Shown one piece after another: positions 1-41,870 of a stretch of 41,870 nucleotides of DNA. Every line of letters begins with the position of its first letter. Within the stretch, counting starts at the first letter, position 1. The translations under genes and the position numbers were made by a program. The stretch is from a virus. The stretch lies in IMG/VR virus record IMGVR_UViG_3300022745_000069, positions 1-41,870 of that record; one strand, given 5' to 3'. The notes beneath the pieces are model-generated. The model was given only the letters and a program-made list of their open reading frames with translations, did no database searches and was not told where the DNA came from.

Positions 1-155
1 AGATCGAGCTCGCCGGCGCGGGCGCCATCATCATCGCCATCGGTCACCGCTACGGCATCGACTGGGGCGCGGTGGCGGCGGGCGTCGCCGCGATCCTGAA
101 GGCGGCGGGCATGGACATCGAAGCTCAGGCCGCCGTGCCCGAGCGGAAGTCGTGA
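1..155 (+). CDS. Small hydrophobic protein, 3' end only
   Basis: Only the last 50 codons are inside the window, read in the frame that ends with TGA at 153-155. The visible part has two hydrophobic stretches, one Gly/Ala/Ile-rich around GAGAIIIAIG and one Ala/Gly-rich around WGAVAAGVAAIL, separated by a polar GHRYGID turn, then a polar tail ending PERKS. It may be a small membrane protein or a helical virion protein. Its stop overlaps the portal GTG start (GTGA), so the two are probably translationally coupled. In related phages the terminase large subunit lies just upstream of portal; a small gene in between is common, and I cannot name its function. Confidence 0.6.
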   Translation, partial: IELAGAGAIIIAIGHRYGIDWGAVAAGVAAILKAAGMDIEAQAAVPERKS

Positions 156-1468
156 CCGTCGCGGGCCGAGCACTCCGCGCCAACCTCAACAACCCGCAGG
201 TTCCTCTCACGTCGGCCAACCTGGTCGAGTGGCTGACCGGCGGGCCGGTGAAGGCCGGCGTGCTCGTGAGCGAGAACCGCGTGTGGGGCCTCTCGGCCTG
301 GTTCCGAGGCGTCACCCTGCTCGCGTCCACGATGGCCGCGATCCCCCTGCCGGTGCGCGATCGGAAGACGCGCAAGCCGGTGGAGATCACCACGATCCTC
401 GATGACCCGAACCCGCGCCAGACGCCGTTCGAGTTTCGTCAGACGCTCATCGCCCACGCCGTGAACCACGGCACGGCGTACGCGCTGAAGGAGGGCATCC
501 CCGGCTACGCCCGCAAGGCGTGGCCGATCCACCCGAGCCGCGTGCGGCCCGTGGAGGTGGCCCGCACGGACTACAACCCCGAGGGCCTCGTCTACATCGT
601 GCTGAACCCCGACGGCACGTACGGCGAGGTGACGTCGAGCCAGTTGTTCCGGCTCCCGTACATGAGCCTCAACGGCATCACGGGCGTCTCGCCGCTGCAG
701 ATGATGCGGGAGTCCTTCGGCGTCGCGATCGCCGCCGAGGACGAGGCAGGGCGCTTCTACGGGCAGGGGAGCCGCATCGGCGGCGTCCTGCAGACGGACA
801 ACGAACTCGACGAGACGGTGATCGCCCGCACGCAGGCGCGGTGGAGCCAGCGCACGGCCGGGCCGGCGAACGCTGGCAAGGTCGTGGTGCTCGACTCGGG
901 GCTGAAGTTCCAACAGATCGGCCTCTCGCCCGCGGACGCTCAGCTCATGGAGTCGCGCAAGTTCGGCGTGGTCGAGATCAGCCGGATTCTCGGCCTCCCG
1001 CCGCATCTCCTCGGCGACGTCGAGCGCTCCACCTCGTGGGGCACCGGCATCGAAGCTCAGGTGAACGGCCTCATCCGCTTCACGCTTCGCGGCTGGCTCA
1101 CGGGCATGGAGCAGAGGTTCAACTGGCAGCTTCTCCCGGGCGGCCGCAAGTACGGCCCGTGGGAGTGCGAGCACGACCTCCACAACCTCGGCCGCGGCGA
1201 CCTCGCCGCGATGGCGCAGTGGTACCACCAGGCGCTCACCGACGGCTGGCTGACCCGCAACGAGGTGCGCTCCGACGAGGGCCGCGAGCCGATCAACGGC
1301 CTCGATGAGCCGCTCGTGCCGTCGAACCTCACGCTCGTGCTGGCGAACGGCGAAGTGCAACCCCTGTCGGCCGCCGCGCTGAAGCCGGCGGACCCGAAGA
1401 ACCCTGACCCCAACGACCCCAACGAGGGAGCGAAGGACGGCAACGATGGCGACGCTACTGAAGACTGA
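152..1468 (+). CDS. Portal protein (HK97 family)
   Basis: 438 aa, GTG start overlapping the preceding stop. The portal forms the dodecameric ring at the capsid vertex through which DNA is packaged and ejected. The family pattern is clear: an N-terminal region with VWGLSAWFRGVTLLAS, the core LFRLPYMSLNGITGVSPLQ, GKVVVLDSGLKFQQIGLSPADAQ, then FGVVEISRILGLPPHLLGD and a C-terminal stretch ending NEVRSDEGREPINGLDEP. Length matches the HK97/phi-C31 type. The tail after about residue 410 is Pro/Asp/Asn-rich and unstructured. The last 23 nt overlap the protease gene, as expected in a head-assembly operon. Confidence 0.95.
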   Translation: MTVAGRALRANLNNPQVPLTSANLVEWLTGGPVKAGVLVSENRVWGLSAWFRGVTLLASTMAAIPLPVRDRKTRKPVEITTILDDPNPRQTPFEFRQTLIAHAVNHGTAYALKEGIPGYARKAWPIHPSRVRPVEVARTDYNPEGLVYIVLNPDGTYGEVTSSQLFRLPYMSLNGITGVSPLQMMRESFGVAIAAEDEAGRFYGQGSRIGGVLQTDNELDETVIARTQARWSQRTAGPANAGKVVVLDSGLKFQQIGLSPADAQLMESRKFGVVEISRILGLPPHLLGDVERSTSWGTGIEAQVNGLIRFTLRGWLTGMEQRFNWQLLPGGRKYGPWECEHDLHNLGRGDLAAMAQWYHQALTDGWLTRNEVRSDEGREPINGLDEPLVPSNLTLVLANGEVQPLSAAALKPADPKNPDPNDPNEGAKDGNDGDATED

Positions 1469-2210
1469 GGGGCGCGACCTCGACAAGCTGTTCGCGCAGC
1501 GCCGCTCAATCGGCTTCCACCTCCCGCCCTCGAAGCGGGCGCTGGCGGCGCCGACGGCCGGGCGCGGCCTGCTCCGGGCCTACGCCCCGCTGAAGCGCTC
1601 CGGCGACTCGGTGGCGAGCTCGATGCGCTTCGTCGGCCACGGCGCGGTGTTCGACTCGCGCACGTTCATCGGCTACCGCGACTGGGGCTTCTACGAGGAG
1701 ATCGCCCCGACGGCGTTCGACGGCGTGCTCCGCAACGACACGCGCTTCCTCGTGAACCACAACCCGGACCTCCTGCTCGCTCGCACGCTGAGCGGGACGA
1801 TGCGCCAGAGCGTGGACGACGAGGGCCTCGTGTGCGACGCCGACATGCCCGACACGCAGCTCGGGCGCGACACGGCGGTGATGATCGACCGCGGCGACTT
1901 CTCTCAGATGTCCTTCGCGTTCGACATCGGCGACTACGAGGTGCGTGAGGCCGACGACGGCAAGCGCATCTACCGCCACACGCGCATGGAGGCGCTCTAC
2001 GACCAGAGCGTGGTGACGTACCCGGCCTACGAGGACACGGACGCCGCCATGGAGAACTCGGCACGCTCGGATGACCCCGAGCCGCCGATGGAGCCGGACG
2101 CCGCCGACGCGTCCGACGACTTGGACACGTCGGCACTGGCGGACCGCTTCCGGCGTGTCCGTTTCCACATGATCGCCGCCGACATGGCGGCCACGACCCC
2201 GGAGGCATGA
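1446..2210 (+). CDS. Prohead maturation protease (HK97 family, U35)
   Basis: 254 aa. It cleaves the scaffold-like delta domain of the capsid protein during prohead maturation. Core landmarks are RFVGHGAVFDSRTFIG with YRDWGFYEEIAPTAF, then FLVNHNPDLLLART with the likely catalytic His of the NH pair, and FSQMSFAF with the likely catalytic Ser, followed by EALYDQSVVTYPAY. The ATG at 1446 lies inside the portal 3' end. The first 50 residues (basic, low similarity to the family) and the acidic Pro-rich tail after about residue 205 are probably flexible. It sits directly before the capsid gene, the normal order. Confidence 0.93.
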   Translation: MATLLKTEGRDLDKLFAQRRSIGFHLPPSKRALAAPTAGRGLLRAYAPLKRSGDSVASSMRFVGHGAVFDSRTFIGYRDWGFYEEIAPTAFDGVLRNDTRFLVNHNPDLLLARTLSGTMRQSVDDEGLVCDADMPDTQLGRDTAVMIDRGDFSQMSFAFDIGDYEVREADDGKRIYRHTRMEALYDQSVVTYPAYEDTDAAMENSARSDDPEPPMEPDAADASDDLDTSALADRFRRVRFHMIAADMAATTPEA

Positions 2211-2213
2211 CCT

Positions 2214-3434
2214 ATGTCCCTGCAGGACCTCTACAACAAGCGCGCCGCCGCGTGGGCGCTGGCGCAGCAGTACAACGAGCGGACCGACCTCACGGCCGAG
2301 GACAAGGCGTCCTGGGACCGGGCGATGGCCGACATCGACTCGCTCACGAAGGACATCGAGCGCGCCGAGCGCCACTCGGGTCTCGACAAGGCCTTCCGCA
2401 AGATCGACGAGCAGACCTCGGTCGTCGACCCCGCCAACGGTGAGCGCGGCAAGCCCGGCCAGGGCGTGGACGAGTACCGCGACGCCTTCAACGCCTACCT
2501 CCGGCGCGGCCTCATGGGCATCACCGCCGAGCAGCGTCAGCTCATGGAGGCCCAGTTCCGTGACCTGTCCGCCGGCACCACGACCGCCGGTGGCTTCACG
2601 GTCCCGCAGGGCTTCTGGGCCCGCGTCGTGGAGACGCTGAAGTGGTACGCGGTCGTCTACGAGGACGCCGAGTTCATCACCACGGAGACGGGCAACCTGC
2701 TCCCCTGGCCGACCAACGACGACACCGCCAACATCGGCGAGATCATCGGTGAGAACACGACGATCACGTTCCAGGACGTGACCTTCGCGCAGACCTCGCT
2801 GAGCGCCTTCATCTACTCGACGAAGGGCATCAAGGCCTCGCTCGCCCTCCTGCAGGACTCCGGCATCGACATGGAGTCGTGGCTGGCGAAGAAGATGGGC
2901 CAGCGCTTCGGCCGCATCCTGAACACCCACCTCACCACGGGCACCGGCACCGGCCAGCCGCAGGGCTTCATCACCGGCGCCACCACCGGCAAGACCGGCC
3001 TCGTCGGCCAGACCACCACGGTGATCTACGACGACCTCGTGGACCTGCAGCACTCGGTGGACGTGGCGTACCGCAACGCCAACGCGAAGTGGTACATGCA
3101 CGACCTCTCGCTGGCCGTCGTGCGCAAGCTGAAGGACACGCAGGGTCACCCCCTGTGGGAGCCCTCGCTGACCACCGGCGTCCCGAGCACCCTGCTCGGC
3201 GCTCCGGTGCGCATCAACAACTTCATGGCGACGATGGCGGCCAACGCCAAGTCGATCGCCTACGGCGACCTGAACACCGGGTACGTCGTGCGGCAGGCCG
3301 CCGGCCTGCAGATGAAGCGCCTCGACGAGCGCTTCGCCGAACTCCTGCAGGTCGCCTTCTTCGGCTTCGGCCGGTTCGACGGCAAGGTGCAGGACTCGTC
3401 GGCCTTCAAGCTGTACGTCAACTCGGCGACCTGA
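2214..3434 (+). CDS. Major capsid protein (HK97 fold)
   Basis: 406 aa. It builds the icosahedral shell. The first 100 or so residues are charged and helical (MSLQDLYNKRAAAWALAQQ, repeated Asp/Lys/Glu), as in the cleavable delta domain. The mature core probably begins around DLSAGTTTAGGFTVPQGF, a typical HK97-like start. Further landmarks are the E-loop/P-domain region with LPWPTNDDTANIGEIIGE, the run GTGTGQPQGFITGA, and DLVDLQHSVDVAYRNANAKWYMHD. It starts 3 nt after the protease stop and is followed by a UUCG-capped hairpin, which may limit read-through and so favour high capsid expression. Confidence 0.96.
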   Translation: MSLQDLYNKRAAAWALAQQYNERTDLTAEDKASWDRAMADIDSLTKDIERAERHSGLDKAFRKIDEQTSVVDPANGERGKPGQGVDEYRDAFNAYLRRGLMGITAEQRQLMEAQFRDLSAGTTTAGGFTVPQGFWARVVETLKWYAVVYEDAEFITTETGNLLPWPTNDDTANIGEIIGENTTITFQDVTFAQTSLSAFIYSTKGIKASLALLQDSGIDMESWLAKKMGQRFGRILNTHLTTGTGTGQPQGFITGATTGKTGLVGQTTTVIYDDLVDLQHSVDVAYRNANAKWYMHDLSLAVVRKLKDTQGHPLWEPSLTTGVPSTLLGAPVRINNFMATMAANAKSIAYGDLNTGYVVRQAAGLQMKRLDERFAELLQVAFFGFGRFDGKVQDSSAFKLYVNSAT

Positions 3435-3447
3435 TCGCTGACCGCGG

Positions 3448-3473
3448 CACGCCGGGCCTTCGGGCTCGGCGTG
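3448..3473 (+). terminator. UUCG-tetraloop hairpin after the capsid gene
   Basis: An 11-bp stem (3448-3458 with 3463-3473, one G-U pair) closed by the stable tetraloop TTCG at 3459-3462, 13 nt after the capsid stop. There is no T-run, so it is more likely a partial terminator or an mRNA-stabilising 3' structure than a full stop; the genes after it continue in the same direction. Confidence 0.6.
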
Positions 3474-3514
3474 ACCCCGTGAGCTATCGAGCCCTACCGG
3501 GAGGAACCCCCATC

Positions 3515-4045
3515 ATGCACGTGAAGATGACTCGCTACATCTCCGGCTACCGCAACGGCGTCGAGTGGCCTCTCGTGGGCGGCCTCATCGAGGTGCCCGA
3601 GCACGAGGCCGCCGACCTGATCGCCAACGGCTACGCCGAGGCGGCCGCCGACGAGGAGATCGCCGCCCACGAGGAGTTCCACGCCGAGCGCGCCGAGCTG
3701 CACGCCGCGGCCGTCGTGGAGGCCGCCGTGCGCGCCTCCGAGGCCGCCCAGGCCGCGAAGGTGCAGGCGGACGCCGAGGCCGAGGTGCGGGCCGCCCAGC
3801 TCGCGGCCGATGCCGAGGCCATCGAGCGCGCCGAGGCCGAGCGCCAGGCTGACCTCGAAGCCCGCGCCGCCGCCGAGCTCGCCAACGCCGACGCGTACGC
3901 CGCGGAGCAGTTGGCCAACGCCGCCAAGGCCGCCGACGGCGCCGCCGTGCAGGCCGCCGAGGACGAGGCCGCGAAGCTGGCCAACGACACCGGCGTGGAC
4001 ATCGAGGCCGCCCGCGCCGCCGCGGCCCGCCGCCGTAAGGCCTGA
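3515..4045 (+). CDS. Ala/Glu-rich head-associated protein
   Basis: 176 aa. The ATG at 3515 is preceded by a strong GGGAGGAA site at 3499-3506, and the earlier in-frame sequence runs through the capsid gene, so this start is preferred. The first 45 residues have a compact pattern (MHVKMTRYISGYRNGVEWPL, then VPEHEAADLIANGYAEAA) seen in many small phage proteins next to the capsid gene. The rest is almost pure Ala/Glu/Asp/Arg with heptad-like spacing, predicting one long coiled coil. The role is unknown; its place between capsid and connector suggests a head accessory protein. The low-complexity tail makes homology searches unreliable. Confidence 0.8.
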   Translation: MHVKMTRYISGYRNGVEWPLVGGLIEVPEHEAADLIANGYAEAAADEEIAAHEEFHAERAELHAAAVVEAAVRASEAAQAAKVQADAEAEVRAAQLAADAEAIERAEAERQADLEARAAAELANADAYAAEQLANAAKAADGAAVQAAEDEAAKLANDTGVDIEAARAAAARRRKA

Positions 4046-4050
4046 TCCCC

Positions 4051-4692
4051 ATGACGGCCATCTACGCAACGGTGGCCGCCTTGGAGGCCAGCATGAAGGT
4101 GGCCTCGGGCTCGCTCGACGTCGCCCAGGCGAACGCCTCGCTGGCCGCGGCCACCGCCCTCGTCATCGCCGAGATCGGCCGTGACATCGCCCTGCAGACG
4201 CTCACCGAGGTCTACGACACGCGGCCCACGCGCTCGCTGAGCGCGTACGTGATGTCGAGCGGCCTCTACACCGAGCAGGGCGCGGCGGACCCGAACCTCG
4301 TCTCGCTGTTCCTGAACAACTTCCCGGTGGCCGCCGTGTCGCTCGTGGAGGTGCGCACGATCGGAGTGCAGCCCGACACATGGACCACGATCACCGACTG
4401 GGACTGGTCCGCCGTCGGCGAGCTCGTGCGCACCGGTGGCCTGTGGCCCGCGGGGTTCCGCGCCGTGCGCGTCACGTACACCGGCGGCTTCGCCGAGATA
4501 CCGGCCGACGTCCGCAACGTCGTGCTCTCAGCGGCGAAGCGTGACATGGCGGTCGGCTCGGACGCCGGCGTCGCCCTCGAACGCATCGGCTCGTACGAGG
4601 TGCAATACAACGCCGAGGCGCCCTCGGGCCTGAAGCTGACCTCGGACGAGTGCGGCGTGCTGAAGCCCTACCGGGAGCCGATGTTCCGATGA
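4051..4692 (+). CDS. Head-tail connector (gp6-like adaptor)
   Basis: 213 aa. The likely role is the ring that docks below the portal. The middle (LYTEQGAADPNLVSLFLNNFP, then VRTIGVQPDTWTTITDWDW and VRVTYTGGFAEIPADVR) has the pattern of head-tail connector proteins: a helical N-terminus, a beta hairpin with a YTGGF-type motif, and DVRNVVLSAAKRDMA as the next helix. Position after the capsid and before a short closure protein supports this. The ATG comes 5 nt after the previous stop; the final ATGA overlaps the next gene. Confidence 0.82.
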   Translation: MTAIYATVAALEASMKVASGSLDVAQANASLAAATALVIAEIGRDIALQTLTEVYDTRPTRSLSAYVMSSGLYTEQGAADPNLVSLFLNNFPVAAVSLVEVRTIGVQPDTWTTITDWDWSAVGELVRTGGLWPAGFRAVRVTYTGGFAEIPADVRNVVLSAAKRDMAVGSDAGVALERIGSYEVQYNAEAPSGLKLTSDECGVLKPYREPMFR

Positions 4693-5030
4693 GCCTCGCG
4701 CGCCTCCTGAAGACGCCGGTGACCGTGCAGACGATGGCGGTCACCGGCGCCGACGCCTACGGCAACGACGTGTGGTCGGTGGTGGCCAGCACGGCGGCGC
4801 TCACCTACATCAACGCGAAGTCGACCGACGAGAACGACTCGCTCACCACGGACGTCTCACGCGCCGAGGTGAAGGCCTTCTTCCTGCCGACGGTCGCGAT
4901 CCACGCGCAGGACCGCGTGGTGGACGACAAGGGCCGCACGTGGGAGGTCGTCGGCGAGCCGCTCGAATGGCGGCGCGCGGTCGGCGGCGTCGTGCACCAC
5001 ATCGAGGTCGACCTGCAGCGGACGTCGTGA
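4689..5030 (+). CDS. Head closure / stopper protein
   Basis: 113 aa, ATG at 4689 within an ATGA overlap. Short beta-rich proteins at this place are SPP1 gp16-like stoppers that close the neck after packaging. The pattern fits: VTVQTMAVTGADAYGNDVW, a central helix-poor part, then FFLPTVAIHAQDRVVDDKGR and TWEVVGEPLEWRR, where 'D.v.D..G..wev.g.p' is the usual end of this family. The identification rests on motif and gene order together. Confidence 0.8.
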   Translation: MSLARLLKTPVTVQTMAVTGADAYGNDVWSVVASTAALTYINAKSTDENDSLTTDVSRAEVKAFFLPTVAIHAQDRVVDDKGRTWEVVGEPLEWRRAVGGVVHHIEVDLQRTS

Positions 5031-5031
5031 C

Positions 5032-5484
5032 ATGCCCGCCCGGATGACCTCGTTCCGCATCGTGCGGGACTTCGAGCGGGCGATCTACTCGGACCCGGCG
5101 AACTTCTCCTCGATGAGCGCCTACATCTCGAAGGCCACGAAGGCGGTCTACGACTCGGCGGTGCAGAACGCACCGGTGGGCCCGGACCGGCGGGAGCGGC
5201 GGCGTCGGAAGGGCGCCTATCCGCTCGTGCCGATCAAGGGCGGCACGTACAAGGCCCGCATCAAGATGACGGTGCGCAAGGGCCGCAACGGCCGCCCGAT
5301 CGGGCGCGTGCGCGCTGGCGCGCCGCACTCGTGGCTCGTGGAGTTCGGCTCGAAGGACCGCTTCACGAAGACGGGCGCCTACCGCGGCCGGATGCCCGCC
5401 ATGCACGTGCTGAAGCGGGCGCTCATGGAGAACGGCATACAGGGCTCGGTGGCACCGGGGCCCACGATCACGACGGAGGAGTAG
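5032..5484 (+). CDS. HK97 gp10-like neck/tail-completion protein
   Basis: 150 aa, ATG one nt after the previous stop. It is rich in basic residues and contains the gp10 landmarks: an N-terminal helix ending AVYDSAVQNAPVGP, a loop with KGGTYKARIKMTVRKG, then APHSWLVEFGSKDRFTKTG and the C-terminal helix PAMHVLKRALMENG. The family lies at the head-tail interface next to the tail terminator. The sequence HSWLVEFG matches the conserved 'Ya.lvEfGt' motif of this family. Function is inferred from family and order. Confidence 0.85.
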   Translation: MPARMTSFRIVRDFERAIYSDPANFSSMSAYISKATKAVYDSAVQNAPVGPDRRERRRRKGAYPLVPIKGGTYKARIKMTVRKGRNGRPIGRVRAGAPHSWLVEFGSKDRFTKTGAYRGRMPAMHVLKRALMENGIQGSVAPGPTITTEE

Positions 5485-5487
5485 CCA

Positions 5488-6312
5488 ATGCCTGCAGCGC
5501 AGAGCCTCATGATGCTCCCCGACATCGAGAAGGTGCTCATCGCCGCCGTGGCGGCCGATCCGGGCGTTCTGGCCTACTCGGGCATCAAGGTCGCCGCCGA
5601 GCTGCACGCGCCTCTCAAGCGGCCGCAGGTGGTCATCACGAAGGGCCCGAGCGAGGAGATCAGGGCTGGCTTCGCCGAGCGGGCCGCCGTCACCGTGTGG
5701 TGCTACTCGGCGGACCGGCAGAACACCTCGAACCTCGCCCGGGCCGTGAAGCTCGCGATCGAGCGCTGCGCAGGGTTCCAGCTTCAGGACGCGGTGGTCA
5801 CGAGCGTGAAGACGCTCGTGGCGCCGTACTGGGAGCCGGACGAGTCGCACGAGCGTCCCGCGCCCCGCTTCACCGCCGTGTACGACGTCGTCTACCACGC
5901 GACGGCGAGCTCGGGCGCGGTGGCCCCGCCGCAAGGCGGTGGCGGCGCTGGCACGACGTCGAGCGACACGCCGTACGTGGCGGCCGTGGACATCTCCGGC
6001 CACCGTGCGGTCACGCTGAACTCGGCCGGGCAGGTCATCTACTTCGATCCGACGAACGCCGCTCACCGCCCACTGTTCGCGGCCTTGAGCACGAGCGCGG
6101 CCCTGGCCACCACGACGCTCACCGTCGTGCGCTACGGCCTCGTGACGGAGCCCTCGTGGGCGTGGACGCCCGGGGCGCTCATCTACGCCACGGCGGCCGG
6201 CGTGCTGAGCCAGACGGCGCCGAGCGCGCCGAGCTTCCTGAAGGTGATGGGCAACGCCATCACCGCCACCTCGATGTGGGTGGACCCGCAACCCCCGATC
6301 ACTCTCGTCTAG
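5488..6312 (+). CDS. Tail terminator fused to a decoration-like domain
   Basis: 274 aa. Residues 1-140 (LPDIEKVLIAAVAADPG, LKRPQVVITKGPSEE, DRQNTSNLARAVKLAIERC, PRFTAVYDVVYHA) have the pattern of tail-terminator proteins that cap the tail tube and join it to the head. A Gly/Ala/Ser linker around residues 143-160 leads to a second beta-rich domain (HRAVTLNSAGQVIYFDPTN, YGLVTEPSWAWTPGALIYA, GVLSQTAPSAPSF). That C-terminal pattern resembles modules found as capsid or tail surface proteins, and the next gene has a similar build. Tail terminators are normally about 130-150 aa, so the extra domain is unusual and may project from the neck. Confidence 0.78.
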   Translation: MPAAQSLMMLPDIEKVLIAAVAADPGVLAYSGIKVAAELHAPLKRPQVVITKGPSEEIRAGFAERAAVTVWCYSADRQNTSNLARAVKLAIERCAGFQLQDAVVTSVKTLVAPYWEPDESHERPAPRFTAVYDVVYHATASSGAVAPPQGGGGAGTTSSDTPYVAAVDISGHRAVTLNSAGQVIYFDPTNAAHRPLFAALSTSAALATTTLTVVRYGLVTEPSWAWTPGALIYATAAGVLSQTAPSAPSFLKVMGNAITATSMWVDPQPPITLV

Positions 6313-6321
6313 GAGTCCTCC

Positions 6322-6834
6322 ATGGCAGGCAACAAGTACATCGCCAACTCGGCGGGCACGCTCACCGAGGTGGCCGCGAACCAGGTGTCGGCAGGCGCGG
6401 GTGACGCGGGCAAGATCGTGGCGCTCGACGCCACGGGCCGCATCGACACCTCGATGATGCCGACCGGCATCGGCGCCGACACGGCGGCCATCACCACGTC
6501 CGAGGCGCTCGCCGCGGGCGACTTCGTCAACGTGTTCAACAACGCGGGCACGCCGAACGTGCGCAAGGCCGACGCCTCGGTGGCCGGTAAGGAGGCCATG
6601 GGCTTCGTGCTGGCCGCCTTCGGCGCCGCCGCCACCGCCACGGTGTTCTTCGAGGGCACGAACACGCAGGTGACCGGTCAGACGGCGGGCAAGGTGTTCC
6701 TGTCGGCCACGACGCCCGGGAAGACGACGTCGACCGCTCCGGCCACCGCTGGCCAGGTCGTGCAGGTCGTCGGCTTCGCCACGTCGGCGACGACGGTGAA
6801 CTGCCAGATCGAGCTTCCGATCACGCTGGCCTGA
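6322..6834 (+). CDS. Beta-rich virion decoration-like protein
   Basis: 170 aa, preceded by an AGGAG site at 6312-6316. It has alternating small-residue strands and no charged core: AGDAGKIVALDATGRIDTSM, AAGDFVNVFNNAG, AMGFVLAAFGAAATATVFFE, GKVFLSATTPGK, VVQVVGFATSAT. The plan 'aGd...vf...g..nvRkAda....a.GFv...g.a.tatV...G' is typical of phage head decoration or tail-associated domains that occur once or in tandem. It resembles the C-terminal module of the preceding protein. A capsid-cement or neck-decoration role is inferred. Confidence 0.75.
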   Translation: MAGNKYIANSAGTLTEVAANQVSAGAGDAGKIVALDATGRIDTSMMPTGIGADTAAITTSEALAAGDFVNVFNNAGTPNVRKADASVAGKEAMGFVLAAFGAAATATVFFEGTNTQVTGQTAGKVFLSATTPGKTTSTAPATAGQVVQVVGFATSATTVNCQIELPITLA

Positions 6835-6835
6835 C

Positions 6836-7171
6836 GTGCCGAAGGTACTGCAGCACGACGGCAACGGTGGCCTCGCGGAGATCAGCGTGGCCACCGGCGT
6901 GCAGACCGGCACGGCGGTGGTGACGGTGACGTCGGTGGGCGGCTCGCGCTCGCGCGCCTCGGGCACCGTCACGGCCGCCTCGTGCACGCCGGCGTCCGTC
7001 GTGTTCGTCACCTGGGGTCCGGTGACGAACGCCGATCAGAACGACCCCGAACTCGACGACGTGAGCTTCTTCGCCGTGCCCGGCACCGGCTCGTTCACGC
7101 TGAACGTCACCTCCGAGGACCCCTTCGCGGTGGTGCAGGGCGCCTACCGCATCAACTACATGATCGGATGA
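6836..7171 (+). CDS. Small beta-rich virion protein
   Basis: 111 aa, GTG start 1 nt after the previous stop. Almost all Thr/Val/Ser/Gly with short strands, e.g. GTAVVTVTSVGGSRSR, ASVVFVTWGPVTN, SFFAVPGTGSFTLNVTS, ending AYRINYMIG. The ending resembles many phage structural proteins in which a beta sandwich closes with 'G.fti...n...a...v.fnY.ig'. No catalytic motif. It is probably a surface or tail-associated structural protein, given that all its neighbours are virion genes. Confidence 0.7.
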   Translation: MPKVLQHDGNGGLAEISVATGVQTGTAVVTVTSVGGSRSRASGTVTAASCTPASVVFVTWGPVTNADQNDPELDDVSFFAVPGTGSFTLNVTSEDPFAVVQGAYRINYMIG

Positions 7172-7174
7172 TCG

Positions 7175-7960
7175 ATGGCTACCCTTCTCGACCCGCGCGG
7201 TAACGAGTTCCTCGGCGCACTCGACGCCATCACCGGCTTCACCGTCACCGACGGCCGTGCGGCCGCGGCGACGCTCGGCGCACTGAACGCCGAGGCCGAC
7301 GTCGACCTCAACGGCCACGCCACGATGGCGTTCGACCTCCGCACGGGCGCGGGCAACCTCACCGCCACGTTCGAGGCCACGGTCGACGGCACGAACTACT
7401 TCGTCATCCCGGTCATCGACCAGGCGACGAACGCGGTCGTCACCTCGGTGGCCGTCACCACGACCCTCGCGAAGACCTACATCGCCGGCGTGGCGGGCTA
7501 CCGCCGCGTGCGAGTGCGCATCTCCGCGTTCACCTCAGGCAACATCGCGGTGGCCATGCGGGCGAGCTCGGGCTCACAGGCGCAGATCGCGCCGATGCCC
7601 CAGCCCTCCCAGCTCGTCGTGTCGACGCTCTCGACGGCGAACACGGCGGTGACCGCCACGCTCCCGGCCGCGGGTGCGGGCCTGTTCCACTACATCACCG
7701 GCATCGAGATCGTGCGCAACGCCACGGCGGCGCTCGCCGGCTCGGCGACGCTGACGTACACGACCACGAACCTCCCCGGCACGCTCGCGTGGTCCGTGGG
7801 CAACGCCATGGCCGTCGGCGGCACGCAGTGGGACGTGCAGGCCTTCTTCCCGGCCCCGCTGAAGTCGAGCGCGGCGAACACCGCCACGACCGTCGTGGCG
7901 CCTGCAGCGGGCGCCGCGGTGCTCGTGCGCATCAACGTCTACTACTTCGTCGGCGCCTGA
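7175..7960 (+). CDS. Beta-rich virion structural protein
   Basis: 261 aa, ATG 3 nt after the previous stop. Two beta domains can be seen. Residues 1-130 have a carbohydrate-module-like or Ig-like pattern (ATMAFDLRTGAGNLTATFEA, GTNYFVIPVID, GYRRVRVRISAFTSGNIAV). Residues 140-261 form a second sandwich (GAGLFHYITGIEIVRNA, SATLTYTTTNLPGTLAW, VLVRINVYYFVGA). It probably decorates the virion or forms a collar. The stop codon is part of the first of two tandem hairpins, marking the end of the head gene set. I cannot assign a family with confidence. Confidence 0.7.
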   Translation: MATLLDPRGNEFLGALDAITGFTVTDGRAAAATLGALNAEADVDLNGHATMAFDLRTGAGNLTATFEATVDGTNYFVIPVIDQATNAVVTSVAVTTTLAKTYIAGVAGYRRVRVRISAFTSGNIAVAMRASSGSQAQIAPMPQPSQLVVSTLSTANTAVTATLPAAGAGLFHYITGIEIVRNATAALAGSATLTYTTTNLPGTLAWSVGNAMAVGGTQWDVQAFFPAPLKSSAANTATTVVAPAAGAAVLVRINVYYFVGA

Positions 7961-7978
7961 TCCCTCCCTCAGGCGCCG
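7951..7978 (+). terminator. Hairpin 1, spanning the stop codon
   Basis: Perfect 10-bp stem (7951-7960 with 7969-7978) and an 8-nt pyrimidine loop. The stop TGA at 7958-7960 lies in the left arm, so ribosomes finishing the gene would melt it. No T-run. Confidence 0.55.
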
Positions 7979-7983
7979 CATCA

Positions 7984-8015
7984 CCTGGCCCGAGTGACCC
8001 GCCCCTCGGGCCAGG
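7984..8015 (+). terminator. Hairpin 2, head/tail boundary
   Basis: Perfect 11-bp stem (7984-7994 with 8005-8015) with a 10-nt loop, six bases after hairpin 1. Together they fill most of the 122-bp gap before the major tail protein gene. They may work as a transcription attenuator or as a protective 5' structure for a processed tail mRNA. No T-run follows. Confidence 0.6.
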
Positions 8016-8082
8016 GACCCTCTCAGCACCCCACCGGCCATAGCGCGCCCGCGCACGGCCTCACACCCACAGGAGAGCCTTC

Positions 8083-8640
8083 ATGGCGACCGACGCAACC
8101 AGCATCCTCCTCGCGGGCACCGGCACGTTGTCGGTGGCCACGTTGAGCCCGACCCCGCCCACGTTCCCGACCGACTACACGTCGGCCCTCTCCGTCGCCT
8201 TCAAGGACGTCGGCCTCATCAAGGAGAACGGCGTCACCATCAAGCCGGGCCTCTCGGCGAAGAACTGGAAGGCGTGGCAGTCCGGTGGCTACCCCGTGCG
8301 CACGGCGATCACGCAGCGCACGCTCGACATCGAGGTCGAGATGGAGGAAGCCATGAGCCAGACGCCCTTCGTGCTCGCGATGGGCGGCGGCACGTGGACC
8401 CCGGGCACCGGCGCGGCCTACTCGTACACGCCGCCCACGGGCTCGTCGGTGGACGAGCGCGGCGCCGTGCTCGACATCTCCGACGGCACGAAGGTGATGC
8501 GCCTGATCGCCTACCGCACGCTCGTGACGGCCCTCGGCGACTTCAACGTGCAGCGCGAGGAGATCACCTCGCTCAAGATCACCCTGTCGGCCCTCCTGCC
8601 CACGACCGGGCCGGTCTGGCAGATTTACGCGACGAAGTGA
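8083..8640 (+). CDS. Major tail (tube) protein
   Basis: 185 aa, with AGGAGA at 8071-8076 before the ATG. It would polymerise into the tail tube. Evidence: position directly before the frameshifting chaperone pair and tape measure; size usual for tube subunits; landmarks such as FKDVGLIKENGVTIKPGLSA (the 'wk.lGyv.edGv.i..' pattern of tube proteins), AWQSGGYPVRTAITQRTLDI, and the C-terminal KVMRLIAYRTLVTALGDFNV followed by EITSLKITLSALL. It has its own leader after two hairpins, in keeping with strong expression. Confidence 0.9.
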   Translation: MATDATSILLAGTGTLSVATLSPTPPTFPTDYTSALSVAFKDVGLIKENGVTIKPGLSAKNWKAWQSGGYPVRTAITQRTLDIEVEMEEAMSQTPFVLAMGGGTWTPGTGAAYSYTPPTGSSVDERGAVLDISDGTKVMRLIAYRTLVTALGDFNVQREEITSLKITLSALLPTTGPVWQIYATK

Positions 8641-8651
8641 GGTCCTGAACC

Positions 8652-9035
8652 ATGGGGCGGGTCATCGACATCTCGGGCAAGCTGGCGGCGCTTCAGGAAG
8701 CCGCCGGCGAGCCCATCGTCTTCATCTTCAAGGGCGCCGAGCTCACCTTCCCCGCGTCGGTGCCGTTCGAGATGCTCGTCATGTTCACGAAGCCCGCGGA
8801 GGCGGCGCTCGCGATGGAGAACATGCTCGGACCAGCGGGCTACGCGGCGTTCCGCGCCACGGCCCCGTCGGCCTCCGAGTTCATGGCTCTGTTCGAGGCG
8901 CTCTGCCAGGAGTACGGCATCACCCCGGGGGAATCCGGGGCCTCGATGACGCCCTCGCCCTCCACGCCGGCGCCATCGAGGCCGACCTCGCTCGGTTCTA
9001 CGGCGTCGACCTTGCCACCGCCCTCACAGAGCTGA
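8652..9035 (+). CDS. Tail assembly chaperone, unshifted product (G)
   Basis: 127 aa if read without a shift. The N-terminal 95 residues (IDISGKLAALQEAAGEPIVF, AELTFPASVPFEMLV, FMALFEALCQEYGITPGE) form the conserved chaperone part. The codons after the slip site are Ser/Pro/Thr-rich and unlike a folded protein, as usual for the short product. Such proteins coat the tape measure protein while the tube polymerises around it. The more informative product is the frameshifted one. Confidence 0.85.
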   Translation: MGRVIDISGKLAALQEAAGEPIVFIFKGAELTFPASVPFEMLVMFTKPAEAALAMENMLGPAGYAAFRATAPSASEFMALFEALCQEYGITPGESGASMTPSPSTPAPSRPTSLGSTASTLPPPSQS

Positions 9036-9337
9036 GCACGCGGCGGCTACTCGTGCTCGTGCGGAACCTTCCGCCCGACAGCGCGTACGTGCGGTCCCTC
9101 GGCCCCGACGGCATGTCGGTGGCCGAGGGGCTCTCGGCGCTGAACGTCGACATCACCGCGGCGGTGGTGGAGACGGTGCACGAACTCATCCGCGTCACCT
9201 TGGCCGCCCACGGCGTGAAGGGTGGCGACCTCCCGCCGCCGCTGCACATGCCTCGCGTCTCGATGCCGTCCTACACGCCACCGAAGCCGAAGGCGACACC
9301 GCTGGCTGAGGCCATCTCGATCATGGAGGCGTGGTAA
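8652..9337 (+). CDS. Tail assembly chaperone, -1 frameshift product (GT)
   Basis: About 228 aa if ribosomes slip back one base at GGGGGAA (8927-8933). After the shift the reading becomes IRGLDDALALHAGAIEADLA, RFYGVDLATALTEL, STRRLLVLVRNLPPDSAYVR, SLGPDGMSVAEGLSA, matching the known T-domain pattern 'ADL.r.Yg.dl..l....lt.RRL..Lv..LP.dS...r'. The -1 frame is open from the slip site to TAA at 9335-9337. A separate internal start is unlikely because the conserved T-domain begins well before any in-frame start with a ribosome-binding site. The stop overlaps the tape measure ATG. Confidence 0.88.
8927..8933 (+). promoter_or_regulatory. Programmed -1 frameshift slip site GGGGGAA
   Basis: The zero frame reads ACC CCG GGG GAA; slipping back one gives GGG GGA ATC. 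The site is embedded in CCCCGGGGGAATCCGGGG, which can also form short GC pairing. Location near the 3' end of the first chaperone frame and the conserved protein in the -1 frame support its use. Confidence 0.82.
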
Positions 9338-12003
9338 TGGCGAAGACCGTCAACGTGGGCGCGGCGTCGGTCGCCATCACGCCGGAGATCACCGCCGACT
9401 TCGAGCAGAGGCTCGCCGCGGGCGTCAAGGGCGCCACGGACAAGATGTCGACGAAGGAGGTGGAGGAGAAGTTCACCATCTCCGGCGGCCACGCCGGTGC
9501 GTCGTTCGGGCAGATGTTCGCACAGGGCGGCCTGCTCAACGCGGGCACCGGTGGTGCGCTCGCCGGCGCCTACTTCGCCACGCAGTTCATCGACCGGGCG
9601 CGGAGCGCGCTCGGCTCGTTCGCCTCCGACCCCGTGCAGTTCTTCGGGCAGGGCCTCGAACTGATCGGCCTGGCGCTCGGCGGCCCGATCGGGCTCGCCA
9701 TCGGCGCGGCGATCGGCGGCGGCATCGAGGCGTTCCTCAACCTCGGTGGCCAGTTCCACGAGAGCATGAAGATCATCCGCGTCGAGACGGGGGCGACCGG
9801 CGCGGAGCTGAAGGCCTTCACCGACGAGGCGAAGACGCTGTTCGGCGAGCTGCCTGTCTCGCTGAAGGACGCCTCCACGGCGGTCGGCGAGCTTGTGCAG
9901 CGCCTCGGTCTGACGGGGCCCCAGCTCGACGCCGTGGCCGTGCAGTTCCTCAACCTGAGCCGACTCACGGGCACCGACGTGTCGGCGAACATCAAGGCCG
10001 TCGCGGGGCTGTTCAACCAGTTCAACGTCGCGGCTGACGATCAGGCGCGGGTCCTCGATGAGCTGTTCGTGGCCTACCAGAAGACCGGGATCAGCGTCGC
10101 CGAGCTCGCCCAGTCGGCGGCGCGCTCCGGCGGCCCGCTGCAGCTTCTCGGCCTCACCTTGGAGCAGGTCGTGGGGCTCACCGCGTCCTTCGCGAAGAAC
10201 GGGCTCGACGCCGACGCGATCCTGAACGGCCTCACGAAGACGCTGCGCTCGATCGGCACCGAAGGCGTGGCCGCGGTGAAGGACGCCGAGCAGGCCGAGA
10301 AGGATCAGGCCTCGGCGCTGCGCGAGGTCGAGTCGGCGACGACGGCCGTGGTGCGAGCGAACCGCTCGTACCGGCTGGCGCAGGAGGAACTCACGCGGCT
10401 GCAGTCGGGCGGCATCGCTCGCGAGCAGGCCGACGCCCAGCGCTCGATCGCCGATGCGATCCAGGCGCAGGCCGATGCGAACCAGTCGGTGCTCGACGCC
10501 GAGGAGAAGCTCGCGGAGGCACGCAGGGGCCCGAGCGAGCTCGATCAGCTCAAGGCGCAGGTCGCCTTGGAGAAGGCCCGCAACGACGCCGCCCGCTCGG
10601 CCAACGAGCAGACGGACGCCGAGCGGGCGCTGCGCGACGAGCTGCAGTACGGCGACCCGGGCCGCATCGCGGACGCCCAGCAACGCCTCAACGACGCCAA
10701 GATGCACGCCCGCGAGGCGACGCTGGCGCTGGCCGAGGCCGAGGCGAAGGCGAACGGTGCGGGCCAGGAGCAGGCCGACGCCGTGGCCAAGGCTCAGCGG
10801 GACCTGCAGGACGCCCAGCGTCGTCAGGCCGACGCCGCGCAGCGCGTGGAGGATGCACGCCAGCGCGCCCGTGACAAGCTCGGCGACGACCTGTCGGGGC
10901 AGAACCTCCTTCGGGACGCTCAGGACAAGCTCACCATCGCGGCCGACAACGTCGCGAGCGCGCAGGATCGGGTGACGGCGGCCGAGGCGAAGCTGAAGGA
11001 CACGACGGACATCGTGACGGCGCAGGACGCCATCCGCGATGCGCTCTCGAAGCTGCCCGAGAGCGCCACGGCGCTCGACAAGGTGCAGGCGATCTTCGAC
11101 CTCATCTCGAACACGTCCGACCCGACGCTGGCCGCCGCCGAGGCGGCCCGCATCTTCGGCCGTGACGCCGGCCCGAAGCTGGCCGAGGCGATCAAGTCGG
11201 GCAAGGTCGACCTGAACAACCTGCAGTCGGACTTCGAGAGCGCGGGCGGCGCGATCGGGAGCGCGGGGAAGGACACCGACGACTGGCACACGAAGTGGAC
11301 GAACTTCATTCACCTACTGGAAACGAAGCTCGAACCCATCGCCACGCGGGTGTTCAACGGCATCACGAACTGGCTCACGGACCACCAGGCCGACCTCGAC
11401 AAGTTCGGCGATTGGGTGGGCAAGATCGTGGACACGATCCTCACCGCCTACAACGCCGGTGGCATCGACGCCGTGCTGCAGGTGATGTTCAACGGCGTCG
11501 CGTCGTTCTACAACACGACGGTCCGGCCGTGGCTCGTGACGAACATTCCGAAGATCGTCTCCTCGATGATGAAGGAGATCGCCAAGGCCGCGATCGCCGC
11601 CGTCACCGACATCGCATCGAACCCGGACACGTGGGCGTCTCTCATCGAGAACCTCGGCTCGCTCCCGCTCGACATCGGTAGCGGCATCGTGTCCGGCATC
11701 GCCGGAGCCTTCGGCTTCGCCAACGGCACGCCGGACAACCCCACGAGCCAGTGGGCGTGGGTCGGCGAGCGCGGACCCGAACTCGTGCAGCTCCCGAAGG
11801 GCGCCGCCGTGTACCAGCACGGCGTGCTCCCGAGCGAGTACCGCGACGACGTGATGCGCAAGCTCGGCGGCGGCGCGGGCCAGGGCGGGACCTCGAAGAC
11901 CACGAACGTGTACGTCGCGGGCCGCGCTCAGGCGGACCTCGATGCCCAGGACATCATGCGGGCCCTCCGGGCCGGCGAAGCGCTTGCGGGAGCGGTGGCA
12001 TGA
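9337..12003 (+). CDS. Tape measure protein
   Basis: 888 aa, ATG at 9337 overlapping the previous TAA by one base. It sets tail length and is ejected with the DNA. Domain order: basic N-terminus; a Gly/Ala-rich hydrophobic stretch around residues 60-135 (TGGALAGAYFATQF, GGPIGLAIGAAIGGGIEAF); a MET-type core about 140-310 (FGELPVSLKDASTAVGELVQ, GLTGPQLDAVAVQFLNLSR, FNVAADDQARVLDELFVAYQ); a long Ala/Glu/Arg coiled coil about 310-560; a second conserved block (LPESATALDKVQAIFDLISN, AAEAARIFGRDAGPKLAEAI); then a hydrophobic segment and a C-terminal WAWVGERGPELVQLPKGAAV motif common at tape measure ends. At about 0.15 nm per residue this predicts a tail near 130 nm. Confidence 0.95.
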   Translation: MAKTVNVGAASVAITPEITADFEQRLAAGVKGATDKMSTKEVEEKFTISGGHAGASFGQMFAQGGLLNAGTGGALAGAYFATQFIDRARSALGSFASDPVQFFGQGLELIGLALGGPIGLAIGAAIGGGIEAFLNLGGQFHESMKIIRVETGATGAELKAFTDEAKTLFGELPVSLKDASTAVGELVQRLGLTGPQLDAVAVQFLNLSRLTGTDVSANIKAVAGLFNQFNVAADDQARVLDELFVAYQKTGISVAELAQSAARSGGPLQLLGLTLEQVVGLTASFAKNGLDADAILNGLTKTLRSIGTEGVAAVKDAEQAEKDQASALREVESATTAVVRANRSYRLAQEELTRLQSGGIAREQADAQRSIADAIQAQADANQSVLDAEEKLAEARRGPSELDQLKAQVALEKARNDAARSANEQTDAERALRDELQYGDPGRIADAQQRLNDAKMHAREATLALAEAEAKANGAGQEQADAVAKAQRDLQDAQRRQADAAQRVEDARQRARDKLGDDLSGQNLLRDAQDKLTIAADNVASAQDRVTAAEAKLKDTTDIVTAQDAIRDALSKLPESATALDKVQAIFDLISNTSDPTLAAAEAARIFGRDAGPKLAEAIKSGKVDLNNLQSDFESAGGAIGSAGKDTDDWHTKWTNFIHLLETKLEPIATRVFNGITNWLTDHQADLDKFGDWVGKIVDTILTAYNAGGIDAVLQVMFNGVASFYNTTVRPWLVTNIPKIVSSMMKEIAKAAIAAVTDIASNPDTWASLIENLGSLPLDIGSGIVSGIAGAFGFANGTPDNPTSQWAWVGERGPELVQLPKGAAVYQHGVLPSEYRDDVMRKLGGGAGQGGTSKTTNVYVAGRAQADLDAQDIMRALRAGEALAGAVA

Positions 12004-12833
12004 CGACAGAGCAGATGACGTGGATCGACGCCTTCGGGTCGTCGCACACGTTCCCTGACCCCAACATCGCTGGCGTGACGGGCCGAGGGATGCCTCAGGT
12101 CCGCAACCAGCTCGACCCGATCGCCGGTGGCGGCTCGCGCCTGATCCGGTCCGAGTTCCTCGCTCGACGGATCACCGTGCCGTTCGTCATCGTCGGCGAC
12201 GAGGTGACGGCGCGCACGACGATCCGTCAGTGGGCGGGCTGGCTCAACCCGCTGAACGGCATGGGCAAGCTCAGCGTGCTCACCGTGCTCGGCGACACGC
12301 GAGTGATCCCGGCGATCTACTCGGGCGGGCTCGAAGGCATCGAGGAGTCCTCGGGCTACTACGAGGGCACCCTCGTGTTCGACTGTCCCGACCCCTACTG
12401 GCAGGACGCCACGCCGCAGACGGTCACGTGGACGATGGTCGCCGGCCCGTTCTGGTCGCCGGTGACCGCAGTGACGATCAACAACAACGGCGACGCCCCG
12501 GTGTGGCCGAAGATCACGTTCACGAACGCGGTGGCCAACGGCCTGCCCGGCAAGTCGGGCGTCATCACGATCGCCGGTGGGAACCTCGGCTTCACCACGA
12601 ACACGTGGCCGGCGTTCAATACGCCGACGTCGTTCACCATCGACACCGACCCGACGTCACGCGACGCCGTGTCGAACCTCGGCGACTCGGGCTGGCAGAA
12701 CATGGACTTCCGTGCGTGCAACCAGCTCGTGGTCGGCAACAACACCGGCATCGTCGTGAACACCGGCGGCGCGCCGATGGCGGTCGGCTCTACGTGCGTC
12801 GTCTCGTGGACGAGGAAGTGGCTCCATGTCTAG
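12000..12833 (+). CDS. Distal tail protein (Dit-like)
   Basis: 277 aa, ATG overlapping the tape measure stop (ATGA). Its place right after the tape measure and the pattern TWIDAFGSSHTFPDPNIAGV, ARRITVPFVIVGDEVTARTT and ESSGYYEGTLVFDCPDPYWQ (the 'f.c.dPyw' signature closing the N-terminal tube-like domain) identify a siphophage distal tail protein. The second half (FWSPVTAVTINNNGDAPVWP, KITFTNAVANGLPG) is the usual galectin-like C-terminal domain ('NpGd.pv.P.itf.g'). It forms the hub linking tube to tail tip. The last 8 nt overlap the next gene. Confidence 0.88.
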   Translation: MTTEQMTWIDAFGSSHTFPDPNIAGVTGRGMPQVRNQLDPIAGGGSRLIRSEFLARRITVPFVIVGDEVTARTTIRQWAGWLNPLNGMGKLSVLTVLGDTRVIPAIYSGGLEGIEESSGYYEGTLVFDCPDPYWQDATPQTVTWTMVAGPFWSPVTAVTINNNGDAPVWPKITFTNAVANGLPGKSGVITIAGGNLGFTTNTWPAFNTPTSFTIDTDPTSRDAVSNLGDSGWQNMDFRACNQLVVGNNTGIVVNTGGAPMAVGSTCVVSWTRKWLHV

Positions 12834-14076
12834 CGCGGTGTACCGAGTGGACATGCAGAAGCTCAACTCGTCCGGCTCGACGAGCCTCGGCTTCATGGAC
12901 GGGTGGACCTCGGCGCAGCTCGTGTGGCAGCTCAACAACGTCGGCACCGCCGACATCGAGCTGCCCGTGTCGAGCCAGCCGTGGTTCCTCGATGCGATCA
13001 CGCTCGGGAACGGCATCATCGTCACGCGTGACGGCATCGGGTGGTGGAACGGCATCCTCACGAAGGTGTCGCACAAATACATCGCCACGCCGGACGGCAT
13101 CAAGAATGGCGTGGCGCTGCACTACGAGAGCGTCGAGACGCTCATCGCCCGCCGGCTCGCCCATCCTCAGCCGCTCACGTACGCGCCGCCGTACGCCACG
13201 AACGCCTACGACGTCATCGGTCCGAACCCGGTGGCGACGGTGGTGAAGTCGCTCATCGACCGCAACATGACGAGCGGCGTGGCGCCCACGCAGCGCGCCT
13301 CGATCCTGAGCACGTCGAGCGATGGCTCGGGCGCGTCGGTGACGGCCCGAGCTCGCTGGCAGAACCTCCTGGCCTACGTCCGCGAGGTGATCGCCATGGA
13401 CACGACGGCGACTCGGCCGGTGCGCGTCCTGGGCTTCCTCTCCTCGATGGGCTTCACGATCGGCACGGGCCGCGATCGCACCGAGACGTCGTCGGCGGTG
13501 ACCGACCGCGTGCAGCGGCTCTCGGTGAAGAACCAGACGCTCCGCGGCTACGACTCGGAGCTGAACCTCGGCGACGAGAACAACGACTACGGCGGTGGCT
13601 CCGGCTCGGGCTCGGCCCGCGTGATCGTGGCCTCCGACGGCCTGGCGAACGCCTACTCGGCGTCGACCTCACAGTGGCTCCGCTTCGAGAAGTTCCTCGA
13701 TCGGCAGGACCTCACGACGGTCGGCGACCTGCAGGCCGCGCTCACGGCGCGGCTGGCCACGACGGCCACGGTCGACGCCCGCTACGGGTGGACGGTCGAC
13801 GTGAGCGAGCGGCCGGCGAACGCCGGTGCGGCGTGGCCGTTCTTCTCGGGTATCCAGACGGGCACGTTCGGCGCCTTCACGCTCGGCGACCTCATCACGG
13901 TGGAGATCGACGGCGACGTGCAGTCGGCGGTCGTGCAGGGCGCCACGGCGCTCTTGAAGCCGGGCAACGACTACCGCACGACGATCGAGCTCGCCCGTGT
14001 GCGCTCGCGCCAGCCGAAGGTGCTCGGCCTCGAAACGCGCATGTCCACCGTCATCAACCAACTCCAACGCGTCTAG
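12826..14076 (+). CDS. Tail-tip protein, Gp37-like (Tal-type)
   Basis: 416 aa. It resembles the Siphovirus ReqiPepy6 Gp37-like family, which fills the tail-hub/Tal position in actinophages. Visible features: MDGWTSAQLVWQLNNVGTAD and IELPVSS (the 'l..a.fn..gs.eiel' opening), RDGIGWWNGILTKVSHKY, then HYESVETLIARRLAHPQP, a central VTARARWQNLLAYVREVIAM and the C-terminal GAFTLGDLITVEIDGDVQSA with a closing helix LGLETRMSTVINQLQRV. A Gly/Ser-rich loop at about 255-265 separates the two halves. Probably the hub that opens to release the tape measure. Confidence 0.82.
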   Translation: MSSAVYRVDMQKLNSSGSTSLGFMDGWTSAQLVWQLNNVGTADIELPVSSQPWFLDAITLGNGIIVTRDGIGWWNGILTKVSHKYIATPDGIKNGVALHYESVETLIARRLAHPQPLTYAPPYATNAYDVIGPNPVATVVKSLIDRNMTSGVAPTQRASILSTSSDGSGASVTARARWQNLLAYVREVIAMDTTATRPVRVLGFLSSMGFTIGTGRDRTETSSAVTDRVQRLSVKNQTLRGYDSELNLGDENNDYGGGSGSGSARVIVASDGLANAYSASTSQWLRFEKFLDRQDLTTVGDLQAALTARLATTATVDARYGWTVDVSERPANAGAAWPFFSGIQTGTFGAFTLGDLITVEIDGDVQSAVVQGATALLKPGNDYRTTIELARVRSRQPKVLGLETRMSTVINQLQRV

Positions 14077-14085
14077 GAGGCGCCC

Positions 14086-15708
14086 ATGGCCATCACCGTC
14101 ACTGCCAAGTATGTGAACGTCGACGGAACGGTGAACACCGGCTCCGTCATGATCCAGGCGCTTCAGCGCGCCACCGACGGCTCGGGCGGCATCATCTCGC
14201 TCGGGGACCCGGTGACGATCGCGCTCGACGCCGCGGGCCGCCTCAACGGCGTCTCCGGCGTGACCCTGCCGAACAACTCCGTCGGCTATCAGATCACCGA
14301 GGTGATCGGCCCGAACCCGCAGACCTACGTGATCCCCGGCAACGCCAACATCGACCTCTCGTCGGTGGTGAGCACGGCGACGCTCGGGCTCGTGGCCACG
14401 AACTACATGGGCGCCTGGTCGTCGGTGACGACGTACCTGCAGAACCAGATCGTGTCGTTCTCGGGCTCGTCGTACATCGCGCTCACGTCGAGCACGAACG
14501 TCACCCCGGGCACCGACGCCACGAAGTGGGGCCTGCTCGCTCTGGCGGGCTCCGGCTTCGGCGCCGAGACGAACCTCGGCACGAAGACCGGCGCCTTCTC
14601 GATCGACGCCACCGTCCCGCTGCAGCGCGTGACGATCAGCGGCACCGGCGTGCCGAGCTTCACCGGTGCGACCGCGGGCTCCCGCATCGACCTGCTCGTG
14701 CTGAGCACGCCGCCCGCGTACATCACGTGGCCGACCGGCACGATCTTCCCCGGCGGCGTGATCCCGCCGCTGACCGGCTACGACCGCTTCACGCTGAGCT
14801 ACGACGGCACGAACTGGCTCGTCGAGTCGAACTCGTCCACGGCGAACCCGCTCGGTCTGCAGCCCGGCGTCGACCCGACCGCGGTGCCGTTCGGTGCGAG
14901 CCGCATCGTGTTCGAGGCAGCGCTTCTCGGCCTCCCGCCGAGCGCCATCGCGAACGCCGGCTCGGTGGCCGCCGGTGCGACGCTCATCTCCCGGGCCGGC
15001 GTGACCGGCACGGTGACGGGCGCGTCGGCGACGCTGAAGTACCCGCACACGTCGACCGGCTTCACGGCCTCGAAGTTCAACCCGAACGTGCTCCCGCGCG
15101 GCTCGGTGAACCTCCGCACGGCGGCGCACAAGGCGGCGTGGGCGGCGGGCGCCTTCGGTGCCACGAGCCCGTTCACGCTCATCGTGTGCGTCGAGCCCAA
15201 CGCGCAGACGAACAACGGCGCAGCGCTCTCGCTGACGGCCACCGCGGCGGCCCGCCTGTCGATCGGCCGCACGGCCACGCCGGGCACCTTCGCCACGTCG
15301 AGCGCCTCGGGCTTCACGAACTACGCGTCGAGCGCCTCGCTGACGGCGCCGATGCAGGAGGCCGCGAACACGCCCACCGTGTGGTCGATCCTGTGGAACG
15401 GCACGAACGCCGCGTCGAACACGACGTTCGGCGTGAACTGCACGATCCGCATGAACGGCGCCGCCTGCACCCGCACGAACGGCGCGCAGTTCGACCCGCA
15501 GATGTCGGCCACGGCCGACACGATCACGCTCGGCAGCGACCCGGCGGCCACGTGGGTGGACAACCCGCAGGACGTGCTCGGGCTGTTCTGGTGCCCGACC
15601 CTGCTCGACTTCTCGACGCCCCTCTCGGCGGGCGTGGCGATCGAGCGCTACTTCGCGGCCCGCGCCGGTCTGCCCGTCAACGTCTTCACCGCGGCGAGCC
15701 CCCTGTGA
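14086..15708 (+). CDS. Tail fibre-like protein with carbohydrate-binding domains
   Basis: 540 aa, preceded by AGGAGG at 14075-14080. Three regions can be seen. Residues 1-105 form a beta domain typical of phage tail proteins (GRLNGVSGVTLPNNSVGYQI, IPGNANIDLSSVV). Residues about 108-152 (GAWSSVTTYLQNQIVSFSG, SSYIALTSSTNVTPG, TDATKWGLLA) match the chitin-type CBM5/12 plan 'W....Y..gd.V.y.G..Y.a......tP......W'. The C-terminal half (PFTLIVCVEPNAQTNN, AANTPTVWSILWNG, NPQDVLGLFWCPTLLDFST, IERYFAARAGL) looks like a LamG/jelly-roll lectin fold. It is probably the receptor-binding protein, recognising cell-wall sugars. Its stop overlaps the next start (GTGA). Confidence 0.78.
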   Translation: MAITVTAKYVNVDGTVNTGSVMIQALQRATDGSGGIISLGDPVTIALDAAGRLNGVSGVTLPNNSVGYQITEVIGPNPQTYVIPGNANIDLSSVVSTATLGLVATNYMGAWSSVTTYLQNQIVSFSGSSYIALTSSTNVTPGTDATKWGLLALAGSGFGAETNLGTKTGAFSIDATVPLQRVTISGTGVPSFTGATAGSRIDLLVLSTPPAYITWPTGTIFPGGVIPPLTGYDRFTLSYDGTNWLVESNSSTANPLGLQPGVDPTAVPFGASRIVFEAALLGLPPSAIANAGSVAAGATLISRAGVTGTVTGASATLKYPHTSTGFTASKFNPNVLPRGSVNLRTAAHKAAWAAGAFGATSPFTLIVCVEPNAQTNNGAALSLTATAAARLSIGRTATPGTFATSSASGFTNYASSASLTAPMQEAANTPTVWSILWNGTNAASNTTFGVNCTIRMNGAACTRTNGAQFDPQMSATADTITLGSDPAATWVDNPQDVLGLFWCPTLLDFSTPLSAGVAIERYFAARAGLPVNVFTAASPL

Positions 15709-17438
15709 GTCGCCGAGGTCCCGCCTTCACGAAGCCCCGCGTCGCTCCGGCGACGGGGGGCTTCGCCCTCGTCCCGAAGCGTGCCGACGACCTCGTGGAG
15801 ACGTGCGGCATCAACGTGTGCTGGGGTATGCCTTCGGAGACGGGCTCGTTCGATCGGCCCGACTCGACGAGGCCCCAGCGCAACAACGGGCCCGACGTGC
15901 TCTACCCGAAGCTGGCCGACATCGGCTTCCGCTACGCGCGGCAGTGTCTCGGGTTCAACTTCCCCTACAACCCGTCGTACTCGCGGTTCGGCTGGCCGAT
16001 CCAGTACGACCTCGGCATCGACGCCGCGGTCCGGGCGATGAACAAGCTGAACGACCTCGGCATCAAGCCGGGCTACACGATGTGGTGCCGCGCCGACTAC
16101 GACTTCCTGAAGACGGGTCGGTTCCCGAAGCCCGCGTGGATCGAGGCGGTGAACGAGCCGCCGCTCCCGACGTACAACGGCATCTTCGATCCCACGCTGA
16201 ACCCCGCGTTCACGTGGACGAACGGCGCCTCGTACACGCCCGGCCAGCTCGCCACGAACGGCGGCTACGCCTTCATCTGCCTCACGGCGCACACGGCCTC
16301 GGCCGGGAACGCGCCGCCCTCGGCGACCACGCAGGCCTCGCTCGACTTCAACAACGGGTTCTGGCAGAGCACGTGGAGCTACCAGGTGGCCACGACGACC
16401 GCGTGGGCGAACGACCTCATCGAGTCGGTGCCCGGGTGGAACCAGAACGTCGACCTCGTGGGGTCGAGCACGCCGACGCACACGCAGGGCTGGACGGCGG
16501 CGCAGCGGGCCGTGCTGACGAAGCGGGCGATCTACCAGAACGTGCACGACTACCGCTTGCCGGCGTACGCGCACGAGACGTCGTGGGACTCGGCGCGCGA
16601 CTGGAAGCGCAACTCGGCCGACACGCTCGCGGCGCTCGACGTGCACAACGGCTGGCAGGCCGCGTACGGCCCGGGCTACGTCACGGAGATGACGGCGTGG
16701 CGGTGCGGGCCGGCGGACGGCAAGTCGGCGATGTCCGAGACGGACGCGGCGAAGTTGTGGGTGCGCACGTTCCTCTACGCCCACGGCGCCATCGGGTTCC
16801 GTCGGGTGCTCGGGTGGATGGCCTCGGAGCAGTACGGGCTCGATGAGGAAGCGCAGACGTGCGGGCCGACGGTCGGCCAGGGCTACGCCGGGCGCGGGTA
16901 CTTCGGTCGTGCTGGCCTGATCCGTATGCCCGAGGACGGCGGCGACTACAAGGTCCCCGCGCAGTGGATCAAGGCCCTGTTCTCGATCTACGGCGAGCGT
17001 GGTGCGGCCACGTCGTACTCGCTCGATCCGCTGACCGTGTCGTGGGCCACGAGGGACGCCACGCTCGCCGAGACGCTCCACAAGCGCTCGAACGGGCAGT
17101 ACCTCTACGCCTACTGGCTGAAGGCCGAGGTCGTGGCCAACGGGAGCACCGGCGTGCTCACGTTCCAGTTCGACACGCCCACGGGGCTGAACCCCGGAGT
17201 CGTCGGCAACGCCACGGCGTACGCCCTCGGCACCGTCGGGCAGTTCCAGAACAACCAGAGCGCCACGAAGCTCACGACGGGCTCGGCCTCGGCCGTGACG
17301 TTCGACCGGAGCTTCACCAACGTGGAGACGTACGACTTCTCCACCGGCGTGTGGACGTCGCTCGGTGCTCGCACCGCGGGGTCGTCCATCACCCTCACAC
17401 CCACCGAGTCGCCGAAGCTCGTGCGGCTCACTCCCTGA
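15705..17438 (+). CDS. Tail-associated glycoside hydrolase-like protein
   Basis: 577 aa from the GTG at 15705; the in-frame sequence further left runs through the fibre gene in a shadow frame. Residues about 30-400 look like a clan GH-A TIM barrel: CGINVCWGMPSETGSF, KLADIGFRYARQCLGFNFP, LNDLGIKPGYTMWC, then WIEAVNEPP with Glu151 as probable acid/base (the NEP motif after strand 4), HETSWDSARDW, and YVTEMTAWRC with Glu328 as a plausible nucleophile. The last 120 residues form a beta sandwich (GVLTFQFDTPTGLNPG, SFTNVETYDFSTGVWTSL), like accessory domains of such enzymes. It may cut a surface polysaccharide during adsorption. Exact GH family not identified. Confidence 0.72.
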   Translation: MSRRGPAFTKPRVAPATGGFALVPKRADDLVETCGINVCWGMPSETGSFDRPDSTRPQRNNGPDVLYPKLADIGFRYARQCLGFNFPYNPSYSRFGWPIQYDLGIDAAVRAMNKLNDLGIKPGYTMWCRADYDFLKTGRFPKPAWIEAVNEPPLPTYNGIFDPTLNPAFTWTNGASYTPGQLATNGGYAFICLTAHTASAGNAPPSATTQASLDFNNGFWQSTWSYQVATTTAWANDLIESVPGWNQNVDLVGSSTPTHTQGWTAAQRAVLTKRAIYQNVHDYRLPAYAHETSWDSARDWKRNSADTLAALDVHNGWQAAYGPGYVTEMTAWRCGPADGKSAMSETDAAKLWVRTFLYAHGAIGFRRVLGWMASEQYGLDEEAQTCGPTVGQGYAGRGYFGRAGLIRMPEDGGDYKVPAQWIKALFSIYGERGAATSYSLDPLTVSWATRDATLAETLHKRSNGQYLYAYWLKAEVVANGSTGVLTFQFDTPTGLNPGVVGNATAYALGTVGQFQNNQSATKLTTGSASAVTFDRSFTNVETYDFSTGVWTSLGARTAGSSITLTPTESPKLVRLTP

Positions 17439-17450
17439 GAGGCGGACCCT

Positions 17451-17690
17451 GTGATCCTGGCGGCAAGCGCGGCGGGCGTTGGCACGGTGATCGGAGCGAT
17501 CGGCACGGCCGTCGCTTCGATCATCGCGGCGTGGAACTCGCGCAAGGCGAACAAGGCGGTGAACGGGGTGCCCAAGGGCGACCCGTCGATCCTGCAGCTC
17601 GTGCAGTTCGTGCACGACGACGTGAAGGAAGTGAAGACCGTGCTGGCGAGCCACATCGCCACACATCACAACGACACGAAGGGACAGTGA
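17451..17690 (+). CDS. Holin-like small membrane protein
   Basis: 79 aa, GTG start 12 nt after the previous stop with a weak GAGAGGCGG site. Residues 2-28 (ILAASAAGVGTVIGAIGTAV, ASIIAAW) form one hydrophobic segment; the rest is polar, has basic residues just after the membrane segment (NSRKANK) and ends with a helix containing HDDVKEVKTVLASHIATHH. One membrane segment plus a charged tail, between tail and lysin genes, fits a single-span holin or a holin partner. It could also be an unrelated membrane protein. Confidence 0.6.
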   Translation: MILAASAAGVGTVIGAIGTAVASIIAAWNSRKANKAVNGVPKGDPSILQLVQFVHDDVKEVKTVLASHIATHHNDTKGQ

Positions 17691-17941
17691 TGGCCAAGGC
17701 GGGAACGGCACTCAAGGCGCTGGCCGAGGAACTCCGAGTCGGGCAGAAGGGTGGCACGACGTTGTACGTCGACAGCATCCTCGCCCGGCTCGACAAGGCG
17801 AAGTCGAACGAGCTGCGCGGCCTTCTCGAAGACCGCACCTACTCGGCGACGACGATCACGAAGGTGATCGAGCGGGCCTTCGGCGACAAGGTGTCCGAAG
17901 GCGCGGTAGCGAACTGGCGGCGTCGGTATGTCGCTCACTGA
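17690..17941 (+). CDS. Small DNA-binding-like (HTH) protein
   Basis: 83 aa, TGATG overlap with the previous gene. The sequence KALAEELRVGQKGGTTLYVD, SILARLDKAKSNELRGLLED, YSATTITKVIERAFGDKVSE, GAVANWRRRY resembles a small actinophage group in which a short helical repeat ends in a helix-turn-helix; 'vs.gaV.nwRrr' is a likely recognition helix. Some proteins of this size and layout act as small terminase subunits or as regulators, but I cannot choose between them. The last 14 nt overlap the phosphoesterase gene. Confidence 0.55.
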   Translation: MAKAGTALKALAEELRVGQKGGTTLYVDSILARLDKAKSNELRGLLEDRTYSATTITKVIERAFGDKVSEGAVANWRRRYVAH

Positions 17942-18935
17942 CGCCGCACGCTACGAGGAGGAGATCGCCGAGCTTCGGCGTGCGCTGAACAACTCGATGC
18001 GCGCCGAGGCGAAGGCGAGGGCCCGCTCCGAGGAACTCGTGGCCGCCGTCTACACGGCCGCCCGTGACGCCGCCATGGCGTACGGGAAGCCGTCGGCGGT
18101 GCGGGCCGCGAAGCGGGACCGGCGGCAGGGGCGCGGCGAGGTCGCGCTCGTGCACACGACGGACTGGCAGCTCGGCAAGCGGAGCGAGGGCTACTCGCCG
18201 GACGTGTGCTCGGCGCGGATCATGGACTTCGCCGACAAGGTCGGCGAGCTCACCGCGATCCAGCGGGCGGCCCGGCCGGTGCGCGACGTCACCGTCATGC
18301 TCGGCGGCGACATGATCGAAGGCGTCACGATCTTCCCGAGCCAGGCGTTCGAGGTGTCGGCCACGCTGTTCGATCAGGTGTTCATGTGCGCCCGCCTCAT
18401 CGAGGACTTCGTGCGCCGTCTGCTCACCGAGTTCGAGACGGTCACCGTGTTCGAGGAGTACGGCAACCACGGCCGCATCGGCCGGCGCGGCGAGCTGCCC
18501 GCGGGCGACAACCTCGACCGCATGGCGTACCGCATCGCGGCCGAGCGCTTCGCCGACGACGCACGCGTCACGTGGCACCCGAGCACCTCGTGGTACTCGA
18601 TGGTGACGGTGGGGAACTACCGGGCCCTGCTCGTGCACGGCGATGAGGTGAAGTCGTTCGGCGGCAACGTGCCCGCCTTCGGCATCATGCGCAAGGTCAA
18701 CGCCTGGGCCACCGGCGTGGTCGAGCCGTTCACCGACGCCTACCTCGGCCACTACCACCAGGTGATGACGCTGAGCATGGCCAACGGCGGCCGCGTGTTC
18801 GTCACGGGCTCGCCCGAGTCGCACAACGAGTACGCCCGCGAGTTCGTGGCCGCCACCGGCCAGCCGAGCCAGCGGCTCCACTTCGTGGACCCCGAGAAGG
18901 GCCGAGTCACGTCCGAGCACGTCGTCTGGCTGTAG
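17928..18935 (+). CDS. Calcineurin-like metallophosphoesterase
   Basis: 335 aa. An N-terminal helical region (1-65, rich in Ala/Arg/Glu) precedes a metallophosphoesterase core with the usual five motifs in order: HTTDWQLGK (76-84, Asp79; Gln81 where the usual His would be), GGDMIEG (Asp128), YGNHGR (Asn180-His181), LLVHGDE (His237) and GHYH (275-277). The Gln for His change in motif I is also seen in some Mre11/SbcD-like phage enzymes and lowers certainty about the second metal. Substrate unknown; nuclease or cyclic-nucleotide activity is possible. Its place between holin-like and lysin-like genes is unusual for a DNA repair enzyme. Confidence 0.85.
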   Translation: MSLTDAARYEEEIAELRRALNNSMRAEAKARARSEELVAAVYTAARDAAMAYGKPSAVRAAKRDRRQGRGEVALVHTTDWQLGKRSEGYSPDVCSARIMDFADKVGELTAIQRAARPVRDVTVMLGGDMIEGVTIFPSQAFEVSATLFDQVFMCARLIEDFVRRLLTEFETVTVFEEYGNHGRIGRRGELPAGDNLDRMAYRIAAERFADDARVTWHPSTSWYSMVTVGNYRALLVHGDEVKSFGGNVPAFGIMRKVNAWATGVVEPFTDAYLGHYHQVMTLSMANGGRVFVTGSPESHNEYAREFVAATGQPSQRLHFVDPEKGRVTSEHVVWL

Positions 18936-18937
18936 CC

Positions 18938-19216
18938 ATGTCCGACGAGAAGCTGTTCGACGACGCGCTCTACACGGCCGCCTCCGTGGTGGCCACGCGC
19001 AGCATCGTGGTGACGGTCGACATCGAGAGCCTCACCACGCCGTTCAGCGTCGACCTCGGGACCCTGACGCCCGAGGTCGCACGCCTCGCCCTGGGGTTCG
19101 CCTACGAGGCCGTACGCCTCCTGGCCGAGCCCCAGGTTCGCATCACCCACAACGACAAGGCGCTCATCGCACCGGTGGCGCCGAGGGAGGAAGAAGACCA
19201 TGACGACGACGAGTGA
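18938..19216 (+). CDS. Unknown acidic protein
   Basis: 92 aa, ATG 2 nt after the previous stop. Features: a mixed alpha/beta body (ALYTAASVVATRSIVVTVDI, RLALGFAYEAVRLLAEPQV) and a very acidic end, REEEDHDDDE. No motif recognised. The last 17 nt overlap the next gene, whose ribosome-binding site (GGGAGGAA, 19185-19192) is inside this one, so the two are coupled. Judging by its neighbours, it is expressed late. Confidence 0.65.
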   Translation: MSDEKLFDDALYTAASVVATRSIVVTVDIESLTTPFSVDLGTLTPEVARLALGFAYEAVRLLAEPQVRITHNDKALIAPVAPREEEDHDDDE

Positions 19217-19979
19217 CGACGCCGACCGTATGCCCGCCGAGCTCGCCGCCACGGCGGCCGCGGGCACGATCCCGTTCACCGTGGTGAACCACTCGACCGT
19301 GGTGGAGGACGCCGCGGTCGACTTCTACATCACCGGACAGCAGGCGCAGGTCGACGAGGACTTCGGGCCGGCGTGGCGCGTGGGCGGCATCAAGTTCGAG
19401 CGCGCCGCCGCGCCCCGGGGCCTGCCGGGCGAGATGGTGCTCGTGATCGCCGACGACTCGGACCAGGCCGGGGCGCTCGGCTACCACGAGACGCTCCCGA
19501 CCGGCACGCCGATCGGCTACGTCTTCGCGAAGACCGACCTGCACTACAACCTCTCGTGGACGGTGACCGCCTCGCACGAGGTCCTCGAAATGCTCGCCGA
19601 CCCGTTCATCATGTCGGGGGCGAACGTCAGCTCGACCTCGTGGCTGGCGATCGAGGTGTGCGACGCCGTGGAGGCCGACGCCTACGCCTACACGAAGCGG
19701 GGCGTGCTCGTGTCCGCCTTCGTGCTCCCGGCGTGGTTCATCCGTGGCGCCAAGGCGGCCGCCTACTCGTTCCCGGCCGGGATCGTGAAGGCGCCGATGC
19801 AGCTCGCCAAGGGCGGCTACATCGGGAAGTGGCAGCTCGGCCGGTGGACGCAGGTCGTGGCCAAGATGGCCGAGGGCCAGACGGCCAGCCGCAGCATGAC
19901 GATGAACCGGATGGACGCCCACGTGCGCCACTCGGTCCGCATGGCCACGGGGCCCGTCACGCTGGCGGACGACGAGTGA
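19200..19979 (+). CDS. Possible metallopeptidase-like protein with HEVLE motif
   Basis: 259 aa. Residues 25-60 hold a beta segment; then TASHEVLEMLADP (123-135) resembles the 'HE(L/V)xExxTDP' motif of some secreted metzincin-like proteins. In classical HExxH enzymes the fifth position would be His; here it is Glu130, followed by Asp134. Downstream EVCDAVEADAYAYTKRG and VSAFVLPAWFIRGAKA are also patterns I associate with this phage family, and the C-terminal half has a basic helix. Whether it cuts protein or is a structural relative is not known. It sits between a phosphoesterase and the lysin. Confidence 0.55.
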   Translation: MTTTSDDADRMPAELAATAAAGTIPFTVVNHSTVVEDAAVDFYITGQQAQVDEDFGPAWRVGGIKFERAAAPRGLPGEMVLVIADDSDQAGALGYHETLPTGTPIGYVFAKTDLHYNLSWTVTASHEVLEMLADPFIMSGANVSSTSWLAIEVCDAVEADAYAYTKRGVLVSAFVLPAWFIRGAKAAAYSFPAGIVKAPMQLAKGGYIGKWQLGRWTQVVAKMAEGQTASRSMTMNRMDAHVRHSVRMATGPVTLADDE

Positions 19980-20623
19980 GCCTCGGGGTCCTGCTCGACT
20001 ACGCCTACTGGCGCACCGACGGGGCCCCGCTGCGCGACCTCGGGGTGGTCGGCGTCATCCGATACCTGTCGGATGACCCGGCCAACCCGAAGAACGCGCA
20101 GGTGCCCGAGATCAAGGCGCTCCACGGCCACAGGATCGGCGTGGTGCCGATCTACGAGCAGAGGTCCACCGACGCCCTCGGGGGCGCTCCACGAGGCACT
20201 GCAGCGGGCAAGGCGGCCGTGCGGATGCTCCGGGCCGAAGGCTGGCCTCCGGGCACCGTGTGCGCCGTCGCGGTCGACACCGACGTCACCACGGCCACCA
20301 TGGAGAAGTCCGTGGCGTTCGTGGAGGCCTTCGAGGCCGTGCTCGCCGGCCAGGCGTACGACACCGGCGTCTACGGCGAGGCCGACCTGATCGACGCGCT
20401 GTTCGCTCGCGGGATCGCGAGCCATCTGTATATCCAGACCGAGGCGTGGTCCGGTGGTCGCCTGAGCGAGCCGACCTCGGGCAGGTCATCGGCCACCGGC
20501 TCGACACGAGCGTCATCGGCGGCCCGTCAGCGACGGACGAGGACTGGCCCACGGGCCGGAGGGCGGTGCCCATGTGGCTCCCTGACACACCCACGGCCGA
20601 CGCCGTCATCGCCGAGGCGATGA
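19976..20623 (+). CDS. Endolysin part 1: DUF1906-like glycosidase domain
   Basis: 215 aa as read, GTG start in a GTGA overlap. Residues 1-165 look like a DUF1906 (Rv2525c-like) TIM-barrel domain: LLDYAYWRTDGAPLRDLGVV, GVIRYLSDDPAN, HRIGVVPIYEQRST, then GTVCAVAVDTDVTTATM, AYDTGVYGEADLIDALFARG, HLYIQTEAWSGGRL. From about codon 168 the frame turns into Arg/Ser/Thr/Pro-rich sequence unlike the domain's end. The natural continuation (RADLGQVIGHRLDTSVIGG) is found one base back, in the frame of the CHAP gene. So the real protein may be one fused lysin broken by a frameshift, or this is a truncated product. Confidence 0.7.
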   Translation: MSLGVLLDYAYWRTDGAPLRDLGVVGVIRYLSDDPANPKNAQVPEIKALHGHRIGVVPIYEQRSTDALGGAPRGTAAGKAAVRMLRAEGWPPGTVCAVAVDTDVTTATMEKSVAFVEAFEAVLAGQAYDTGVYGEADLIDALFARGIASHLYIQTEAWSGGRLSEPTSGRSSATGSTRASSAARQRRTRTGPRAGGRCPCGSLTHPRPTPSSPRR

Positions 20624-21525
20624 AGTCGGTCGGCTACCACGAGGTCGGGGTGAACGAGACGACGTTCGCCGGCGAGCTCGACGCCGTGTTCGGCCCGGGC
20701 GGCCCGGGCGAGGGCGTCCCCTCGGGCGCGTTCTGGCGGCAGGGCTCGGCGTGGTGCGCCACGTTCTCGGCCTACGCCTACTGGCGCGCCAGCGGGTCGC
20801 CGCTCGTGTGGCCGCTCCCGATCGACGGCTTCGGCACGGTGAGCGACCTCCGGCACTGGCAGGCGGCCGGGAAGTCGCCCGAGGTCGGCCAGCGCGGCGA
20901 CTTCATCTACTACGCGGGCTCGAACTTCCCCGAGGGCCACACGGGCATCGTCACCGCGGGCCCGTACCCGGACGGCACCTACGACACGATCGAGGGCAAC
21001 GACGCCGACGGCGTGCGCGTCCACGACGGTGTGCAGAACCCCCGCCGCACCGCGGCCGACATCATCGGCTTCGGCCGCCCGACCTACGCCAACGACACGA
21101 CCCCCACGGAGGACCCCATGACGTTCTACAAGCACCCCGACGACGGCGCGGTGTTCGTCACCGACGGCGTGACGATCAAGCACGTGATCCCGGAGGAAGC
21201 CACGAAGCTCGGGCTGTTCCGCGAGGACGGCACGATCGACACCTCGAAGGTGATCGAGTGCTCGACCGACGTGATCTACAACCACCAGCTCGTCGGCGAC
21301 CCCGGCTCGGACTTCTACGACCGCCGGCGGTTCATCGCCGCACCGGTGGCGAACACCGACGTGAACCTGCTCGCCCACCTCGTGGACGAGGCGCTCAAGG
21401 CGCACCCCGTCATCATCGACTCGGGCACGCTGCAGTCGGCCATCGCGGCCGTCGTGAACACCGACACGATCGCGGCCCGCATCCTGCACGGCATGGTGCA
21501 GGGCCTCGCCAAGGCCGGTGTCTGA
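20572..21525 (+). CDS. Endolysin part 2: CHAP amidase/peptidase
   Basis: 317 aa from ATG 20572, which has GGAGGG at 20558-20563, a good distance for initiation. The CHAP domain contains QGSAWCATFSAYAYWRA (Cys62), GQRGDFIYYAGSNFPEGHTG (His123) and DTIEGND (Glu141/Asn143): the Cys-His-Glu/Asn set of cell-wall amidases and endopeptidases. The C-terminal 120 residues (FYKHPDDGAVFVTDGVTIKH, VIPEEATKLGLFREDG, then a helix-rich end) are probably a wall-binding or oligomerising part. The frame is open to the left as far as about 20260 and encodes a believable end for the DUF1906 domain, so a longer fused protein is possible. Confidence 0.88.
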   Translation: MWLPDTPTADAVIAEAMKSVGYHEVGVNETTFAGELDAVFGPGGPGEGVPSGAFWRQGSAWCATFSAYAYWRASGSPLVWPLPIDGFGTVSDLRHWQAAGKSPEVGQRGDFIYYAGSNFPEGHTGIVTAGPYPDGTYDTIEGNDADGVRVHDGVQNPRRTAADIIGFGRPTYANDTTPTEDPMTFYKHPDDGAVFVTDGVTIKHVIPEEATKLGLFREDGTIDTSKVIECSTDVIYNHQLVGDPGSDFYDRRRFIAAPVANTDVNLLAHLVDEALKAHPVIIDSGTLQSAIAAVVNTDTIAARILHGMVQGLAKAGV

Positions 21526-21526
21526 G

Positions 21527-21841
21527 ATGAGCTTCAGTCTCCACTTCGAGCTGGCTCGCGGCGAGAGCGTCTACGACGCCGTGCTGACCGCCTACGCCGA
21601 CAAGGCGCAGGAGCACCAGGAGAGCAACGGCACGGGCGTCGAGGCGGCGCGAGCGGTCCGCGTGGCCGTGGGTGCCGTGCTCGCCGCCATCGAGGCCGTT
21701 GGCGGCAACGGCGCCGACTACTACGTCTCGGTGGCGGGCCACGTGAACCCCGACAACCAGCCTTCGCCGGGATGGGCGAACGACCACCTCACGGTCAGCG
21801 TCTCGGTGAAGTCCTATGTCGGGGCCGACGCCGGCGCCTGA
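21527..21841 (+). CDS. Unknown small protein
   Basis: 104 aa, ATG 1 nt after the lysin stop; an in-frame GTG at 21518 is also possible. Pattern: LHFELARGESVYDAVLTAYA, AARAVRVAVGAVLAAIEAVG, DYYVSVAGHVNPDNQP, DHLTVSVSVK. The 'vsv.GHvnpd....gw..d.ltVsv' ending is familiar from many small actinophage proteins near the lysis cassette, but no function is known to me. It overlaps the next gene by 26 nt. Confidence 0.65.
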   Translation: MSFSLHFELARGESVYDAVLTAYADKAQEHQESNGTGVEAARAVRVAVGAVLAAIEAVGGNGADYYVSVAGHVNPDNQPSPGWANDHLTVSVSVKSYVGADAGA

Positions 21842-22172
21842 GCGCCACGTCGTGCTCGTGTGCGGTCCGCCTGGGAGCGGCAAGTCGACGTTCGCCCGGA
21901 CGCTCGGCCTGCCCGTGTACGAGGCCGAGGCGTACCGCACCGACCGGGCGTTCGTCCTCGCCGTGCTCCGCGCCGTCGAGCCCGAGGAAGCTCGGGTGGC
22001 GGTGGTGCGGTGCTGCCCGACGCCTGAGGATCGGGCGGCGTGGGCCCGCACGCTGCGCGCAACGAGGGTCGTGCGCATGAACACACCGCTCGACGTCTGC
22101 ATCGAGCGCATACGCCAACGTGGACGGCCACGGTGGCGTGCTGAAGTGGGCGCCGCCCGAGCGTACCGCTGA
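21816..22172 (+). CDS. Small P-loop NTPase / kinase-like protein
   Basis: 118 aa. A Walker A motif, VCGPPGSGKSTFA (residues 15-27), follows a strand HVVLV, as in nucleotide or polynucleotide kinases. After it come a possible substrate segment (YEAEAYRTDRAFVLAVLRAV), a second strand (ARVAVVRCCPTPEDRAAW) and the helix DVCIERIRQRGRPRWRAEV, which could act as the lid. It is shorter than free-standing kinases (usually over 150 aa), so it may be a minimal version. Last gene before the strong terminator. Confidence 0.65.
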   Translation: MSGPTPAPERHVVLVCGPPGSGKSTFARTLGLPVYEAEAYRTDRAFVLAVLRAVEPEEARVAVVRCCPTPEDRAAWARTLRATRVVRMNTPLDVCIERIRQRGRPRWRAEVGAARAYR

Positions 22173-22178
22173 ACGCGA

Positions 22179-22213
22179 GAAAGCCCCCGCACCGAGTCGG
22201 TGCGGGGGCTTTC
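22179..22213. terminator. Strong bidirectional rho-independent terminator
   Basis: Perfect 16-bp stem (22179-22194 with 22198-22213), three-base loop. The stem starts GAAAGCCCCC and ends GGGGGCTTTC, so a short T-run follows a GC-rich stem on either strand. It separates the late + strand genes from the reverse operon whose 3' end is at 22229. Confidence 0.93.
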
Positions 22214-22228
22214 GTCGTTCTCAGGGCT

Positions 22229-22459
22229 TCAGGCGAGCCACCGGAGGATCAGGCCCGCCTCGGACGCCTTCACGATCGACTTGGCGATCAGGCGGGCGTC
22301 GGCGGCCTTGAGCGTGCCGTCGGCGACGGCGCCGACGAAGGTCTGGTAGGCGCAGAGTTCCTCCATGCCCGCCACCTCGATGTCGCCTGCCTTCGTGGCG
22401 ACGTGGGCGTTCGTGAGGTGGGCGACGACCTTCTCGGCGATCAGTCCGGCCGCGCTCAT
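22229..22459 (-). CDS. Unknown small helical protein
   Basis: 76 aa, last gene of a four-gene reverse operon; ATG overlaps the stop of the gene before it (ATGA, 22456-22459). Helical and Ala-rich: AAGLIAEKVVAHLTNAHVAT, GMEELCAYQTFVGAVADG, KAADARLIAKSIVKASEAG. No motif recognised. Transcription would end at the shared terminator just past its stop. Confidence 0.65.
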   Translation of the reverse strand: MSAAGLIAEKVVAHLTNAHVATKAGDIEVAGMEELCAYQTFVGAVADGTLKAADARLIAKSIVKASEAGLILRWLA

Positions 22460-22659
22460 CCGTACACCGCCTCGAACCAGCGGTCGACGGCGGCGGCCGA
22501 CCAGACGGGGCGGGCACTGATCGTGCGGATGGGCTCGGGGAAGCCCGAGAGCAGGGCGTCGCCGCGGGTGCGGGCGACACGGAACCGGGAGGCGGTGATG
22601 CCGAGCTTCTCGGCAATCTCCTCGGTGTCGTAGAGGTCGGTGGCGGTGATGGTCTTCAT
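22456..22659 (-). CDS. AlpA/excisionase-like HTH protein
   Basis: 67 aa. DLYDTEEIAEKLGITASRFR (8-27) is a winged-helix/MerR-type N-terminal helix-turn-helix, followed by PEPIRTISARPVWSAAAVDR and WFEAV, the usual 'Fp.p......r.W...dv..W' end of AlpA and excisionase-like proteins. Such proteins bend DNA at attachment sites or regulate early genes. Being encoded 400 bp from the attP-like site makes it one of two excisionase candidates in the window. ATGA overlaps on both sides. Confidence 0.72.
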   Translation of the reverse strand: MKTITATDLYDTEEIAEKLGITASRFRVARTRGDALLSGFPEPIRTISARPVWSAAAVDRWFEAVYG

Positions 22660-22826
22660 GAGTCTCCTTCGATGTCGATGACGGCGCCGGCGAGGGTGGC
22701 CTGGGCGACGTCGCGATGGCTGGCAGGCACCTCTCGGATGGTCCGAGAGGTGCCGTCGTCGCCGACGTCGTGAGTGATGACGGTGTAGCGCCCATCGGGG
22801 TGGCGGGCCACCACTTGACGGATCAT
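22656..22826 (-). CDS. Unknown small protein
   Basis: 56 aa, starting at the ATG 22826 that overlaps the preceding stop (ATGA). Pattern: MIRQVVARHPDGRYTVITHD, then TSRTIREVPASHRDVAQATL, AGAVIDIEGDS. Two short strands followed by a helix. No family known to me. Coupled translation with both neighbours argues that it is real. Confidence 0.62.
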   Translation of the reverse strand: MIRQVVARHPDGRYTVITHDVGDDGTSRTIREVPASHRDVAQATLAGAVIDIEGDS

Positions 22827-23023
22827 CCGCGCACCTCGATGAAGTCGGCGTGGCTCTTGATCGAGCGGGGCATCCCGCAGAGGTTTGCGTACCGGATGAA
22901 GTGGGCGCCAGTGCTCCATTCCTCCACGATTTCGATCGTCTCGGGGCGGGCCTCGCGATTCTTCACGAGCCAGCCGGCGTAGCGGCGGGCGTCGGTGCGG
23001 GTGAGGGGTGCGTTCGATGTCAT
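22823..23023 (-). CDS. Unknown small protein, leaderless first gene of operon
   Basis: 66 aa: RTDARRYAGWLVKNREARPE, TIEIVEEWSTGAHFIRYANL, CGMPRSIKSHADFIEVRG. No family recognised; the middle looks like a strand with two aromatic residues. The ATG at 23023 lies 6 nt after a good -10 box, so the transcript probably begins at or next to the start codon, and there is no Shine-Dalgarno site. First gene of the ATGA-linked operon running to 22229. Confidence 0.65.
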   Translation of the reverse strand: MTSNAPLTRTDARRYAGWLVKNREARPETIEIVEEWSTGAHFIRYANLCGMPRSIKSHADFIEVRG

Positions 23024-23029
23024 ACGAGA

Positions 23030-23058
23030 ACCGTAACGTATCGCACCGTAACCGTCAA
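23030..23058 (-). promoter_or_regulatory. Promoter of the reverse operon
   Basis: On the reverse strand: -35 TTGACG (23058-23053), 17-nt spacer, -10 TACGGT (23035-23030). Start of transcription would be about 23023, the A of the ATG. The spacer and -10 contain a direct repeat ACCGTAAC (+ strand 23030-23037 and 23045-23052, 15 bp apart), a candidate regulator site. Confidence 0.75.
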
Positions 23059-23064
23059 GGGGTT

Positions 23065-23086
23065 CGTGTGCAGATCGTGTGCATGT
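23065..23086 (+). repeat. Left arm-type site pair (attP P arm)
   Basis: Contains two copies of CGTGTGCA (23065-23072 and 23076-23083), 11 bp apart. The same arrangement recurs on the other side of the attP core at 23273-23293. This is the expected layout for arm sites bound by the N-terminal domain of a tyrosine integrase. Confidence 0.68.
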
Positions 23087-23185
23087 CCGCTCAGGCGCGA
23101 CAGGGCGCCGCCGACGAAATGCCTGCTCGTGACCGCGGCCGACCGCGCCTGAGCGCCAGCGGCGCACAATCGCACTGTCGAGGCC

Positions 23186-23212
23186 AGGGGTTCGATTCCC
23201 CTCACCTCCACC
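23186..23212 (+). other. attP core candidate: tRNA/tmRNA 3'-end sequence
   Basis: AGGGG-TTCGATT-CCCCT (23186-23202) is a perfect T-arm, followed by the seven-base acceptor strand CACCTCC, discriminator A and CC. No matching 5' half exists upstream, so this is only a 3' end. The TCCACC end is typical of tmRNA (ssrA), a common target, though a tRNA is also possible. It lies 78 bp before the integrase start. Recombination with the host gene would rebuild an intact RNA gene. Confidence 0.72.
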
Positions 23213-23228
23213 CGCAAAGGCCCAGGTC

Positions 23229-23262
23229 ACGGCCCCTTTCCGAGAGTTCGGAGAGGGGCCGT
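23229..23262 (+). terminator. Hairpin downstream of the attP core
   Basis: 15-bp stem with one G-T pair (23229-23243 with 23248-23262), four-base loop, then GTTTCCC. It may be the terminator of the target RNA gene carried along in the attachment region, or a barrier to transcription into the integrase gene. Confidence 0.7.
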
Positions 23263-23272
23263 TTCCCGTTCA

Positions 23273-23293
23273 CGTGTGCAGACGTGTGCATGT
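23273..23293 (+). repeat. Right arm-type site pair (attP P' arm)
   Basis: Two copies of CGTGTGCA (23273-23280 and 23283-23290), 10 bp apart, matching 23065-23086 except for one missing base. The second copy runs into the integrase ATG (23290-23292), so integrase bound here could repress its own gene. Confidence 0.68.
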
Positions 23294-24417
23294 TCTACGC
23301 TGCGCAGGTGGGCGCACGACGAGGCAGGCACGAGGGAACCATCATCGACCTCGGGGGCGGACGCTGGCGCGTGATGGTCAGCACGCCGACGGGCCGGCGG
23401 TCCAAGGTGGTGAAGGGCTCGAAGCGGGACGCCGCCACCGCGCTGGCCGCACTCCGCGAGGTCACGGGGCCCGCGGACGGTGGCCGGACCATGGGCACCC
23501 TCTTGGACGAGTGGCTGAAGGCCTCCGAGGGCCGCGTGGCGCCGTCCACCCTGAAGCGCTACCGGCACGTCGTGGACTCGGCCGTGCGGCCCGCCCTGGG
23601 GCGCCTGAGGCTCGCTGCAGTCGACGCACGGACGCTCGACGCCTTCGTGGCCTCCGTCGGCGCCGAACGGGGCTCAACGGCGGCCAGGAGCGCCTACGAC
23701 ATCGTGGGCATCGCCCTCCGGCAGGGCGTGCGCTGGGGCTGGCTCACGAGCGATGCGCTCGACCGCCGGACGCCACCGGCCGCCATCCGGCGCGACATCT
23801 CGCCGCCCGCCGTCGACACCGTGGCGCGCCTCATCGAGGCGTGCGGCGCCGACGCCGACTTCGCGCTCTACGTCGGCCTGGCCGCCGTCACCGGTGCGCG
23901 CCGGGGCGAGCTCTGCGGGCTCCGGTGGGGCGACGTCGTGGGCCGCGAACTGACCATCGCCCGATCCATCGCCACGCTCGACGGCGGCGAGCTGTTCGTG
24001 AAGGCGCCGAAGTCCGGCCGCCGTCGGCGCATCACGCTCGCACCGGCGTGGGCCGAGGCGCTCGAACGGCACCGGGAGGTCGTGCGCGCCCGAGCGCGAG
24101 CGTGCGGGGTGCGGTGGAACGACGACCTCTACGTGTTCTCGATGAGCGGCGACCACGTGGCGCCGATGCGCCCCGACTACGCCTCGCACCGGTTCAACGC
24201 CGTGATGCGCACGGCAGGCGTGGCCGGCGTGCGCCTCCACGACCTCCGGCACTTCAGCGTGACGCAGCTCTTGTCGGCCGGTGTCGACGTGCGCACGATC
24301 GCCGAGCGCCACGGGCACGAGCGGCCCGACGTGACGCTGCGCGTCTACGCCTCGTTCGTGCGGGCGCGGGACACCGAGGCCGCTGACATTCTCGGTGCCA
24401 TGGTGAAGCCCCAGTGA
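23290..24417 (+). CDS. int: Tyrosine integrase
   Basis: 375 aa from ATG 23290; GTG 23308 is the alternative, neither with a good ribosome-binding site. Residues 10-55 form the arm-binding domain (GTIIDLGGGRWRVMVSTPTG, then RDAATALAALREVTG). A core-binding helical domain follows (MGTLLDEWLKASEGRVAPST, LKRYRHVVDSAVRPALG). The catalytic domain shows Arg204 (TGARRGELCGLRW), a Lys in the beta hairpin (VKAPKSGRRRRI), His317-Arg320 (HDLRHFSVTQLL), His343 (RHGHERPDV) and the nucleophile Tyr353 (RVYASF). All catalytic residues are present, so it should be active. It integrates the phage at the RNA gene matching the attP core. Confidence 0.95.
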   Translation: MFYAAQVGARRGRHEGTIIDLGGGRWRVMVSTPTGRRSKVVKGSKRDAATALAALREVTGPADGGRTMGTLLDEWLKASEGRVAPSTLKRYRHVVDSAVRPALGRLRLAAVDARTLDAFVASVGAERGSTAARSAYDIVGIALRQGVRWGWLTSDALDRRTPPAAIRRDISPPAVDTVARLIEACGADADFALYVGLAAVTGARRGELCGLRWGDVVGRELTIARSIATLDGGELFVKAPKSGRRRRITLAPAWAEALERHREVVRARARACGVRWNDDLYVFSMSGDHVAPMRPDYASHRFNAVMRTAGVAGVRLHDLRHFSVTQLLSAGVDVRTIAERHGHERPDVTLRVYASFVRARDTEAADILGAMVKPQ

Positions 24418-24575
24418 ACTCTCGGGTACGCCTCACCCGACTGTCGAGTCACCGACTACGGTCGTTGCTGACTCAATCAGCGGGCAACTCGGGGGCACGG
24501 CGGTGCAGGGCATCGAGCGGGACATGGGAACGGTGGCGGTGCTCATCGCATCGCTGCGCGAGCGGATCGAGCTTC

Positions 24576-24944
24576 TCAGCGAGCCCGACGGCGCTGCACC
24601 TCGGCGAAGGCCGCCTGCAGCTCGGCGAGTTGTGATTCGAGTTCGGCGACACGACGGGTCAGTTGCTCGGCGGTCCCCGCGACCTCCGCATCGTCCAACG
24701 TGACGGGCTCTCGCCCAGCGAGGATGCCGCGGATGGCGTCGTCCTTCCAACCGAGCAGGCGCGCGAGGCGCCGCTGCACGTCGATGCGCTGAGGCGTCTT
24801 CTCGCCTGAGGCGAAGGCCCGCACCGTCGCGGGGTCGAGCCCCGCGTGACGAATCTCGGCCGTCCCGATCATGAGTTCGGTGAGACGGTCGGCGATGAGG
24901 GTGGCAAGGCGCGCCTCGGAGCGCGCCGCCTTCGTGGTGGCCAT
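24576..24944 (-). CDS. Immunity repressor-like HTH protein with coiled coil
   Basis: 122 aa from ATG 24944. Residues 10-70 hold a helix-turn-helix of Cro/CI type: LATLIADRLTELMIGTAEIR, HAGLDPATVRAFASGEKTPQ, RIDVQRRLARLLGWKDDAIR. The C-terminal third (VAGTAEQLTRRVAELESQLA, ELQAAFAEVQ) is a heptad coiled coil, probably for dimerisation. It is divergent to the excisionase-like gene, with operator-like repeats between, the usual immunity layout. No protease domain is present, so induction would not be through RecA-stimulated self-cleavage. The -10 box lies 6 nt before the ATG (leaderless). Confidence 0.82.
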   Translation of the reverse strand: MATTKAARSEARLATLIADRLTELMIGTAEIRHAGLDPATVRAFASGEKTPQRIDVQRRLARLLGWKDDAIRGILAGREPVTLDDAEVAGTAEQLTRRVAELESQLAELQAAFAEVQRRRAR

Positions 24945-24950
24945 GTCCCC

Positions 24951-24956
24951 ATCGTA
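24951..24956 (-). promoter_or_regulatory. -10 box of the repressor gene
   Basis: Reverse strand TACGAT. Six bases separate it from the ATG at 24944, so the transcript should start on the start codon. No convincing -35 is seen at 16-18 bp; upstream activation or an extended -10 is possible. Confidence 0.5.
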
Positions 24957-24984
24957 CGACCGCGCGCAAGGGCGCAGTGTGAAA

Positions 24985-25029
24985 CACACGTTGCGACTTC
25001 CTCAAGGTCCGGTCGACTCGTTGCAACTT
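24985..25029. promoter_or_regulatory. Two operator-like sites (OL-type)
   Basis: CACACGTTGCGACTT (24985-24999) and GACTCGTTGCAACTT (25015-25029) resemble the 15-mer GAGTCGTTGCAACTC at 25067. They lie between the divergent repressor and excisionase-like genes and are candidate sites for the repressor. Confidence 0.6.
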
Positions 25030-25066
25030 GGTGAACAACGGGTGGCGAGTTAGCCAAGAGATGTCA

Positions 25067-25100
25067 GAGTCGTTGCAACTCGCATCGACTCGTATAGAGT
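25067..25100 (+). promoter_or_regulatory. Early rightward promoter with overlapping operator
   Basis: -35 TTGCAA (25073-25078), 16-nt spacer, -10 TAGAGT (25095-25100). The operator-like 15-mer GAGTCGTTGCAACTC (25067-25081) covers the -35, and the inverted repeat GACTC-GTATA-GAGTC (25088-25102 region) covers the -10. Transcription would start at about 25107-25108, the GTG of the next gene, with no leader. Confidence 0.72.
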
Positions 25101-25107
25101 CTTCCTC

Positions 25108-25305
25108 GTGACACCGTTGAGTGAGCGCAAAGGCGCTCTCAGTCTCGCCGACGCTGCGCGTTGGTTGGACATCTCGCCGAGCTCGCTTCGCCGGCTCCGT
25201 CACATCGACGCGTCGTTCCCGACCCTCCGGGTGGGCTCACGCGTCCTCGTGCCCATGGCCGCGCTCGAAGCGTGGCTCGACTCACGTACCGGGAGGGTTT
25301 CGTGA
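25108..25305 (+). CDS. Excisionase / AlpA-like HTH protein
   Basis: 65 aa, GTG start placed right at the predicted transcription start. ALSLADAARWLDISPSSLRR (10-29) is the helix-turn-helix; FPTLRVGSRVLVPMAALEAW and LDSR match the 'f...r.g.r..v....le.wl' end of the excisionase/AlpA (helix_turn_helix 17) family. As first gene of the early operon opposite the repressor, it could be the excisionase or a Cro-like switch protein. Its TGA overlaps the next GTG. Confidence 0.75.
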   Translation: MTPLSERKGALSLADAARWLDISPSSLRRLRHIDASFPTLRVGSRVLVPMAALEAWLDSRTGRVS

Positions 25306-25538
25306 TCGTCCTCTGCATCATCGGCGGGCTCAGTCTCGCCGTGTCCCTGCTCGCCTTGGAGGTCGGCTACCAGCGCCGCCGCCACCTCTACTGGAAGGGT
25401 CGGGCCGAGAAGTGGCGCCAGGTGGCCAAGGCCGCCGACGAGCGCGTCACCGCGGCCATGCTCACGGTCGAGGAGATGCGCGCCAACATCGACGCCCTCG
25501 GCCAGCTCGCCGACGACCACTTCGTGGCCGCCCAGTGA
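25302..25538 (+). CDS. Membrane-anchored small protein
   Basis: 78 aa from GTG 25302 (GGGAGG at 25291-25296). Residues 1-21 (MIVLCIIGGLSLAVSLLALE) are one membrane segment. The rest is a charged helix: YQRRRHLYWKGRAEKWRQVA, KAADERVTAAMLTVEEMRAN. Positive residues right after the segment suggest the tail is cytoplasmic. Unknown role; membrane proteins in the early operon of temperate phages often take part in exclusion, but nothing here shows it. Confidence 0.7.
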   Translation: MIVLCIIGGLSLAVSLLALEVGYQRRRHLYWKGRAEKWRQVAKAADERVTAAMLTVEEMRANIDALGQLADDHFVAAQ

Positions 25539-26017
25539 ACGGCTACGTGAGCGCCCGCACCGAGCCGCTTCAGCCCGGTGTCTACCCCCAGCCCGACGAC
25601 TCCGTGGACCTCGCGTTCGAGAGCGTGCTGACGGGCTCGCCCGTGTTCACGGCCTCGCTCACGCGGAAGGAGTTGCGGTACCTCTGGTATCGCATCGAAG
25701 ACGTCCTCAACCGTCGTGACGATCGCGTCGACGTCGCCGAGCCCGAGGACGAGGACGCCGACGCCGACGACGACTACGACGCCGACGAGATCGCCGAGCG
25801 CGAGCAGGGCTTCGTCAGCATCCTCAACGTCGTGGCCGTCGGCGAGACGATCTACAACTGCCTCGGCGCCCCGTTCACGGTCATGGCGAAGGTGGACGAC
25901 ACCACCGCCGTCGTGAAGCGCCCCGGCGCCTCACAGGGCCAGCGGGCCGCGTTCCCGGGCATGTGGAAGAACCAGAACGGCGCGCCGATTCTGCTCGTGC
26001 TCGCACCCGGCGACTGA
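25535..26017 (+). CDS. Unknown acidic protein
   Basis: 160 aa, GTG in a GTGA overlap (a second GTG at 25547 is possible). The N-terminal third contains FTASLTRKELRYLWYRIEDV; the middle is an acidic stretch rich in Asp/Glu/Ala around residues 70-88; the end is a small beta domain (FVSILNVVAVGETIYNCLGA, PFTVMAKVDDTTAVVKRPG, GAPILLVLAPGD). No family known to me. The gene ends at the left arm of a large hairpin. Confidence 0.65.
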   Translation: MNGYVSARTEPLQPGVYPQPDDSVDLAFESVLTGSPVFTASLTRKELRYLWYRIEDVLNRRDDRVDVAEPEDEDADADDDYDADEIAEREQGFVSILNVVAVGETIYNCLGAPFTVMAKVDDTTAVVKRPGASQGQRAAFPGMWKNQNGAPILLVLAPGD

Positions 26018-26019
26018 CC

Positions 26020-26125
26020 GGCGCTGCGCCCTGGGGCTCGCTCGCCCCGGTCAGAGCTGAAGCGCCCCTTCCCCCAAGCGGCTCCGGCTCCCGGTGCGGC
26101 GAGCGGGCCACCAGGGCGCAGCGCC
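26020..26125. repeat. Large imperfect inverted repeat (about 27-bp stem)
   Basis: Perfect 15-bp arms (26020-26034 with 26111-26125), then a second paired block (26035-26046 with 26098-26109, one G-T pair, one bulged A), then CCGG with CCGG (26047-26050 with 26091-26094). About 40 nt remain as the inner loop. It fills the 137-bp gap between two genes. It may act as a terminator, a structured RNA or a remnant of a small inserted element. Confidence 0.7.
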
Positions 26126-26154
26126 ACGACAACCAACGATCGAAGGAGGCCCTC

Positions 26155-26307
26155 ATGGGCAACAACCAACCGACCACCGTGGAGAAGACGCCCGCCGACG
26201 ACGCGGCGATCCGTTCCACCCATCCGTCCCGCGGGCGGCGTGGCCACGCCGACGACGCCGTGCGCGCCGCCCGCGAGGCGATGGGCCAGAAGCCGGAGAG
26301 CGACTGA
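26155..26307 (+). CDS. Small charged protein
   Basis: 50 aa from ATG 26155 with a very good ribosome-binding site (GAAGGAGG, 26142-26149). The sequence is polar and probably disordered: NNQPTTVEKTPADDAAIRST, HPSRGRRGHADDAVRAAREA. No function known to me. It is the first gene after the large hairpin, and its strong initiation site suggests it is well translated. Confidence 0.6.
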   Translation: MGNNQPTTVEKTPADDAAIRSTHPSRGRRGHADDAVRAAREAMGQKPESD

Positions 26308-26308
26308 C

Positions 26309-26551
26309 ATGCTCACCGGACCTCCGGCCCCGCCCGTCACCCCGCCGACGACCGCGTTCGTCTGCCCGTTCCCTCGGACGCACTACGGGTGCGTGCCGAC
26401 CCGCCCGCGGCCGCACGCGCCGCACCCGCGGCCGAAGCCCCGCGTCACCATCGTCGCCACGCCGACGCTCATCGACCCCGTGTGCTACGTGCGCATCGAG
26501 GGCCACGTCCTGCAGCATCCGTGCAGCTCGACCCCGGCGAGGGTCCGATGA
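26309..26551 (+). CDS. Proline-rich small protein
   Basis: 80 aa from ATG 26309, 1 nt after the previous stop. The first half is Pro/Arg/His-rich (PPAPPVTPPTTAFVCPF, PTRPRPHAPHPRPKP), the second half has three strands (RVTIVATPTLIDPVCYVRIE, GHVLQHP). Four cysteines are not in a metal-binding pattern. The stop is in an ATGA overlap with the WhiB gene. It could be real but is less certain than its neighbours, since high-GC shadow frames also look Pro/Arg-rich. Confidence 0.5.
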   Translation: MLTGPPAPPVTPPTTAFVCPFPRTHYGCVPTRPRPHAPHPRPKPRVTIVATPTLIDPVCYVRIEGHVLQHPCSSTPARVR

Positions 26552-26943
26552 TGTTCACGGCCTACGGCGCACCGTGCACCGTGAAGGACCCCGGGCTGTT
26601 CTTCGACGAGGAGCGCGAGGACGAGGCCGTGAAGGCCTGCACAAACTGCAGCCGCCGCGACGCCTGTCTCGACTGGTCGATCGGCGAGCGACTCTACTAC
26701 CACGGCGTGTTCGGCGGGAAGACGCCGAAGCAACGCCGCACCATCGCACGAGCGCGGGGGAAGAACGTCCCGTCGCTCATGCGTCTCAACCTCACGGGCC
26801 TGCCCGACACGGCGAACGAGGTCGTGCGGAAGTTGCTCGCCAACGGCCTCACCGTGGAGGAGATCGCCGCCCGCACCGGTCGGCCGATCAAGGCCATCGA
26901 GGGCGTGCGCGACCGCGACCGTCGCAAGGCGGTGGCCGCATGA
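26548..26943 (+). CDS. WhiB-family regulator with C-terminal HTH
   Basis: 131 aa, ATG 26548 in an ATGA overlap (ATG 26551 also possible). The four iron-sulfur cysteines are Cys10 and Cys31-x2-Cys34-x5-Cys40, followed by the family turn YYHGVFGGKTPKQR (residues 50-63; usually GVWGG, here Phe for Trp). Usual WhiB proteins end soon after this. Here residues 85-125 (ANEVVRKLLANGLTVEEIAA, RTGRPIKAIEGVRDRDRR) add a second helix-turn-helix of sigma-region-4/LuxR-like type. It probably controls transcription through host sigma factor contact. In mycobacteriophages, WhiB proteins affect host septation and exclusion. Confidence 0.85.
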   Translation: MMFTAYGAPCTVKDPGLFFDEEREDEAVKACTNCSRRDACLDWSIGERLYYHGVFGGKTPKQRRTIARARGKNVPSLMRLNLTGLPDTANEVVRKLLANGLTVEEIAARTGRPIKAIEGVRDRDRRKAVAA

Positions 26944-27281
26944 ACGAAGGCATCCTCGCCGAAGTCTCGGCCGAGCGCGAGCGGCAGGTGCGGAAGTTCG
27001 GCGTGCAGAACTGCCCGTCGTTCCGTCCGAGGGCGGACCGCCCGACCACGCTCGCGGCGGTGCTCGTGCAGCACGGTCTCTCGACCACGAACCTGAAGTG
27101 GGAGTGCGAGTTCGCCTTCGAGGACAACGAGGGCTCGTGGGCGGCCATCCTGCTCGAAGAAGTGTGGGAGGCCTTCGAGGCGGGCTTCCTCGGCCGCACG
27201 AGCGACCTCCGCGAGGAACTCGTGCAGGTCGCCGCCGTCGCCGTGGCGTGGGTGGACTACATCGACCGGGAGGGCCCGTGA
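26940..27281 (+). CDS. MazG-like nucleotide pyrophosphohydrolase
   Basis: 113 aa, ATGA overlap. ILAEVSAERERQVRKFGVQN opens, then AAILLEEVWEAFEAGFLG and LREELVQVAAVAVAWVDYI give the EExxE...ExxD-like helical pattern of the all-alpha NTP-PPase fold: paired Glu on the first helix and Glu on the second bind Mg. Phage versions hydrolyse (d)NTPs or lower (p)ppGpp. It fits with the HD hydrolase at 34007 in a nucleotide-handling set. Confidence 0.75.
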   Translation: MNEGILAEVSAERERQVRKFGVQNCPSFRPRADRPTTLAAVLVQHGLSTTNLKWECEFAFEDNEGSWAAILLEEVWEAFEAGFLGRTSDLREELVQVAAVAVAWVDYIDREGP

Positions 27282-27340
27282 AGCGGCGCGTGCGAGCCCT
27301 CATGCTCGCCATCGCACTGTGGTTCGGGAGGCCGCGGTGA
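27278..27340 (+). CDS. Very small basic ORF (possible leader peptide)
   Basis: 20 codons (GTG start; KRRVRALMLAIALWFGRPR), with GTGA overlaps at both ends. It links the MazG-like gene to the nuclease gene. It has a hydrophobic centre between basic ends. Either a true tiny gene or simply a coupling device that carries ribosomes to the next start. Confidence 0.35.
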   Translation: MKRRVRALMLAIALWFGRPR

Positions 27341-29379
27341 GCATCCCTCTCGGCAACATCGCCGAGCACGGCCCGCACTACAACGAGGACGGCGACCGCT
27401 ACCTGCTCCGGTTCCCGGGCGAGAAGAAGGCGAAGACCTACACCCGCGTCACCACGCTCGTGAAGGCCGCCGACTCGACGTTCGGGCTCGAAGACTGGAA
27501 GATCGCCATGGCCATGCTCGGCATGGCGAAGTCGGCGCCGTTGCGCACCGACGTGGCCACACTGCTCGCCGAGTTCCCCGACCCGTGGTACGACTCGCCC
27601 GAATCGAAGCGACGCCTGAAGGCGCTCGTGAAGCGGGCCCCGGACCTCGGTGGCGGTGGAGAGCGGCGCGACACCGGCACGGCGTTGCACTCGCTGTTCG
27701 AGGGCGTCGTGCGTGGCAAGTACGCGCCGGACCGCATCGGCGACGAGTGGCGTGCGCACATCACGCGGGCCACCGAGGTGCTCGCCGAGTTCGGGATCAC
27801 GCTCGTGCCCGAGTTGTGCGAGGTGACGCTCTACCACAAGGGCTACAACGCCGTCGGCCGCACCGACTTCGCGGGCATGTTCGAGGGCGAGCTCTACGTC
27901 GGCGACCTGAAGACCGGCGGGAACACGTGGGTGCCGAAGATCGACTACCGCACCCGGAAACAGACCGGGTGGCAGGACGGCTACGCGATCAACGACAAGA
28001 CGCACGCCGGGCAGATGTACGTCTACGCCTCGGCCGACAACCTCGTGGAGTGGCCCGCCGACAAGTGGGACGAGTGCACGCTGCACCCGGCGCCCGCCTA
28101 CAACCAGGAGCGCGGCTTCATCCTCCACATGCCTTCCACCGAGGACGCTCAGGTGTCCATCCGGTGGGTGGACCTGAAGAAGGGGAAGGAGTGGGTGCAG
28201 ACGTGCGAGAAGGTGCGCAAGGCGCGCAACCTGAAGCCGCTCATCGAACGCCTCGGTGCGGTCGAGCCGCCCATGCCGGAGAACGGCACGCCGGCCCCTG
28301 AGGTCGACATCGACGAGCTTCTCGCCGAGGTGAACGGGGAGGCCCCGCCGCTGCGCGAGGAGGAGCACGAGGCGGCGCTGGCCGCCGAGCCGAGCTTCCT
28401 CGATCGGGTCACCGTGTCGAACGACGCGGCGAAGCTCGTGACGCCCGCCGAGGTGGCGGCCGCGGTGCCGAACCCCGCCGTCGACCCCGTGGCCGTGGCC
28501 GAGATGGTGAACACCCTCGCCGCTGCGCCCGAGACCGTGCTGGACGACGCCGAGGCGATCGTGGCCGCGAAGAAGGGCCCACTCGACTTCTCGAAGGTGA
28601 GCCTCGAACCGTGCGCGCCCGAGCGGCGTGCGTGGATCATCGCCCGAGTGAAGACGCTCGGCGACTCGGGCTACACGAGCCAGCTCGTGGCCGCCTGGCC
28701 GTCGATGGTGCCGACGCTCCGGCAGGAGGGCCACACGGAGGCCGACGTCGACCTCCTGGCCCGCATGTGCGACGGCATCGAGGACGAGTACCGCGTGCCG
28801 TTCTTCATGCCCGATCCGGCCACGGCCAAGGTCGAGCCGGAGCCCGAGCCCGCGGCGCCTCGTGTCCTGCCCGAGCTGCCCGACGAGATCGGGCCCGCGC
28901 CGTACGACGAGGTGGCCGCGATGCTCACCACGTTCGCGGCCTACCCCGAGGACGTGAAGACGATCATCCTCGGGTGGTCGACGGACGCGAGCCTCGTGGA
29001 GAAGGGCTTCTCACTGCGCCTCGCGTCGACGCTCCGGCGTCTCGCCATCTACCGCACGATCGACTTCCTCGTCCGGGCCGAGTTCGTGGCCGACGACGAG
29101 GCCGTGCGGTCGCTCATCTTCCATGCCACCGGTGACCGCTTCGTGCTCGATGCGCACACCACGGTCGGCGTGGAACTCGCACGTCTCGATCCGAAGGCGT
29201 GCTCGATCATCGACCAGGTGTGCGCCGCGAGCCTGCAGGGCCGCGCCACCGCCACGGTCGACCCTGACCTCGGTGTCGTCCGTTGGACGATCACCGAACC
29301 TGCACCGGTGAAGTTCAAGCCGGTGCCCCCGCCGGCCCCGCCGGCACCGGTGGCGCCGCCCCTGGCGTCACTGATCTGA
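27337..29379 (+). CDS. Cas4/RecB-like PD-(D/E)xK nuclease, long form
   Basis: 680 aa from GTG 27337. Residues 20-330 carry the nuclease: YTRVTTLVKAADSTFGLEDW, GGGERRDTGTALHSLFEGVV (the conserved His helix), YHKGYNAVGRTDFAGMFEGE with Asp177, and LYVGDLKTGG with Asp190-x-Lys192. No four-Cys cluster is visible, so this is the cluster-free version. Residues 345-680 are an added part: acidic/Ala linkers, a helical segment (FSKVSLEPCAPERRAWIIAR), a second helical unit (YDEVAAMLTTFAAYPEDV) and a Pro-rich end. Phage homologues are usually about 250-320 aa. Followed by a probable ssDNA-binding protein, so likely part of recombination. Confidence 0.82.
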   Translation: MSIPLGNIAEHGPHYNEDGDRYLLRFPGEKKAKTYTRVTTLVKAADSTFGLEDWKIAMAMLGMAKSAPLRTDVATLLAEFPDPWYDSPESKRRLKALVKRAPDLGGGGERRDTGTALHSLFEGVVRGKYAPDRIGDEWRAHITRATEVLAEFGITLVPELCEVTLYHKGYNAVGRTDFAGMFEGELYVGDLKTGGNTWVPKIDYRTRKQTGWQDGYAINDKTHAGQMYVYASADNLVEWPADKWDECTLHPAPAYNQERGFILHMPSTEDAQVSIRWVDLKKGKEWVQTCEKVRKARNLKPLIERLGAVEPPMPENGTPAPEVDIDELLAEVNGEAPPLREEEHEAALAAEPSFLDRVTVSNDAAKLVTPAEVAAAVPNPAVDPVAVAEMVNTLAAAPETVLDDAEAIVAAKKGPLDFSKVSLEPCAPERRAWIIARVKTLGDSGYTSQLVAAWPSMVPTLRQEGHTEADVDLLARMCDGIEDEYRVPFFMPDPATAKVEPEPEPAAPRVLPELPDEIGPAPYDEVAAMLTTFAAYPEDVKTIILGWSTDASLVEKGFSLRLASTLRRLAIYRTIDFLVRAEFVADDEAVRSLIFHATGDRFVLDAHTTVGVELARLDPKACSIIDQVCAASLQGRATATVDPDLGVVRWTITEPAPVKFKPVPPPAPPAPVAPPLASLI

Positions 29380-29402
29380 CCCACAGACCCTAGGAGAGTC
29401 AC

Positions 29403-29984
29403 ATGGGCATCCCGCTCGGCAACAACCGAGAGACCCTGCCGTCCTTCAAGTTCGAGGAGGTGGGTGCGCTCGCTCGCTACGTCATCATCGACGTGGACGA
29501 GAGCGCCCCTCTCATGAACTACCACGACGGCAAGCAGAAGGAGTACGAGGGCAAGCTGCGCACGCAGGTGGGCCTGACCGTGTTCGCCATCGACGGCTGC
29601 ACGGCGACGGTCGGCACCGGCAAGGGCGACGCGAAGGAGCGCCGCGCCGTGAAGCCCGGCGAGATCGTCACGCTCTACATCTCGGGCCACAACCGGTTCG
29701 ACCCGGACAGCCCCGAGCACCAGACGTACGCGGTCGCGCAGAAGAAGCGCGGTCAGATCGAGGTCGGCGACTTCGGCGGCGCCCGCTTCGAGCGGACGGA
29801 GCCCGGCCGCGGCACCGAGCCGAAGAAGATCATGAGCTACGCCTTCCGGGCCCCGAACCCGGACGTGGCCGTGGAGATGGAGTGGAAGGCGGCGGCCGAG
29901 GCCGAGTACGCCAAGCGCCACCCGGGCATCGCCGTCGGCGCGTCGCCGTCGGCGCAGTCCGCCTCGGACGCCGGACTCATCTAA
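29403..29984 (+). CDS. Probable ssDNA-binding protein
   Basis: 193 aa with AGGAGA at 29392-29397. The middle has an OB-fold-like run of strands: VGALARYVIIDVDESAPLMN, GKLRTQVGLTVFAIDGC, AVKPGEIVTLYISGHNRF, HQTYAVAQKKRGQIEVGD and YAFRAPNPDV. This pattern and position after the Cas4-like nuclease match proteins that actinophages use as ssDNA-binding partners. The C-terminus is Ser/Ala-rich, lacking the acidic tail of classical SSB. Function is inferred. Confidence 0.62.
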   Translation: MGIPLGNNRETLPSFKFEEVGALARYVIIDVDESAPLMNYHDGKQKEYEGKLRTQVGLTVFAIDGCTATVGTGKGDAKERRAVKPGEIVTLYISGHNRFDPDSPEHQTYAVAQKKRGQIEVGDFGGARFERTEPGRGTEPKKIMSYAFRAPNPDVAVEMEWKAAAEAEYAKRHPGIAVGASPSAQSASDAGLI

Positions 29985-29986
29985 CG

Positions 29987-30184
29987 ATGAGGGCGGCCCG
30001 AGTCGTCATCGAGGCGTGGATCGGCTACGACCCGGCCGCGTTCGGCGACGACGACAACTTCATGGACCGCTTGCGCACGGCGCTCGTGGACTGTGAGGCC
30101 CTCAACTACTCCGTCGACATCGACGGCCCCGAGGGCTCGACGTACGGCGAGGTCCGCGTCATCGACGTGGAGTTCGCCGACTGA
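29987..30184 (+). CDS. Unknown small protein
   Basis: 65 aa, ATG 2 nt after the previous stop. AARVVIEAWIGYDPAAFGDD, FMDRLRTALVDCEALNYSVD, TYGEVRVIDVEFAD: a ferredoxin-like alpha/beta arrangement with acidic ends. No family known to me. Followed by a hairpin that separates it from the next gene. Confidence 0.62.
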   Translation: MRAARVVIEAWIGYDPAAFGDDDNFMDRLRTALVDCEALNYSVDIDGPEGSTYGEVRVIDVEFAD

Positions 30185-30188
30185 ACCA

Positions 30189-30220
30189 GGGGCGAGGGCC
30201 GTTGCCGCGGCCCTCGCCCC
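30189..30220 (+). terminator. 13-bp hairpin between genes
   Basis: Perfect stem 30189-30201 with 30208-30220, six-base loop. No T-run follows; probably attenuation or mRNA processing within the early operon. Confidence 0.65.
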
Positions 30221-30249
30221 ACCCACTACGCAACCGGGAGGAATACGCA

Positions 30250-30819
30250 ATGGAGAACACGCGTGCACGCGTGCTCACGACCGCCAACGCGGCGGTCAAC
30301 GGAGATCGTAACAACCAGTACGGGGACCCGCGGCAGGACTTCCGACGCACGGCCACGATGTGGACCGCACTGCTCGGCGAGAAGCTCGGGGACCACGCCA
30401 TCGAGGCGCACGAGGTGGCGCTCATGATGGCTCTGCTCAAGGTGAGCCGCCTCGCCTGGTCGGCCACGAAGGCGGACTCGTGGGTGGACCTCGCCGGCTA
30501 CGCGGCGTGCGGCGCCGACTGTGTCGACGGCCTGCAGGGCTGGCCCGAGGTGCGCACCGCACCCGAGCCCAAGGTCGAGCGCGGGGCCCGCCACAGGGCC
30601 CACCATGCCGAGGCCATCGTCGGCGACCTGATCGTGTCGAGCCTCTCCGGCGCGCGCTGGCGCGTCGTGGCGGTCGAGAGCCAGCGGAAGGCGACCATCT
30701 CGTATCTCGATGGCGACGGCCGCCACCAGAACGTCCCGATCGACCTCGATGACGACGCCAGCGAGCCGTGGCGCCTGTTCACGACGACGGGCCCTCGCGT
30801 GTCGGGCTTCCTCGCGTGA
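30250..30819 (+). CDS. DUF6378-like protein
   Basis: 189 aa with GGGAGGAA at 30236-30243. Residues 1-95 have the DUF6378 plan: LTTANAAVNGDRNNQYGDPR, QDFRRTATMWTALLGEK, IEAHEVALMMALLKVSRLAW and DSWVDLAGYAACGADC. Found in many phages and prophages near replication genes; its biochemical function is unknown to me. The helical plan with paired acidic residues recalls MazG-like folds. Residues 115-189 form a small added beta domain (GDLIVSSLSGARWRVVAVES). Confidence 0.75.
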   Translation: MENTRARVLTTANAAVNGDRNNQYGDPRQDFRRTATMWTALLGEKLGDHAIEAHEVALMMALLKVSRLAWSATKADSWVDLAGYAACGADCVDGLQGWPEVRTAPEPKVERGARHRAHHAEAIVGDLIVSSLSGARWRVVAVESQRKATISYLDGDGRHQNVPIDLDDDASEPWRLFTTTGPRVSGFLA

Positions 30820-31310
30820 ACGTCGTCGGGCTCGACCTCTCCCTCGTGGCCACCGGCGTGGCCTACTCCGACGGCACCACGGCCACCGTGAAGACCAAGG
30901 CCGAGACGCCGATCATGGAGCGGCTCGAATGGATTCGGACCCGGTGCTACGAGGCGGTGCGCATCGACGAGCACGCCGACCTCGTGGTGATCGAGGACTT
31001 CGTGGTCCTCTCGAACGCCTCGTCGTTGCTCGGCATGTTGCACGGCGTCGTCCGGCACAACCTGTGGGCGAACGACGTGCGGTGCCTGTTCATCCCGCCG
31101 TCCACGCTGAAGAAGTTCGCCACCGGCAAGGGCAACGCCACGAAGCCGGACATGCGCGTGGCCCTGAAGGACCGCACCGGCATCGACCTCCGCGACGACA
31201 ACCAGTGCGACGCGTACTGGCTGCGCCTTCTCGGCCTCCACCTGCTCGGTGAGCCCGCCGTGCAGCTCCCGCAGACGCACACCGATGCGCTGAAGAAGGT
31301 GGTGGGGTGA
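30816..31310 (+). CDS. RuvC-like Holliday junction resolvase
   Basis: 164 aa from GTG 30816 in a GTGA overlap. VVGLDLSLVATGVAYSDG gives the first acidic residue (Asp7) with the DxS pattern, LVVIEDFV gives Glu60, and DLRDDNQCDAYWLRLLG gives Asp128 and Asp132 in the last helix, as in RuvC-family resolvases (RNase H fold). HGVVRHNLWANDVRCLFIPP and LKKFATGKGNATKPDM are typical of the phage group. It would resolve recombination or replication junctions before packaging. Confidence 0.85.
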   Translation: MNVVGLDLSLVATGVAYSDGTTATVKTKAETPIMERLEWIRTRCYEAVRIDEHADLVVIEDFVVLSNASSLLGMLHGVVRHNLWANDVRCLFIPPSTLKKFATGKGNATKPDMRVALKDRTGIDLRDDNQCDAYWLRLLGLHLLGEPAVQLPQTHTDALKKVVG

Positions 31311-32449
31311 CCCTCACGGCCGCCACCGCGTGCTCGGGCATCGAAGGCATCGGCCTCGGGCTCGAACGGTGCGGCATCCCCATCGTGTGGAACTCGGAGA
31401 TCGAGCCGCACGCGAACGCCGTGCTGGCGCGGCACTGGCCCGATGTCCCGAACCTCGGCGACATCAAACTGATCGATTGGAGCACCGTTGAGCGGCCCGA
31501 CATCTTCGCCGCCGGATACCCCTGTCAGCCCTTCTCCCTCGCGGGCTCGCGTAAAGGTGAAGCGGACCCGCGTCACCTCTGGCCGTATGTGGCCCGAGCC
31601 ATTCGCGCGCTACGACCTCGCTTCGTCATCTTGGAGAACGTGCCCGGACACCGAAGCCTCGGGTTCGACGCCGTTCTCGGCGATCTGGCCGCGTGCGGGT
31701 ACGATGCTGAATGGGACGGCATACCAGCTTCCTCCGTCGGCGCCCGTCACCAGAGGGACCGTCTCATCGTTGTTGCCTACCCCCACGGCGGCACGGTACG
31801 GACGGAACCGGTCGGTGTCTTCCGGCGCATCGGATCGTCTCTCGCTGCAGCAGATGGCGTCGCGGGGCGAGTGGCCGGACCAACCGATGTGGCCGACGCC
31901 GCGGGTGTCGGCGGACTGCACGTCGGCGTGGGCGGCGAAGGACATCACGAAGCGGTCGAGCCCGAGCCTCGCTCAGGCGGTCGAGCTGGCCGCCGGAGTG
32001 CTCCCGCGGGAAGTGGAGAGCCTGGCGGAAGTGCCACCGTCGTGGGCGGCGTTGTGGCCTCAGGCGAGCGACCTGTGGCCGACGCCGATCGCGAGGGACG
32101 GACGGACACCGAAGGGCGCGGCGAGAATGCCGACGGCCGAGGGCTCGGACCCGCTGGCGGTGGTGGTCGGTGGGCCGTTGAATCCCGAGTGGGTCGAATG
32201 CCTCATGGGGTTCCCGCGTGGTTGGACGGCTCTTGGGAGCGAGACGTCCCTCGCTCCGCGCCTCGTGCGAAAGACGCACGGCGCCGGATCAAGGCCCTCG
32301 GCAACGCGTGCGTCCAGCAGGTCTTCGAGTACGTCGGGCTCTGCCTCATCGACGCCTTCGACCTCTACGACGAGATCGAGTTCGAGTCGGTCGAAGCCGG
32401 CGAGCTCGACGCCCTCCACGAAGCCGAAGGGGAAGCCGATGACGCGTAG
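31307..32449 (+). CDS. DNA (cytosine-5) methyltransferase
   Basis: 380 aa from GTG 31307 (GTGA overlap). C5-methyltransferase motifs in order: I TACSGIEGIGLGLERCG; IV GYPCQPFSLAG with catalytic Cys73; VI VILENVPG (Glu110); VIII VGARHQRDRLIVVAYP (Arg150-Asp-Arg152); and X IKALGNACVQQVFEYV near the end. The target-recognition region (about 165-310) is very Gly/Ala/Glu-rich but includes WAVESRVGRMPHGVP, a pattern I know from phage relatives. It may protect phage DNA from host restriction. No cognate restriction gene is in the window. A second reading frame across most of this gene also looks coding. Confidence 0.88.
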   Translation: MTLTAATACSGIEGIGLGLERCGIPIVWNSEIEPHANAVLARHWPDVPNLGDIKLIDWSTVERPDIFAAGYPCQPFSLAGSRKGEADPRHLWPYVARAIRALRPRFVILENVPGHRSLGFDAVLGDLAACGYDAEWDGIPASSVGARHQRDRLIVVAYPHGGTVRTEPVGVFRRIGSSLAAADGVAGRVAGPTDVADAAGVGGLHVGVGGEGHHEAVEPEPRSGGRAGRRSAPAGSGEPGGSATVVGGVVASGERPVADADREGRTDTEGRGENADGRGLGPAGGGGRWAVESRVGRMPHGVPAWLDGSWERDVPRSAPRAKDARRRIKALGNACVQQVFEYVGLCLIDAFDLYDEIEFESVEAGELDALHEAEGEADDA

Positions 32450-33161
32450 CGGCCTCTCCCACGGTGACGGCACCGAGGTGCTCGGCGCGGCGGCGTGGCC
32501 GTCGAACGGGCACGTGATCCGCGACGCTGCGCGCCTCGGGTTCATCCGCGAGGACGACGCCGTGCTCGACCTCACGTACGGCCGAGGCCTGTGGTGGACG
32601 CTCGTGAAGCCGCCGAGGTTCCTCGCCAACGACGTGCGCGCCGGGCAGGGCAACGTCGCCAACTCCGACCACAACGGCGAGCCCGTCTACTCGATGGACT
32701 ACCGCCACATCGACGTGGAGGGCTGGGGGCGGGCGTTCGACGTCGTGGCCTACGATCCGCCGTACGTGGCGATGGGCGGCCGCGAGACGTCGACGCTCGA
32801 CGGCGGCGAGTTCATGGACCGCTACGGACTCGACGACGCGCCGAAGTCGCCCGCCGAACTGCAGGCGCAGAACAACCTCGGGCTCGTGAACGCGCTGCGC
32901 CTCGTGCGGCCGAAGGGCTTCGTGCTCTACAAGTGCATGAACTACACGTCGAGCGGGAAGACGTTCATGGCCACGTTCGAGCTGCGCGACCTGCAGAAGG
33001 CGCTCAGCGCGGCCTACGCCGACACCGGCGAGGGCCCGACGTTCGAGGTCGAGACGTACTTCGCCCACGTGCTGCACGTGCGGCCCCAGCCGCCGGGCCG
33101 GCGACAGGTGAAGCCTCGGCGCAACGAGAGCTACCTGTTCGTGCTCAGGAGGACTCGATGA
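31587..33161 (+). CDS. Overprinted frame across the C5-methyltransferase, open into the next methylase
   Basis: From ATG 31587 (an upstream TTG at 31488 is possible), +1 relative to the methyltransferase frame. It reads YDLASSSWRTCPDTEASGST, PFSAIWPRAGTMLNGTAYQL, PPSAPVTRGTVSSLLPTPTA, WPTPRVSADC, LWPTPIARDGRTPKGAARMP, then VVVGGPLNPEWVECLMGFPR and GWTALGSETS. These are patterns of a recurring phage protein ('WPRsGtm.nGtaY', 'LWPTPta.d', 'G.LNP.WVEwLMGfP.gWT'). From about 32250 to 32438 the frame becomes Ser/Arg/Thr-rich, then continues without a stop into the adenine/cytosine-N methyltransferase at 32439. Translation of this frame is not proven; it could be made as a separate protein or as a fusion. 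Confidence 0.45.
   Translation: MWPEPFARYDLASSSWRTCPDTEASGSTPFSAIWPRAGTMLNGTAYQLPPSAPVTRGTVSSLLPTPTAARYGRNRSVSSGASDRLSLQQMASRGEWPDQPMWPTPRVSADCTSAWAAKDITKRSSPSLAQAVELAAGVLPREVESLAEVPPSWAALWPQASDLWPTPIARDGRTPKGAARMPTAEGSDPLAVVVGGPLNPEWVECLMGFPRGWTALGSETSLAPRLVRKTHGAGSRPSATRASSRSSSTSGSASSTPSTSTTRSSSSRSKPASSTPSTKPKGKPMTRSGLSHGDGTEVLGAAAWPSNGHVIRDAARLGFIREDDAVLDLTYGRGLWWTLVKPPRFLANDVRAGQGNVANSDHNGEPVYSMDYRHIDVEGWGRAFDVVAYDPPYVAMGGRETSTLDGGEFMDRYGLDDAPKSPAELQAQNNLGLVNALRLVRPKGFVLYKCMNYTSSGKTFMATFELRDLQKALSAAYADTGEGPTFEVETYFAHVLHVRPQPPGRRQVKPRRNESYLFVLRRTR
32439..33161 (+). CDS. Amino-methyltransferase (DPPY type, N6-A or N4-C)
   Basis: 240 aa from ATG 32439, overlapping the previous gene by 11 nt, with GAAGGGGA upstream. 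The SAM-binding motif I is AVLDLTYGRGLWW (41-53), and the catalytic motif IV is VVAYDPPYV (DPPY at 106-109), as in amino-MTases acting on adenine N6 or cytosine N4. Further, NALRLVRPKGFVLYKCM and EVETYFAHVLHVRPQPP are typical of the small phage group, which ends in a basic RRQVKPRRNESYLFVLRR. Tandem with the C5 enzyme, it suggests that two modifications are placed on phage DNA. Confidence 0.85.
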   Translation: MTRSGLSHGDGTEVLGAAAWPSNGHVIRDAARLGFIREDDAVLDLTYGRGLWWTLVKPPRFLANDVRAGQGNVANSDHNGEPVYSMDYRHIDVEGWGRAFDVVAYDPPYVAMGGRETSTLDGGEFMDRYGLDDAPKSPAELQAQNNLGLVNALRLVRPKGFVLYKCMNYTSSGKTFMATFELRDLQKALSAAYADTGEGPTFEVETYFAHVLHVRPQPPGRRQVKPRRNESYLFVLRRTR

Positions 33162-33268
33162 ACGAGTTCGACCCCGACTGGCAGTGGGACCCGTTCATCG
33201 AGGTGACGAAGGCGGTCGTGTTCGTGGCCGCCATCGTCATCCTCGCCGTCTACTGGTGGGTGCGGTGA
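33158..33268 (+). CDS. Very small membrane protein
   Basis: 36 aa with AGGAGG at 33147-33152 and an ATGA overlap. MNEFDPDWQWDPFIEVTKA is followed by VVFVAAIVILAVYWWVR, one membrane segment. The strong initiation site and clean overlaps on both sides support it being real. Function unknown. Confidence 0.62.
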   Translation: MNEFDPDWQWDPFIEVTKAVVFVAAIVILAVYWWVR

Positions 33269-33651
33269 TGGCGGGCTCGAAGCCGCGCCGCAAGCCGGAC
33301 CCGGCGTACACCGTGGTGATCGGCCACCCGCCCGCCGAGCGCTTCAAGGCGTTCGTCTCCGAGGCGTCGGCCCGCGACTTCATGGCCCTCGAACTGCGCA
33401 AGCTCGAAGGCTTCGTGAAGCGCTACGCCAACGACGCGTGGGACTCGCTGCAGGACGGCATCGCCGCGTGCCAGACGATCGAGGTGGGCCACGAACTCGC
33501 CGTGGTCGTGGACGTGCACACGAACGCCCGCATGTTCCTCCGGCTCGACCGCATCCCCGTGACGTGCACGAGGTGCCTCGGCAAGGGCGAGTTCAAGGTG
33601 GCCCTCGTGACCCGCACGTGCGACGCGTGCGGTGGGCGAGGTGTGCGATGA
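33268..33651 (+). CDS. Protein with DnaJ-type zinc ribbon
   Basis: 127 aa, TGATG overlap. The body (PAYTVVIGHPPAERFKAFVS, ARDFMALELRKLEGFVKR, TNARMFLRLDRIPV) has no family known to me. The end, VTCTRCLGKGEFKVALVTR and TCDACGGRGVR, contains two CxxC pairs with Gly-Lys-Gly and Gly-Gly-Arg-Gly, the DnaJ central-domain zinc ribbon pattern. It may bind nucleic acid or a protein partner. The last four bases (ATGA) overlap the next gene. Confidence 0.68.
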   Translation: MAGSKPRRKPDPAYTVVIGHPPAERFKAFVSEASARDFMALELRKLEGFVKRYANDAWDSLQDGIAACQTIEVGHELAVVVDVHTNARMFLRLDRIPVTCTRCLGKGEFKVALVTRTCDACGGRGVR

Positions 33652-33782
33652 GCCTCGTCCTCCACGAGACGGCCTACGCGCCGCACGGCGACGACGGCGA
33701 CCCGATCGACGCGCTCGCCGTGCTCATCATGATCGTGGGCTTCGTGTGGTTCCTCTACGGCATCTCGAAGCTCCGGTGGTGA
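33648..33782 (+). CDS. Very small membrane protein
   Basis: 44 aa in an ATGA overlap. A polar N-terminus (SLVLHETAYAPHGDDGDP) is followed by one membrane segment, ALAVLIMIVGFVWFLYGI, and a short basic end. Second of two tiny single-span proteins around the zinc-ribbon gene; the three may be made together. Function unknown. Confidence 0.62.
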   Translation: MSLVLHETAYAPHGDDGDPIDALAVLIMIVGFVWFLYGISKLRW

Positions 33783-33785
33783 CCC

Positions 33786-34010
33786 GTGGGCATCAAGCTC
33801 GGCGGTGAGCCGGAGCGCTTCGAGCGCGAGCAGGACATCCTCGCCGTGGCCGCGGGCCTCGGCATCGACCTCATGCCATGGCAGATCGACGTGATCGAGC
33901 GGATGCTCGAAGCGGGCGACTTCCTGGTGAAGCAACGCAACTCGCCCGGGCGGCAGGCCGCGGCCGTGGTCGCCCGGCGCATCTACCTCAGGAAGGGACG
34001 GAACCAATGA
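33786..34010 (+). CDS. Unknown small protein
   Basis: 74 aa from GTG 33786. FEREQDILAVAAGLGIDLMP and WQIDVIERMLEAGDFLVKQR, then RQAAAVVARRIYLRKGRNQ. The run 'l.l.PWQ..vi..ml' recalls the segment before the ATPase of large terminases and some helicases, but there is no nucleotide-binding motif. It could be a cut-off piece of such a protein or an independent small gene. The ATGA overlap with the HD gene supports expression. Confidence 0.6.
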   Translation: MGIKLGGEPERFEREQDILAVAAGLGIDLMPWQIDVIERMLEAGDFLVKQRNSPGRQAAAVVARRIYLRKGRNQ

Positions 34011-34624
34011 TCGAGCGGGGTTTCAACGAGACGATGATCGCGACGCCGAGCGGCGCGTTCGACTACCTCGCCCCCGACTTCTCGGCGTGGACGATCTACG
34101 ACGTGGCGAACCGCCTGTCGCGTGTGATCCGCTACGCCGGCCAGTGGGGCTCGTACAACGTGCTGCGCCACTCGCTGCACGTCGCCGAGATCGTCGTGGA
34201 CCTCGGTGGCACGCCGATGGAAGTGCTCGGCGGCCTCATGCACGACGCGCACGAGGCGGTCACCGGCGACGTGCCGACGCCGCTGAAGCGGGCGATGCGC
34301 CACCTGTGCGTGGGCCTCTACGCGAAGGGCGCCCGCGGCATGGGCTCGCCGTACGATCAGATCGAGCACTGGTGCCAGAGCGAGATGCTGAAGGCGTTCG
34401 CCGTGGACGAGCCCACCGTGCACTCGGACATCGTGAAGCGCGCCGACCGGCTCGCCTACGCGTGGGAGATCGACTTCCTCATCGGCACCGGCACCGCCGA
34501 GGAGCGCGGCATCGCGTCGTGGGGCACGCGCCCGCGCCACTTCGAGAGCACCGACTACGGGGCGCGGCTGGCGTTCGCGATGTGGTTCCTCGACCTCCAC
34601 GAGACGATCGACGAGAAGTCGTGA
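34007..34624 (+). CDS. HD-domain phosphohydrolase (YfbR-like)
   Basis: 205 aa with AGGAAGGGA upstream. FDYLAPDFSAWTIYDVANRL and SRVIRYAGQWGSYNVLRHSL lead to His55 (RHSLHVAEIV), LMHDAHEAVTGDVPTPLK with His79-Asp80, and a later Asp in IVKRADRLAYAWEIDF. This H...HD...D set and the order match YfbR-type 5'-deoxynucleotidases and related phage enzymes, which adjust nucleotide pools. It is followed at once (GTGA) by a small zinc-site protein. Confidence 0.85.
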   Translation: MIERGFNETMIATPSGAFDYLAPDFSAWTIYDVANRLSRVIRYAGQWGSYNVLRHSLHVAEIVVDLGGTPMEVLGGLMHDAHEAVTGDVPTPLKRAMRHLCVGLYAKGARGMGSPYDQIEHWCQSEMLKAFAVDEPTVHSDIVKRADRLAYAWEIDFLIGTGTAEERGIASWGTRPRHFESTDYGARLAFAMWFLDLHETIDEKS

Positions 34625-34896
34625 ACGTCGCCGAGGTCGAGCAGATCACCGAGGCGTGGCTGCACTGGTGCGGCCACCTGAACCTCGGGTTCGACGCCGA
34701 GGACCTCGTGTGCCGCGGCTGTAGGTTCGAGGTGAAGGCCGGGCGGAACCCCGGGGAGATCACGCGGTTCATGGTCGTGTTCTGGCCACGCGTGATCGAG
34801 CCGATCACGGACGCCAAGCGGCAGATGCTCACGTTCGCCATGCTCGGCGGCACGATGAAGGTGCCGGGGCCCGAGGGCGAGATGAGGGCGACGTGA
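34621..34896 (+). CDS. Small protein with possible zinc site
   Basis: 91 aa in a GTGA overlap. AEVEQITEAWLHWCGHLNLG, then EDLVCRGCRFEVKAGRNPGE: Cys-Gly-His and CRGC could bind one metal, though the spacing is not a standard finger. The end (GEITRFMVVFWPRVIEP and MLTFAMLGGTMKVPG) forms strands. No family known to me. It sits directly before the primase-polymerase. Confidence 0.62.
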   Translation: MNVAEVEQITEAWLHWCGHLNLGFDAEDLVCRGCRFEVKAGRNPGEITRFMVVFWPRVIEPITDAKRQMLTFAMLGGTMKVPGPEGEMRAT

Positions 34897-36113
34897 CCGT
34901 GCTCGACCACGCCCTCGGCTACGCCCGGATCGGCTGGCGCGTCGCACCGGTGAAGCCGGGGACGCGCTGGCCGCGCATCGACGCGTGGCAGGAGAACGCG
35001 TCCACGGAGCGCTCGGAGATCGAGCGGTGGTGGACGCAGTGGCCCGACTCGGACGTGAGCGTCGTGTGCGGGCGCGAGAGCCGCCTGTGGGTGCTCGACG
35101 TGGACGTGAAGAACCACGCCGGTGGCGACGAGAGCCTCGCCATGCTCATCGAGGAGCACGGGCCCCTCGGGGACACGCTGACGGTGCAGACGCCCTCGGG
35201 CGGCCGTCACTACTACTGGCGCTGGCCGGAGGGCGACGTCGAGCTGACGACGTCGGCGAGCCAGGTGGCGCCCGGGATCGACGTGCGGGCCACCGGTGGG
35301 CAGGTGGTGGCGCCGCCGAGCATGGACGGCGGCTACGTGTGGTCGTTCGACGGCGGCGACCCGCTCGAAGGTGAGCTGCCCGCGTACGCGCCCGAGTGGC
35401 TCGTGCGGGTGGTGGTGGAGGCCGCGAGAGAGCGCCACGTCGAGCCACGTCGAGCTCGCCGCACCGACGCCGACATGGACCTGCCCGGCGACTACTTCGC
35501 GGCCACGGTGTCGTGGGCGGCGATGCTCGAAGCGGACGGGTGGACGTTGCACTCGGTGCACGGCGGCACCGAGCTGTGGACGCGCCCGGGGAAGGACAAG
35601 CGGGACGGGCCGTCGGCCAGCCTCTACTACGGCGGGAGCGACACGCTGAAGGTGTTCTCCTCCGCGCCGGAGCTGACGAAGCTCGGGCTCGAAGCGGGGA
35701 AGACCTACGAGCGCTTCGGCTACCTCGCGGCGTCGCGCTACGGCGGCGACCACGCCGCGGCGGCCCGGGCGGTGCGCACGGTGATGCCGAGGCGGCCCGC
35801 CATCGTGCTCGCCGGCTCCACGCCCTCGAGACCGACGAAGTCTACTTCCGGTATCGATGACATGCTGGCGCCGCCCGTGGCGCCCGGGCCCACCGAGAGC
35901 GACGACCCCGAGCCCGCCCTGCTCGACGAGGACCTGCTCGACGCTCTCCCGCCGCTCACACGGCCGCCCGGGCCCGGGATCGCCCGCCCGGAGGACTGGC
36001 ACGGCATGAGCCTCCGCGCTGACGCCGAGCGGCGCCTCGCCGGCGAGCCCCCGGAGCGGCCGCGGCTCGGGCTCGTGCATCCGGCCGGGACCCGCCCGAC
36101 CGTTCCCCTGTGA
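34893..36113 (+). CDS. Bifunctional DNA primase/polymerase (prim-pol, AEP)
   Basis: 406 aa from GTG 34893. Residues 1-170 are the prim-pol domain: ALGYARIGWRVAPVKPGTRW, WWTQWPDSDVSVVCGRESRL, WVLDVDVKNHAGG with the metal-binding Asp69-x-Asp71, LTVQTPSGGRHYYWRW with His106, and GIDVRATGGQVVAPPS with Asp130. All AEP catalytic residues are present. Residues 190-290 form a second domain (WAAMLEADGWTLHSVHGGTE, RPGKDKRDGPSASLYYGG) found in phage primases. The C-terminal 110 residues are Pro/Ala/Asp-rich. It works with the ATPase encoded next to start replication. Confidence 0.9.
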   Translation: MTVLDHALGYARIGWRVAPVKPGTRWPRIDAWQENASTERSEIERWWTQWPDSDVSVVCGRESRLWVLDVDVKNHAGGDESLAMLIEEHGPLGDTLTVQTPSGGRHYYWRWPEGDVELTTSASQVAPGIDVRATGGQVVAPPSMDGGYVWSFDGGDPLEGELPAYAPEWLVRVVVEAARERHVEPRRARRTDADMDLPGDYFAATVSWAAMLEADGWTLHSVHGGTELWTRPGKDKRDGPSASLYYGGSDTLKVFSSAPELTKLGLEAGKTYERFGYLAASRYGGDHAAAARAVRTVMPRRPAIVLAGSTPSRPTKSTSGIDDMLAPPVAPGPTESDDPEPALLDEDLLDALPPLTRPPGPGIARPEDWHGMSLRADAERRLAGEPPERPRLGLVHPAGTRPTVPL

Positions 36114-36131
36114 ACTCGCATCGAGTAGGAT
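36103..36131 (+). promoter_or_regulatory. Promoter before the replicative ATPase
   Basis: -10 TAGGAT (36126-36131) with a weak -35 TTCCCC (36103-36108), 17-nt spacer. The spacer holds the inverted repeat ACTCG-CAT-CGAGT (36114-36126) and shares 12 bases, AACTCGCATCGA, with the early promoter (25077-25088). Start would be about 36138, four bases before the ATG; there is no ribosome-binding site. Confidence 0.5.
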
Positions 36132-36141
36132 CGACTCTCCC

Positions 36142-37347
36142 ATGGCTGAGGATGGACTCATCTACGACGGCCGCGTGTCGGCGATCTTCGGCCGCCCCGG
36201 TGGCGGGAAGACGTGGATCGCCGCCGACCTGATCGCGCAGACGATCAAGGCCGGGCAGTACGTGGCGTGGATCGACTACGAGGACACCTCACGGGGCGCC
36301 GCGGGCCGCCTGCTCGACCTCGGGTGCACCCTCGATGAGATCGACCGCGTCACGTACTACGCCCCGGCCACGTCGTTCGAGTGGGGCCTCATCGCCCTGC
36401 AGGAGGACGTGATCGCCGCGGGCCGAGAAGTGGCTCTCGTCGTGCTCGACTCCGTCGGCGAGGCCCTTGCCGCGTCGGCCGTGAAGGGCGGCGAGGACGA
36501 CGGCGTGGCGGCGTTCATGCGGTGGGTGCGCGCCTGGGCGGCGGCGCCGAGCTCGCCCGCGGTGCTCGTGATCGACCACGTGCCGAAGGCTGAGGACGCA
36601 CCGAAGGGCTACGCCATCGGGTCCCAGCGCAAGCTCGCGGCGATCACCGGGGCGGCGTACCTCATCGAGACGCTGCAGGAGCCTGCTCGTGGCGTTGACG
36701 GCACCTTGAAGATGACGGTGGCGAAGGATCGGCTCGGGGCTCGGCCGAAGGACTCCACGGCGGCCCTGGTGCACGTGCGGACCAACGCCTCGGGCGCGGT
36801 GCGGCTCACCTTCGTGGCCCCTCGCACGGACGTCACGGCGGACGCCACGGAGGCCGGCGGTGCGGGCGCTGAGGTCGTGTTCCGGCCGACCGGGCTCATG
36901 GAGCGGGTGTCGACGTGGCTCGAATCAGTACCTCGGGGTGCCTCTCAGAGGGGGGTCCGGGGTGCGGTCACCGGCAAGGATCAGGCGCTCATTAAAGCAA
37001 TTGAGGTCCTGAGGGACGAGGGCTATATCACTGTCGATGGCACCGGGAAGTACCACTCGGCCCGGCCCTACCGCGAGTCGACGGACCCTCGGATGGCCTC
37101 GATGATCGCTGATCGGCCCGGGTGGTTCCCGGTGGTTCCCGGTGGTTCCCAGGTGGTTCCCGGGAACCACTTGATCCCGGCATCGGAGGGTGGTTCCCCC
37201 GGTTCCCGATCGGTCCCCCCCGTAGGGGGGGACCGGGCACCGGGGAACCACCCGAGCACCCTCGGAGGCACCACTTCGTCTCTGTTCTCGGCCGACGACG
37301 GGGAACCACCTCGGGGCGGCGCGGACGACCCCTCGGCCCTCTGGTAG
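36142..37347 (+). CDS. RecA/DnaB-like replicative ATPase (RepA type)
   Basis: 401 aa. Walker A is AIFGRPGGGKTW (15-25), Walker B is EVALVVLDSVGEAL (Asp103), and a later PAVLVIDHVPK holds the sensor-like Asp-His, as in hexameric RepA/DnaB-like helicases of phages with prim-pol. Residues about 250-310 (TGLMERVSTWLESVPRG, GKDQALIKAIEVLRDEGYIT) form a winged helix likely to bind DNA. The last 80 residues are Gly/Pro-rich low complexity because the DNA there carries repeated GGTGGTTCCC units. It probably unwinds DNA at the adjacent origin. Confidence 0.85.
   Translation: MAEDGLIYDGRVSAIFGRPGGGKTWIAADLIAQTIKAGQYVAWIDYEDTSRGAAGRLLDLGCTLDEIDRVTYYAPATSFEWGLIALQEDVIAAGREVALVVLDSVGEALAASAVKGGEDDGVAAFMRWVRAWAAAPSSPAVLVIDHVPKAEDAPKGYAIGSQRKLAAITGAAYLIETLQEPARGVDGTLKMTVAKDRLGARPKDSTAALVHVRTNASGAVRLTFVAPRTDVTADATEAGGAGAEVVFRPTGLMERVSTWLESVPRGASQRGVRGAVTGKDQALIKAIEVLRDEGYITVDGTGKYHSARPYRESTDPRMASMIADRPGWFPVVPGGSQVVPGNHLIPASEGGSPGSRSVPPVGGDRAPGNHPSTLGGTTSSLFSADDGEPPRGGADDPSALW
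37121..37310 (+). repeat. Iteron-like array inside the ATPase 3' end
   Basis: GGTGGTTCCC occurs at 37121, 37131 and 37141 (three in tandem), 37152 and 37189, and inverted as GGGAACCACC at 37243 and 37301, plus a nine-base inverted copy at 37162. A perfect 10-bp hairpin of C and G runs (37212-37221 with 37225-37234) lies between. Several copies within 190 bp next to a replication gene are typical of origin iterons. Confidence 0.72.
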
Positions 37348-37641
37348 CCGAGCCACACCTTCTCGGCCTCCCGTTGAAATGAAATGCGTCGGGAGTTCGG
37401 ATAATTGGCGGCCCGAACTTCAGTGGGCGGAAATGAAAGAGGGGACCCCCCTCGGCCTGGCGAAGGGGCCCCTTAAGCGGTGGCTAAATCTCTTAACCCA
37501 GGGTTATCACAGTTAACTCCCAGGTTCCGTTCATCTCCCGTTCATCTCGTGTCCACCTCCCGTTCACCGAACGGGTGTTCGTGTTAGGCTCACCTAACGG
37601 TCGCCTGGCTCTCGGCTCCACAGTTGCGAAAGAGGATTCGT
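37348..37641 (+). other. Non-coding gap, candidate replication origin
   Basis: No gene in 294 bp. In order it holds: AT-richer sequence than the surroundings (about 37372-37435); a palindrome AAGGGGCCCCTT; TAACCC-A-GGGTTA (37494-37506); GTTAAC; a perfect 11-bp tandem repeat CCGTTCATCTC (37527-37537 and 37538-37548) with a third partial copy at 37560; the inverted repeat CCCGTTC-ACC-GAACGGG (37559-37575); and GTTAGG-CTCA-CCTAAC (37583-37598), which overlaps a possible -10 for the next gene. Together with the array just upstream this is the best origin candidate in the window. Confidence 0.65.
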
Positions 37642-38310
37642 ATGTTGGCACTCCCGACCCCCGACGAGTGGAACGGTACGCTACGTCGGCTCGGCGCGGC
37701 GGTGGCCGATGCGCCCGAGCACGCTGACACGATCGGCCGAGCCCTACGGCGCGCCGTCCGCCACTCGTCCGCGGTGGACGGATGGTCGGCCGGACGGCGC
37801 GCGGGAGAGCAGGGGCGGACGTCGTCAGAGACGACCGTCGTAGAGTCGGCGGTGCTGGCGCGTGCTCGGGCGCGGATGGACGACCACGACCGCGCCACCG
37901 CTCGGGCGGTGCTCGCGCTCGGCCGAGCGGTGGACGCGCTCGAAGGGCTCGCGGTGGCGGTGGCCGAGCTGACCGACCTTCGCGCCGACCCCGAGGGACC
38001 CGCGGGCCGATGCTCGGTGCTCGGCGCGCATGGCATCGACGCGCCCGCGGAGCGGACGACGGACCTAGGTGGCCTACTGCCCGAGCGCGCCCCTGTCTCG
38101 CGGTGGGCTCGGGGGTTCGCGCTCACGAACGGTCGACTACCGAGCGCGGACGAGTGCCGCGCCCATGCTCGGGGCGAGCGCGTCGCGGTGGCGTCGCGCG
38201 CATCGATGACCGAACGCGCCGCGGCCGGCGGACCCCCGGACGACCAGGCGGACCCCCACGAGAGCCCACGAGAGCCGATCGCGGGCCCTGGTGGACACTC
38301 GGCGCGCTGA
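37642..38310 (+). CDS. Unknown Ala/Arg-rich protein
   Basis: 222 aa from ATG 37642, which has AGAGGA at 37631-37636. Helical throughout the first 150 residues: NGTLRRLGAAVADAPEHADT, IGRALRRAVRHSSAVDGWS, ARARARMDDHDRATARAVLA, LGRAVDALEGLAVAVAELTD. The end is Pro/Gly/His-rich and probably disordered. No family recognised. The first gene after the putative origin, possibly controlled by the inverted repeat at 37583-37598. Confidence 0.65.
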   Translation: MLALPTPDEWNGTLRRLGAAVADAPEHADTIGRALRRAVRHSSAVDGWSAGRRAGEQGRTSSETTVVESAVLARARARMDDHDRATARAVLALGRAVDALEGLAVAVAELTDLRADPEGPAGRCSVLGAHGIDAPAERTTDLGGLLPERAPVSRWARGFALTNGRLPSADECRAHARGERVAVASRASMTERAAAGGPPDDQADPHESPREPIAGPGGHSAR

Positions 38311-38332
38311 CGCGCCGATCGGCTCTCGTGGG
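38265..38332. terminator. Bidirectional terminator between convergent genes
   Basis: 17-bp perfect inverted repeat (38265-38281 with 38316-38332) with a nested 6-bp hairpin (38301-38306 with 38311-38316) that has the TGA of the + strand gene in its loop. It separates convergent genes ending at 38310 (+) and 38348 (-). Confidence 0.7.
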
Positions 38333-38347
38333 GCCCTGTGGTGGCGT

Positions 38348-38626
38348 TCATGGGCTCTCGGGCGGTGCGGTGGCACCGAGTACCCCACGAACGAACGCGT
38401 CCCTGTCTGACGACCACAGGGACCGTCGTCCGCGCTCGGCACCCGAGAGCCGACGCGCCAGCGCGCGGGCGTAGCGCTCGGCGGTGGTGACGTCGTCCGC
38501 GAGGATGGCGCGGTGGGTGGCGTAGAGGTCCTCTGAGAGCCCTGTGTCGTCCGCTAGGGCGAGACACGCGGCGTGGAAGGTCTGACATACCCACGACCAC
38601 CGCGACTCGGCGTCAGCGTGGCACAC
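38348..38626 (-). CDS. Unknown helical protein
   Basis: 92 aa from GTG 38626, which overlaps the preceding gene by 14 nt; the start is uncertain because the frame is open further upstream. HADAESRWSWVCQTFHAACL, ALADDTGLSEDLYATHRAIL, TTAERYARALARRLSGAERG, RRSLWSSDRDAFVRGVLG. Helical with Cys/Trp/His residues near the start, possibly buried. No family known to me. Last gene of the reverse cluster. Confidence 0.58.
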   Translation of the reverse strand: MCHADAESRWSWVCQTFHAACLALADDTGLSEDLYATHRAILADDVTTAERYARALARRLSGAERGRRSLWSSDRDAFVRGVLGATAPPESP

Positions 38627-38771
38627 GGCGCGGGTAGAACCACCGCACCGCGCCTGCGGCAAGGTCCGCTAGCGCGTGCTCGGTGGTTCGGTAGTGGGCG
38701 CGGGACACGCGTCCCGCGCCATCGGTCAGCATGAAGCCGCGCCCACTCGGGGCGCGGCGTACTCGGATCAT
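38613..38771 (-). CDS. Small basic protein
   Basis: 52 aa from ATG 38771, preceded by the leader block also found before the gene at 40648 (26 identical bases; GAAGGGA as ribosome-binding site). IRVRRAPSGRGFMLTDGAGR, VSRAHYRTTEHALADLAAGA, VRWFYPRRVPR. A short beta hairpin plus helix, strongly basic while its neighbours are acidic. This 'G.g.mltd..gr...a.Yrt...Al..l' plan recurs in small phage proteins, but I know no function. Confidence 0.62.
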   Translation of the reverse strand: MIRVRRAPSGRGFMLTDGAGRVSRAHYRTTEHALADLAAGAVRWFYPRRVPR

Positions 38772-38790
38772 GGTTGGTCCCTTCGTAGGG
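38765..38790 (-). repeat. Leader repeat, copy 1
   Basis: 26 bases identical to 40642-40667. On the reverse strand: CCCTACGAAGGGACCAACC, then ATGATCC. It carries the ribosome-binding site (GAAGGGA) and the first two codons. Related but different leaders (GAAAGGG...CGACC before ATG) precede the genes at 39644 and 41138. Confidence 0.75.
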
Positions 38791-38818
38791 GCGCGTCGGG
38801 GCTCGGCGCGCGGATGGC

Positions 38819-38856
38819 GCGGCACCACTCGGGCAACGTTGGCCGAGCGGTGCCGC
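38819..38856 (-). terminator. Hairpin after the gene ending at 38868
   Basis: 8-bp stem GCGGCACC with GGTGCCGC (38819-38826 with 38849-38856) continued, after one mismatch, by CTCGG with CCGAG. The palindrome CAACGTTG forms the loop. No long T-run. Confidence 0.55.
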
Positions 38857-38867
38857 GGCGCCGCGCG

Positions 38868-39644
38868 TCAGACCCGACCGCGGAGGAAGTTGCGCACGCG
38901 GTCCAAGTCGTCCGCGTTGAACGCGTCCCACCGAGCGTACGACGAATCCATCGCGGCCACGAGGGACGAGAGCAGGGACGGACCGTACTCACCTGAGAAT
39001 CCGTACCAGTAGTGCAACTCGCCGCACGCGATGGGGGCGAGGTCGTCCGCGTGGTCGAGTAGGAAGTCAGCGACCGCGTCGTCTTCCTCGTTCATGCCAT
39101 CCTCGCGGTTCATGGCCGAGCACACGTCGCGCACCTCGTCGCGCCATGCCATGGGGAGATACTCGTCCCATGCCGCGCTCTCGCGGCGCGAGTAGGCATC
39201 CTCGTCCAGGAAGGGGTAGTCCGAGAGACTGTCGAGACAGTCGCGCACCGCGTCCATCCGATCCTCGTTCGCGGGATCGACCAGGAGGAGAGCCGCGGAC
39301 GAGTGCCAGTCGCGGAGACTCATCCGCGGCACCATGGCGACGCCGACGGTCTTCGCCTCGGCCACGAGTGCGTCCCACGCCGCGGCGTAGGCATCGGGCC
39401 GGAGGTTCCACGTCGGCTCCACTCGGACGACGGTCCCACCGAGCGCGTCGATCAACGCGTCGTAGTTGGTCTCGTCCATCGCCTCTACGTCGTCCTCGTA
39501 GTAGCGCAACGTGCTCGGCACGTAGGCCACGACGTGCCACGACTGCAGCCCTTCGTAGTCGTCCGGTGAGTACGTCGCGTCGGCAACGGTCGGCAGGTTC
39601 GTGAACATGATCCCTGTGGTTTCCGTGTGGTTCGTGCGTGCCAT
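38868..39644 (-). CDS. Unknown acidic protein
   Basis: 258 aa from ATG 39644 with AAAGGGA upstream. Very acidic: LPTVADATYSPDDYEGLQSW, HVVAYVPSTLRYYEDDVEAM, DETNYDALIDALGGTVVRVE, RDEVRDVCSAMNREDGMNEE, DDAVADFLLDHADDLAPIAC. Many Trp and Tyr residues suggest a folded protein rather than a disordered one. High acidity could mean DNA mimicry, but no family is recognised. It has its own promoter with an operator-like site at 39665-39679. Confidence 0.68.
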   Translation of the reverse strand: MARTNHTETTGIMFTNLPTVADATYSPDDYEGLQSWHVVAYVPSTLRYYEDDVEAMDETNYDALIDALGGTVVRVEPTWNLRPDAYAAAWDALVAEAKTVGVAMVPRMSLRDWHSSAALLLVDPANEDRMDAVRDCLDSLSDYPFLDEDAYSRRESAAWDEYLPMAWRDEVRDVCSAMNREDGMNEEDDAVADFLLDHADDLAPIACGELHYWYGFSGEYGPSLLSSLVAAMDSSYARWDAFNADDLDRVRNFLRGRV

Positions 39645-39664
39645 GGTCGGTCCCTTTCGGTCGT

Positions 39665-39740
39665 GAGTCGGTGCGACTCGGTGCGATCAGAGTAACGCAC
39701 CGCTACCGATCGTAAGTGGATTCGAGATGAACAAACGGTG
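39665..39740 (-). promoter_or_regulatory. Right-arm promoter/operator, copy 1
   Basis: On the reverse strand: a conserved block TTTGTTCATCTCGAATCCAC, then -10 TACTCT (39694-39689), then the perfect inverted repeat GAGTCG-GTG-CGACTC (39665-39679) just downstream of the predicted start. Closely similar to 41159-41234. A poor -35 suggests activator help. Confidence 0.65.
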
Positions 39741-39780
39741 AGCTCTAAGGTGCTCGATGAGCCGATGCTCGGGCGCGCCA

Positions 39781-39814
39781 GTAGGGCCCACCGCGCCAGC
39801 GCGGTGGGCCCTAC
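39781..39814 (-). terminator. Terminator hairpin
   Basis: Perfect 15-bp stem (39781-39795 with 39800-39814), loop CCAG, 16 nt past the stop of the gene ending at 39830. Its GGGCCCACCGCG stem is also used by the hairpin at 41275. Confidence 0.82.
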
Positions 39815-39829
39815 GTCGGTGCTCGGTGG

Positions 39830-40648
39830 TCAGTCGCGCCCCATGATGAAGACAGGGCCCATGGGCTCGGCGCCGCGCTCACGAGTGATGCGCACCACGC
39901 GGATATCCAGTGCGTTCGGGTCCCACCCGAGCGCGTCGATCGTGAGGGTAGGCACGTCGTCCACCATGGCGAACGTGACCGCGACCGCGAGGCCTCGGCA
40001 CTCAAGTGCCGCGCTATCGCTATCGTCGTCGTCGTCGTCCGCACCCGGGTGGACAGTCGCGCCGTCGTAGCGACAGGGACCGTCGCACAAGTCGCACACG
40101 TCGTCGTCGTCGTCGTCGTGGTCGTACTCGTGGGGGCACCGATCCGCGGGGGTCGGCTCTGTCCACGTGTGGCCACACGTACCGCACTCGTAGACCGCGG
40201 TATCGTCCGCGAGCCCCATATCGGTGCGGTGGGCGCGCCGAGCGCGTCGCGTGCTCTCGTCCACCGCGGTGGCATCGAACGCGTCACCCTTCTCGCGCAT
40301 CGATGACGAACCACACACCCAACATGAACCCTCGTCCGAGTCGTAGTGGTTGTCGCACACGTTGCACGCGGCGTCGTGTCCCCACTCGCGGTACTCGTCT
40401 TCCAACGTCTGGTAGGCCTCGGCCGCGGCGTCGATCGTGGCGTACCGCTCGCACCACACGAAACCGCGGTCGTCACCGCGGAGCACGCGGCGACCGTAGA
40501 GGGAGAACCACCCGGAAGGGCTCTCGGCGTCACCAGACCACGCGTCGGCGTAGTCCGAGCCGATGTGGTCGAGATACTCGGCCATGGCATCGGCGTACTT
40601 GTAACGGGCGGTGCTCTGGTCGATCGTGGTTCCGTCGCGGAGGATCAT
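39830..40648 (-). CDS. Acidic protein with several CxxC zinc sites
   Basis: 272 aa from ATG 40648. The N-terminal part (ARYKYADAMAEYLDHIGSDY, GWFSLYGRRVLRGDDRGFVW, DAAAEAYQTLEDEYREWG) may be a separate fold. Then three zinc-ribbon-like pairs: CNVCDNHYDSDEGSCWVCG, YECGTCGHTWTEP and CDLCDGPCRYDG, separated by long Asp runs encoded by GAC/GAT triplet repeats. The C-terminus is a small beta domain (VAVTFAMVDDVPTLTIDALG). CxxC ribbons point to nucleic acid or protein binding. No family known to me. Ends at a strong hairpin. Confidence 0.68.
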   Translation of the reverse strand: MILRDGTTIDQSTARYKYADAMAEYLDHIGSDYADAWSGDAESPSGWFSLYGRRVLRGDDRGFVWCERYATIDAAAEAYQTLEDEYREWGHDAACNVCDNHYDSDEGSCWVCGSSSMREKGDAFDATAVDESTRRARRAHRTDMGLADDTAVYECGTCGHTWTEPTPADRCPHEYDHDDDDDDVCDLCDGPCRYDGATVHPGADDDDDDSDSAALECRGLAVAVTFAMVDDVPTLTIDALGWDPNALDIRVVRITRERGAEPMGPVFIMGRD

Positions 40649-40667
40649 GGTTGGTCCCTTCGTAGGG
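40642..40667 (-). repeat. Leader repeat, copy 2
   Basis: Identical over 26 bases to 38765-38790, covering ribosome-binding site and first codons. The identity stops on both sides, so it is a conserved leader element rather than part of a longer gene duplication. Confidence 0.75.
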
Positions 40668-40683
40668 TCGGTGGTCGGTCGGT

Positions 40684-40750
40684 GCTGACCGAACGCACAT
40701 GGGCCGAGCACCGCCGCGTGGGCGGTGCTGGCGCGGCGCGTTCGGTCAGC
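40684..40750 (-). terminator. Nested inverted repeat over a stop codon
   Basis: Outer 13-bp perfect arms (40684-40696 with 40738-40750) enclose a 9-bp hairpin (40707-40715 with 40721-40729). The stop of the gene at 40746 is inside the outer arm. Likely terminator for that gene. Confidence 0.7.
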
Positions 40751-41138
40751 GGACGTAGTAGGTGACGCCGTCGAAGGTGACCGCGGTGTAGTCCTCTTTC
40801 AGCGCGTCGGCCGCGGCGTCCCAATCGATATGGCGCCATGGCCACTCGTTCAGCACCTTGGGCCGCGGGTAGGGCATCGTGTCCTCGGCCAACTCTCGGG
40901 CGTAGTCCGTGAAGTAGCTCTCACGAACGCACACCGCGCCGTAGGTCCAGTCTTCCGAGTAGTCCGCGGCTTCCTGAGCGAACGAGATCAGCGCGTCCAG
41001 CTCGGTCACGAGGTCCTTACGTTCGTCGTTCGGCGTGTCCTCGTCGTCCAGCATCGCGGTGAGGCTTTCGATGCGTGCGATCACGTCGCGGCTGTCGATC
41101 ACGTCGTCATCGTTCGTGGGGATCGGCTCGTAGGTCAT
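40746..41138 (-). CDS. Acidic phage protein of a widespread unknown family
   Basis: 130 aa from ATG 41138. DVIARIESLTAMLDDEDTPN, DERKDLVTELDALISFAQEA, then VRESYFTDYARELAEDTMPY and WPWRHIDWDAAADALKEDYT, AVTFDGVTYYVR. The end 'esyF.dYArelAeD......wP...iDW..Aa..L..DYt.v.fdGvtYy.R' is a pattern I know from many unrelated phages and plasmids; some relatives have been labelled antirestriction-like, but I regard the function as open. It has its own promoter/operator copy at 41159-41234. Confidence 0.75.
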   Translation of the reverse strand: MTYEPIPTNDDDVIDSRDVIARIESLTAMLDDEDTPNDERKDLVTELDALISFAQEAADYSEDWTYGAVCVRESYFTDYARELAEDTMPYPRPKVLNEWPWRHIDWDAAADALKEDYTAVTFDGVTYYVR

Positions 41139-41158
41139 GGTCGGCCCTTTCGGCTCGG

Positions 41159-41234
41159 GAGTCGGTGCGACTCGGTGCGATCAATGTAACCCACCGCTAC
41201 ACCTCGTGAGTGGATTCCAGATGAACAAACGGTG
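41159..41234 (-). promoter_or_regulatory. Right-arm promoter/operator, copy 2
   Basis: Reverse strand: TTTGTTCATCTGGAATCCAC, -10 TACATT (41188-41183), then GAGTCG-GTG-CGACTC (41159-41173) just after the predicted start. Near-identical to the copy at 39665-39740, including the upstream block and distance to the ATG. Confidence 0.65.
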
Positions 41235-41274
41235 AGCTTTAGGGGTTCGATGAGCAGGCGCGCCCGAACGCGCA

Positions 41275-41306
41275 AGGGCCCACCGCGGACGTCCGCGGTG
41301 GGCCCT
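41275..41306 (-). terminator. Palindromic terminator
   Basis: A 32-nt perfect palindrome (arms 41275-41289 and 41292-41306), 20 nt past the stop at 41327. Shares GGGCCCACCGCG with the hairpin at 39781. Confidence 0.8.
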
Positions 41307-41326
41307 GGTCGGTGCTCTCGTGTGCG

Positions 41327-41870
41327 TCAGCGGACGGCGCGCACCGCCGCGGCCATGTCGTCGTCGTCACCACCGCCGAGCCGACACACGATCGCGGCGA
41401 CTAGCTCGGCCATGGTGGCCACGCTGACGCCGTACGAGTCGTCGTCGTCGTCCCGCGAGACGTTGACCTCATCCCAGTAGAAGACCGAACGCGTGGGCGC
41501 ATCCCAGTCGTAGCAACCGGGGCCCATGATGACCTCGTAGGACCACGCGTCGGCGTACTCGGAGTGGGCACGCCGCGGACCCCCATAGACGGTCGCGGTG
41601 CCACCGCCCGTTTGCTCGCACACGAACGACGACGCATCGACCCCCGCGGCCACGAGAGCACCGATCAAGTCGGCGTAGGTGAACGACGCGGCGGCGCGCT
41701 CCGCTTCATCCGCGCACGTGCTGCAGTCGGGTGCATGGATCGTGAACGGCGCGCGGCCATAGGTGACGACGAACCAGTGACCGGTCACGTGGTCGTAGCA
41801 CGTGTCGGGTTCTTCGCCCATGTCGTCGTCGTGGTCGTTCGTCTCGGCGTCGCGGAGCGCGGCGTACTCG
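41327..41870 (-). CDS. Unknown acidic protein, 5' end beyond window
   Basis: The frame is open to the right edge. An ATG at 41821 would give 164 aa, but the codons before it (EYAALRDAETNDHDDD) read naturally and no ribosome-binding site precedes that ATG, so the true start is probably outside. Visible: CYDHVTGHWFVVTYGRAPFT, IHAPDCSTCADEAERAAASF, a Tyr/Trp-rich middle (YADAWSYEVIMGPGCYDWDA) and Asp runs near the end. CSTC could bind metal with a nearby Cys. No family known to me. Its terminator lies 20 nt downstream. Confidence 0.62.
   Translation of the reverse strand, partial: EYAALRDAETNDHDDDMGEEPDTCYDHVTGHWFVVTYGRAPFTIHAPDCSTCADEAERAAASFTYADLIGALVAAGVDASSFVCEQTGGGTATVYGGPRRAHSEYADAWSYEVIMGPGCYDWDAPTRSVFYWDEVNVSRDDDDDSYGVSVATMAELVAAIVCRLGGGDDDDMAAAVRAVR

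Follow-up and report, generated by a model that had tools for sequence, protein, structure and literature searches.

Layout of the locus

Directly upstream of a tyrosine integrase gene in the window (the whole stretch of viral DNA analyzed, 41,870 nucleotides), a truncated tRNA is flanked by two tandem pairs of CGTGTGCA, all four copies being exact and direct (Table 1). Elsewhere the window has just two more copies, both on the minus strand and far off, at 18151 and 33515. Starts are 11 bp apart in the left pair and 10 bp apart in the right one, and the two pairs are variants of a single composite site (CGTGTGCAGAT-CGTGTGCATGT and CGTGTGCAGA-CGTGTGCATGT), with CGTGTGCAGA followed by CGTGTGCATGT as the longer wording common to both. 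When any 8-mer forming two tandem pairs 130 to 260 bp apart was allowed to score, the window gave 0 mismatches and the best of 40 dinucleotide shuffles gave 7. The two tandem pairs around a tRNA remnant described in an earlier note are thus exact and go beyond what shuffled DNA yields.

Table 1. Coordinates of the attachment-site features and the integrase gene in the window.
Feature	Position	Strand	Basis or remark
Putative arm-type site P1 (CGTGTGCA)	23065..23072	+	Exact repeat; layout beyond shuffles
Putative arm-type site P2 (CGTGTGCA)	23076..23083	+	Exact repeat; layout beyond shuffles
Predicted attP common core, 49 bp	23166..23214	+	3′ half of tRNA-Ala(CGC)
CAGGTCA box	23223..23229	+	9-10 nt 3′ of tRNA end; conserved in relatives
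Hairpin	23229..23262	+	15-nt inverted repeat; between core and right arms
Putative arm-type site P3 (CGTGTGCA)	23273..23280	+	At the -35 region of the promoter proposed for int
Putative arm-type site P4 (CGTGTGCA)	23283..23290	+	Within the spacer of the proposed int promoter
Proposed int -10 box TACGCT	23296..23301	+	TANNNT 5-8 nt before start in relatives
Tyrosine integrase gene (int), proposed GTG start, 369 aa	23308..24417	+	PF00589 1e-16; PHROG integrase 1.3e-53

The hairpin lies in a stretch (23214-23275) that folds with -33.8 kcal/mol (z -4.6). It has no T run and was not called by the terminator scan; it is likely to act as a terminator downstream of the rebuilt tRNA. A search of the phage collection with positions 22801-24500 returned no nucleotide relatives. 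Two smaller features were also observed left of the core. A 21-nt inverted repeat (23088-23108 and 23135-23155, 81% complementary, with GCTCAGGCGCG/CGCGCCTGAGC as its perfect part) lies between P2 and the core, and a possible degraded second core copy (23040-23066, ATCGCACCGT ... AGGGGTTCG) abuts P1 on the left, offset by 128-129 bp from the real core and weak (shuffle P values of 0.02-0.05).

The core and its predicted host gene

A T-arm and acceptor strand, GGGGTTCGATTCCCCTCACCTCCACC, is present exactly (26 bases, 23187-23212), as the earlier note had reported, but the tRNA-derived stretch is longer than was thought there: the core extends from 23166 to 23214 and also takes in the anticodon loop (ATCGCAC at 23169) with the 3′ anticodon strand. 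It is identical at 48 of 49 bases to tRNA-Ala(CGC) of two Acidimicrobiia genomes (G003 and G004), whereas it has only about 28 bases in common with tmRNA genes. ARAGORN assigned 80 of the 120 genome loci holding the 26-base string to tmRNA and 20 to tRNA-Ala, and made no call in the other 20. In the tmRNA loci, leftward identity ends about 2 bases beyond the string (GGACA or similar). In tRNA-Ala(CGC) loci of Actinomycetota/Acidimicrobiales, it runs on through GGCC, and in the best of them it extends across the variable loop and the 3′ anticodon strand into the loop ATCGCAC. Joining a host 5′ half to the phage 3′ half in silico gave hybrids that were called tRNA-Ala(CGC) in 13 of 13 cases. Since the core includes the anticodon strand and loop, matches at 48 of 49 positions and yields hybrids that are called, we identify it as the 3′ half of tRNA-Ala(CGC).

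By these comparisons, the predicted host target is tRNA-Ala(CGC) and not tmRNA. An RNA gene as the target, as first suggested for this locus, is supported by the match; tmRNA, the candidate then placed beside a tRNA, is not, as identity stops in tmRNA genes and continues in tRNA-Ala(CGC). The check proposed at that time, searching genomes with the core for a tRNA or ssrA 3′ end, led to tRNA-Ala(CGC) and not to ssrA. ARAGORN found no complete tRNA or tmRNA in the window. Rfam, run at an E-value threshold, gave only tmRNA matches below the gathering score (17 and 22 bits versus 47), and we rejected the 22-bit permuted-tmRNA match, which is accounted for by the T-arm.

The exact core occurred neither in a host genome of the class, order, and phylum samples searched nor in the viral contigs searched, and no lysogen, attL, or attR was found in the genome samples. 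The host is probably an uncultured actinobacterium of the class Acidimicrobiia. Mycobacteriophage cores are normally 30-45 bp long and accompanied by paired arm sites (PMC10865867); as expected for an attP with arm sites, a core of about that length with the 3′ half of a host tRNA was found here. For this uncultured temperate phage, the analysis provides a likely integration gene and a likely host class, and it replaces the tmRNA assignment that the T-arm alone would suggest.

Integrase relatives, putative arm sites, and the proposed int promoter

The catalytic R/K/H/R/H/Y columns are invariant or nearly so among the relatives of the integrase. The arm-binding family PF14657 matches 4 of the 14 aligned members and does not match the integrase of the window, which is full length. 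Relatives abound in the same bacterial class, 113 of 395 genomes having one at E ≤ 1e-20, and the best are 31-43% identical. Of the 30 best genome loci, 27 have a tRNA immediately upstream of int, and in 25 of these the two share a strand. These tRNAs are of many isotypes, with tRNA-Ala(CGC) at two loci (L143 and L145, whose contigs are too short to include a distal att site). Upstream of int, 21 of the 27 tRNA-adjacent loci carry an 8-bp sequence repeated perfectly in tandem, the two starts separated by 10-12 bp (shuffle P of ≤0.035 for each locus, the repeat of L148 possibly falling in coding sequence), and its sequence varies between most loci. This recurrence supports the earlier proposal that CGTGTGCA represents putative integrase arm-type sites.

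A single-protein search of the viral contigs found no close relatives of the integrase; a profile search recovered phages with intact attP. Four copies in two pairs with ≤2 mismatches (shuffle minimum, 5) are present in 11 of 36 such phage loci, mostly with arm sequences of their own, which upholds the attP layout first read from the window. The strict four-copy layout is missing in about two-thirds of the 36, some of these loci being truncated, distant, or less regularly repeated. Among IMG/VR phages, L181 has CGTGACCA pairs with the 11/10 spacing of the window around a tRNA 3′ end, and L214, L217, L235, and L236 have CGTGTGCC pairs, nearly the arm word of the window; these five differ from it in their integrases (about 30-38% identical in the matched segment) and in their tRNA cores. 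We also noted CGTGTGCC pairs around other tRNA cores in a set of uncultured phages with distant integrases (L214, L215, L217, and L234-L236). Our survey adds support to the view that integrases of this family as a rule have paired arm sites, spaced 10-12 bp, upstream of int, the arm sequence shifting from phage to phage. By comparison with these loci, the CGTGTGCA pairs would be arm-type sites for the N-terminal domain of the integrase.

Relatives of the integrase start near residue 12-15 of the frame numbered from ATG 23290. Of 29 relatives, 15 have a TANNNT motif 5-8 nt before the homology-chosen start (background, 3.2%; P = 2e-15, a value that ignores the relatedness of the 29), and only 5 have a Shine-Dalgarno-like sequence. 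A simple sigma-70 consensus scan found no promoter. Since the -10 box and GTG 23308 fit the pattern of the relatives, translation probably begins, leaderless, at GTG 23308 rather than at ATG 23290. The earlier note had taken this ATG, inside the last repeat copy, as the start codon: the overlap is real, but the relatives point to the GTG.

With the start at GTG 23308, P3 spans about -35 to -28 and P4 about -25 to -18, so the right arm pair would lie in the promoter (-35 region and spacer) and not over the start. Integrase bound there would be likely to block its own promoter. Self-repression, already predicted from the repeats, is thereby strengthened as an idea, but its placement shifts from the start codon to the promoter. 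Such autoregulation was tested for intS of KplE1 and is predicted for tRNA-then-integrase modules (PMC2951348). In the window, the tRNA and int are on the same strand and the candidate integrase sites overlap the int promoter, as positioned only by the comparison of relatives.

Proposed integration mechanism, known systems, and the CAGGTCA box

The sequence comparisons support the layout, the core identity, the target gene family, the arm pairing, the hairpin, and the start codon. We consider it very likely that a temperate siphophage has its complete attP here, with tRNA-Ala(CGC) as the target, arm pairs that the integrase would bind, and an int gene that would repress itself. In the scheme that we infer for protein binding, the exact crossover, termination, and repression, the core-binding and catalytic domains of the integrase would work at the core, and its N-terminal domain would bind the paired CGTGTGCA sites and fold the DNA into an intasome. 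The integrase-side junction would join the host 5′ half to the phage 3′ half, giving a complete tRNA-Ala, and the phage hairpin would then sit between the rebuilt tRNA and int. The integrase gene would be read from its own promoter, probably leaderless, and integrase occupying the right arm pair would repress it. Since attP is intact inside the contig, the DNA was presumably in a free state (virion or excised) and not in a prophage.

Three other explanations were weighed against this reading. The phage could target the host tmRNA gene (ssrA), as Cluster K1 mycobacteriophages do; the 26-base string is indeed exact in many tmRNA genes (80 of the 120 loci), and the weak Rfam matches are to tmRNA. 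Most of the tmRNA matches come from other phyla, however, and their identity stops two bases to the left of the string while that of tRNA-Ala(CGC) extends to 48 of 49 bases, which leaves ssrA a very improbable target. Slighter still is the chance of tRNA-dependent lysogeny, in which integration breaks the host tRNA and the phage depends on a tRNA gene of its own. Actinobacteriophages that share this paired arm layout include cases of such lysogeny (PMC10865867), but the known cases carry a tRNA and have cores of about 10 bp, whereas the window encodes no tRNA and its 49-bp core rebuilds a predicted tRNA in all 13 hybrids.

The remaining alternative concerns the CGTGTGCA pairs, which could be operators for a repressor or an excisionase instead of arm sites, the right pair overlapping the proposed int promoter. 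Yet one pair stands on each side of the core and both point the same way, like arm sites, and the layout accompanies related integrases in many phages while the repeat sequence changes. We judge the operator explanation improbable and retain arm-type sites within an attP directed at tRNA-Ala(CGC).

This layout is the published attP organization of Cluster K1, L5, and Giles phages and does not represent a new system. The attP of CrimD, a Cluster K1 phage (HM152767), has P1-P4 and a stem-loop between the core and P3 (PMC3203893). Like the window, it places the core 5′ of int between two arm-repeat pairs, and our hairpin occupies the place of its stem-loop. CrimD differs in its tmRNA target, its 24-bp core, and the inversion of P3/P4 relative to P1/P2, all four sites of the window being direct. 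Putative arm-type pairs in direct orientation were described for L5 and Giles (PMC3203893), which have other arm sequences and RNA-gene targets, L5 having further arm sites as well. The IntS system of the KplE1 prophage (PMC2951348) shares the order of tRNA then integrase on one strand and integrase sites over the int promoter; it differs in being enterobacterial, in targeting argW, and in that autoregulation was tested there and is predicted here.

The flanking ORFs also recall CrimD, which has a small leftward gene on the left and leftward genes, including the repressor, to the right of int. In the window, a small leftward ORF without family matches (22823-23023, minus strand) lies left of attP, and a leftward ORF with a weak helix-turn-helix (24576-24989, minus strand; HTH_31 below the cut-off) lies right of int. 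Upstream of the small ORF, ACCGTAAC forms a direct repeat (23030-23037 and 23045-23052, starts 15 bp apart), which is a candidate for an operator or an excisionase site.

The CAGGTCA box, a short motif conserved next to attP, is shared with known actinobacterial phages and may be an undescribed part of such sites. Of 25 relatives in which the tRNA adjoins int on the same strand, 17 have it (≤1 mismatch) past the tRNA end, nearly always by 8-12 nt, versus 1 of 40 control RNA genes not chosen by an integrase (Fisher P = 9e-9, with controls few and unmatched for isotype and relatives phylogenetically nonindependent). In the phage loci, it is about 7-fold enriched in the 500 bp before int (0.77 versus 0.11 per kb). 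Tweety, BritBrat, and Patt carry CAGGTCAGAG exactly, and CrimD matches it at 9 of 10 positions; in Tweety, BritBrat, and CrimD the box adjoins the attP core. It is in the sense of the RNA gene wherever a T-arm could be placed (none was placed in Patt). Since the tRNA is opposite to int in Tweety and BritBrat, the box follows the core rather than int. It lies on the opposite side of the core in L214-L236 and on both sides in L178 and L190-L196. The tRNA-Ala(CGC) of genome G009, which has a box-like follower, had no adjoining integrase in the locus examined, and a literature text search for the box string showed no integration paper among the 15 of 119 matches listed.

We propose tentatively, with a little less than even confidence, that the box is a conserved and so far unnamed att-site element of tRNA-targeting tyrosine integrases in actinobacterial phages, set in the tRNA sense and independent of the tRNA. 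A shared factor (an excisionase or a host protein) might bind it, or it might act as a signal placed after the rebuilt tRNA. If confirmed, the CAGGTCAGAG box would offer a handle on a partner still to be named in actinobacterial phage integration. The loci in which CAGGTCA(GAG) was noted next to integrases, irrespective of the tRNA, comprise the window, L136-L162, L253, L257, L259, and L264.

Follow-up and report, generated by a model that had tools for sequence, protein, structure and literature searches.

The closest precedent for the arrangement described below is the repressor of mycobacteriophage BPs (PMC4557955). This protein, gp33, acts at the operators OR, O6, O27, O55 and O61, which are palindromic sites at promoters in small intergenic regions; binding has been proven, and several promoters are repressed in the lysogen (PMC4557955). 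A related principle is that of lambda cI, one repressor that serves separate early promoters through short dyads (PMC4557955, introduction). The stoperators of Cluster A phages (L5/Bxb1) are asymmetric and 13 to 14 bp long; they follow the direction of transcription, number 20 to 30 per genome and mostly lie away from promoters (PMC6550527, PMC9283540). In the SAS/ESAS system of Cluster K phages, a conserved element immediately adjoins the start codons in some non-structural genes, in some cases with an inverted repeat just upstream; SAS is the 13-bp GGGATAGGAGCCC, and the inverted repeats are 17 bp (PMC3203893).

The window analysed here, 41,870 bases with a G+C content of 69.6%, is a whole virus record. 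The record begins just 5' of the portal gene, and the phage sequence is therefore probably incomplete. The gene map places structural genes rightward up to about 22 kb, an early operon running rightward from 25108 to 37347 and leftward transcription in the right arm beyond about 38.3 kb. Intergenic DNA accounts for only 5.75% of the window. No close relatives of the phage were detected in viral_contigs, genome_contigs or phages when the leader DNA and the repressor, right-arm proteins, primase, exonuclease, integrase and HTH_17 protein served as queries. Matches of the exonuclease to phages of Mycobacterium, Streptomyces and Gordonia point to a high-G+C actinobacterium as the likely host, and the phage is probably a temperate, uncharacterised actinobacterial phage.

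Between the convergent operons lies a strong hairpin, GAAAGCCCCCGCACCGAGTCGGTGCGGGGGCTTTC (22179-22213), that has a 12-mer in common with the right-arm leader described below and is likely a two-way terminator. Four small overlapping leftward genes (22229-23023, minus strand) follow between the CHAP-domain/lysis-side genes and the integrase; they have their own TANNNT promoter, without a dyad, and may form a cargo operon that the lysogen expresses. One of the products (22456-22659) has a helix-turn-helix look by eye and no match in Pfam or PADLOC.

A scan for sigma-70 consensus promoters returned none by its own criteria; the boxes given here were assigned by eye. The immunity region and early promoter contain the following features.

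23008 to 24417: integrase gene, converging on the repressor gene.
24576 to 24944, minus strand: candidate immunity repressor (122 aa, pI 9.65).
24950 to 24955, minus strand: candidate -10 box TACGAT of a putative repressor promoter of the leaderless type (TANNNT 6 nt before the ATG).
24989 to 24999, plus strand: asymmetric core CGTTGCGACTT of the 24985 copy, without a dyad.
25014 to 25029, plus strand: CGACTC-N4-CAACTT of the 25015 copy, direct-repeat half-sites 10 bp apart.
25067 to 25081: dyad operator 1, GAGTCG-TTG-CAACTC, covering the -35 box of the early promoter (rightward).
25073 to 25100, plus strand: predicted early promoter TTGCAA-16-TAGAGT, by inspection.
25086 to 25101: extra half-sites CGACTC and GAGTC, giving ACTC-N5-GAGT over the -10.
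25108 to 25305, plus strand: first early gene, HTH_17/excisionase-like (65 aa; Pfam HTH_17 E 1e-7; phrog_66).

The candidate repressor matched Pfam HTH_31 with an E-value of 1.2e-4, under the curated cut-off, and had no match among PDB sequences or, by tblastn, among phage records. In single-sequence AlphaFold2 predictions, the best model reached a pLDDT of 82 (the other four, 57-61) and consists of five helices followed by one long C-terminal helix (residues 85-121). The predicted model has the five-helix HTH of the XRE/lambda-repressor-like fold, and its fold matches were mostly XRE proteins, among them C.Esp1396I, HipB, 434 and P22 c2, at weak E-values (Foldseek E >0.2; VIA Z up to 7.6). 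The product is thus predicted to be an XRE-type protein that would fit a dimeric repressor, and such a fold makes it the likely binder of the dyads described below. Upstream of its gene, at 24977-24989, is a perfect dyad, GTGTG-AAA-CACAC, unique in the window and a possible autoregulation site.

The early promoter is predicted from TTGCAA at 25073-25078 and TAGAGT at 25095-25100, the latter 7 nt before the GTG start at 25108, which has no Shine-Dalgarno sequence. Only four genes in the record have a TANNNT box 5-12 nt before the start codon: the repressor gene, the genes at 25108 and 36142, and the gene at 22823-23023. The repressor, 25108 and 36142 genes are thus probably leaderless or nearly so, which would place core promoter elements beneath the operators at 25067 and 36123.

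An earlier, sequence-only reading had linked the immunity region to the right arm through a 15-bp motif, with one copy overlapping the early promoter -35 and two just past predicted right-arm starts. All of its sequences and positions, this placement, and the agreement of the 25067 site with those at 39665 and 41159 (13/15) were confirmed. It had also listed weaker copies at 24985 and 25015. The former is indeed weak (10/15 to 25067), but the latter is not (13/15), and neither is a dyad: each retains three of the six arm pairs, and the part common to these copies is only CGTTGCRACTY. With one mismatch or fewer, that core has exactly five matches, the five sites originally described. The 25067 site keeps five of six arm pairs. 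The element common to the strong sites is therefore better written as the dyad GAGT-N7-ACTC (GAGTMG-NNN-CRACTC), which occurs four times in the 41.87 kb (25067, 36123-36137, 39665 and 41159), each time intergenic and at a gene start. The centres of its outer GAGT and ACTC boxes are separated by 11 bp, roughly one turn of the helix.

The 36123 dyad was absent from the earlier reading and was not used to define the motif. Its surroundings are as follows.

36113 to 36124, plus strand: AACTCGCATCGA, identical to 25077-25088.
36123 to 36137: dyad operator 2, GAGTAG-GAT-CGACTC, over the candidate -10 TAGGAT (36126-36131).
36142 to 37347, plus strand: RecA/AAA_25-type ATPase gene (Pfam AAA_25 E 5e-11), probably leaderless.

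Operator 2 occupies the 28-bp gap that precedes the 36142 gene. When 1386 windows of 60 nt were compared with the early promoter region, only the flank of operator 2 had a 12-mer in common with it; the longest word shared by any other window was 10. In addition, ACTC-N5-GAGT is found in the early promoter and the 36142 promoter and nowhere else. Thus, a motif taken from two loci predicts a third intergenic site that independently resembles the early promoter.

The other two dyads lie in the right arm.

38613 to 38771, minus strand: small gene downstream of protein A, with the start element and without its own dyad.
38868 to 39644, minus strand: acidic right-arm protein A (258 aa, pI 4.1).
39642 to 39750, minus strand: right-arm leader A (predicted promoter, operator, translation start).
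39665 to 39679: dyad operator 3, GAGTCG-GTG-CGACTC, a perfect dyad at about +4 to +18.
39830 to 40648, minus strand: acidic gene downstream of the ArdA-like gene, with the start element and without its own dyad.
40746 to 41138, minus strand: ArdA-like antirestriction gene (130 aa, pI 4.05; about 40% by tblastn).
41136 to 41244, minus strand: right-arm leader B, the second repeat copy.
41159 to 41173: dyad operator 4, same as operator 3, at about +4 to +18.

The predicted minus-strand -10 boxes are TACTCT (39694-39689) and TACATT (41188-41183), and operators 3 and 4 are each followed, 20 nt further on, by an ATG (39644 and 41138, respectively). Leaders A and B are one 109-nt repeat, 85% identical from promoter to start codon. 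Both right-arm copies proposed earlier are present, but they count as one event and are not independent, which leaves three independent dyad sites. All four long right-arm products have a pI of 4.05-4.21, values expected of DNA mimics that are no proof of mimicry. The 40746-41138 product is ArdA-like by its sequence matches to annotated genes: 40% over 94% to the ArdA-like gene of prophi86-1, and 41% to an antirestriction gene of a Citromicrobium phage. It had no match in Pfam, protein A had none among phage records, and PADLOC returned none for the right-arm and 22-kb genes tested. The dyad is absent from two distant ArdA-like loci in other sequences. It is conceivable, though doubtful, that the 109-nt leader, with its promoter, a repressor site right past the start and a start element for ribosome binding, is a portable control cassette copied before unrelated acidic anti-defence genes, which would put new accessory genes at once under prophage control.

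Several further elements were seen in this part of the genome. Large G+C-rich hairpins between the right-arm genes (39784-39812, 41276-41306, 40684-40750 and 38818-38857) look as though they insulate each gene from its neighbour. The sequence GTTCATCT has only four copies, two in an 11-bp-spaced repeat array at 37529-37566, in the gap 37347-37642, and one per right-arm promoter (39725-39732 and 41219-41226); it is possibly an activator or origin element. Adjoining the array in the same gap, TTATCACA at 37504-37511 resembles a DnaA box, and the region is a possible replication origin.

A start-associated element, CGAAGGGACCRACCATG or a close variant, precedes the starts at 38771, 39644, 40648 and 41138 (minus strand). 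There are two ways to read the right-arm motif, as DNA or as RNA. As RNA, it would form a 6-bp hairpin, GAGUCG-CAC-CGACUC, near the 5' end of the two leaders, serving to stabilise the mRNA or adjust its translation; the resemblance to 25067 would then be fortuitous. The hairpin is present in both predicted short-leader folds, and the leaders have a start element in common, as in Cluster K phages. However, the folding of the short leader does not stand out from that of shuffled sequences (z -0.5 and -1.7), and the identical type of dyad occurs upstream of a leaderless start at 25067 and over a -10 at 36123. The downstream genes at 40648 and 38771 also carry the start element, there CGAAGGGACCAACC, without the dyad, so the dyad tracks promoters and not translation. 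Since the predicted transcript begins downstream of the 25067 motif, all the sites are better accounted for by a DNA-binding protein, and we regard the RNA explanation as quite improbable.

GAGT-N7-ACTC has four matches where Markov models expect 0.25-0.6, and the other spacers between GAGT and ACTC (0-6 and 8-20) give 0-2 matches each. Allowing one mismatch or fewer in 12, GAGTCGN3CGACTC also has four matches, all intergenic, against 0.5 expected. Neither pattern occurs within coding genes anywhere in the window, so the equally good genic matches that would have counted against the earlier reading were not found. Among dyads without a genic copy, this is the commonest intergenic one, and its half-sites GAGTYG/CRACTC number 12 in intergenic DNA against 3.7 expected. 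The loose 15-mer with 3 mismatches is not above chance (24 matches against 27.8 expected in shuffles).

It could be argued instead that no common factor is involved, that the GAGTCG and CGACTC words recur by chance and that the right-arm pair is merely a duplicated promoter. The independent sites number only three, and in a blind test across all dyads, with the right-arm copies counted once, an equally good dyad arose in 32 of 250 simulated genomes (13%). This is suggestive only and not significant alone; it is the conditional tests that carry the case. The 12-mer of the right-arm leader also recurs in the likely terminator, at 22188. Chance recurrence does not account for the spacer specificity and the exclusively intergenic placement, or for a 12-mer common only to the promoters at 25077 and 36113, and we consider it very unlikely. 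Our judgement is that the four sites probably are a common operator.

Which protein binds this common operator is a separate question. HTH_17/excisionase proteins typically bind direct repeats near attP. A regulator other than the repressor, such as the 25108 protein acting like Cro or as an early regulator, could use the dyads to shut down or activate promoters in lytic growth. The DNA-binding domain of the 25108 protein is the better supported (HTH_17 E 1e-7), and its gene is directly downstream of operator 1. However, most of the dyads lie well away from the integrase, and every one is an inverted repeat, unlike typical sites of this protein family. We therefore think it unlikely that the dyads are operators of a regulator other than the repressor; by analogy with Cro and cI, the 25108 protein may share them with it. 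For the repressor encoded at 24576-24944 as the operator binder, our judgement is favourable with some reserve. The earlier proposal that it silences both the early operon and the right arm gains from the independent fourth site and the predicted XRE fold, and loses in that the right-arm pair is one event and two of the five original sites have no dyad.

On balance, we favour GAGTMG-NNN-CRACTC as the operator of the immunity repressor, most likely the XRE protein encoded at 24576-24944, silencing early, replication and accessory genes. The repressor would bind the dyad as a dimer. In the lysogen it would occupy (i) the -35 to -10 region of the early promoter (25067-25101), (ii) the -10 of the internal leaderless promoter that would serve the RecA/AAA-type gene (36123) and (iii) positions just downstream of the two leftward right-arm promoter starts (39665 and 41159). 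The silenced set would comprise the early operon, the replication/recombination gene and the acidic accessory genes, including the ArdA-like anti-restriction gene, and upon infection or induction all four promoters would turn on together, as early genes.

This proposed regulon is like BPs in having a small repressor that adjoins a divergent early gene, an early-promoter operator among core promoter elements, and palindromic sites in few small intergenic regions across the genome (four intergenic, none genic), here at predicted promoters. It differs in operator sequence, which in BPs is CGACATATGTCG, and in that binding is proven there and the operators are predicted from sequence here. In BPs, attP lies inside the repressor gene and immunity is integration dependent, whereas here the integrase is separate (23008-24417).

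As in Cluster A, one repressor would act at many places in the genome, right-arm genes included. We rejected a stoperator system, given four symmetric dyads, each at a predicted promoter, and only five copies of the asymmetric core. The layout of the right-arm leaders is like that of Cluster K SAS/ESAS, from which the 15-bp dyad differs in also occurring in promoters without a start element. SAS/ESAS itself was rejected: the element before four right-arm starts is CGAAGGGACCRACC or a close variant and not GGGATAGGAGCCC.

Lambda has tripartite operators at two promoters, and its cI carries a C-terminal peptidase-like domain. The phage studied here resembles lambda cI at OL and OR in its XRE-fold repressor (predicted here), separate early promoters and short dyads. 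Unlike lambda, it has single dyads, supplemented by further half-sites at just two places, the early promoter and 36113, and its candidate repressor has only a C-terminal helix.

If the proposed reading is true, the BPs-style arrangement, a principle already established in itself, would extend beyond cultured mycobacteriophages. The four sites would constitute a small, testable lysogeny regulon for a phage without known relatives, in which anti-restriction-type genes would be kept off in the prophage and freed alongside the early genes.

Follow-up and report, generated by a model that had tools for sequence, protein, structure and literature searches.

Does the second reading frame of a viral cytosine methyltransferase gene encode a protein of its own and, if so, what is that protein? 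The gene lies in a window of 41,870 nucleotides (the whole stretch of DNA analysed here, taken from an IMG/VR virus record), where an initial annotation had read C5-methyltransferase motifs in one frame and, one base over on the same bases, the signatures of a recurrent phage protein. The frame 1 product is called alpha in what follows, and the product of the +1 frame nested within it is called beta. The features of the locus are collected in Table 1.

The alpha frame carries the motifs described for it (GYPCQPFS, LENV, LAACGYDAEWDGIP, VGARHQRDRLIVVAYP, WAVESRVGRMPHGVPAW and RIKALGNACVQQ). Its translation matched phrog_363 (7e-66) and, over residues 9-164, the Pfam family DNA_methylase (PF00145; 1.5e-35, 123.7 bits; cut-off, 22), with the catalytic PCQ loop, the ENV of motif VI and motif VIII present in the correct order. 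The alpha frame lacks motif IX, and its stretch from motif VIII to motif X reads as Gly- and Arg-rich. A C5-methyltransferase motif IX between the recognition region and motif X is found only if the +1 frame is counted (LNPEWVECLMGFPRGWT, in beta). The third forward frame over alpha contains six stops. A RuvC-like resolvase gene (30768-31310) lies immediately upstream and overlaps the GTG at 31307 with which alpha starts; a RuvC gene is likewise found near the methyltransferase pair of Paenibacillus phage Bloom.

Table 1. Features of the nested methyltransferase locus, in window coordinates
Feature	Position	Strand	Basis or remark
Predicted alpha subunit gene, C5-cytosine methyltransferase catalytic polypeptide	31307..32449	+	GTG start; motifs I-VIII and X
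GGAG, ribosome-binding-like site, 5 nt before TTG 31488	31479..31482	+	
Putative beta subunit, nested in alpha in the +1 frame, to the end of motif IX	31488..32228	+	phrog_1008 4.6e-25; shuffle test; start analysis
Beta N-terminal part over alpha motifs IV-VIII, constraint on both frames	31488..31774	+	Regional shuffles
Alpha motif IV, catalytic loop GYPCQPFS	31514..31537	+	Invariant G70 P72 C73 Q74 in alignment A2
Alpha motif VIII region GARHQRDRLIVVA	31739..31777	+	Alignment; boundary in the regional shuffle test
Beta WPTP-repeat region, putative target-recognition region, alpha near passive shadow	31775..32171	+	Shuffles; phase shift in relatives
Beta motif IX region GGPLNPEWVECLMGFPRGWT	32172..32228	+	Alignments; relatives' copy aligns to M.HhaI motif IX
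Low-complexity tail of the beta frame, stop-free, over alpha motif X; leads from beta into the next gene without a change of frame	32229..32438	+	
Alpha motif X region RRIKALGNACVQQ	32282..32323	+	Alignment
DNA methyltransferase with DPPY motif, same frame as beta	32439..33161	+	ATG 32439; phrog_24333 1.7e-7

Searched separately, the two translations each matched families of their own. Beta was indeed a recurrent phage protein, with matches to phrog_1008 (4.6e-25) and phrog_26627 (3e-7), and it had no match in Pfam or NCBIfam. The motifs of its frame are WPRAGTMLNGTAYQL, LPPSAPVTRGTVSSLLPTPT, MWPTP, LWPTPIA and GGPLNPEWVECLMGFPRGWT; across part of the last of these regions the alpha frame reads VGRMPHGVPAWLDG. 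In alignments, the block LNPxWVExLMGxPxGWT is the best-conserved portion of beta, and its L, N, P, V, E, L, M, G, P, W and T are invariant or nearly so. Some relatives have this block in the frame of motif X (L270, L262, L277 and others), and there a profile places LNPEFVEYLMGLPAGW...LGNGVVP on residues 271-308 of M.HhaI, LHPRECARVMGYPDSY...FGNSVV, which are motifs IX and X with IX just before X. The IX/X segment by itself scores 5.7 bits against M.HhaI, falling in order after a catalytic-domain match of 110 bits. Since the same residues of these relatives, in alpha's frame, align to motif IX of M.HhaI, the phage signature of the second frame is, judged from these alignments, the C5-methyltransferase motif IX that is missing from alpha. 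At the loci scorable with the pattern used, motif IX was in beta at 84, in alpha at 23 and in both at none, with 13 further loci returned as "other".

Structure models were made for beta and for L270, a relative whose alpha frame includes motifs IX and X. The L270 model had a confident catalytic domain and confident motif IX/X helices, with a disordered recognition region, and its fold search matched M.HhaI. The relatives thus resemble M.HhaI in the catalytic-domain fold and in the motif IX/X alignment, although M.HhaI is a single chain. Beta alone was modelled poorly (pLDDT 60) and was left out of the fold search, and a search of the PDB with its sequence profile gave no match at E<10. The position of the WPTP region between motifs VIII and IX, and its conservation, lead us to infer that it is the target-recognition region.

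The identity of motif IX bears on a different view of beta, in which it is a regulatory or DNA-binding product of overprinting that stands outside the enzyme. The N-terminal part of beta has no known homologue and persists where alpha has motif IX, as such a protein might. However, beta itself bears motif IX, which C5 methyltransferases have and alpha lacks, and we regard a role outside the enzyme as improbable. An unrelated phage protein was rejected, the C-terminus of beta being motif IX. The overprinting proposed in the initial annotation therefore largely holds, but what lies in the second frame appears to be the missing part of the enzyme, its recognition region and motif IX.

A stretch that is open in two frames could also be explained by a single coding frame, alpha, with the +1 frame looking conserved only through alpha's motifs and a GC content of 70%, which holds frames open. 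Codon shuffles were used to weigh this explanation. When the synonymous codons of alpha were shuffled, the beta region acquired 2.3 stops on average and was stop-free in 3% of trials; the window has 0. With a beta profile built without the window sequence, the window scored 199.8 bits compared to 78.8 ± 9.9 bits for the alpha-synonymous shuffles (z = 12), and none of the 100 shuffles reached its score. The 79 bits still obtained after shuffling mean that part of the signal is shadow. In the reverse test, alpha scored 206 bits compared to 50.9 after shuffling of the synonymous codons of beta, and was above every shuffle. The beta score exceeded all the alpha-synonymous shuffles in 191 of 191 loci. 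The nested class in the large set was defined by an open beta frame, and the zero stops there are partly by construction; the profile test on the window and the set of loci found through alpha are free of this selection.

The two frames are not constrained alike along the overlap. Over alpha motifs IV-VIII, the window's beta scored 127.4 bits against 84.0 for the shadow (z 5.2) and its alpha 153.3 against 50.3 (z 8.8), so that the conservation claimed earlier for both frames goes beyond a passive shadow here. From motif VIII to motif IX, beta scored 85.1 bits against 1.8 (z 19), while the excess for alpha was small (39.6 against 29.7; z 2.5). Substitution tests were made on relatives; close relatives of the window were not found. 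Among 33 non-overlapping close pairs, differences in the flanks of the overlap fell mainly at alpha codon position 3 (55% before it and 60% after), and those in the recognition stretch fell mainly (41%) at beta position 3, equivalent to alpha position 1. In the same pairs, the position-3 rate dropped from 0.341 to 0.195 per site over motifs IV-VIII. Protein identity in 179 window-type pairs was 36% for alpha and 44% for beta in the recognition stretch, compared to 74% and 53% in the motif stretch. The overlap is under selection in both frames, most strongly at motifs IV-VIII and weakly for alpha in the recognition stretch. Since the substitutions of the relatives peak at the third codon position of beta there, beta is the constrained frame of the recognition stretch and alpha is nearly its shadow. 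The passive-looking frame is alpha's, not beta's.

These synonymous shuffles in both directions, together with the codon-phase counts, led us to reject alpha as the sole coding frame. Also against it are the maintenance of the nesting at 35-45% GC, the ribosome sites found at beta starts beyond expectation and the lack of motif IX in the alpha of nested loci; we give it almost no chance of being correct. Stops in relatives and shadow-like substitution, which had been named in advance as grounds for doubting the second frame, were both examined, and coding in that frame was not refuted.

The initial annotation began the second frame at 31587. The frame is real, but its start appears to lie upstream of this position and is most likely the TTG at 31488, which is favored because it is the sole candidate start with an SD-like site (GGAG). 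The ATG at 31587 has no SD-like site. The TTG of the window is a weak start, and its SD is only 4 nt. In the relatives, SD-like sites stand ahead of beta starts at 142 of 186 loci, compared to 62.5 expected from synonymous shuffles. Beta residues could also be reached by a programmed frameshift in which ribosomes leave the alpha frame for the +1 frame once past motif VIII, which would give a single chain with motifs I-VIII, the recognition region and motif IX. The frame change after motif VIII falls where such a shift would be required, and at some loci (L004, L118) the recognition region, IX and X are all in the +1 frame. We nevertheless consider a frameshift unlikely to be the explanation: motif X of the window lies back in the alpha frame, and two shifts would be needed; beta is constrained beyond the shadow upstream of any shift point (bN z 4.8); and SD-like sites precede the beta starts. 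The SD enrichment, the GGAG of the window and the constraint on the beta N-terminal part favor independent initiation of beta instead.

The nested pair is not confined to the window. Queries with alpha alone, where beta played no part in the selection, found 136 viral loci, with a full nested beta at 104, a partial one at 31 and none at 1. In an earlier set of 184 loci, found mostly through beta, beta was nested in the +1 frame of alpha in 172. After dereplication there were 191 alpha/beta pairs overall, many of them of moderate or low GC, and nesting was also seen at 35-45% GC, a composition at which frames do not easily stay open. Bacterial records with the pair include Paenibacillus, Myxococcales, Planctomycetota, Synergistaceae, Bradyrhizobium and Micromonospora. 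Both ORFs are annotated in some phage records (Bloom BLOOM_56/57, K1ind2 ORF28/29), and alpha alone is annotated in phage N15. This is a known but little-noticed kind of enzyme, with a rare bacterial example on record since 1995, yet the arrangement occurs commonly among phages and bacteria, for the most part without annotation.

Four layouts were distinguished among the relatives. In the first, that of the window, alpha has motifs I-VIII and X and beta has the recognition region and IX. In the second, alpha has I-VIII and beta has the recognition region, IX and X (for example, Streptomyces phage Sebastisaurus, L004, and Brevibacillus, L118). In the third, alpha has I-VIII, IX and X, and beta has the recognition region only (for example, L262, L277 and L283, at 43-47% GC). 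Beta in this layout keeps its N-terminal part and WPTP repeats and ends a few codons before motif IX; it is stop-free, and its conservation there exceeds that of alpha (55% vs 43%; 46 of 55 pairs). In the fourth, part of the recognition region is in the alpha frame along with IX and X (for example, Moonbeam, L003, and Pelosinus, L115). The loci assigned to the third layout are L262, L271, L277, L280, L283, L285, L286, L289 and L294. At L118 (2238-3522), L048, L097 and L138, motif X is in the beta frame and the alpha frame is filled with stops after motif VIII. With these four loci as a natural control, the comparison suggests that the alpha frame stays open past motif VIII just to reach motif X.

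With a probability of about 85%, we read the locus as one two-subunit C5-cytosine methyltransferase of the M.EcoHK31I kind, to which beta would supply the recognition domain and motif IX. Alpha would form the catalytic, AdoMet-binding domain with motifs I-VIII and X. Beta, from its own start within alpha, would give the target-recognition region, with its WPTP repeats, and motif IX; docking on alpha is the probable role of its N-terminal part. Neither subunit would be active by itself, and the pair, for whose proposed association we also cite PMC5944983, would rebuild a normal two-domain enzyme. Together they would methylate a specific DNA site, which may serve the phage in restriction protection or a similar use. 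The motif content, the nesting, the constraint on two frames and the ribosome-site enrichment at the beta starts of relatives are the parts of this model that can be read from the DNA. Beta may do more than the model says, since its N-terminal part persists where motif IX is in alpha.

The window is like M.EcoHK31I in having motifs I-VIII and X in the larger subunit and IX in the smaller one, and its beta lies in an overlapping, different frame (nested +1); the two EcoHK31I reading frames were reported by Lee et al. in 1995 to overlap as well. Split C5 methyltransferases of such a division are known enzymes (PMC3404938). In M.EcoHK31I of E. coli, which recognizes YGGCCR, the larger subunit has motifs I-VIII and X and the smaller has IX, and a review places its predicted recognition domain in the larger subunit (PMC3404938). 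The window and its relatives, in contrast, are constrained in beta between motifs VIII and IX. We treat this mismatch as a difference in reading, the placement in the review being a prediction and the enzymes having been compared by description. M.AquI (CYCGRG) is split after motif VIII into two polypeptides, alpha and beta (PMC3404938). Sebastisaurus L004 and Brevibacillus L118 look to be of the M.AquI type. The window differs from M.AquI in that its motif X is in alpha and not with motif IX in the small subunit, and in that its beta overlaps alpha along the entire conserved length.

Among phages, the pairs of Paenibacillus larvae phages (such as Bloom BLOOM_56/57), annotated as two DNA cytosine methyltransferases, have the same nested +1 layout and motifs as the window. 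They differ in their GC of 43%, in a stop soon after beta motif IX and in having no downstream fusion. Beta is also nested in the +1 frame of alpha in Escherichia phage K1ind2 (ORF29, C-specific methylase; ORF28, Mte8-like) and in N15 (gp58), with sequences distant from those of the window. Our literature searches found no description of the nested arrangement in phages beyond papers on split enzymes, nor one of the breadth of the family or of the layout with a recognition-only beta. We lean somewhat toward a large family of phage and bacterial nested-frame C5 methyltransferases, in which the +1 frame holds all or part of the recognition domain, small frame shifts transfer motifs IX and X from one frame to the other, and beta sets the target; it would include the undescribed layout of I-VIII, IX and X with a recognition-only beta (L262, L277, L283).

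If this is true, the target specificity predicted from the annotated methyltransferase ORF would be wrong for this nested-frame family. If the two-subunit reading is correct, the annotated ORF expressed alone would be inactive, and the specificity would be located in an unannotated frame. Many records retain just one of the overlapping ORFs, so that a phage C5 methyltransferase is logged as one protein that lacks motif IX or whose recognition domain is meaningless. The family also holds many natural long same-strand overlaps with enzyme motifs in either frame, which are useful for tests of how overlaps originate and are resolved.

Another question is whether beta is joined to the methyltransferase downstream. 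As stated previously, the second frame is open through 32439; there is no stop before the next gene, and the frame stays open to 33161. If translation from 31488 occurs, it predicts a fusion of up to 557 residues. The functional product of the second frame could then be an obligate fusion of beta and the downstream methyltransferase (31488-33161, 557 aa) with two activities, since a ribosome on beta would continue across the stop-free junction into the next gene. We find this doubtful. The 216-base tail is stop-free in 49% of alpha-codon shuffles, an outcome expected about half the time, and matching frames arise by chance 1 in 3. The tail also consists of low-complexity sequence that shadows alpha motif X, and among the 191 relatives just a few extend far beyond the alpha stop. 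A conserved fusion was rejected because chance gives such an open tail about half the time and few relatives share the run. Thus, the fused protein that the initial annotation had considered is possible through a missing stop at 70% GC, but it is not conserved in relatives, and the continuation of the open frame into the downstream methyltransferase is probably a coincidence. At L127 and L152 (Micromonospora and Actinoplanes), the beta frame runs for more than 400 codons past the alpha stop, as in the window.

Some relatives have a stop codon in the catalytic loop of alpha. In L321-L346 and L348 (IMG/VR) and in the MAG locus L169, the loop reads GFP-stop-L-CQP, with variants in L134, L143 and L138. 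The insert is a stop codon plus CTN placed exactly between the Pro and the catalytic Cys (e.g. CCG TAA CTA TGC CAA). The 27 viral contigs affected include 18 distinct TAA contexts, with TAG in L346 and L348, and the stop in L169 is TGA. When a pattern allowing any codon at the inserted place was used, a stop was present in 27 of 28 matches. The flanking motifs and the nested beta are open in nearly all of these loci, and alpha is constrained over motifs IV-VIII (z 6-10). TAA, TGA and TAG are employed as ordinary stops in the same contigs. The stops in the active-site loop suggest recoding or other means of crossing a stop; we found no explanation for them. Stops in alpha were also seen at L183, on a Bacteroides finegoldii plasmid, where two lie in frame in the N-terminal half of alpha, and beta and the remainder of alpha are open.

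Follow-up and report, generated by a model that had tools for sequence, protein, structure and literature searches.

What is a dense array of 10-bp repeats doing at the 3′ end of a phage ATPase gene? The question is raised by a window of 41,870 bp, a whole virus record (IMG/VR IMGVR_UViG_3300022745_000069), which we infer to be a temperate tailed phage because it carries portal, head, tail, endolysin and integrase genes. A Prim-Pol primase-polymerase gene on the forward strand (34893..36113; PF09250, E 1.3e-38; phrog_1156 DNA primase, E 1.3e-34) lies directly upstream of a second forward-strand gene encoding a RecA-like (AAA_25) ATPase (36142..37347; PF13481, E 5.1e-11), which ends in a predicted winged helix and a tail read through the array. 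Further upstream, a few kb from the replication genes, is a C-5 cytosine DNA methylase gene (31307-32449). We propose that the array is likely the phage replication origin and that it is bound by the winged helix of the ATPase itself, a reading for which we have no binding, replication or marker-frequency data.

A search of the whole window found seven exact copies of the unit, GGTGGTTCCC (five forward, two reverse), every one of them at 37121-37310. Four direct, exact copies on the forward strand (37121-37130, 37131-37140, 37141-37150 and 37152-37161) come first, three head to tail and the fourth after one extra base (starts 10, 10 and 11 apart), followed by an inverted copy on the reverse strand recovered by a mismatch search (AGTGGTTCCC, one mismatch; 37162-37171). 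After a gap there are two further direct copies on the forward strand, one an exact GGTGGTTCCC (37189-37198) and the other a ninth, degenerate copy identified by its 7-base core GGTTCCC (37201-37207). A fold and stem search placed a C-run/G-run hairpin with an 11-bp stem and a 3-nt loop at 37211-37235, between direct and inverted iterons; beyond it an exact inverted copy (37243-37252, reverse strand) pairs with 37189-37198 around the hairpin, and 48 bases on lies an outlying, exact inverted copy (37301-37310, reverse strand). Together the stem and its flanking inverted iterons (37186-37256) fold as one long hairpin (z = -6.1 vs shuffles).

This clustering exceeds chance. Allowing at most one mismatch, GGTGGTTCCC has 11 matches in the window vs 2.90 expected, and none of 100 shuffles reached 11; the array holds 9 of the 14 GGTTCCC cores of the whole window, with about 0.03 expected per 190 bp. 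The reversed word of GGTGGTTCCC does not occur in the window, nor does the window contain a second cluster of the array motif. The array thus satisfies one criterion for an iteron-type origin, several short direct repeats packed more densely than chance would give. A preliminary description had claimed eight direct or inverted copies of a 10-bp unit in 190 bp, three of them in perfect tandem, with a C-run/G-run hairpin between copies, all in the coding 3′ end of the ATPase gene. These claims held: there are seven exact copies plus one with a single mismatch, the tandem lies at 37121-37150, the hairpin at 37211-37235, and the open reading frame at 36142-37347 spans the array. Its claim that the protein encoded there is of low complexity held only for the tail after the winged helix, upstream of which are an ordinary ATPase and the winged helix.

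Several smaller features surround the array. Downstream of it, 37451-37600 reaches 45-46% AT in 100-bp windows (window mean 30%) and is a possible melting region; this AT-rich intergenic stretch also contains a second repeat, about 3.6 copies of the 11-bp CCGTTCATCTC, at 37527-37566. An Rfam search gave no match, and a scan for sigma-70-like promoters found none at 36900-37700, other promoter types being outside its reach. We rejected a transcription terminator as the sole explanation of the hairpin, which a terminator pattern scan did not list. Elsewhere, the 10-base word TCGGTGCGAC occurs in tandem at 39668-39686 and again at 41162-41180, about 1.5 kb apart.

The motif leads to the same gene in other viruses. 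The 20-base tandem is present in five viral contigs and a looser motif pair in at least 119, the two scans together giving 122 loci. Using an HMM grown from the window ATPase, we detected the ATPase in 46 of these 122; the motif pair falls at -237 to +190 bp relative to the ATPase stop in 44 of them. With a reversed-motif control, the ATPase was found in 3 of 111 loci. The two exceptions are L066 and L009, the latter having its main cluster directly 3′ of the ATPase gene. A further iteron pair of L009 lies at 8255-8273, within the 5′ half of that gene. Among viral loci with at least eight cores, 18 of 23 have the ATPase; the five dense loci without it are L045, L021, L098 and L079, which are glycine-rich repeat genes by inspection, and L104. 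The last has fourteen GGTTCCC cores at 6417-7118, nearly all on one strand.

Genome records gave a sparser picture, with at least 118 loci, five of which have the ATPase, four of these within 300 bp of the pair. Most single motif pairs are chance matches, as the 111 loci of the reversed control also show. Dense two-strand loci in genome records have the ATPase within 300 bp in three of five cases, and records with the ATPase that close to a pair include Prauserella, Micrococcus, Anaeromyxobacter and a Deltaproteobacteria bin. On an Acidobacteriaceae contig (L385), a two-strand cluster of six cores lies near 6692, with no ATPase detected. Scanning viral contigs with the window ATPase as a single protein returned no relative, and an alignment (A1) was needed; a genome scan with one protein found 48 stretches that fit the pattern, none encoding a relative.

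We therefore asked the question from the protein side as well, scoring loci that alignment A1 had fetched without any use of the motif (80 loci, 78 after two short ones were left out). Each locus was scored by how often its commonest 8-mer occurred in a 600 bp stretch spanning the ATPase stop, and windows elsewhere in the same loci served as controls. An 8-mer occurred at least five times in 56 of 78 ATPase loci vs 12 of 822 control windows, and at least six times in 40 of 78 vs 3 of 822. Two further scans gave 149 loci, reduced to a held-out set of 43 by removing proteins at least 90% identical to earlier ones or to each other; here, with one locus left out, an 8-mer occurred at least five times in 22 of 42 vs 2 of 364 control windows. 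The motif and protein sets overlap, and their counts are not independent since several contigs (e.g. L064 and L266) occur in both. Linkage to the replication-protein gene across relatives, a further criterion for an iteron origin, is met by these counts (44/46, 56/78 and 22/42).

The array is not universal among ATPase loci: no 8-mer reached four copies in 11 of 78 loci of the first set and 13 of 42 of the held-out set. The gene for gp43 of corynephage BFK20, a characterised phage primase-polymerase, has no array at its 3′ end. Seven loci belong to named phages, among which MinS1, Dagobah and P8625 have 7-9 repeat copies, Rasputia and Leaf have four each, and Dulem virus 38 and KimJongPhill have at most three. 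The iteron letters vary, from GGTGGTTCCC in the window to ACCTCGTCCC in Microcystis phage MinS1 and others, and ACCCTTTCCC, ACCGCGCCCC, ACTAGTTCCC, AGTTGTTCCC and AGTTTTTCCC in further relatives. A frame of A-[CG]-[CT]-NNN-[TC]CCC loosely fits most of them; Dagobah and P8625 do not fit.

What recurs is the layout. Set side by side, arrays built from different iterons open with three or four direct copies and a single inverted one; beyond a gap come one or two more direct copies, often a palindrome, and then an inverted copy with additional copies after it. Likeness was judged by eye, and some arrays deviate. The longest stem averages 9.0 bp in arrays vs 5.0 in shuffles and 5.2 in control windows, and reaches at least 8 bp in 68 of 90 arrays; this statistic is not independent of the array itself because inverted iterons make up part of many stems. 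The first iteron begins a median of 43 nt (IQR 13-63) after the end of the winged helix across 75 loci, with the array coding in 27 and starting at or after the stop in 48 (array starts within 40 nt before the stop were counted as after). This spacing from the winged helix is thus kept with the stop codon on either side of the array. Coding arrays use three codon frames in 29 of 32 cases and two in the other 3, and the window array uses all three frames and both strands. AT content is raised beside array starts in 37 loci, by a mean of +0.88 and +0.81 SD in the adjoining 100-bp bins, a modest enrichment and the least convincing part of the case for a classical melting region.

These comparisons bear on the proposal that the DNA rather than the protein is selected in the array region, and in them it is the DNA, not the protein, that has been preserved. 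The expectation that relatives would keep the DNA repeats while the protein varied was met for the array as a structure, through same-place repeats in motif-free relatives, the fixed winged-helix distance and the use of all codon frames. Two corrections are needed. The repeat letters are not kept, and the iteron unit is lineage-specific, since nearest relatives such as L277 carry CCGCGCCC in the same place. The coding position is incidental, because 48 of the 75 scored arrays start at or after the ATPase stop. The central claim of the preliminary description, origin iterons inside a replicative ATPase gene, is supported, with origin activity itself inferred.

A candidate reader of the array is encoded immediately beside it. 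The AlphaFold model of ATPase residues 1-321 (mean pLDDT 87.5) has a RecA/DnaB-like core and a C-terminal winged helix, and aligns to RAD51 and DnaB chains with VIA-align Z of about 20-21. DSSP on the model assigned the winged-helix elements to H250-261, H269-275, H280-292, E296-298 and E304-306, so that the proposed iteron-binding domain spans residues ~250-306 (36889..37059, forward strand); the array starts just beyond these codons, within the ATPase reading frame. Modelled alone, the domain reaches a mean pLDDT of 93.2; Foldseek places it among winged-helix proteins, though without a hit at E <= 0.001. The Prim-Pol domain is a separate gene in the window and is fused to the ATPase in several relatives.

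Winged helix and iteron tend to change together. The closely related phages L276 and L279 differ in their iterons. Compared in 60-bp bins, their DNA shows 90-100% identity for ~1.4 kb ahead of the winged helix; identity drops to 63-80% across the winged-helix codons and to 0-57% across the array, and is back at 83-100% from +300. The array of L282 has also diverged from that of L276 although their iteron is the same, so the array region is variable in general; and since the loci are metagenome contigs, any one pair could reflect an assembly artefact. Of 61 proteins, 23 belong to iterons with CG before the C-run; among these, 20 carry Arg at helix-3 position b (window residue 284) and 17 carry Glu at helix-2 position a (window residue 273). 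The 38 proteins with non-CG iterons have neither residue. Seven loci of ambiguous iteron register (L257, L259, L261, L262, L264, L265 and L267) were left out of this analysis; iteron type varies among them too. Within this group, the arrays of L264 and L265 and those of the related L261, L262 and L267 differ between AACTGTTCC-type and AACCGCGCC-type iterons, and L265 mixes the two types in one array, resembling a half-way specificity change.

In a scan of 294 columns, only residue 273 of the 20 columns listed had z > 4 for each of the three variable iteron positions. Window residues 34, 22 and 203, all in the ATPase core, also passed z 4, for one iteron position each, which signals shared ancestry. 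On the ATPase-core tree (which dropped L087) the CG label changes 11 times, and a pair test found six supported independent pairs, with Arg following in ~4.7 and opposing in none (p ~0.06). The held-out code test used 19 of 43 loci, those with fewer than four copies of the called core being left out. First scoring gave Arg in 6/9 vs 3/10 (p 0.18) and Glu in 6/9 vs 1/10 (p 0.02); a register-free definition of CG, chosen after seeing that result, gave Arg in 8/11 vs 1/8 (p 0.020) and Glu in 7/11 vs 0/8 (p 0.013). In the absence of binding data, we conclude that iteron sequence probably tracks these two winged-helix residues, with exceptions.

The module also occurs on plasmids. In a tblastn search of 72,556 plasmid records, the L064 ATPase matched two, both small plasmids. 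pKRAD02 of Kineococcus radiotolerans, reported to be circular (PMC2587704), carries the window motif, with 9 of its 12 GGTTCCC cores at 1818-1975, inside the 3′ end of the ATPase gene; p-XQ-29-C of Streptomyces griseoaurantiacus has 8 of its 10 CCTGCCC cores at 3160-3333, directly after the ATPase stop at 3159. In a Pfam search of four proteins per plasmid, the AAA_25 ATPase was the sole replication candidate, and the other families were ParA-type, HTH, FtsK-type and DUF2637. The remaining, mostly short hypothetical proteins were not searched; on p-XQ-29-C the four are out of nine annotated. pKRAD02 carries a ParA-type gene, and no ParA-type family was found among the four searched proteins of p-XQ-29-C. 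Without replication data, these plasmids give indirect support for autonomous replication from the array.

In the mechanism we propose, the array would be the cis-acting replication origin of the temperate phage and the ATPase a RecA-fold helicase that uses its C-terminal winged helix to bind the 10-bp iterons lying immediately past the codons of that domain. Cooperative binding to direct and inverted copies would assemble helicase rings and open the duplex nearby. By analogy with RSF1010 (PMC4234260), the hairpin between inverted copies may then be bared as single-stranded DNA at which the adjacent primase-polymerase starts. The array, its position, the recurrent layout, the association with the ATPase family, the winged-helix co-variation and the plasmid linkage were computed here; binding, melting, helicase activity, hairpin priming and initiation at the array are inferred.

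The nearest parallel is found in PICI/SaPI elements, in which the origin lies 3′ of the initiator-helicase gene and is bound by the C-terminal domain of the helicase, an arrangement also studied for SCCmec (PMC6092414, PMC7581432). As in the PICI/SaPI and SCCmec rep-ori, iterons lie immediately 3′ of a putative initiator-helicase gene with a primase beside it; the array occupies the end of the ATPase gene or follows it directly, so the position matches, the origin role being inferred. The phage module differs in that its motor is RecA-like (AAA_25), the array is often inside the reading frame, and most loci are phage contigs. Nor does it show two iteron sets flanking an AT-rich region, since the window sets flank the GC-rich hairpin at 37211-37235. 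A RecA-like motor combined with PICI/SaPI-style logic would explain the observations made here.

Other systems share parts of the design. The RSF1010 (IncQ) oriV with RepA, RepB' and RepC resembles the proposed module in combining a RecA-fold helicase, a primase, iterons and stem-loops as priming sites (PMC4234260, PMC8965321), but its iteron-binding protein, RepC, is separate, whereas in the window the winged helix is fused to the ATPase. The window ATPase has a RecA/DnaB-like fold, and a RepA-type hexamer is inferred by analogy only. In phage P4 alpha and pRN1 ORF904, as proposed for the phage module, primase, helicase and C-terminal winged helix act together (PMC4234260). The pRN1 origin is a stem-loop directly 3′ of the gene, without the iterons of the window array, and the ORF904 helicase is SF3-type (PMC4234260). 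P4 alpha also uses an SF3-type helicase; its primase is of the Toprim type, and the window has no Toprim fusion, having instead a Prim-Pol (PF09250) in a separate gene. Origin repeats inside the gene of the binding protein are found in lambda, TP901-1 and Tuc2009 (PMC8965321; lambda also PMC7157519), where that protein is a replisome organiser and not an ATPase or helicase. We found no earlier description of the array in the literature searched, which included a text search for the decamer with no title on a phage origin among the hits covered; coverage was partial, and absence in print is not shown.

Could the array serve another purpose? It might be an operator through which the ATPase or a separate repressor controls its own operon or downstream genes. 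Operators typically look like this, with repeated, inverted sites close to a DNA-binding protein, iterons can serve both functions, and a further 11-bp repeat lies in the intergenic 37527-37566. Against this, both phages and plasmids have the sites at the 3′ end instead of ahead of the operon, a scan of 36900-37700 (blind to other promoter types) returned no sigma-70-like promoter, and an operator does not need 7-12 copies and a hairpin; we regard it as unlikely. Equally hard to favour is an ssi-like strand-initiation or helicase-loading site that serves priming only, with the double-strand origin elsewhere. The hairpin between inverted iterons would suit it, as would the stem-loops that the RSF1010 primase recognises once RepA has unwound the DNA (PMC4234260), but at least seven duplex iterons tracking a winged helix argue for duplex recognition, and the window lacks a second cluster of the array motif.

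A partition (centromere-like) or packaging site that lies beside the ATPase gene by chance seems very improbable. Iteron arrays do serve as centromeres in some plasmids, parS repeats lie directly downstream of repA in two mycobacteriophages (PMC7157519), and pKRAD02 has its ParA-type gene; yet the companion of the array is the ATPase, also on p-XQ-29-C (no ParA-type in four of nine proteins), and it is the ATPase winged helix that co-varies with the repeats. Finally, selection could act on a low-complexity protein tail, with the DNA repeats as a by-product. The window array is coding, and four of the five motif-dense loci without ATPase are glycine-rich by inspection. This explanation is nearly ruled out by the use of three codon frames in 29 of 32 coding arrays and of both strands in the window, and by arrays lying outside the reading frame in 48 of 75 loci. 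An origin bound by the ATPase's own winged helix remains our preferred reading.

A bolder version treats winged helix and array as one self-contained unit of origin specificity that can be exchanged within a widespread replicon family of phages and plasmids. Its 10-mers, with a frame of roughly A-S-Y-NNN-TCCC, would have a variable middle read by a simple two-position winged-helix code, and phages would switch 'incompatibility groups' by swapping a ~500 bp cassette. As one joint claim, this seems to us slightly more apt to fail than to hold. The origins of most phages known only by sequence are unknown, and if the module is an origin, it could be located from sequence alone. If true, this would apply to many actinobacterial and other phages and to some plasmids, with the reading protein known; the natural specificity changes would give a testable recognition code, and the modules would offer small, mutually compatible replicons for actinobacteria. 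In SLP1, an actinobacterial conjugative element (AICE), the Prim-Pol SCO4617 is followed by an unclassified replication gene, SCO4618 (PMC3218068), which may possibly encode the same type of ATPase.
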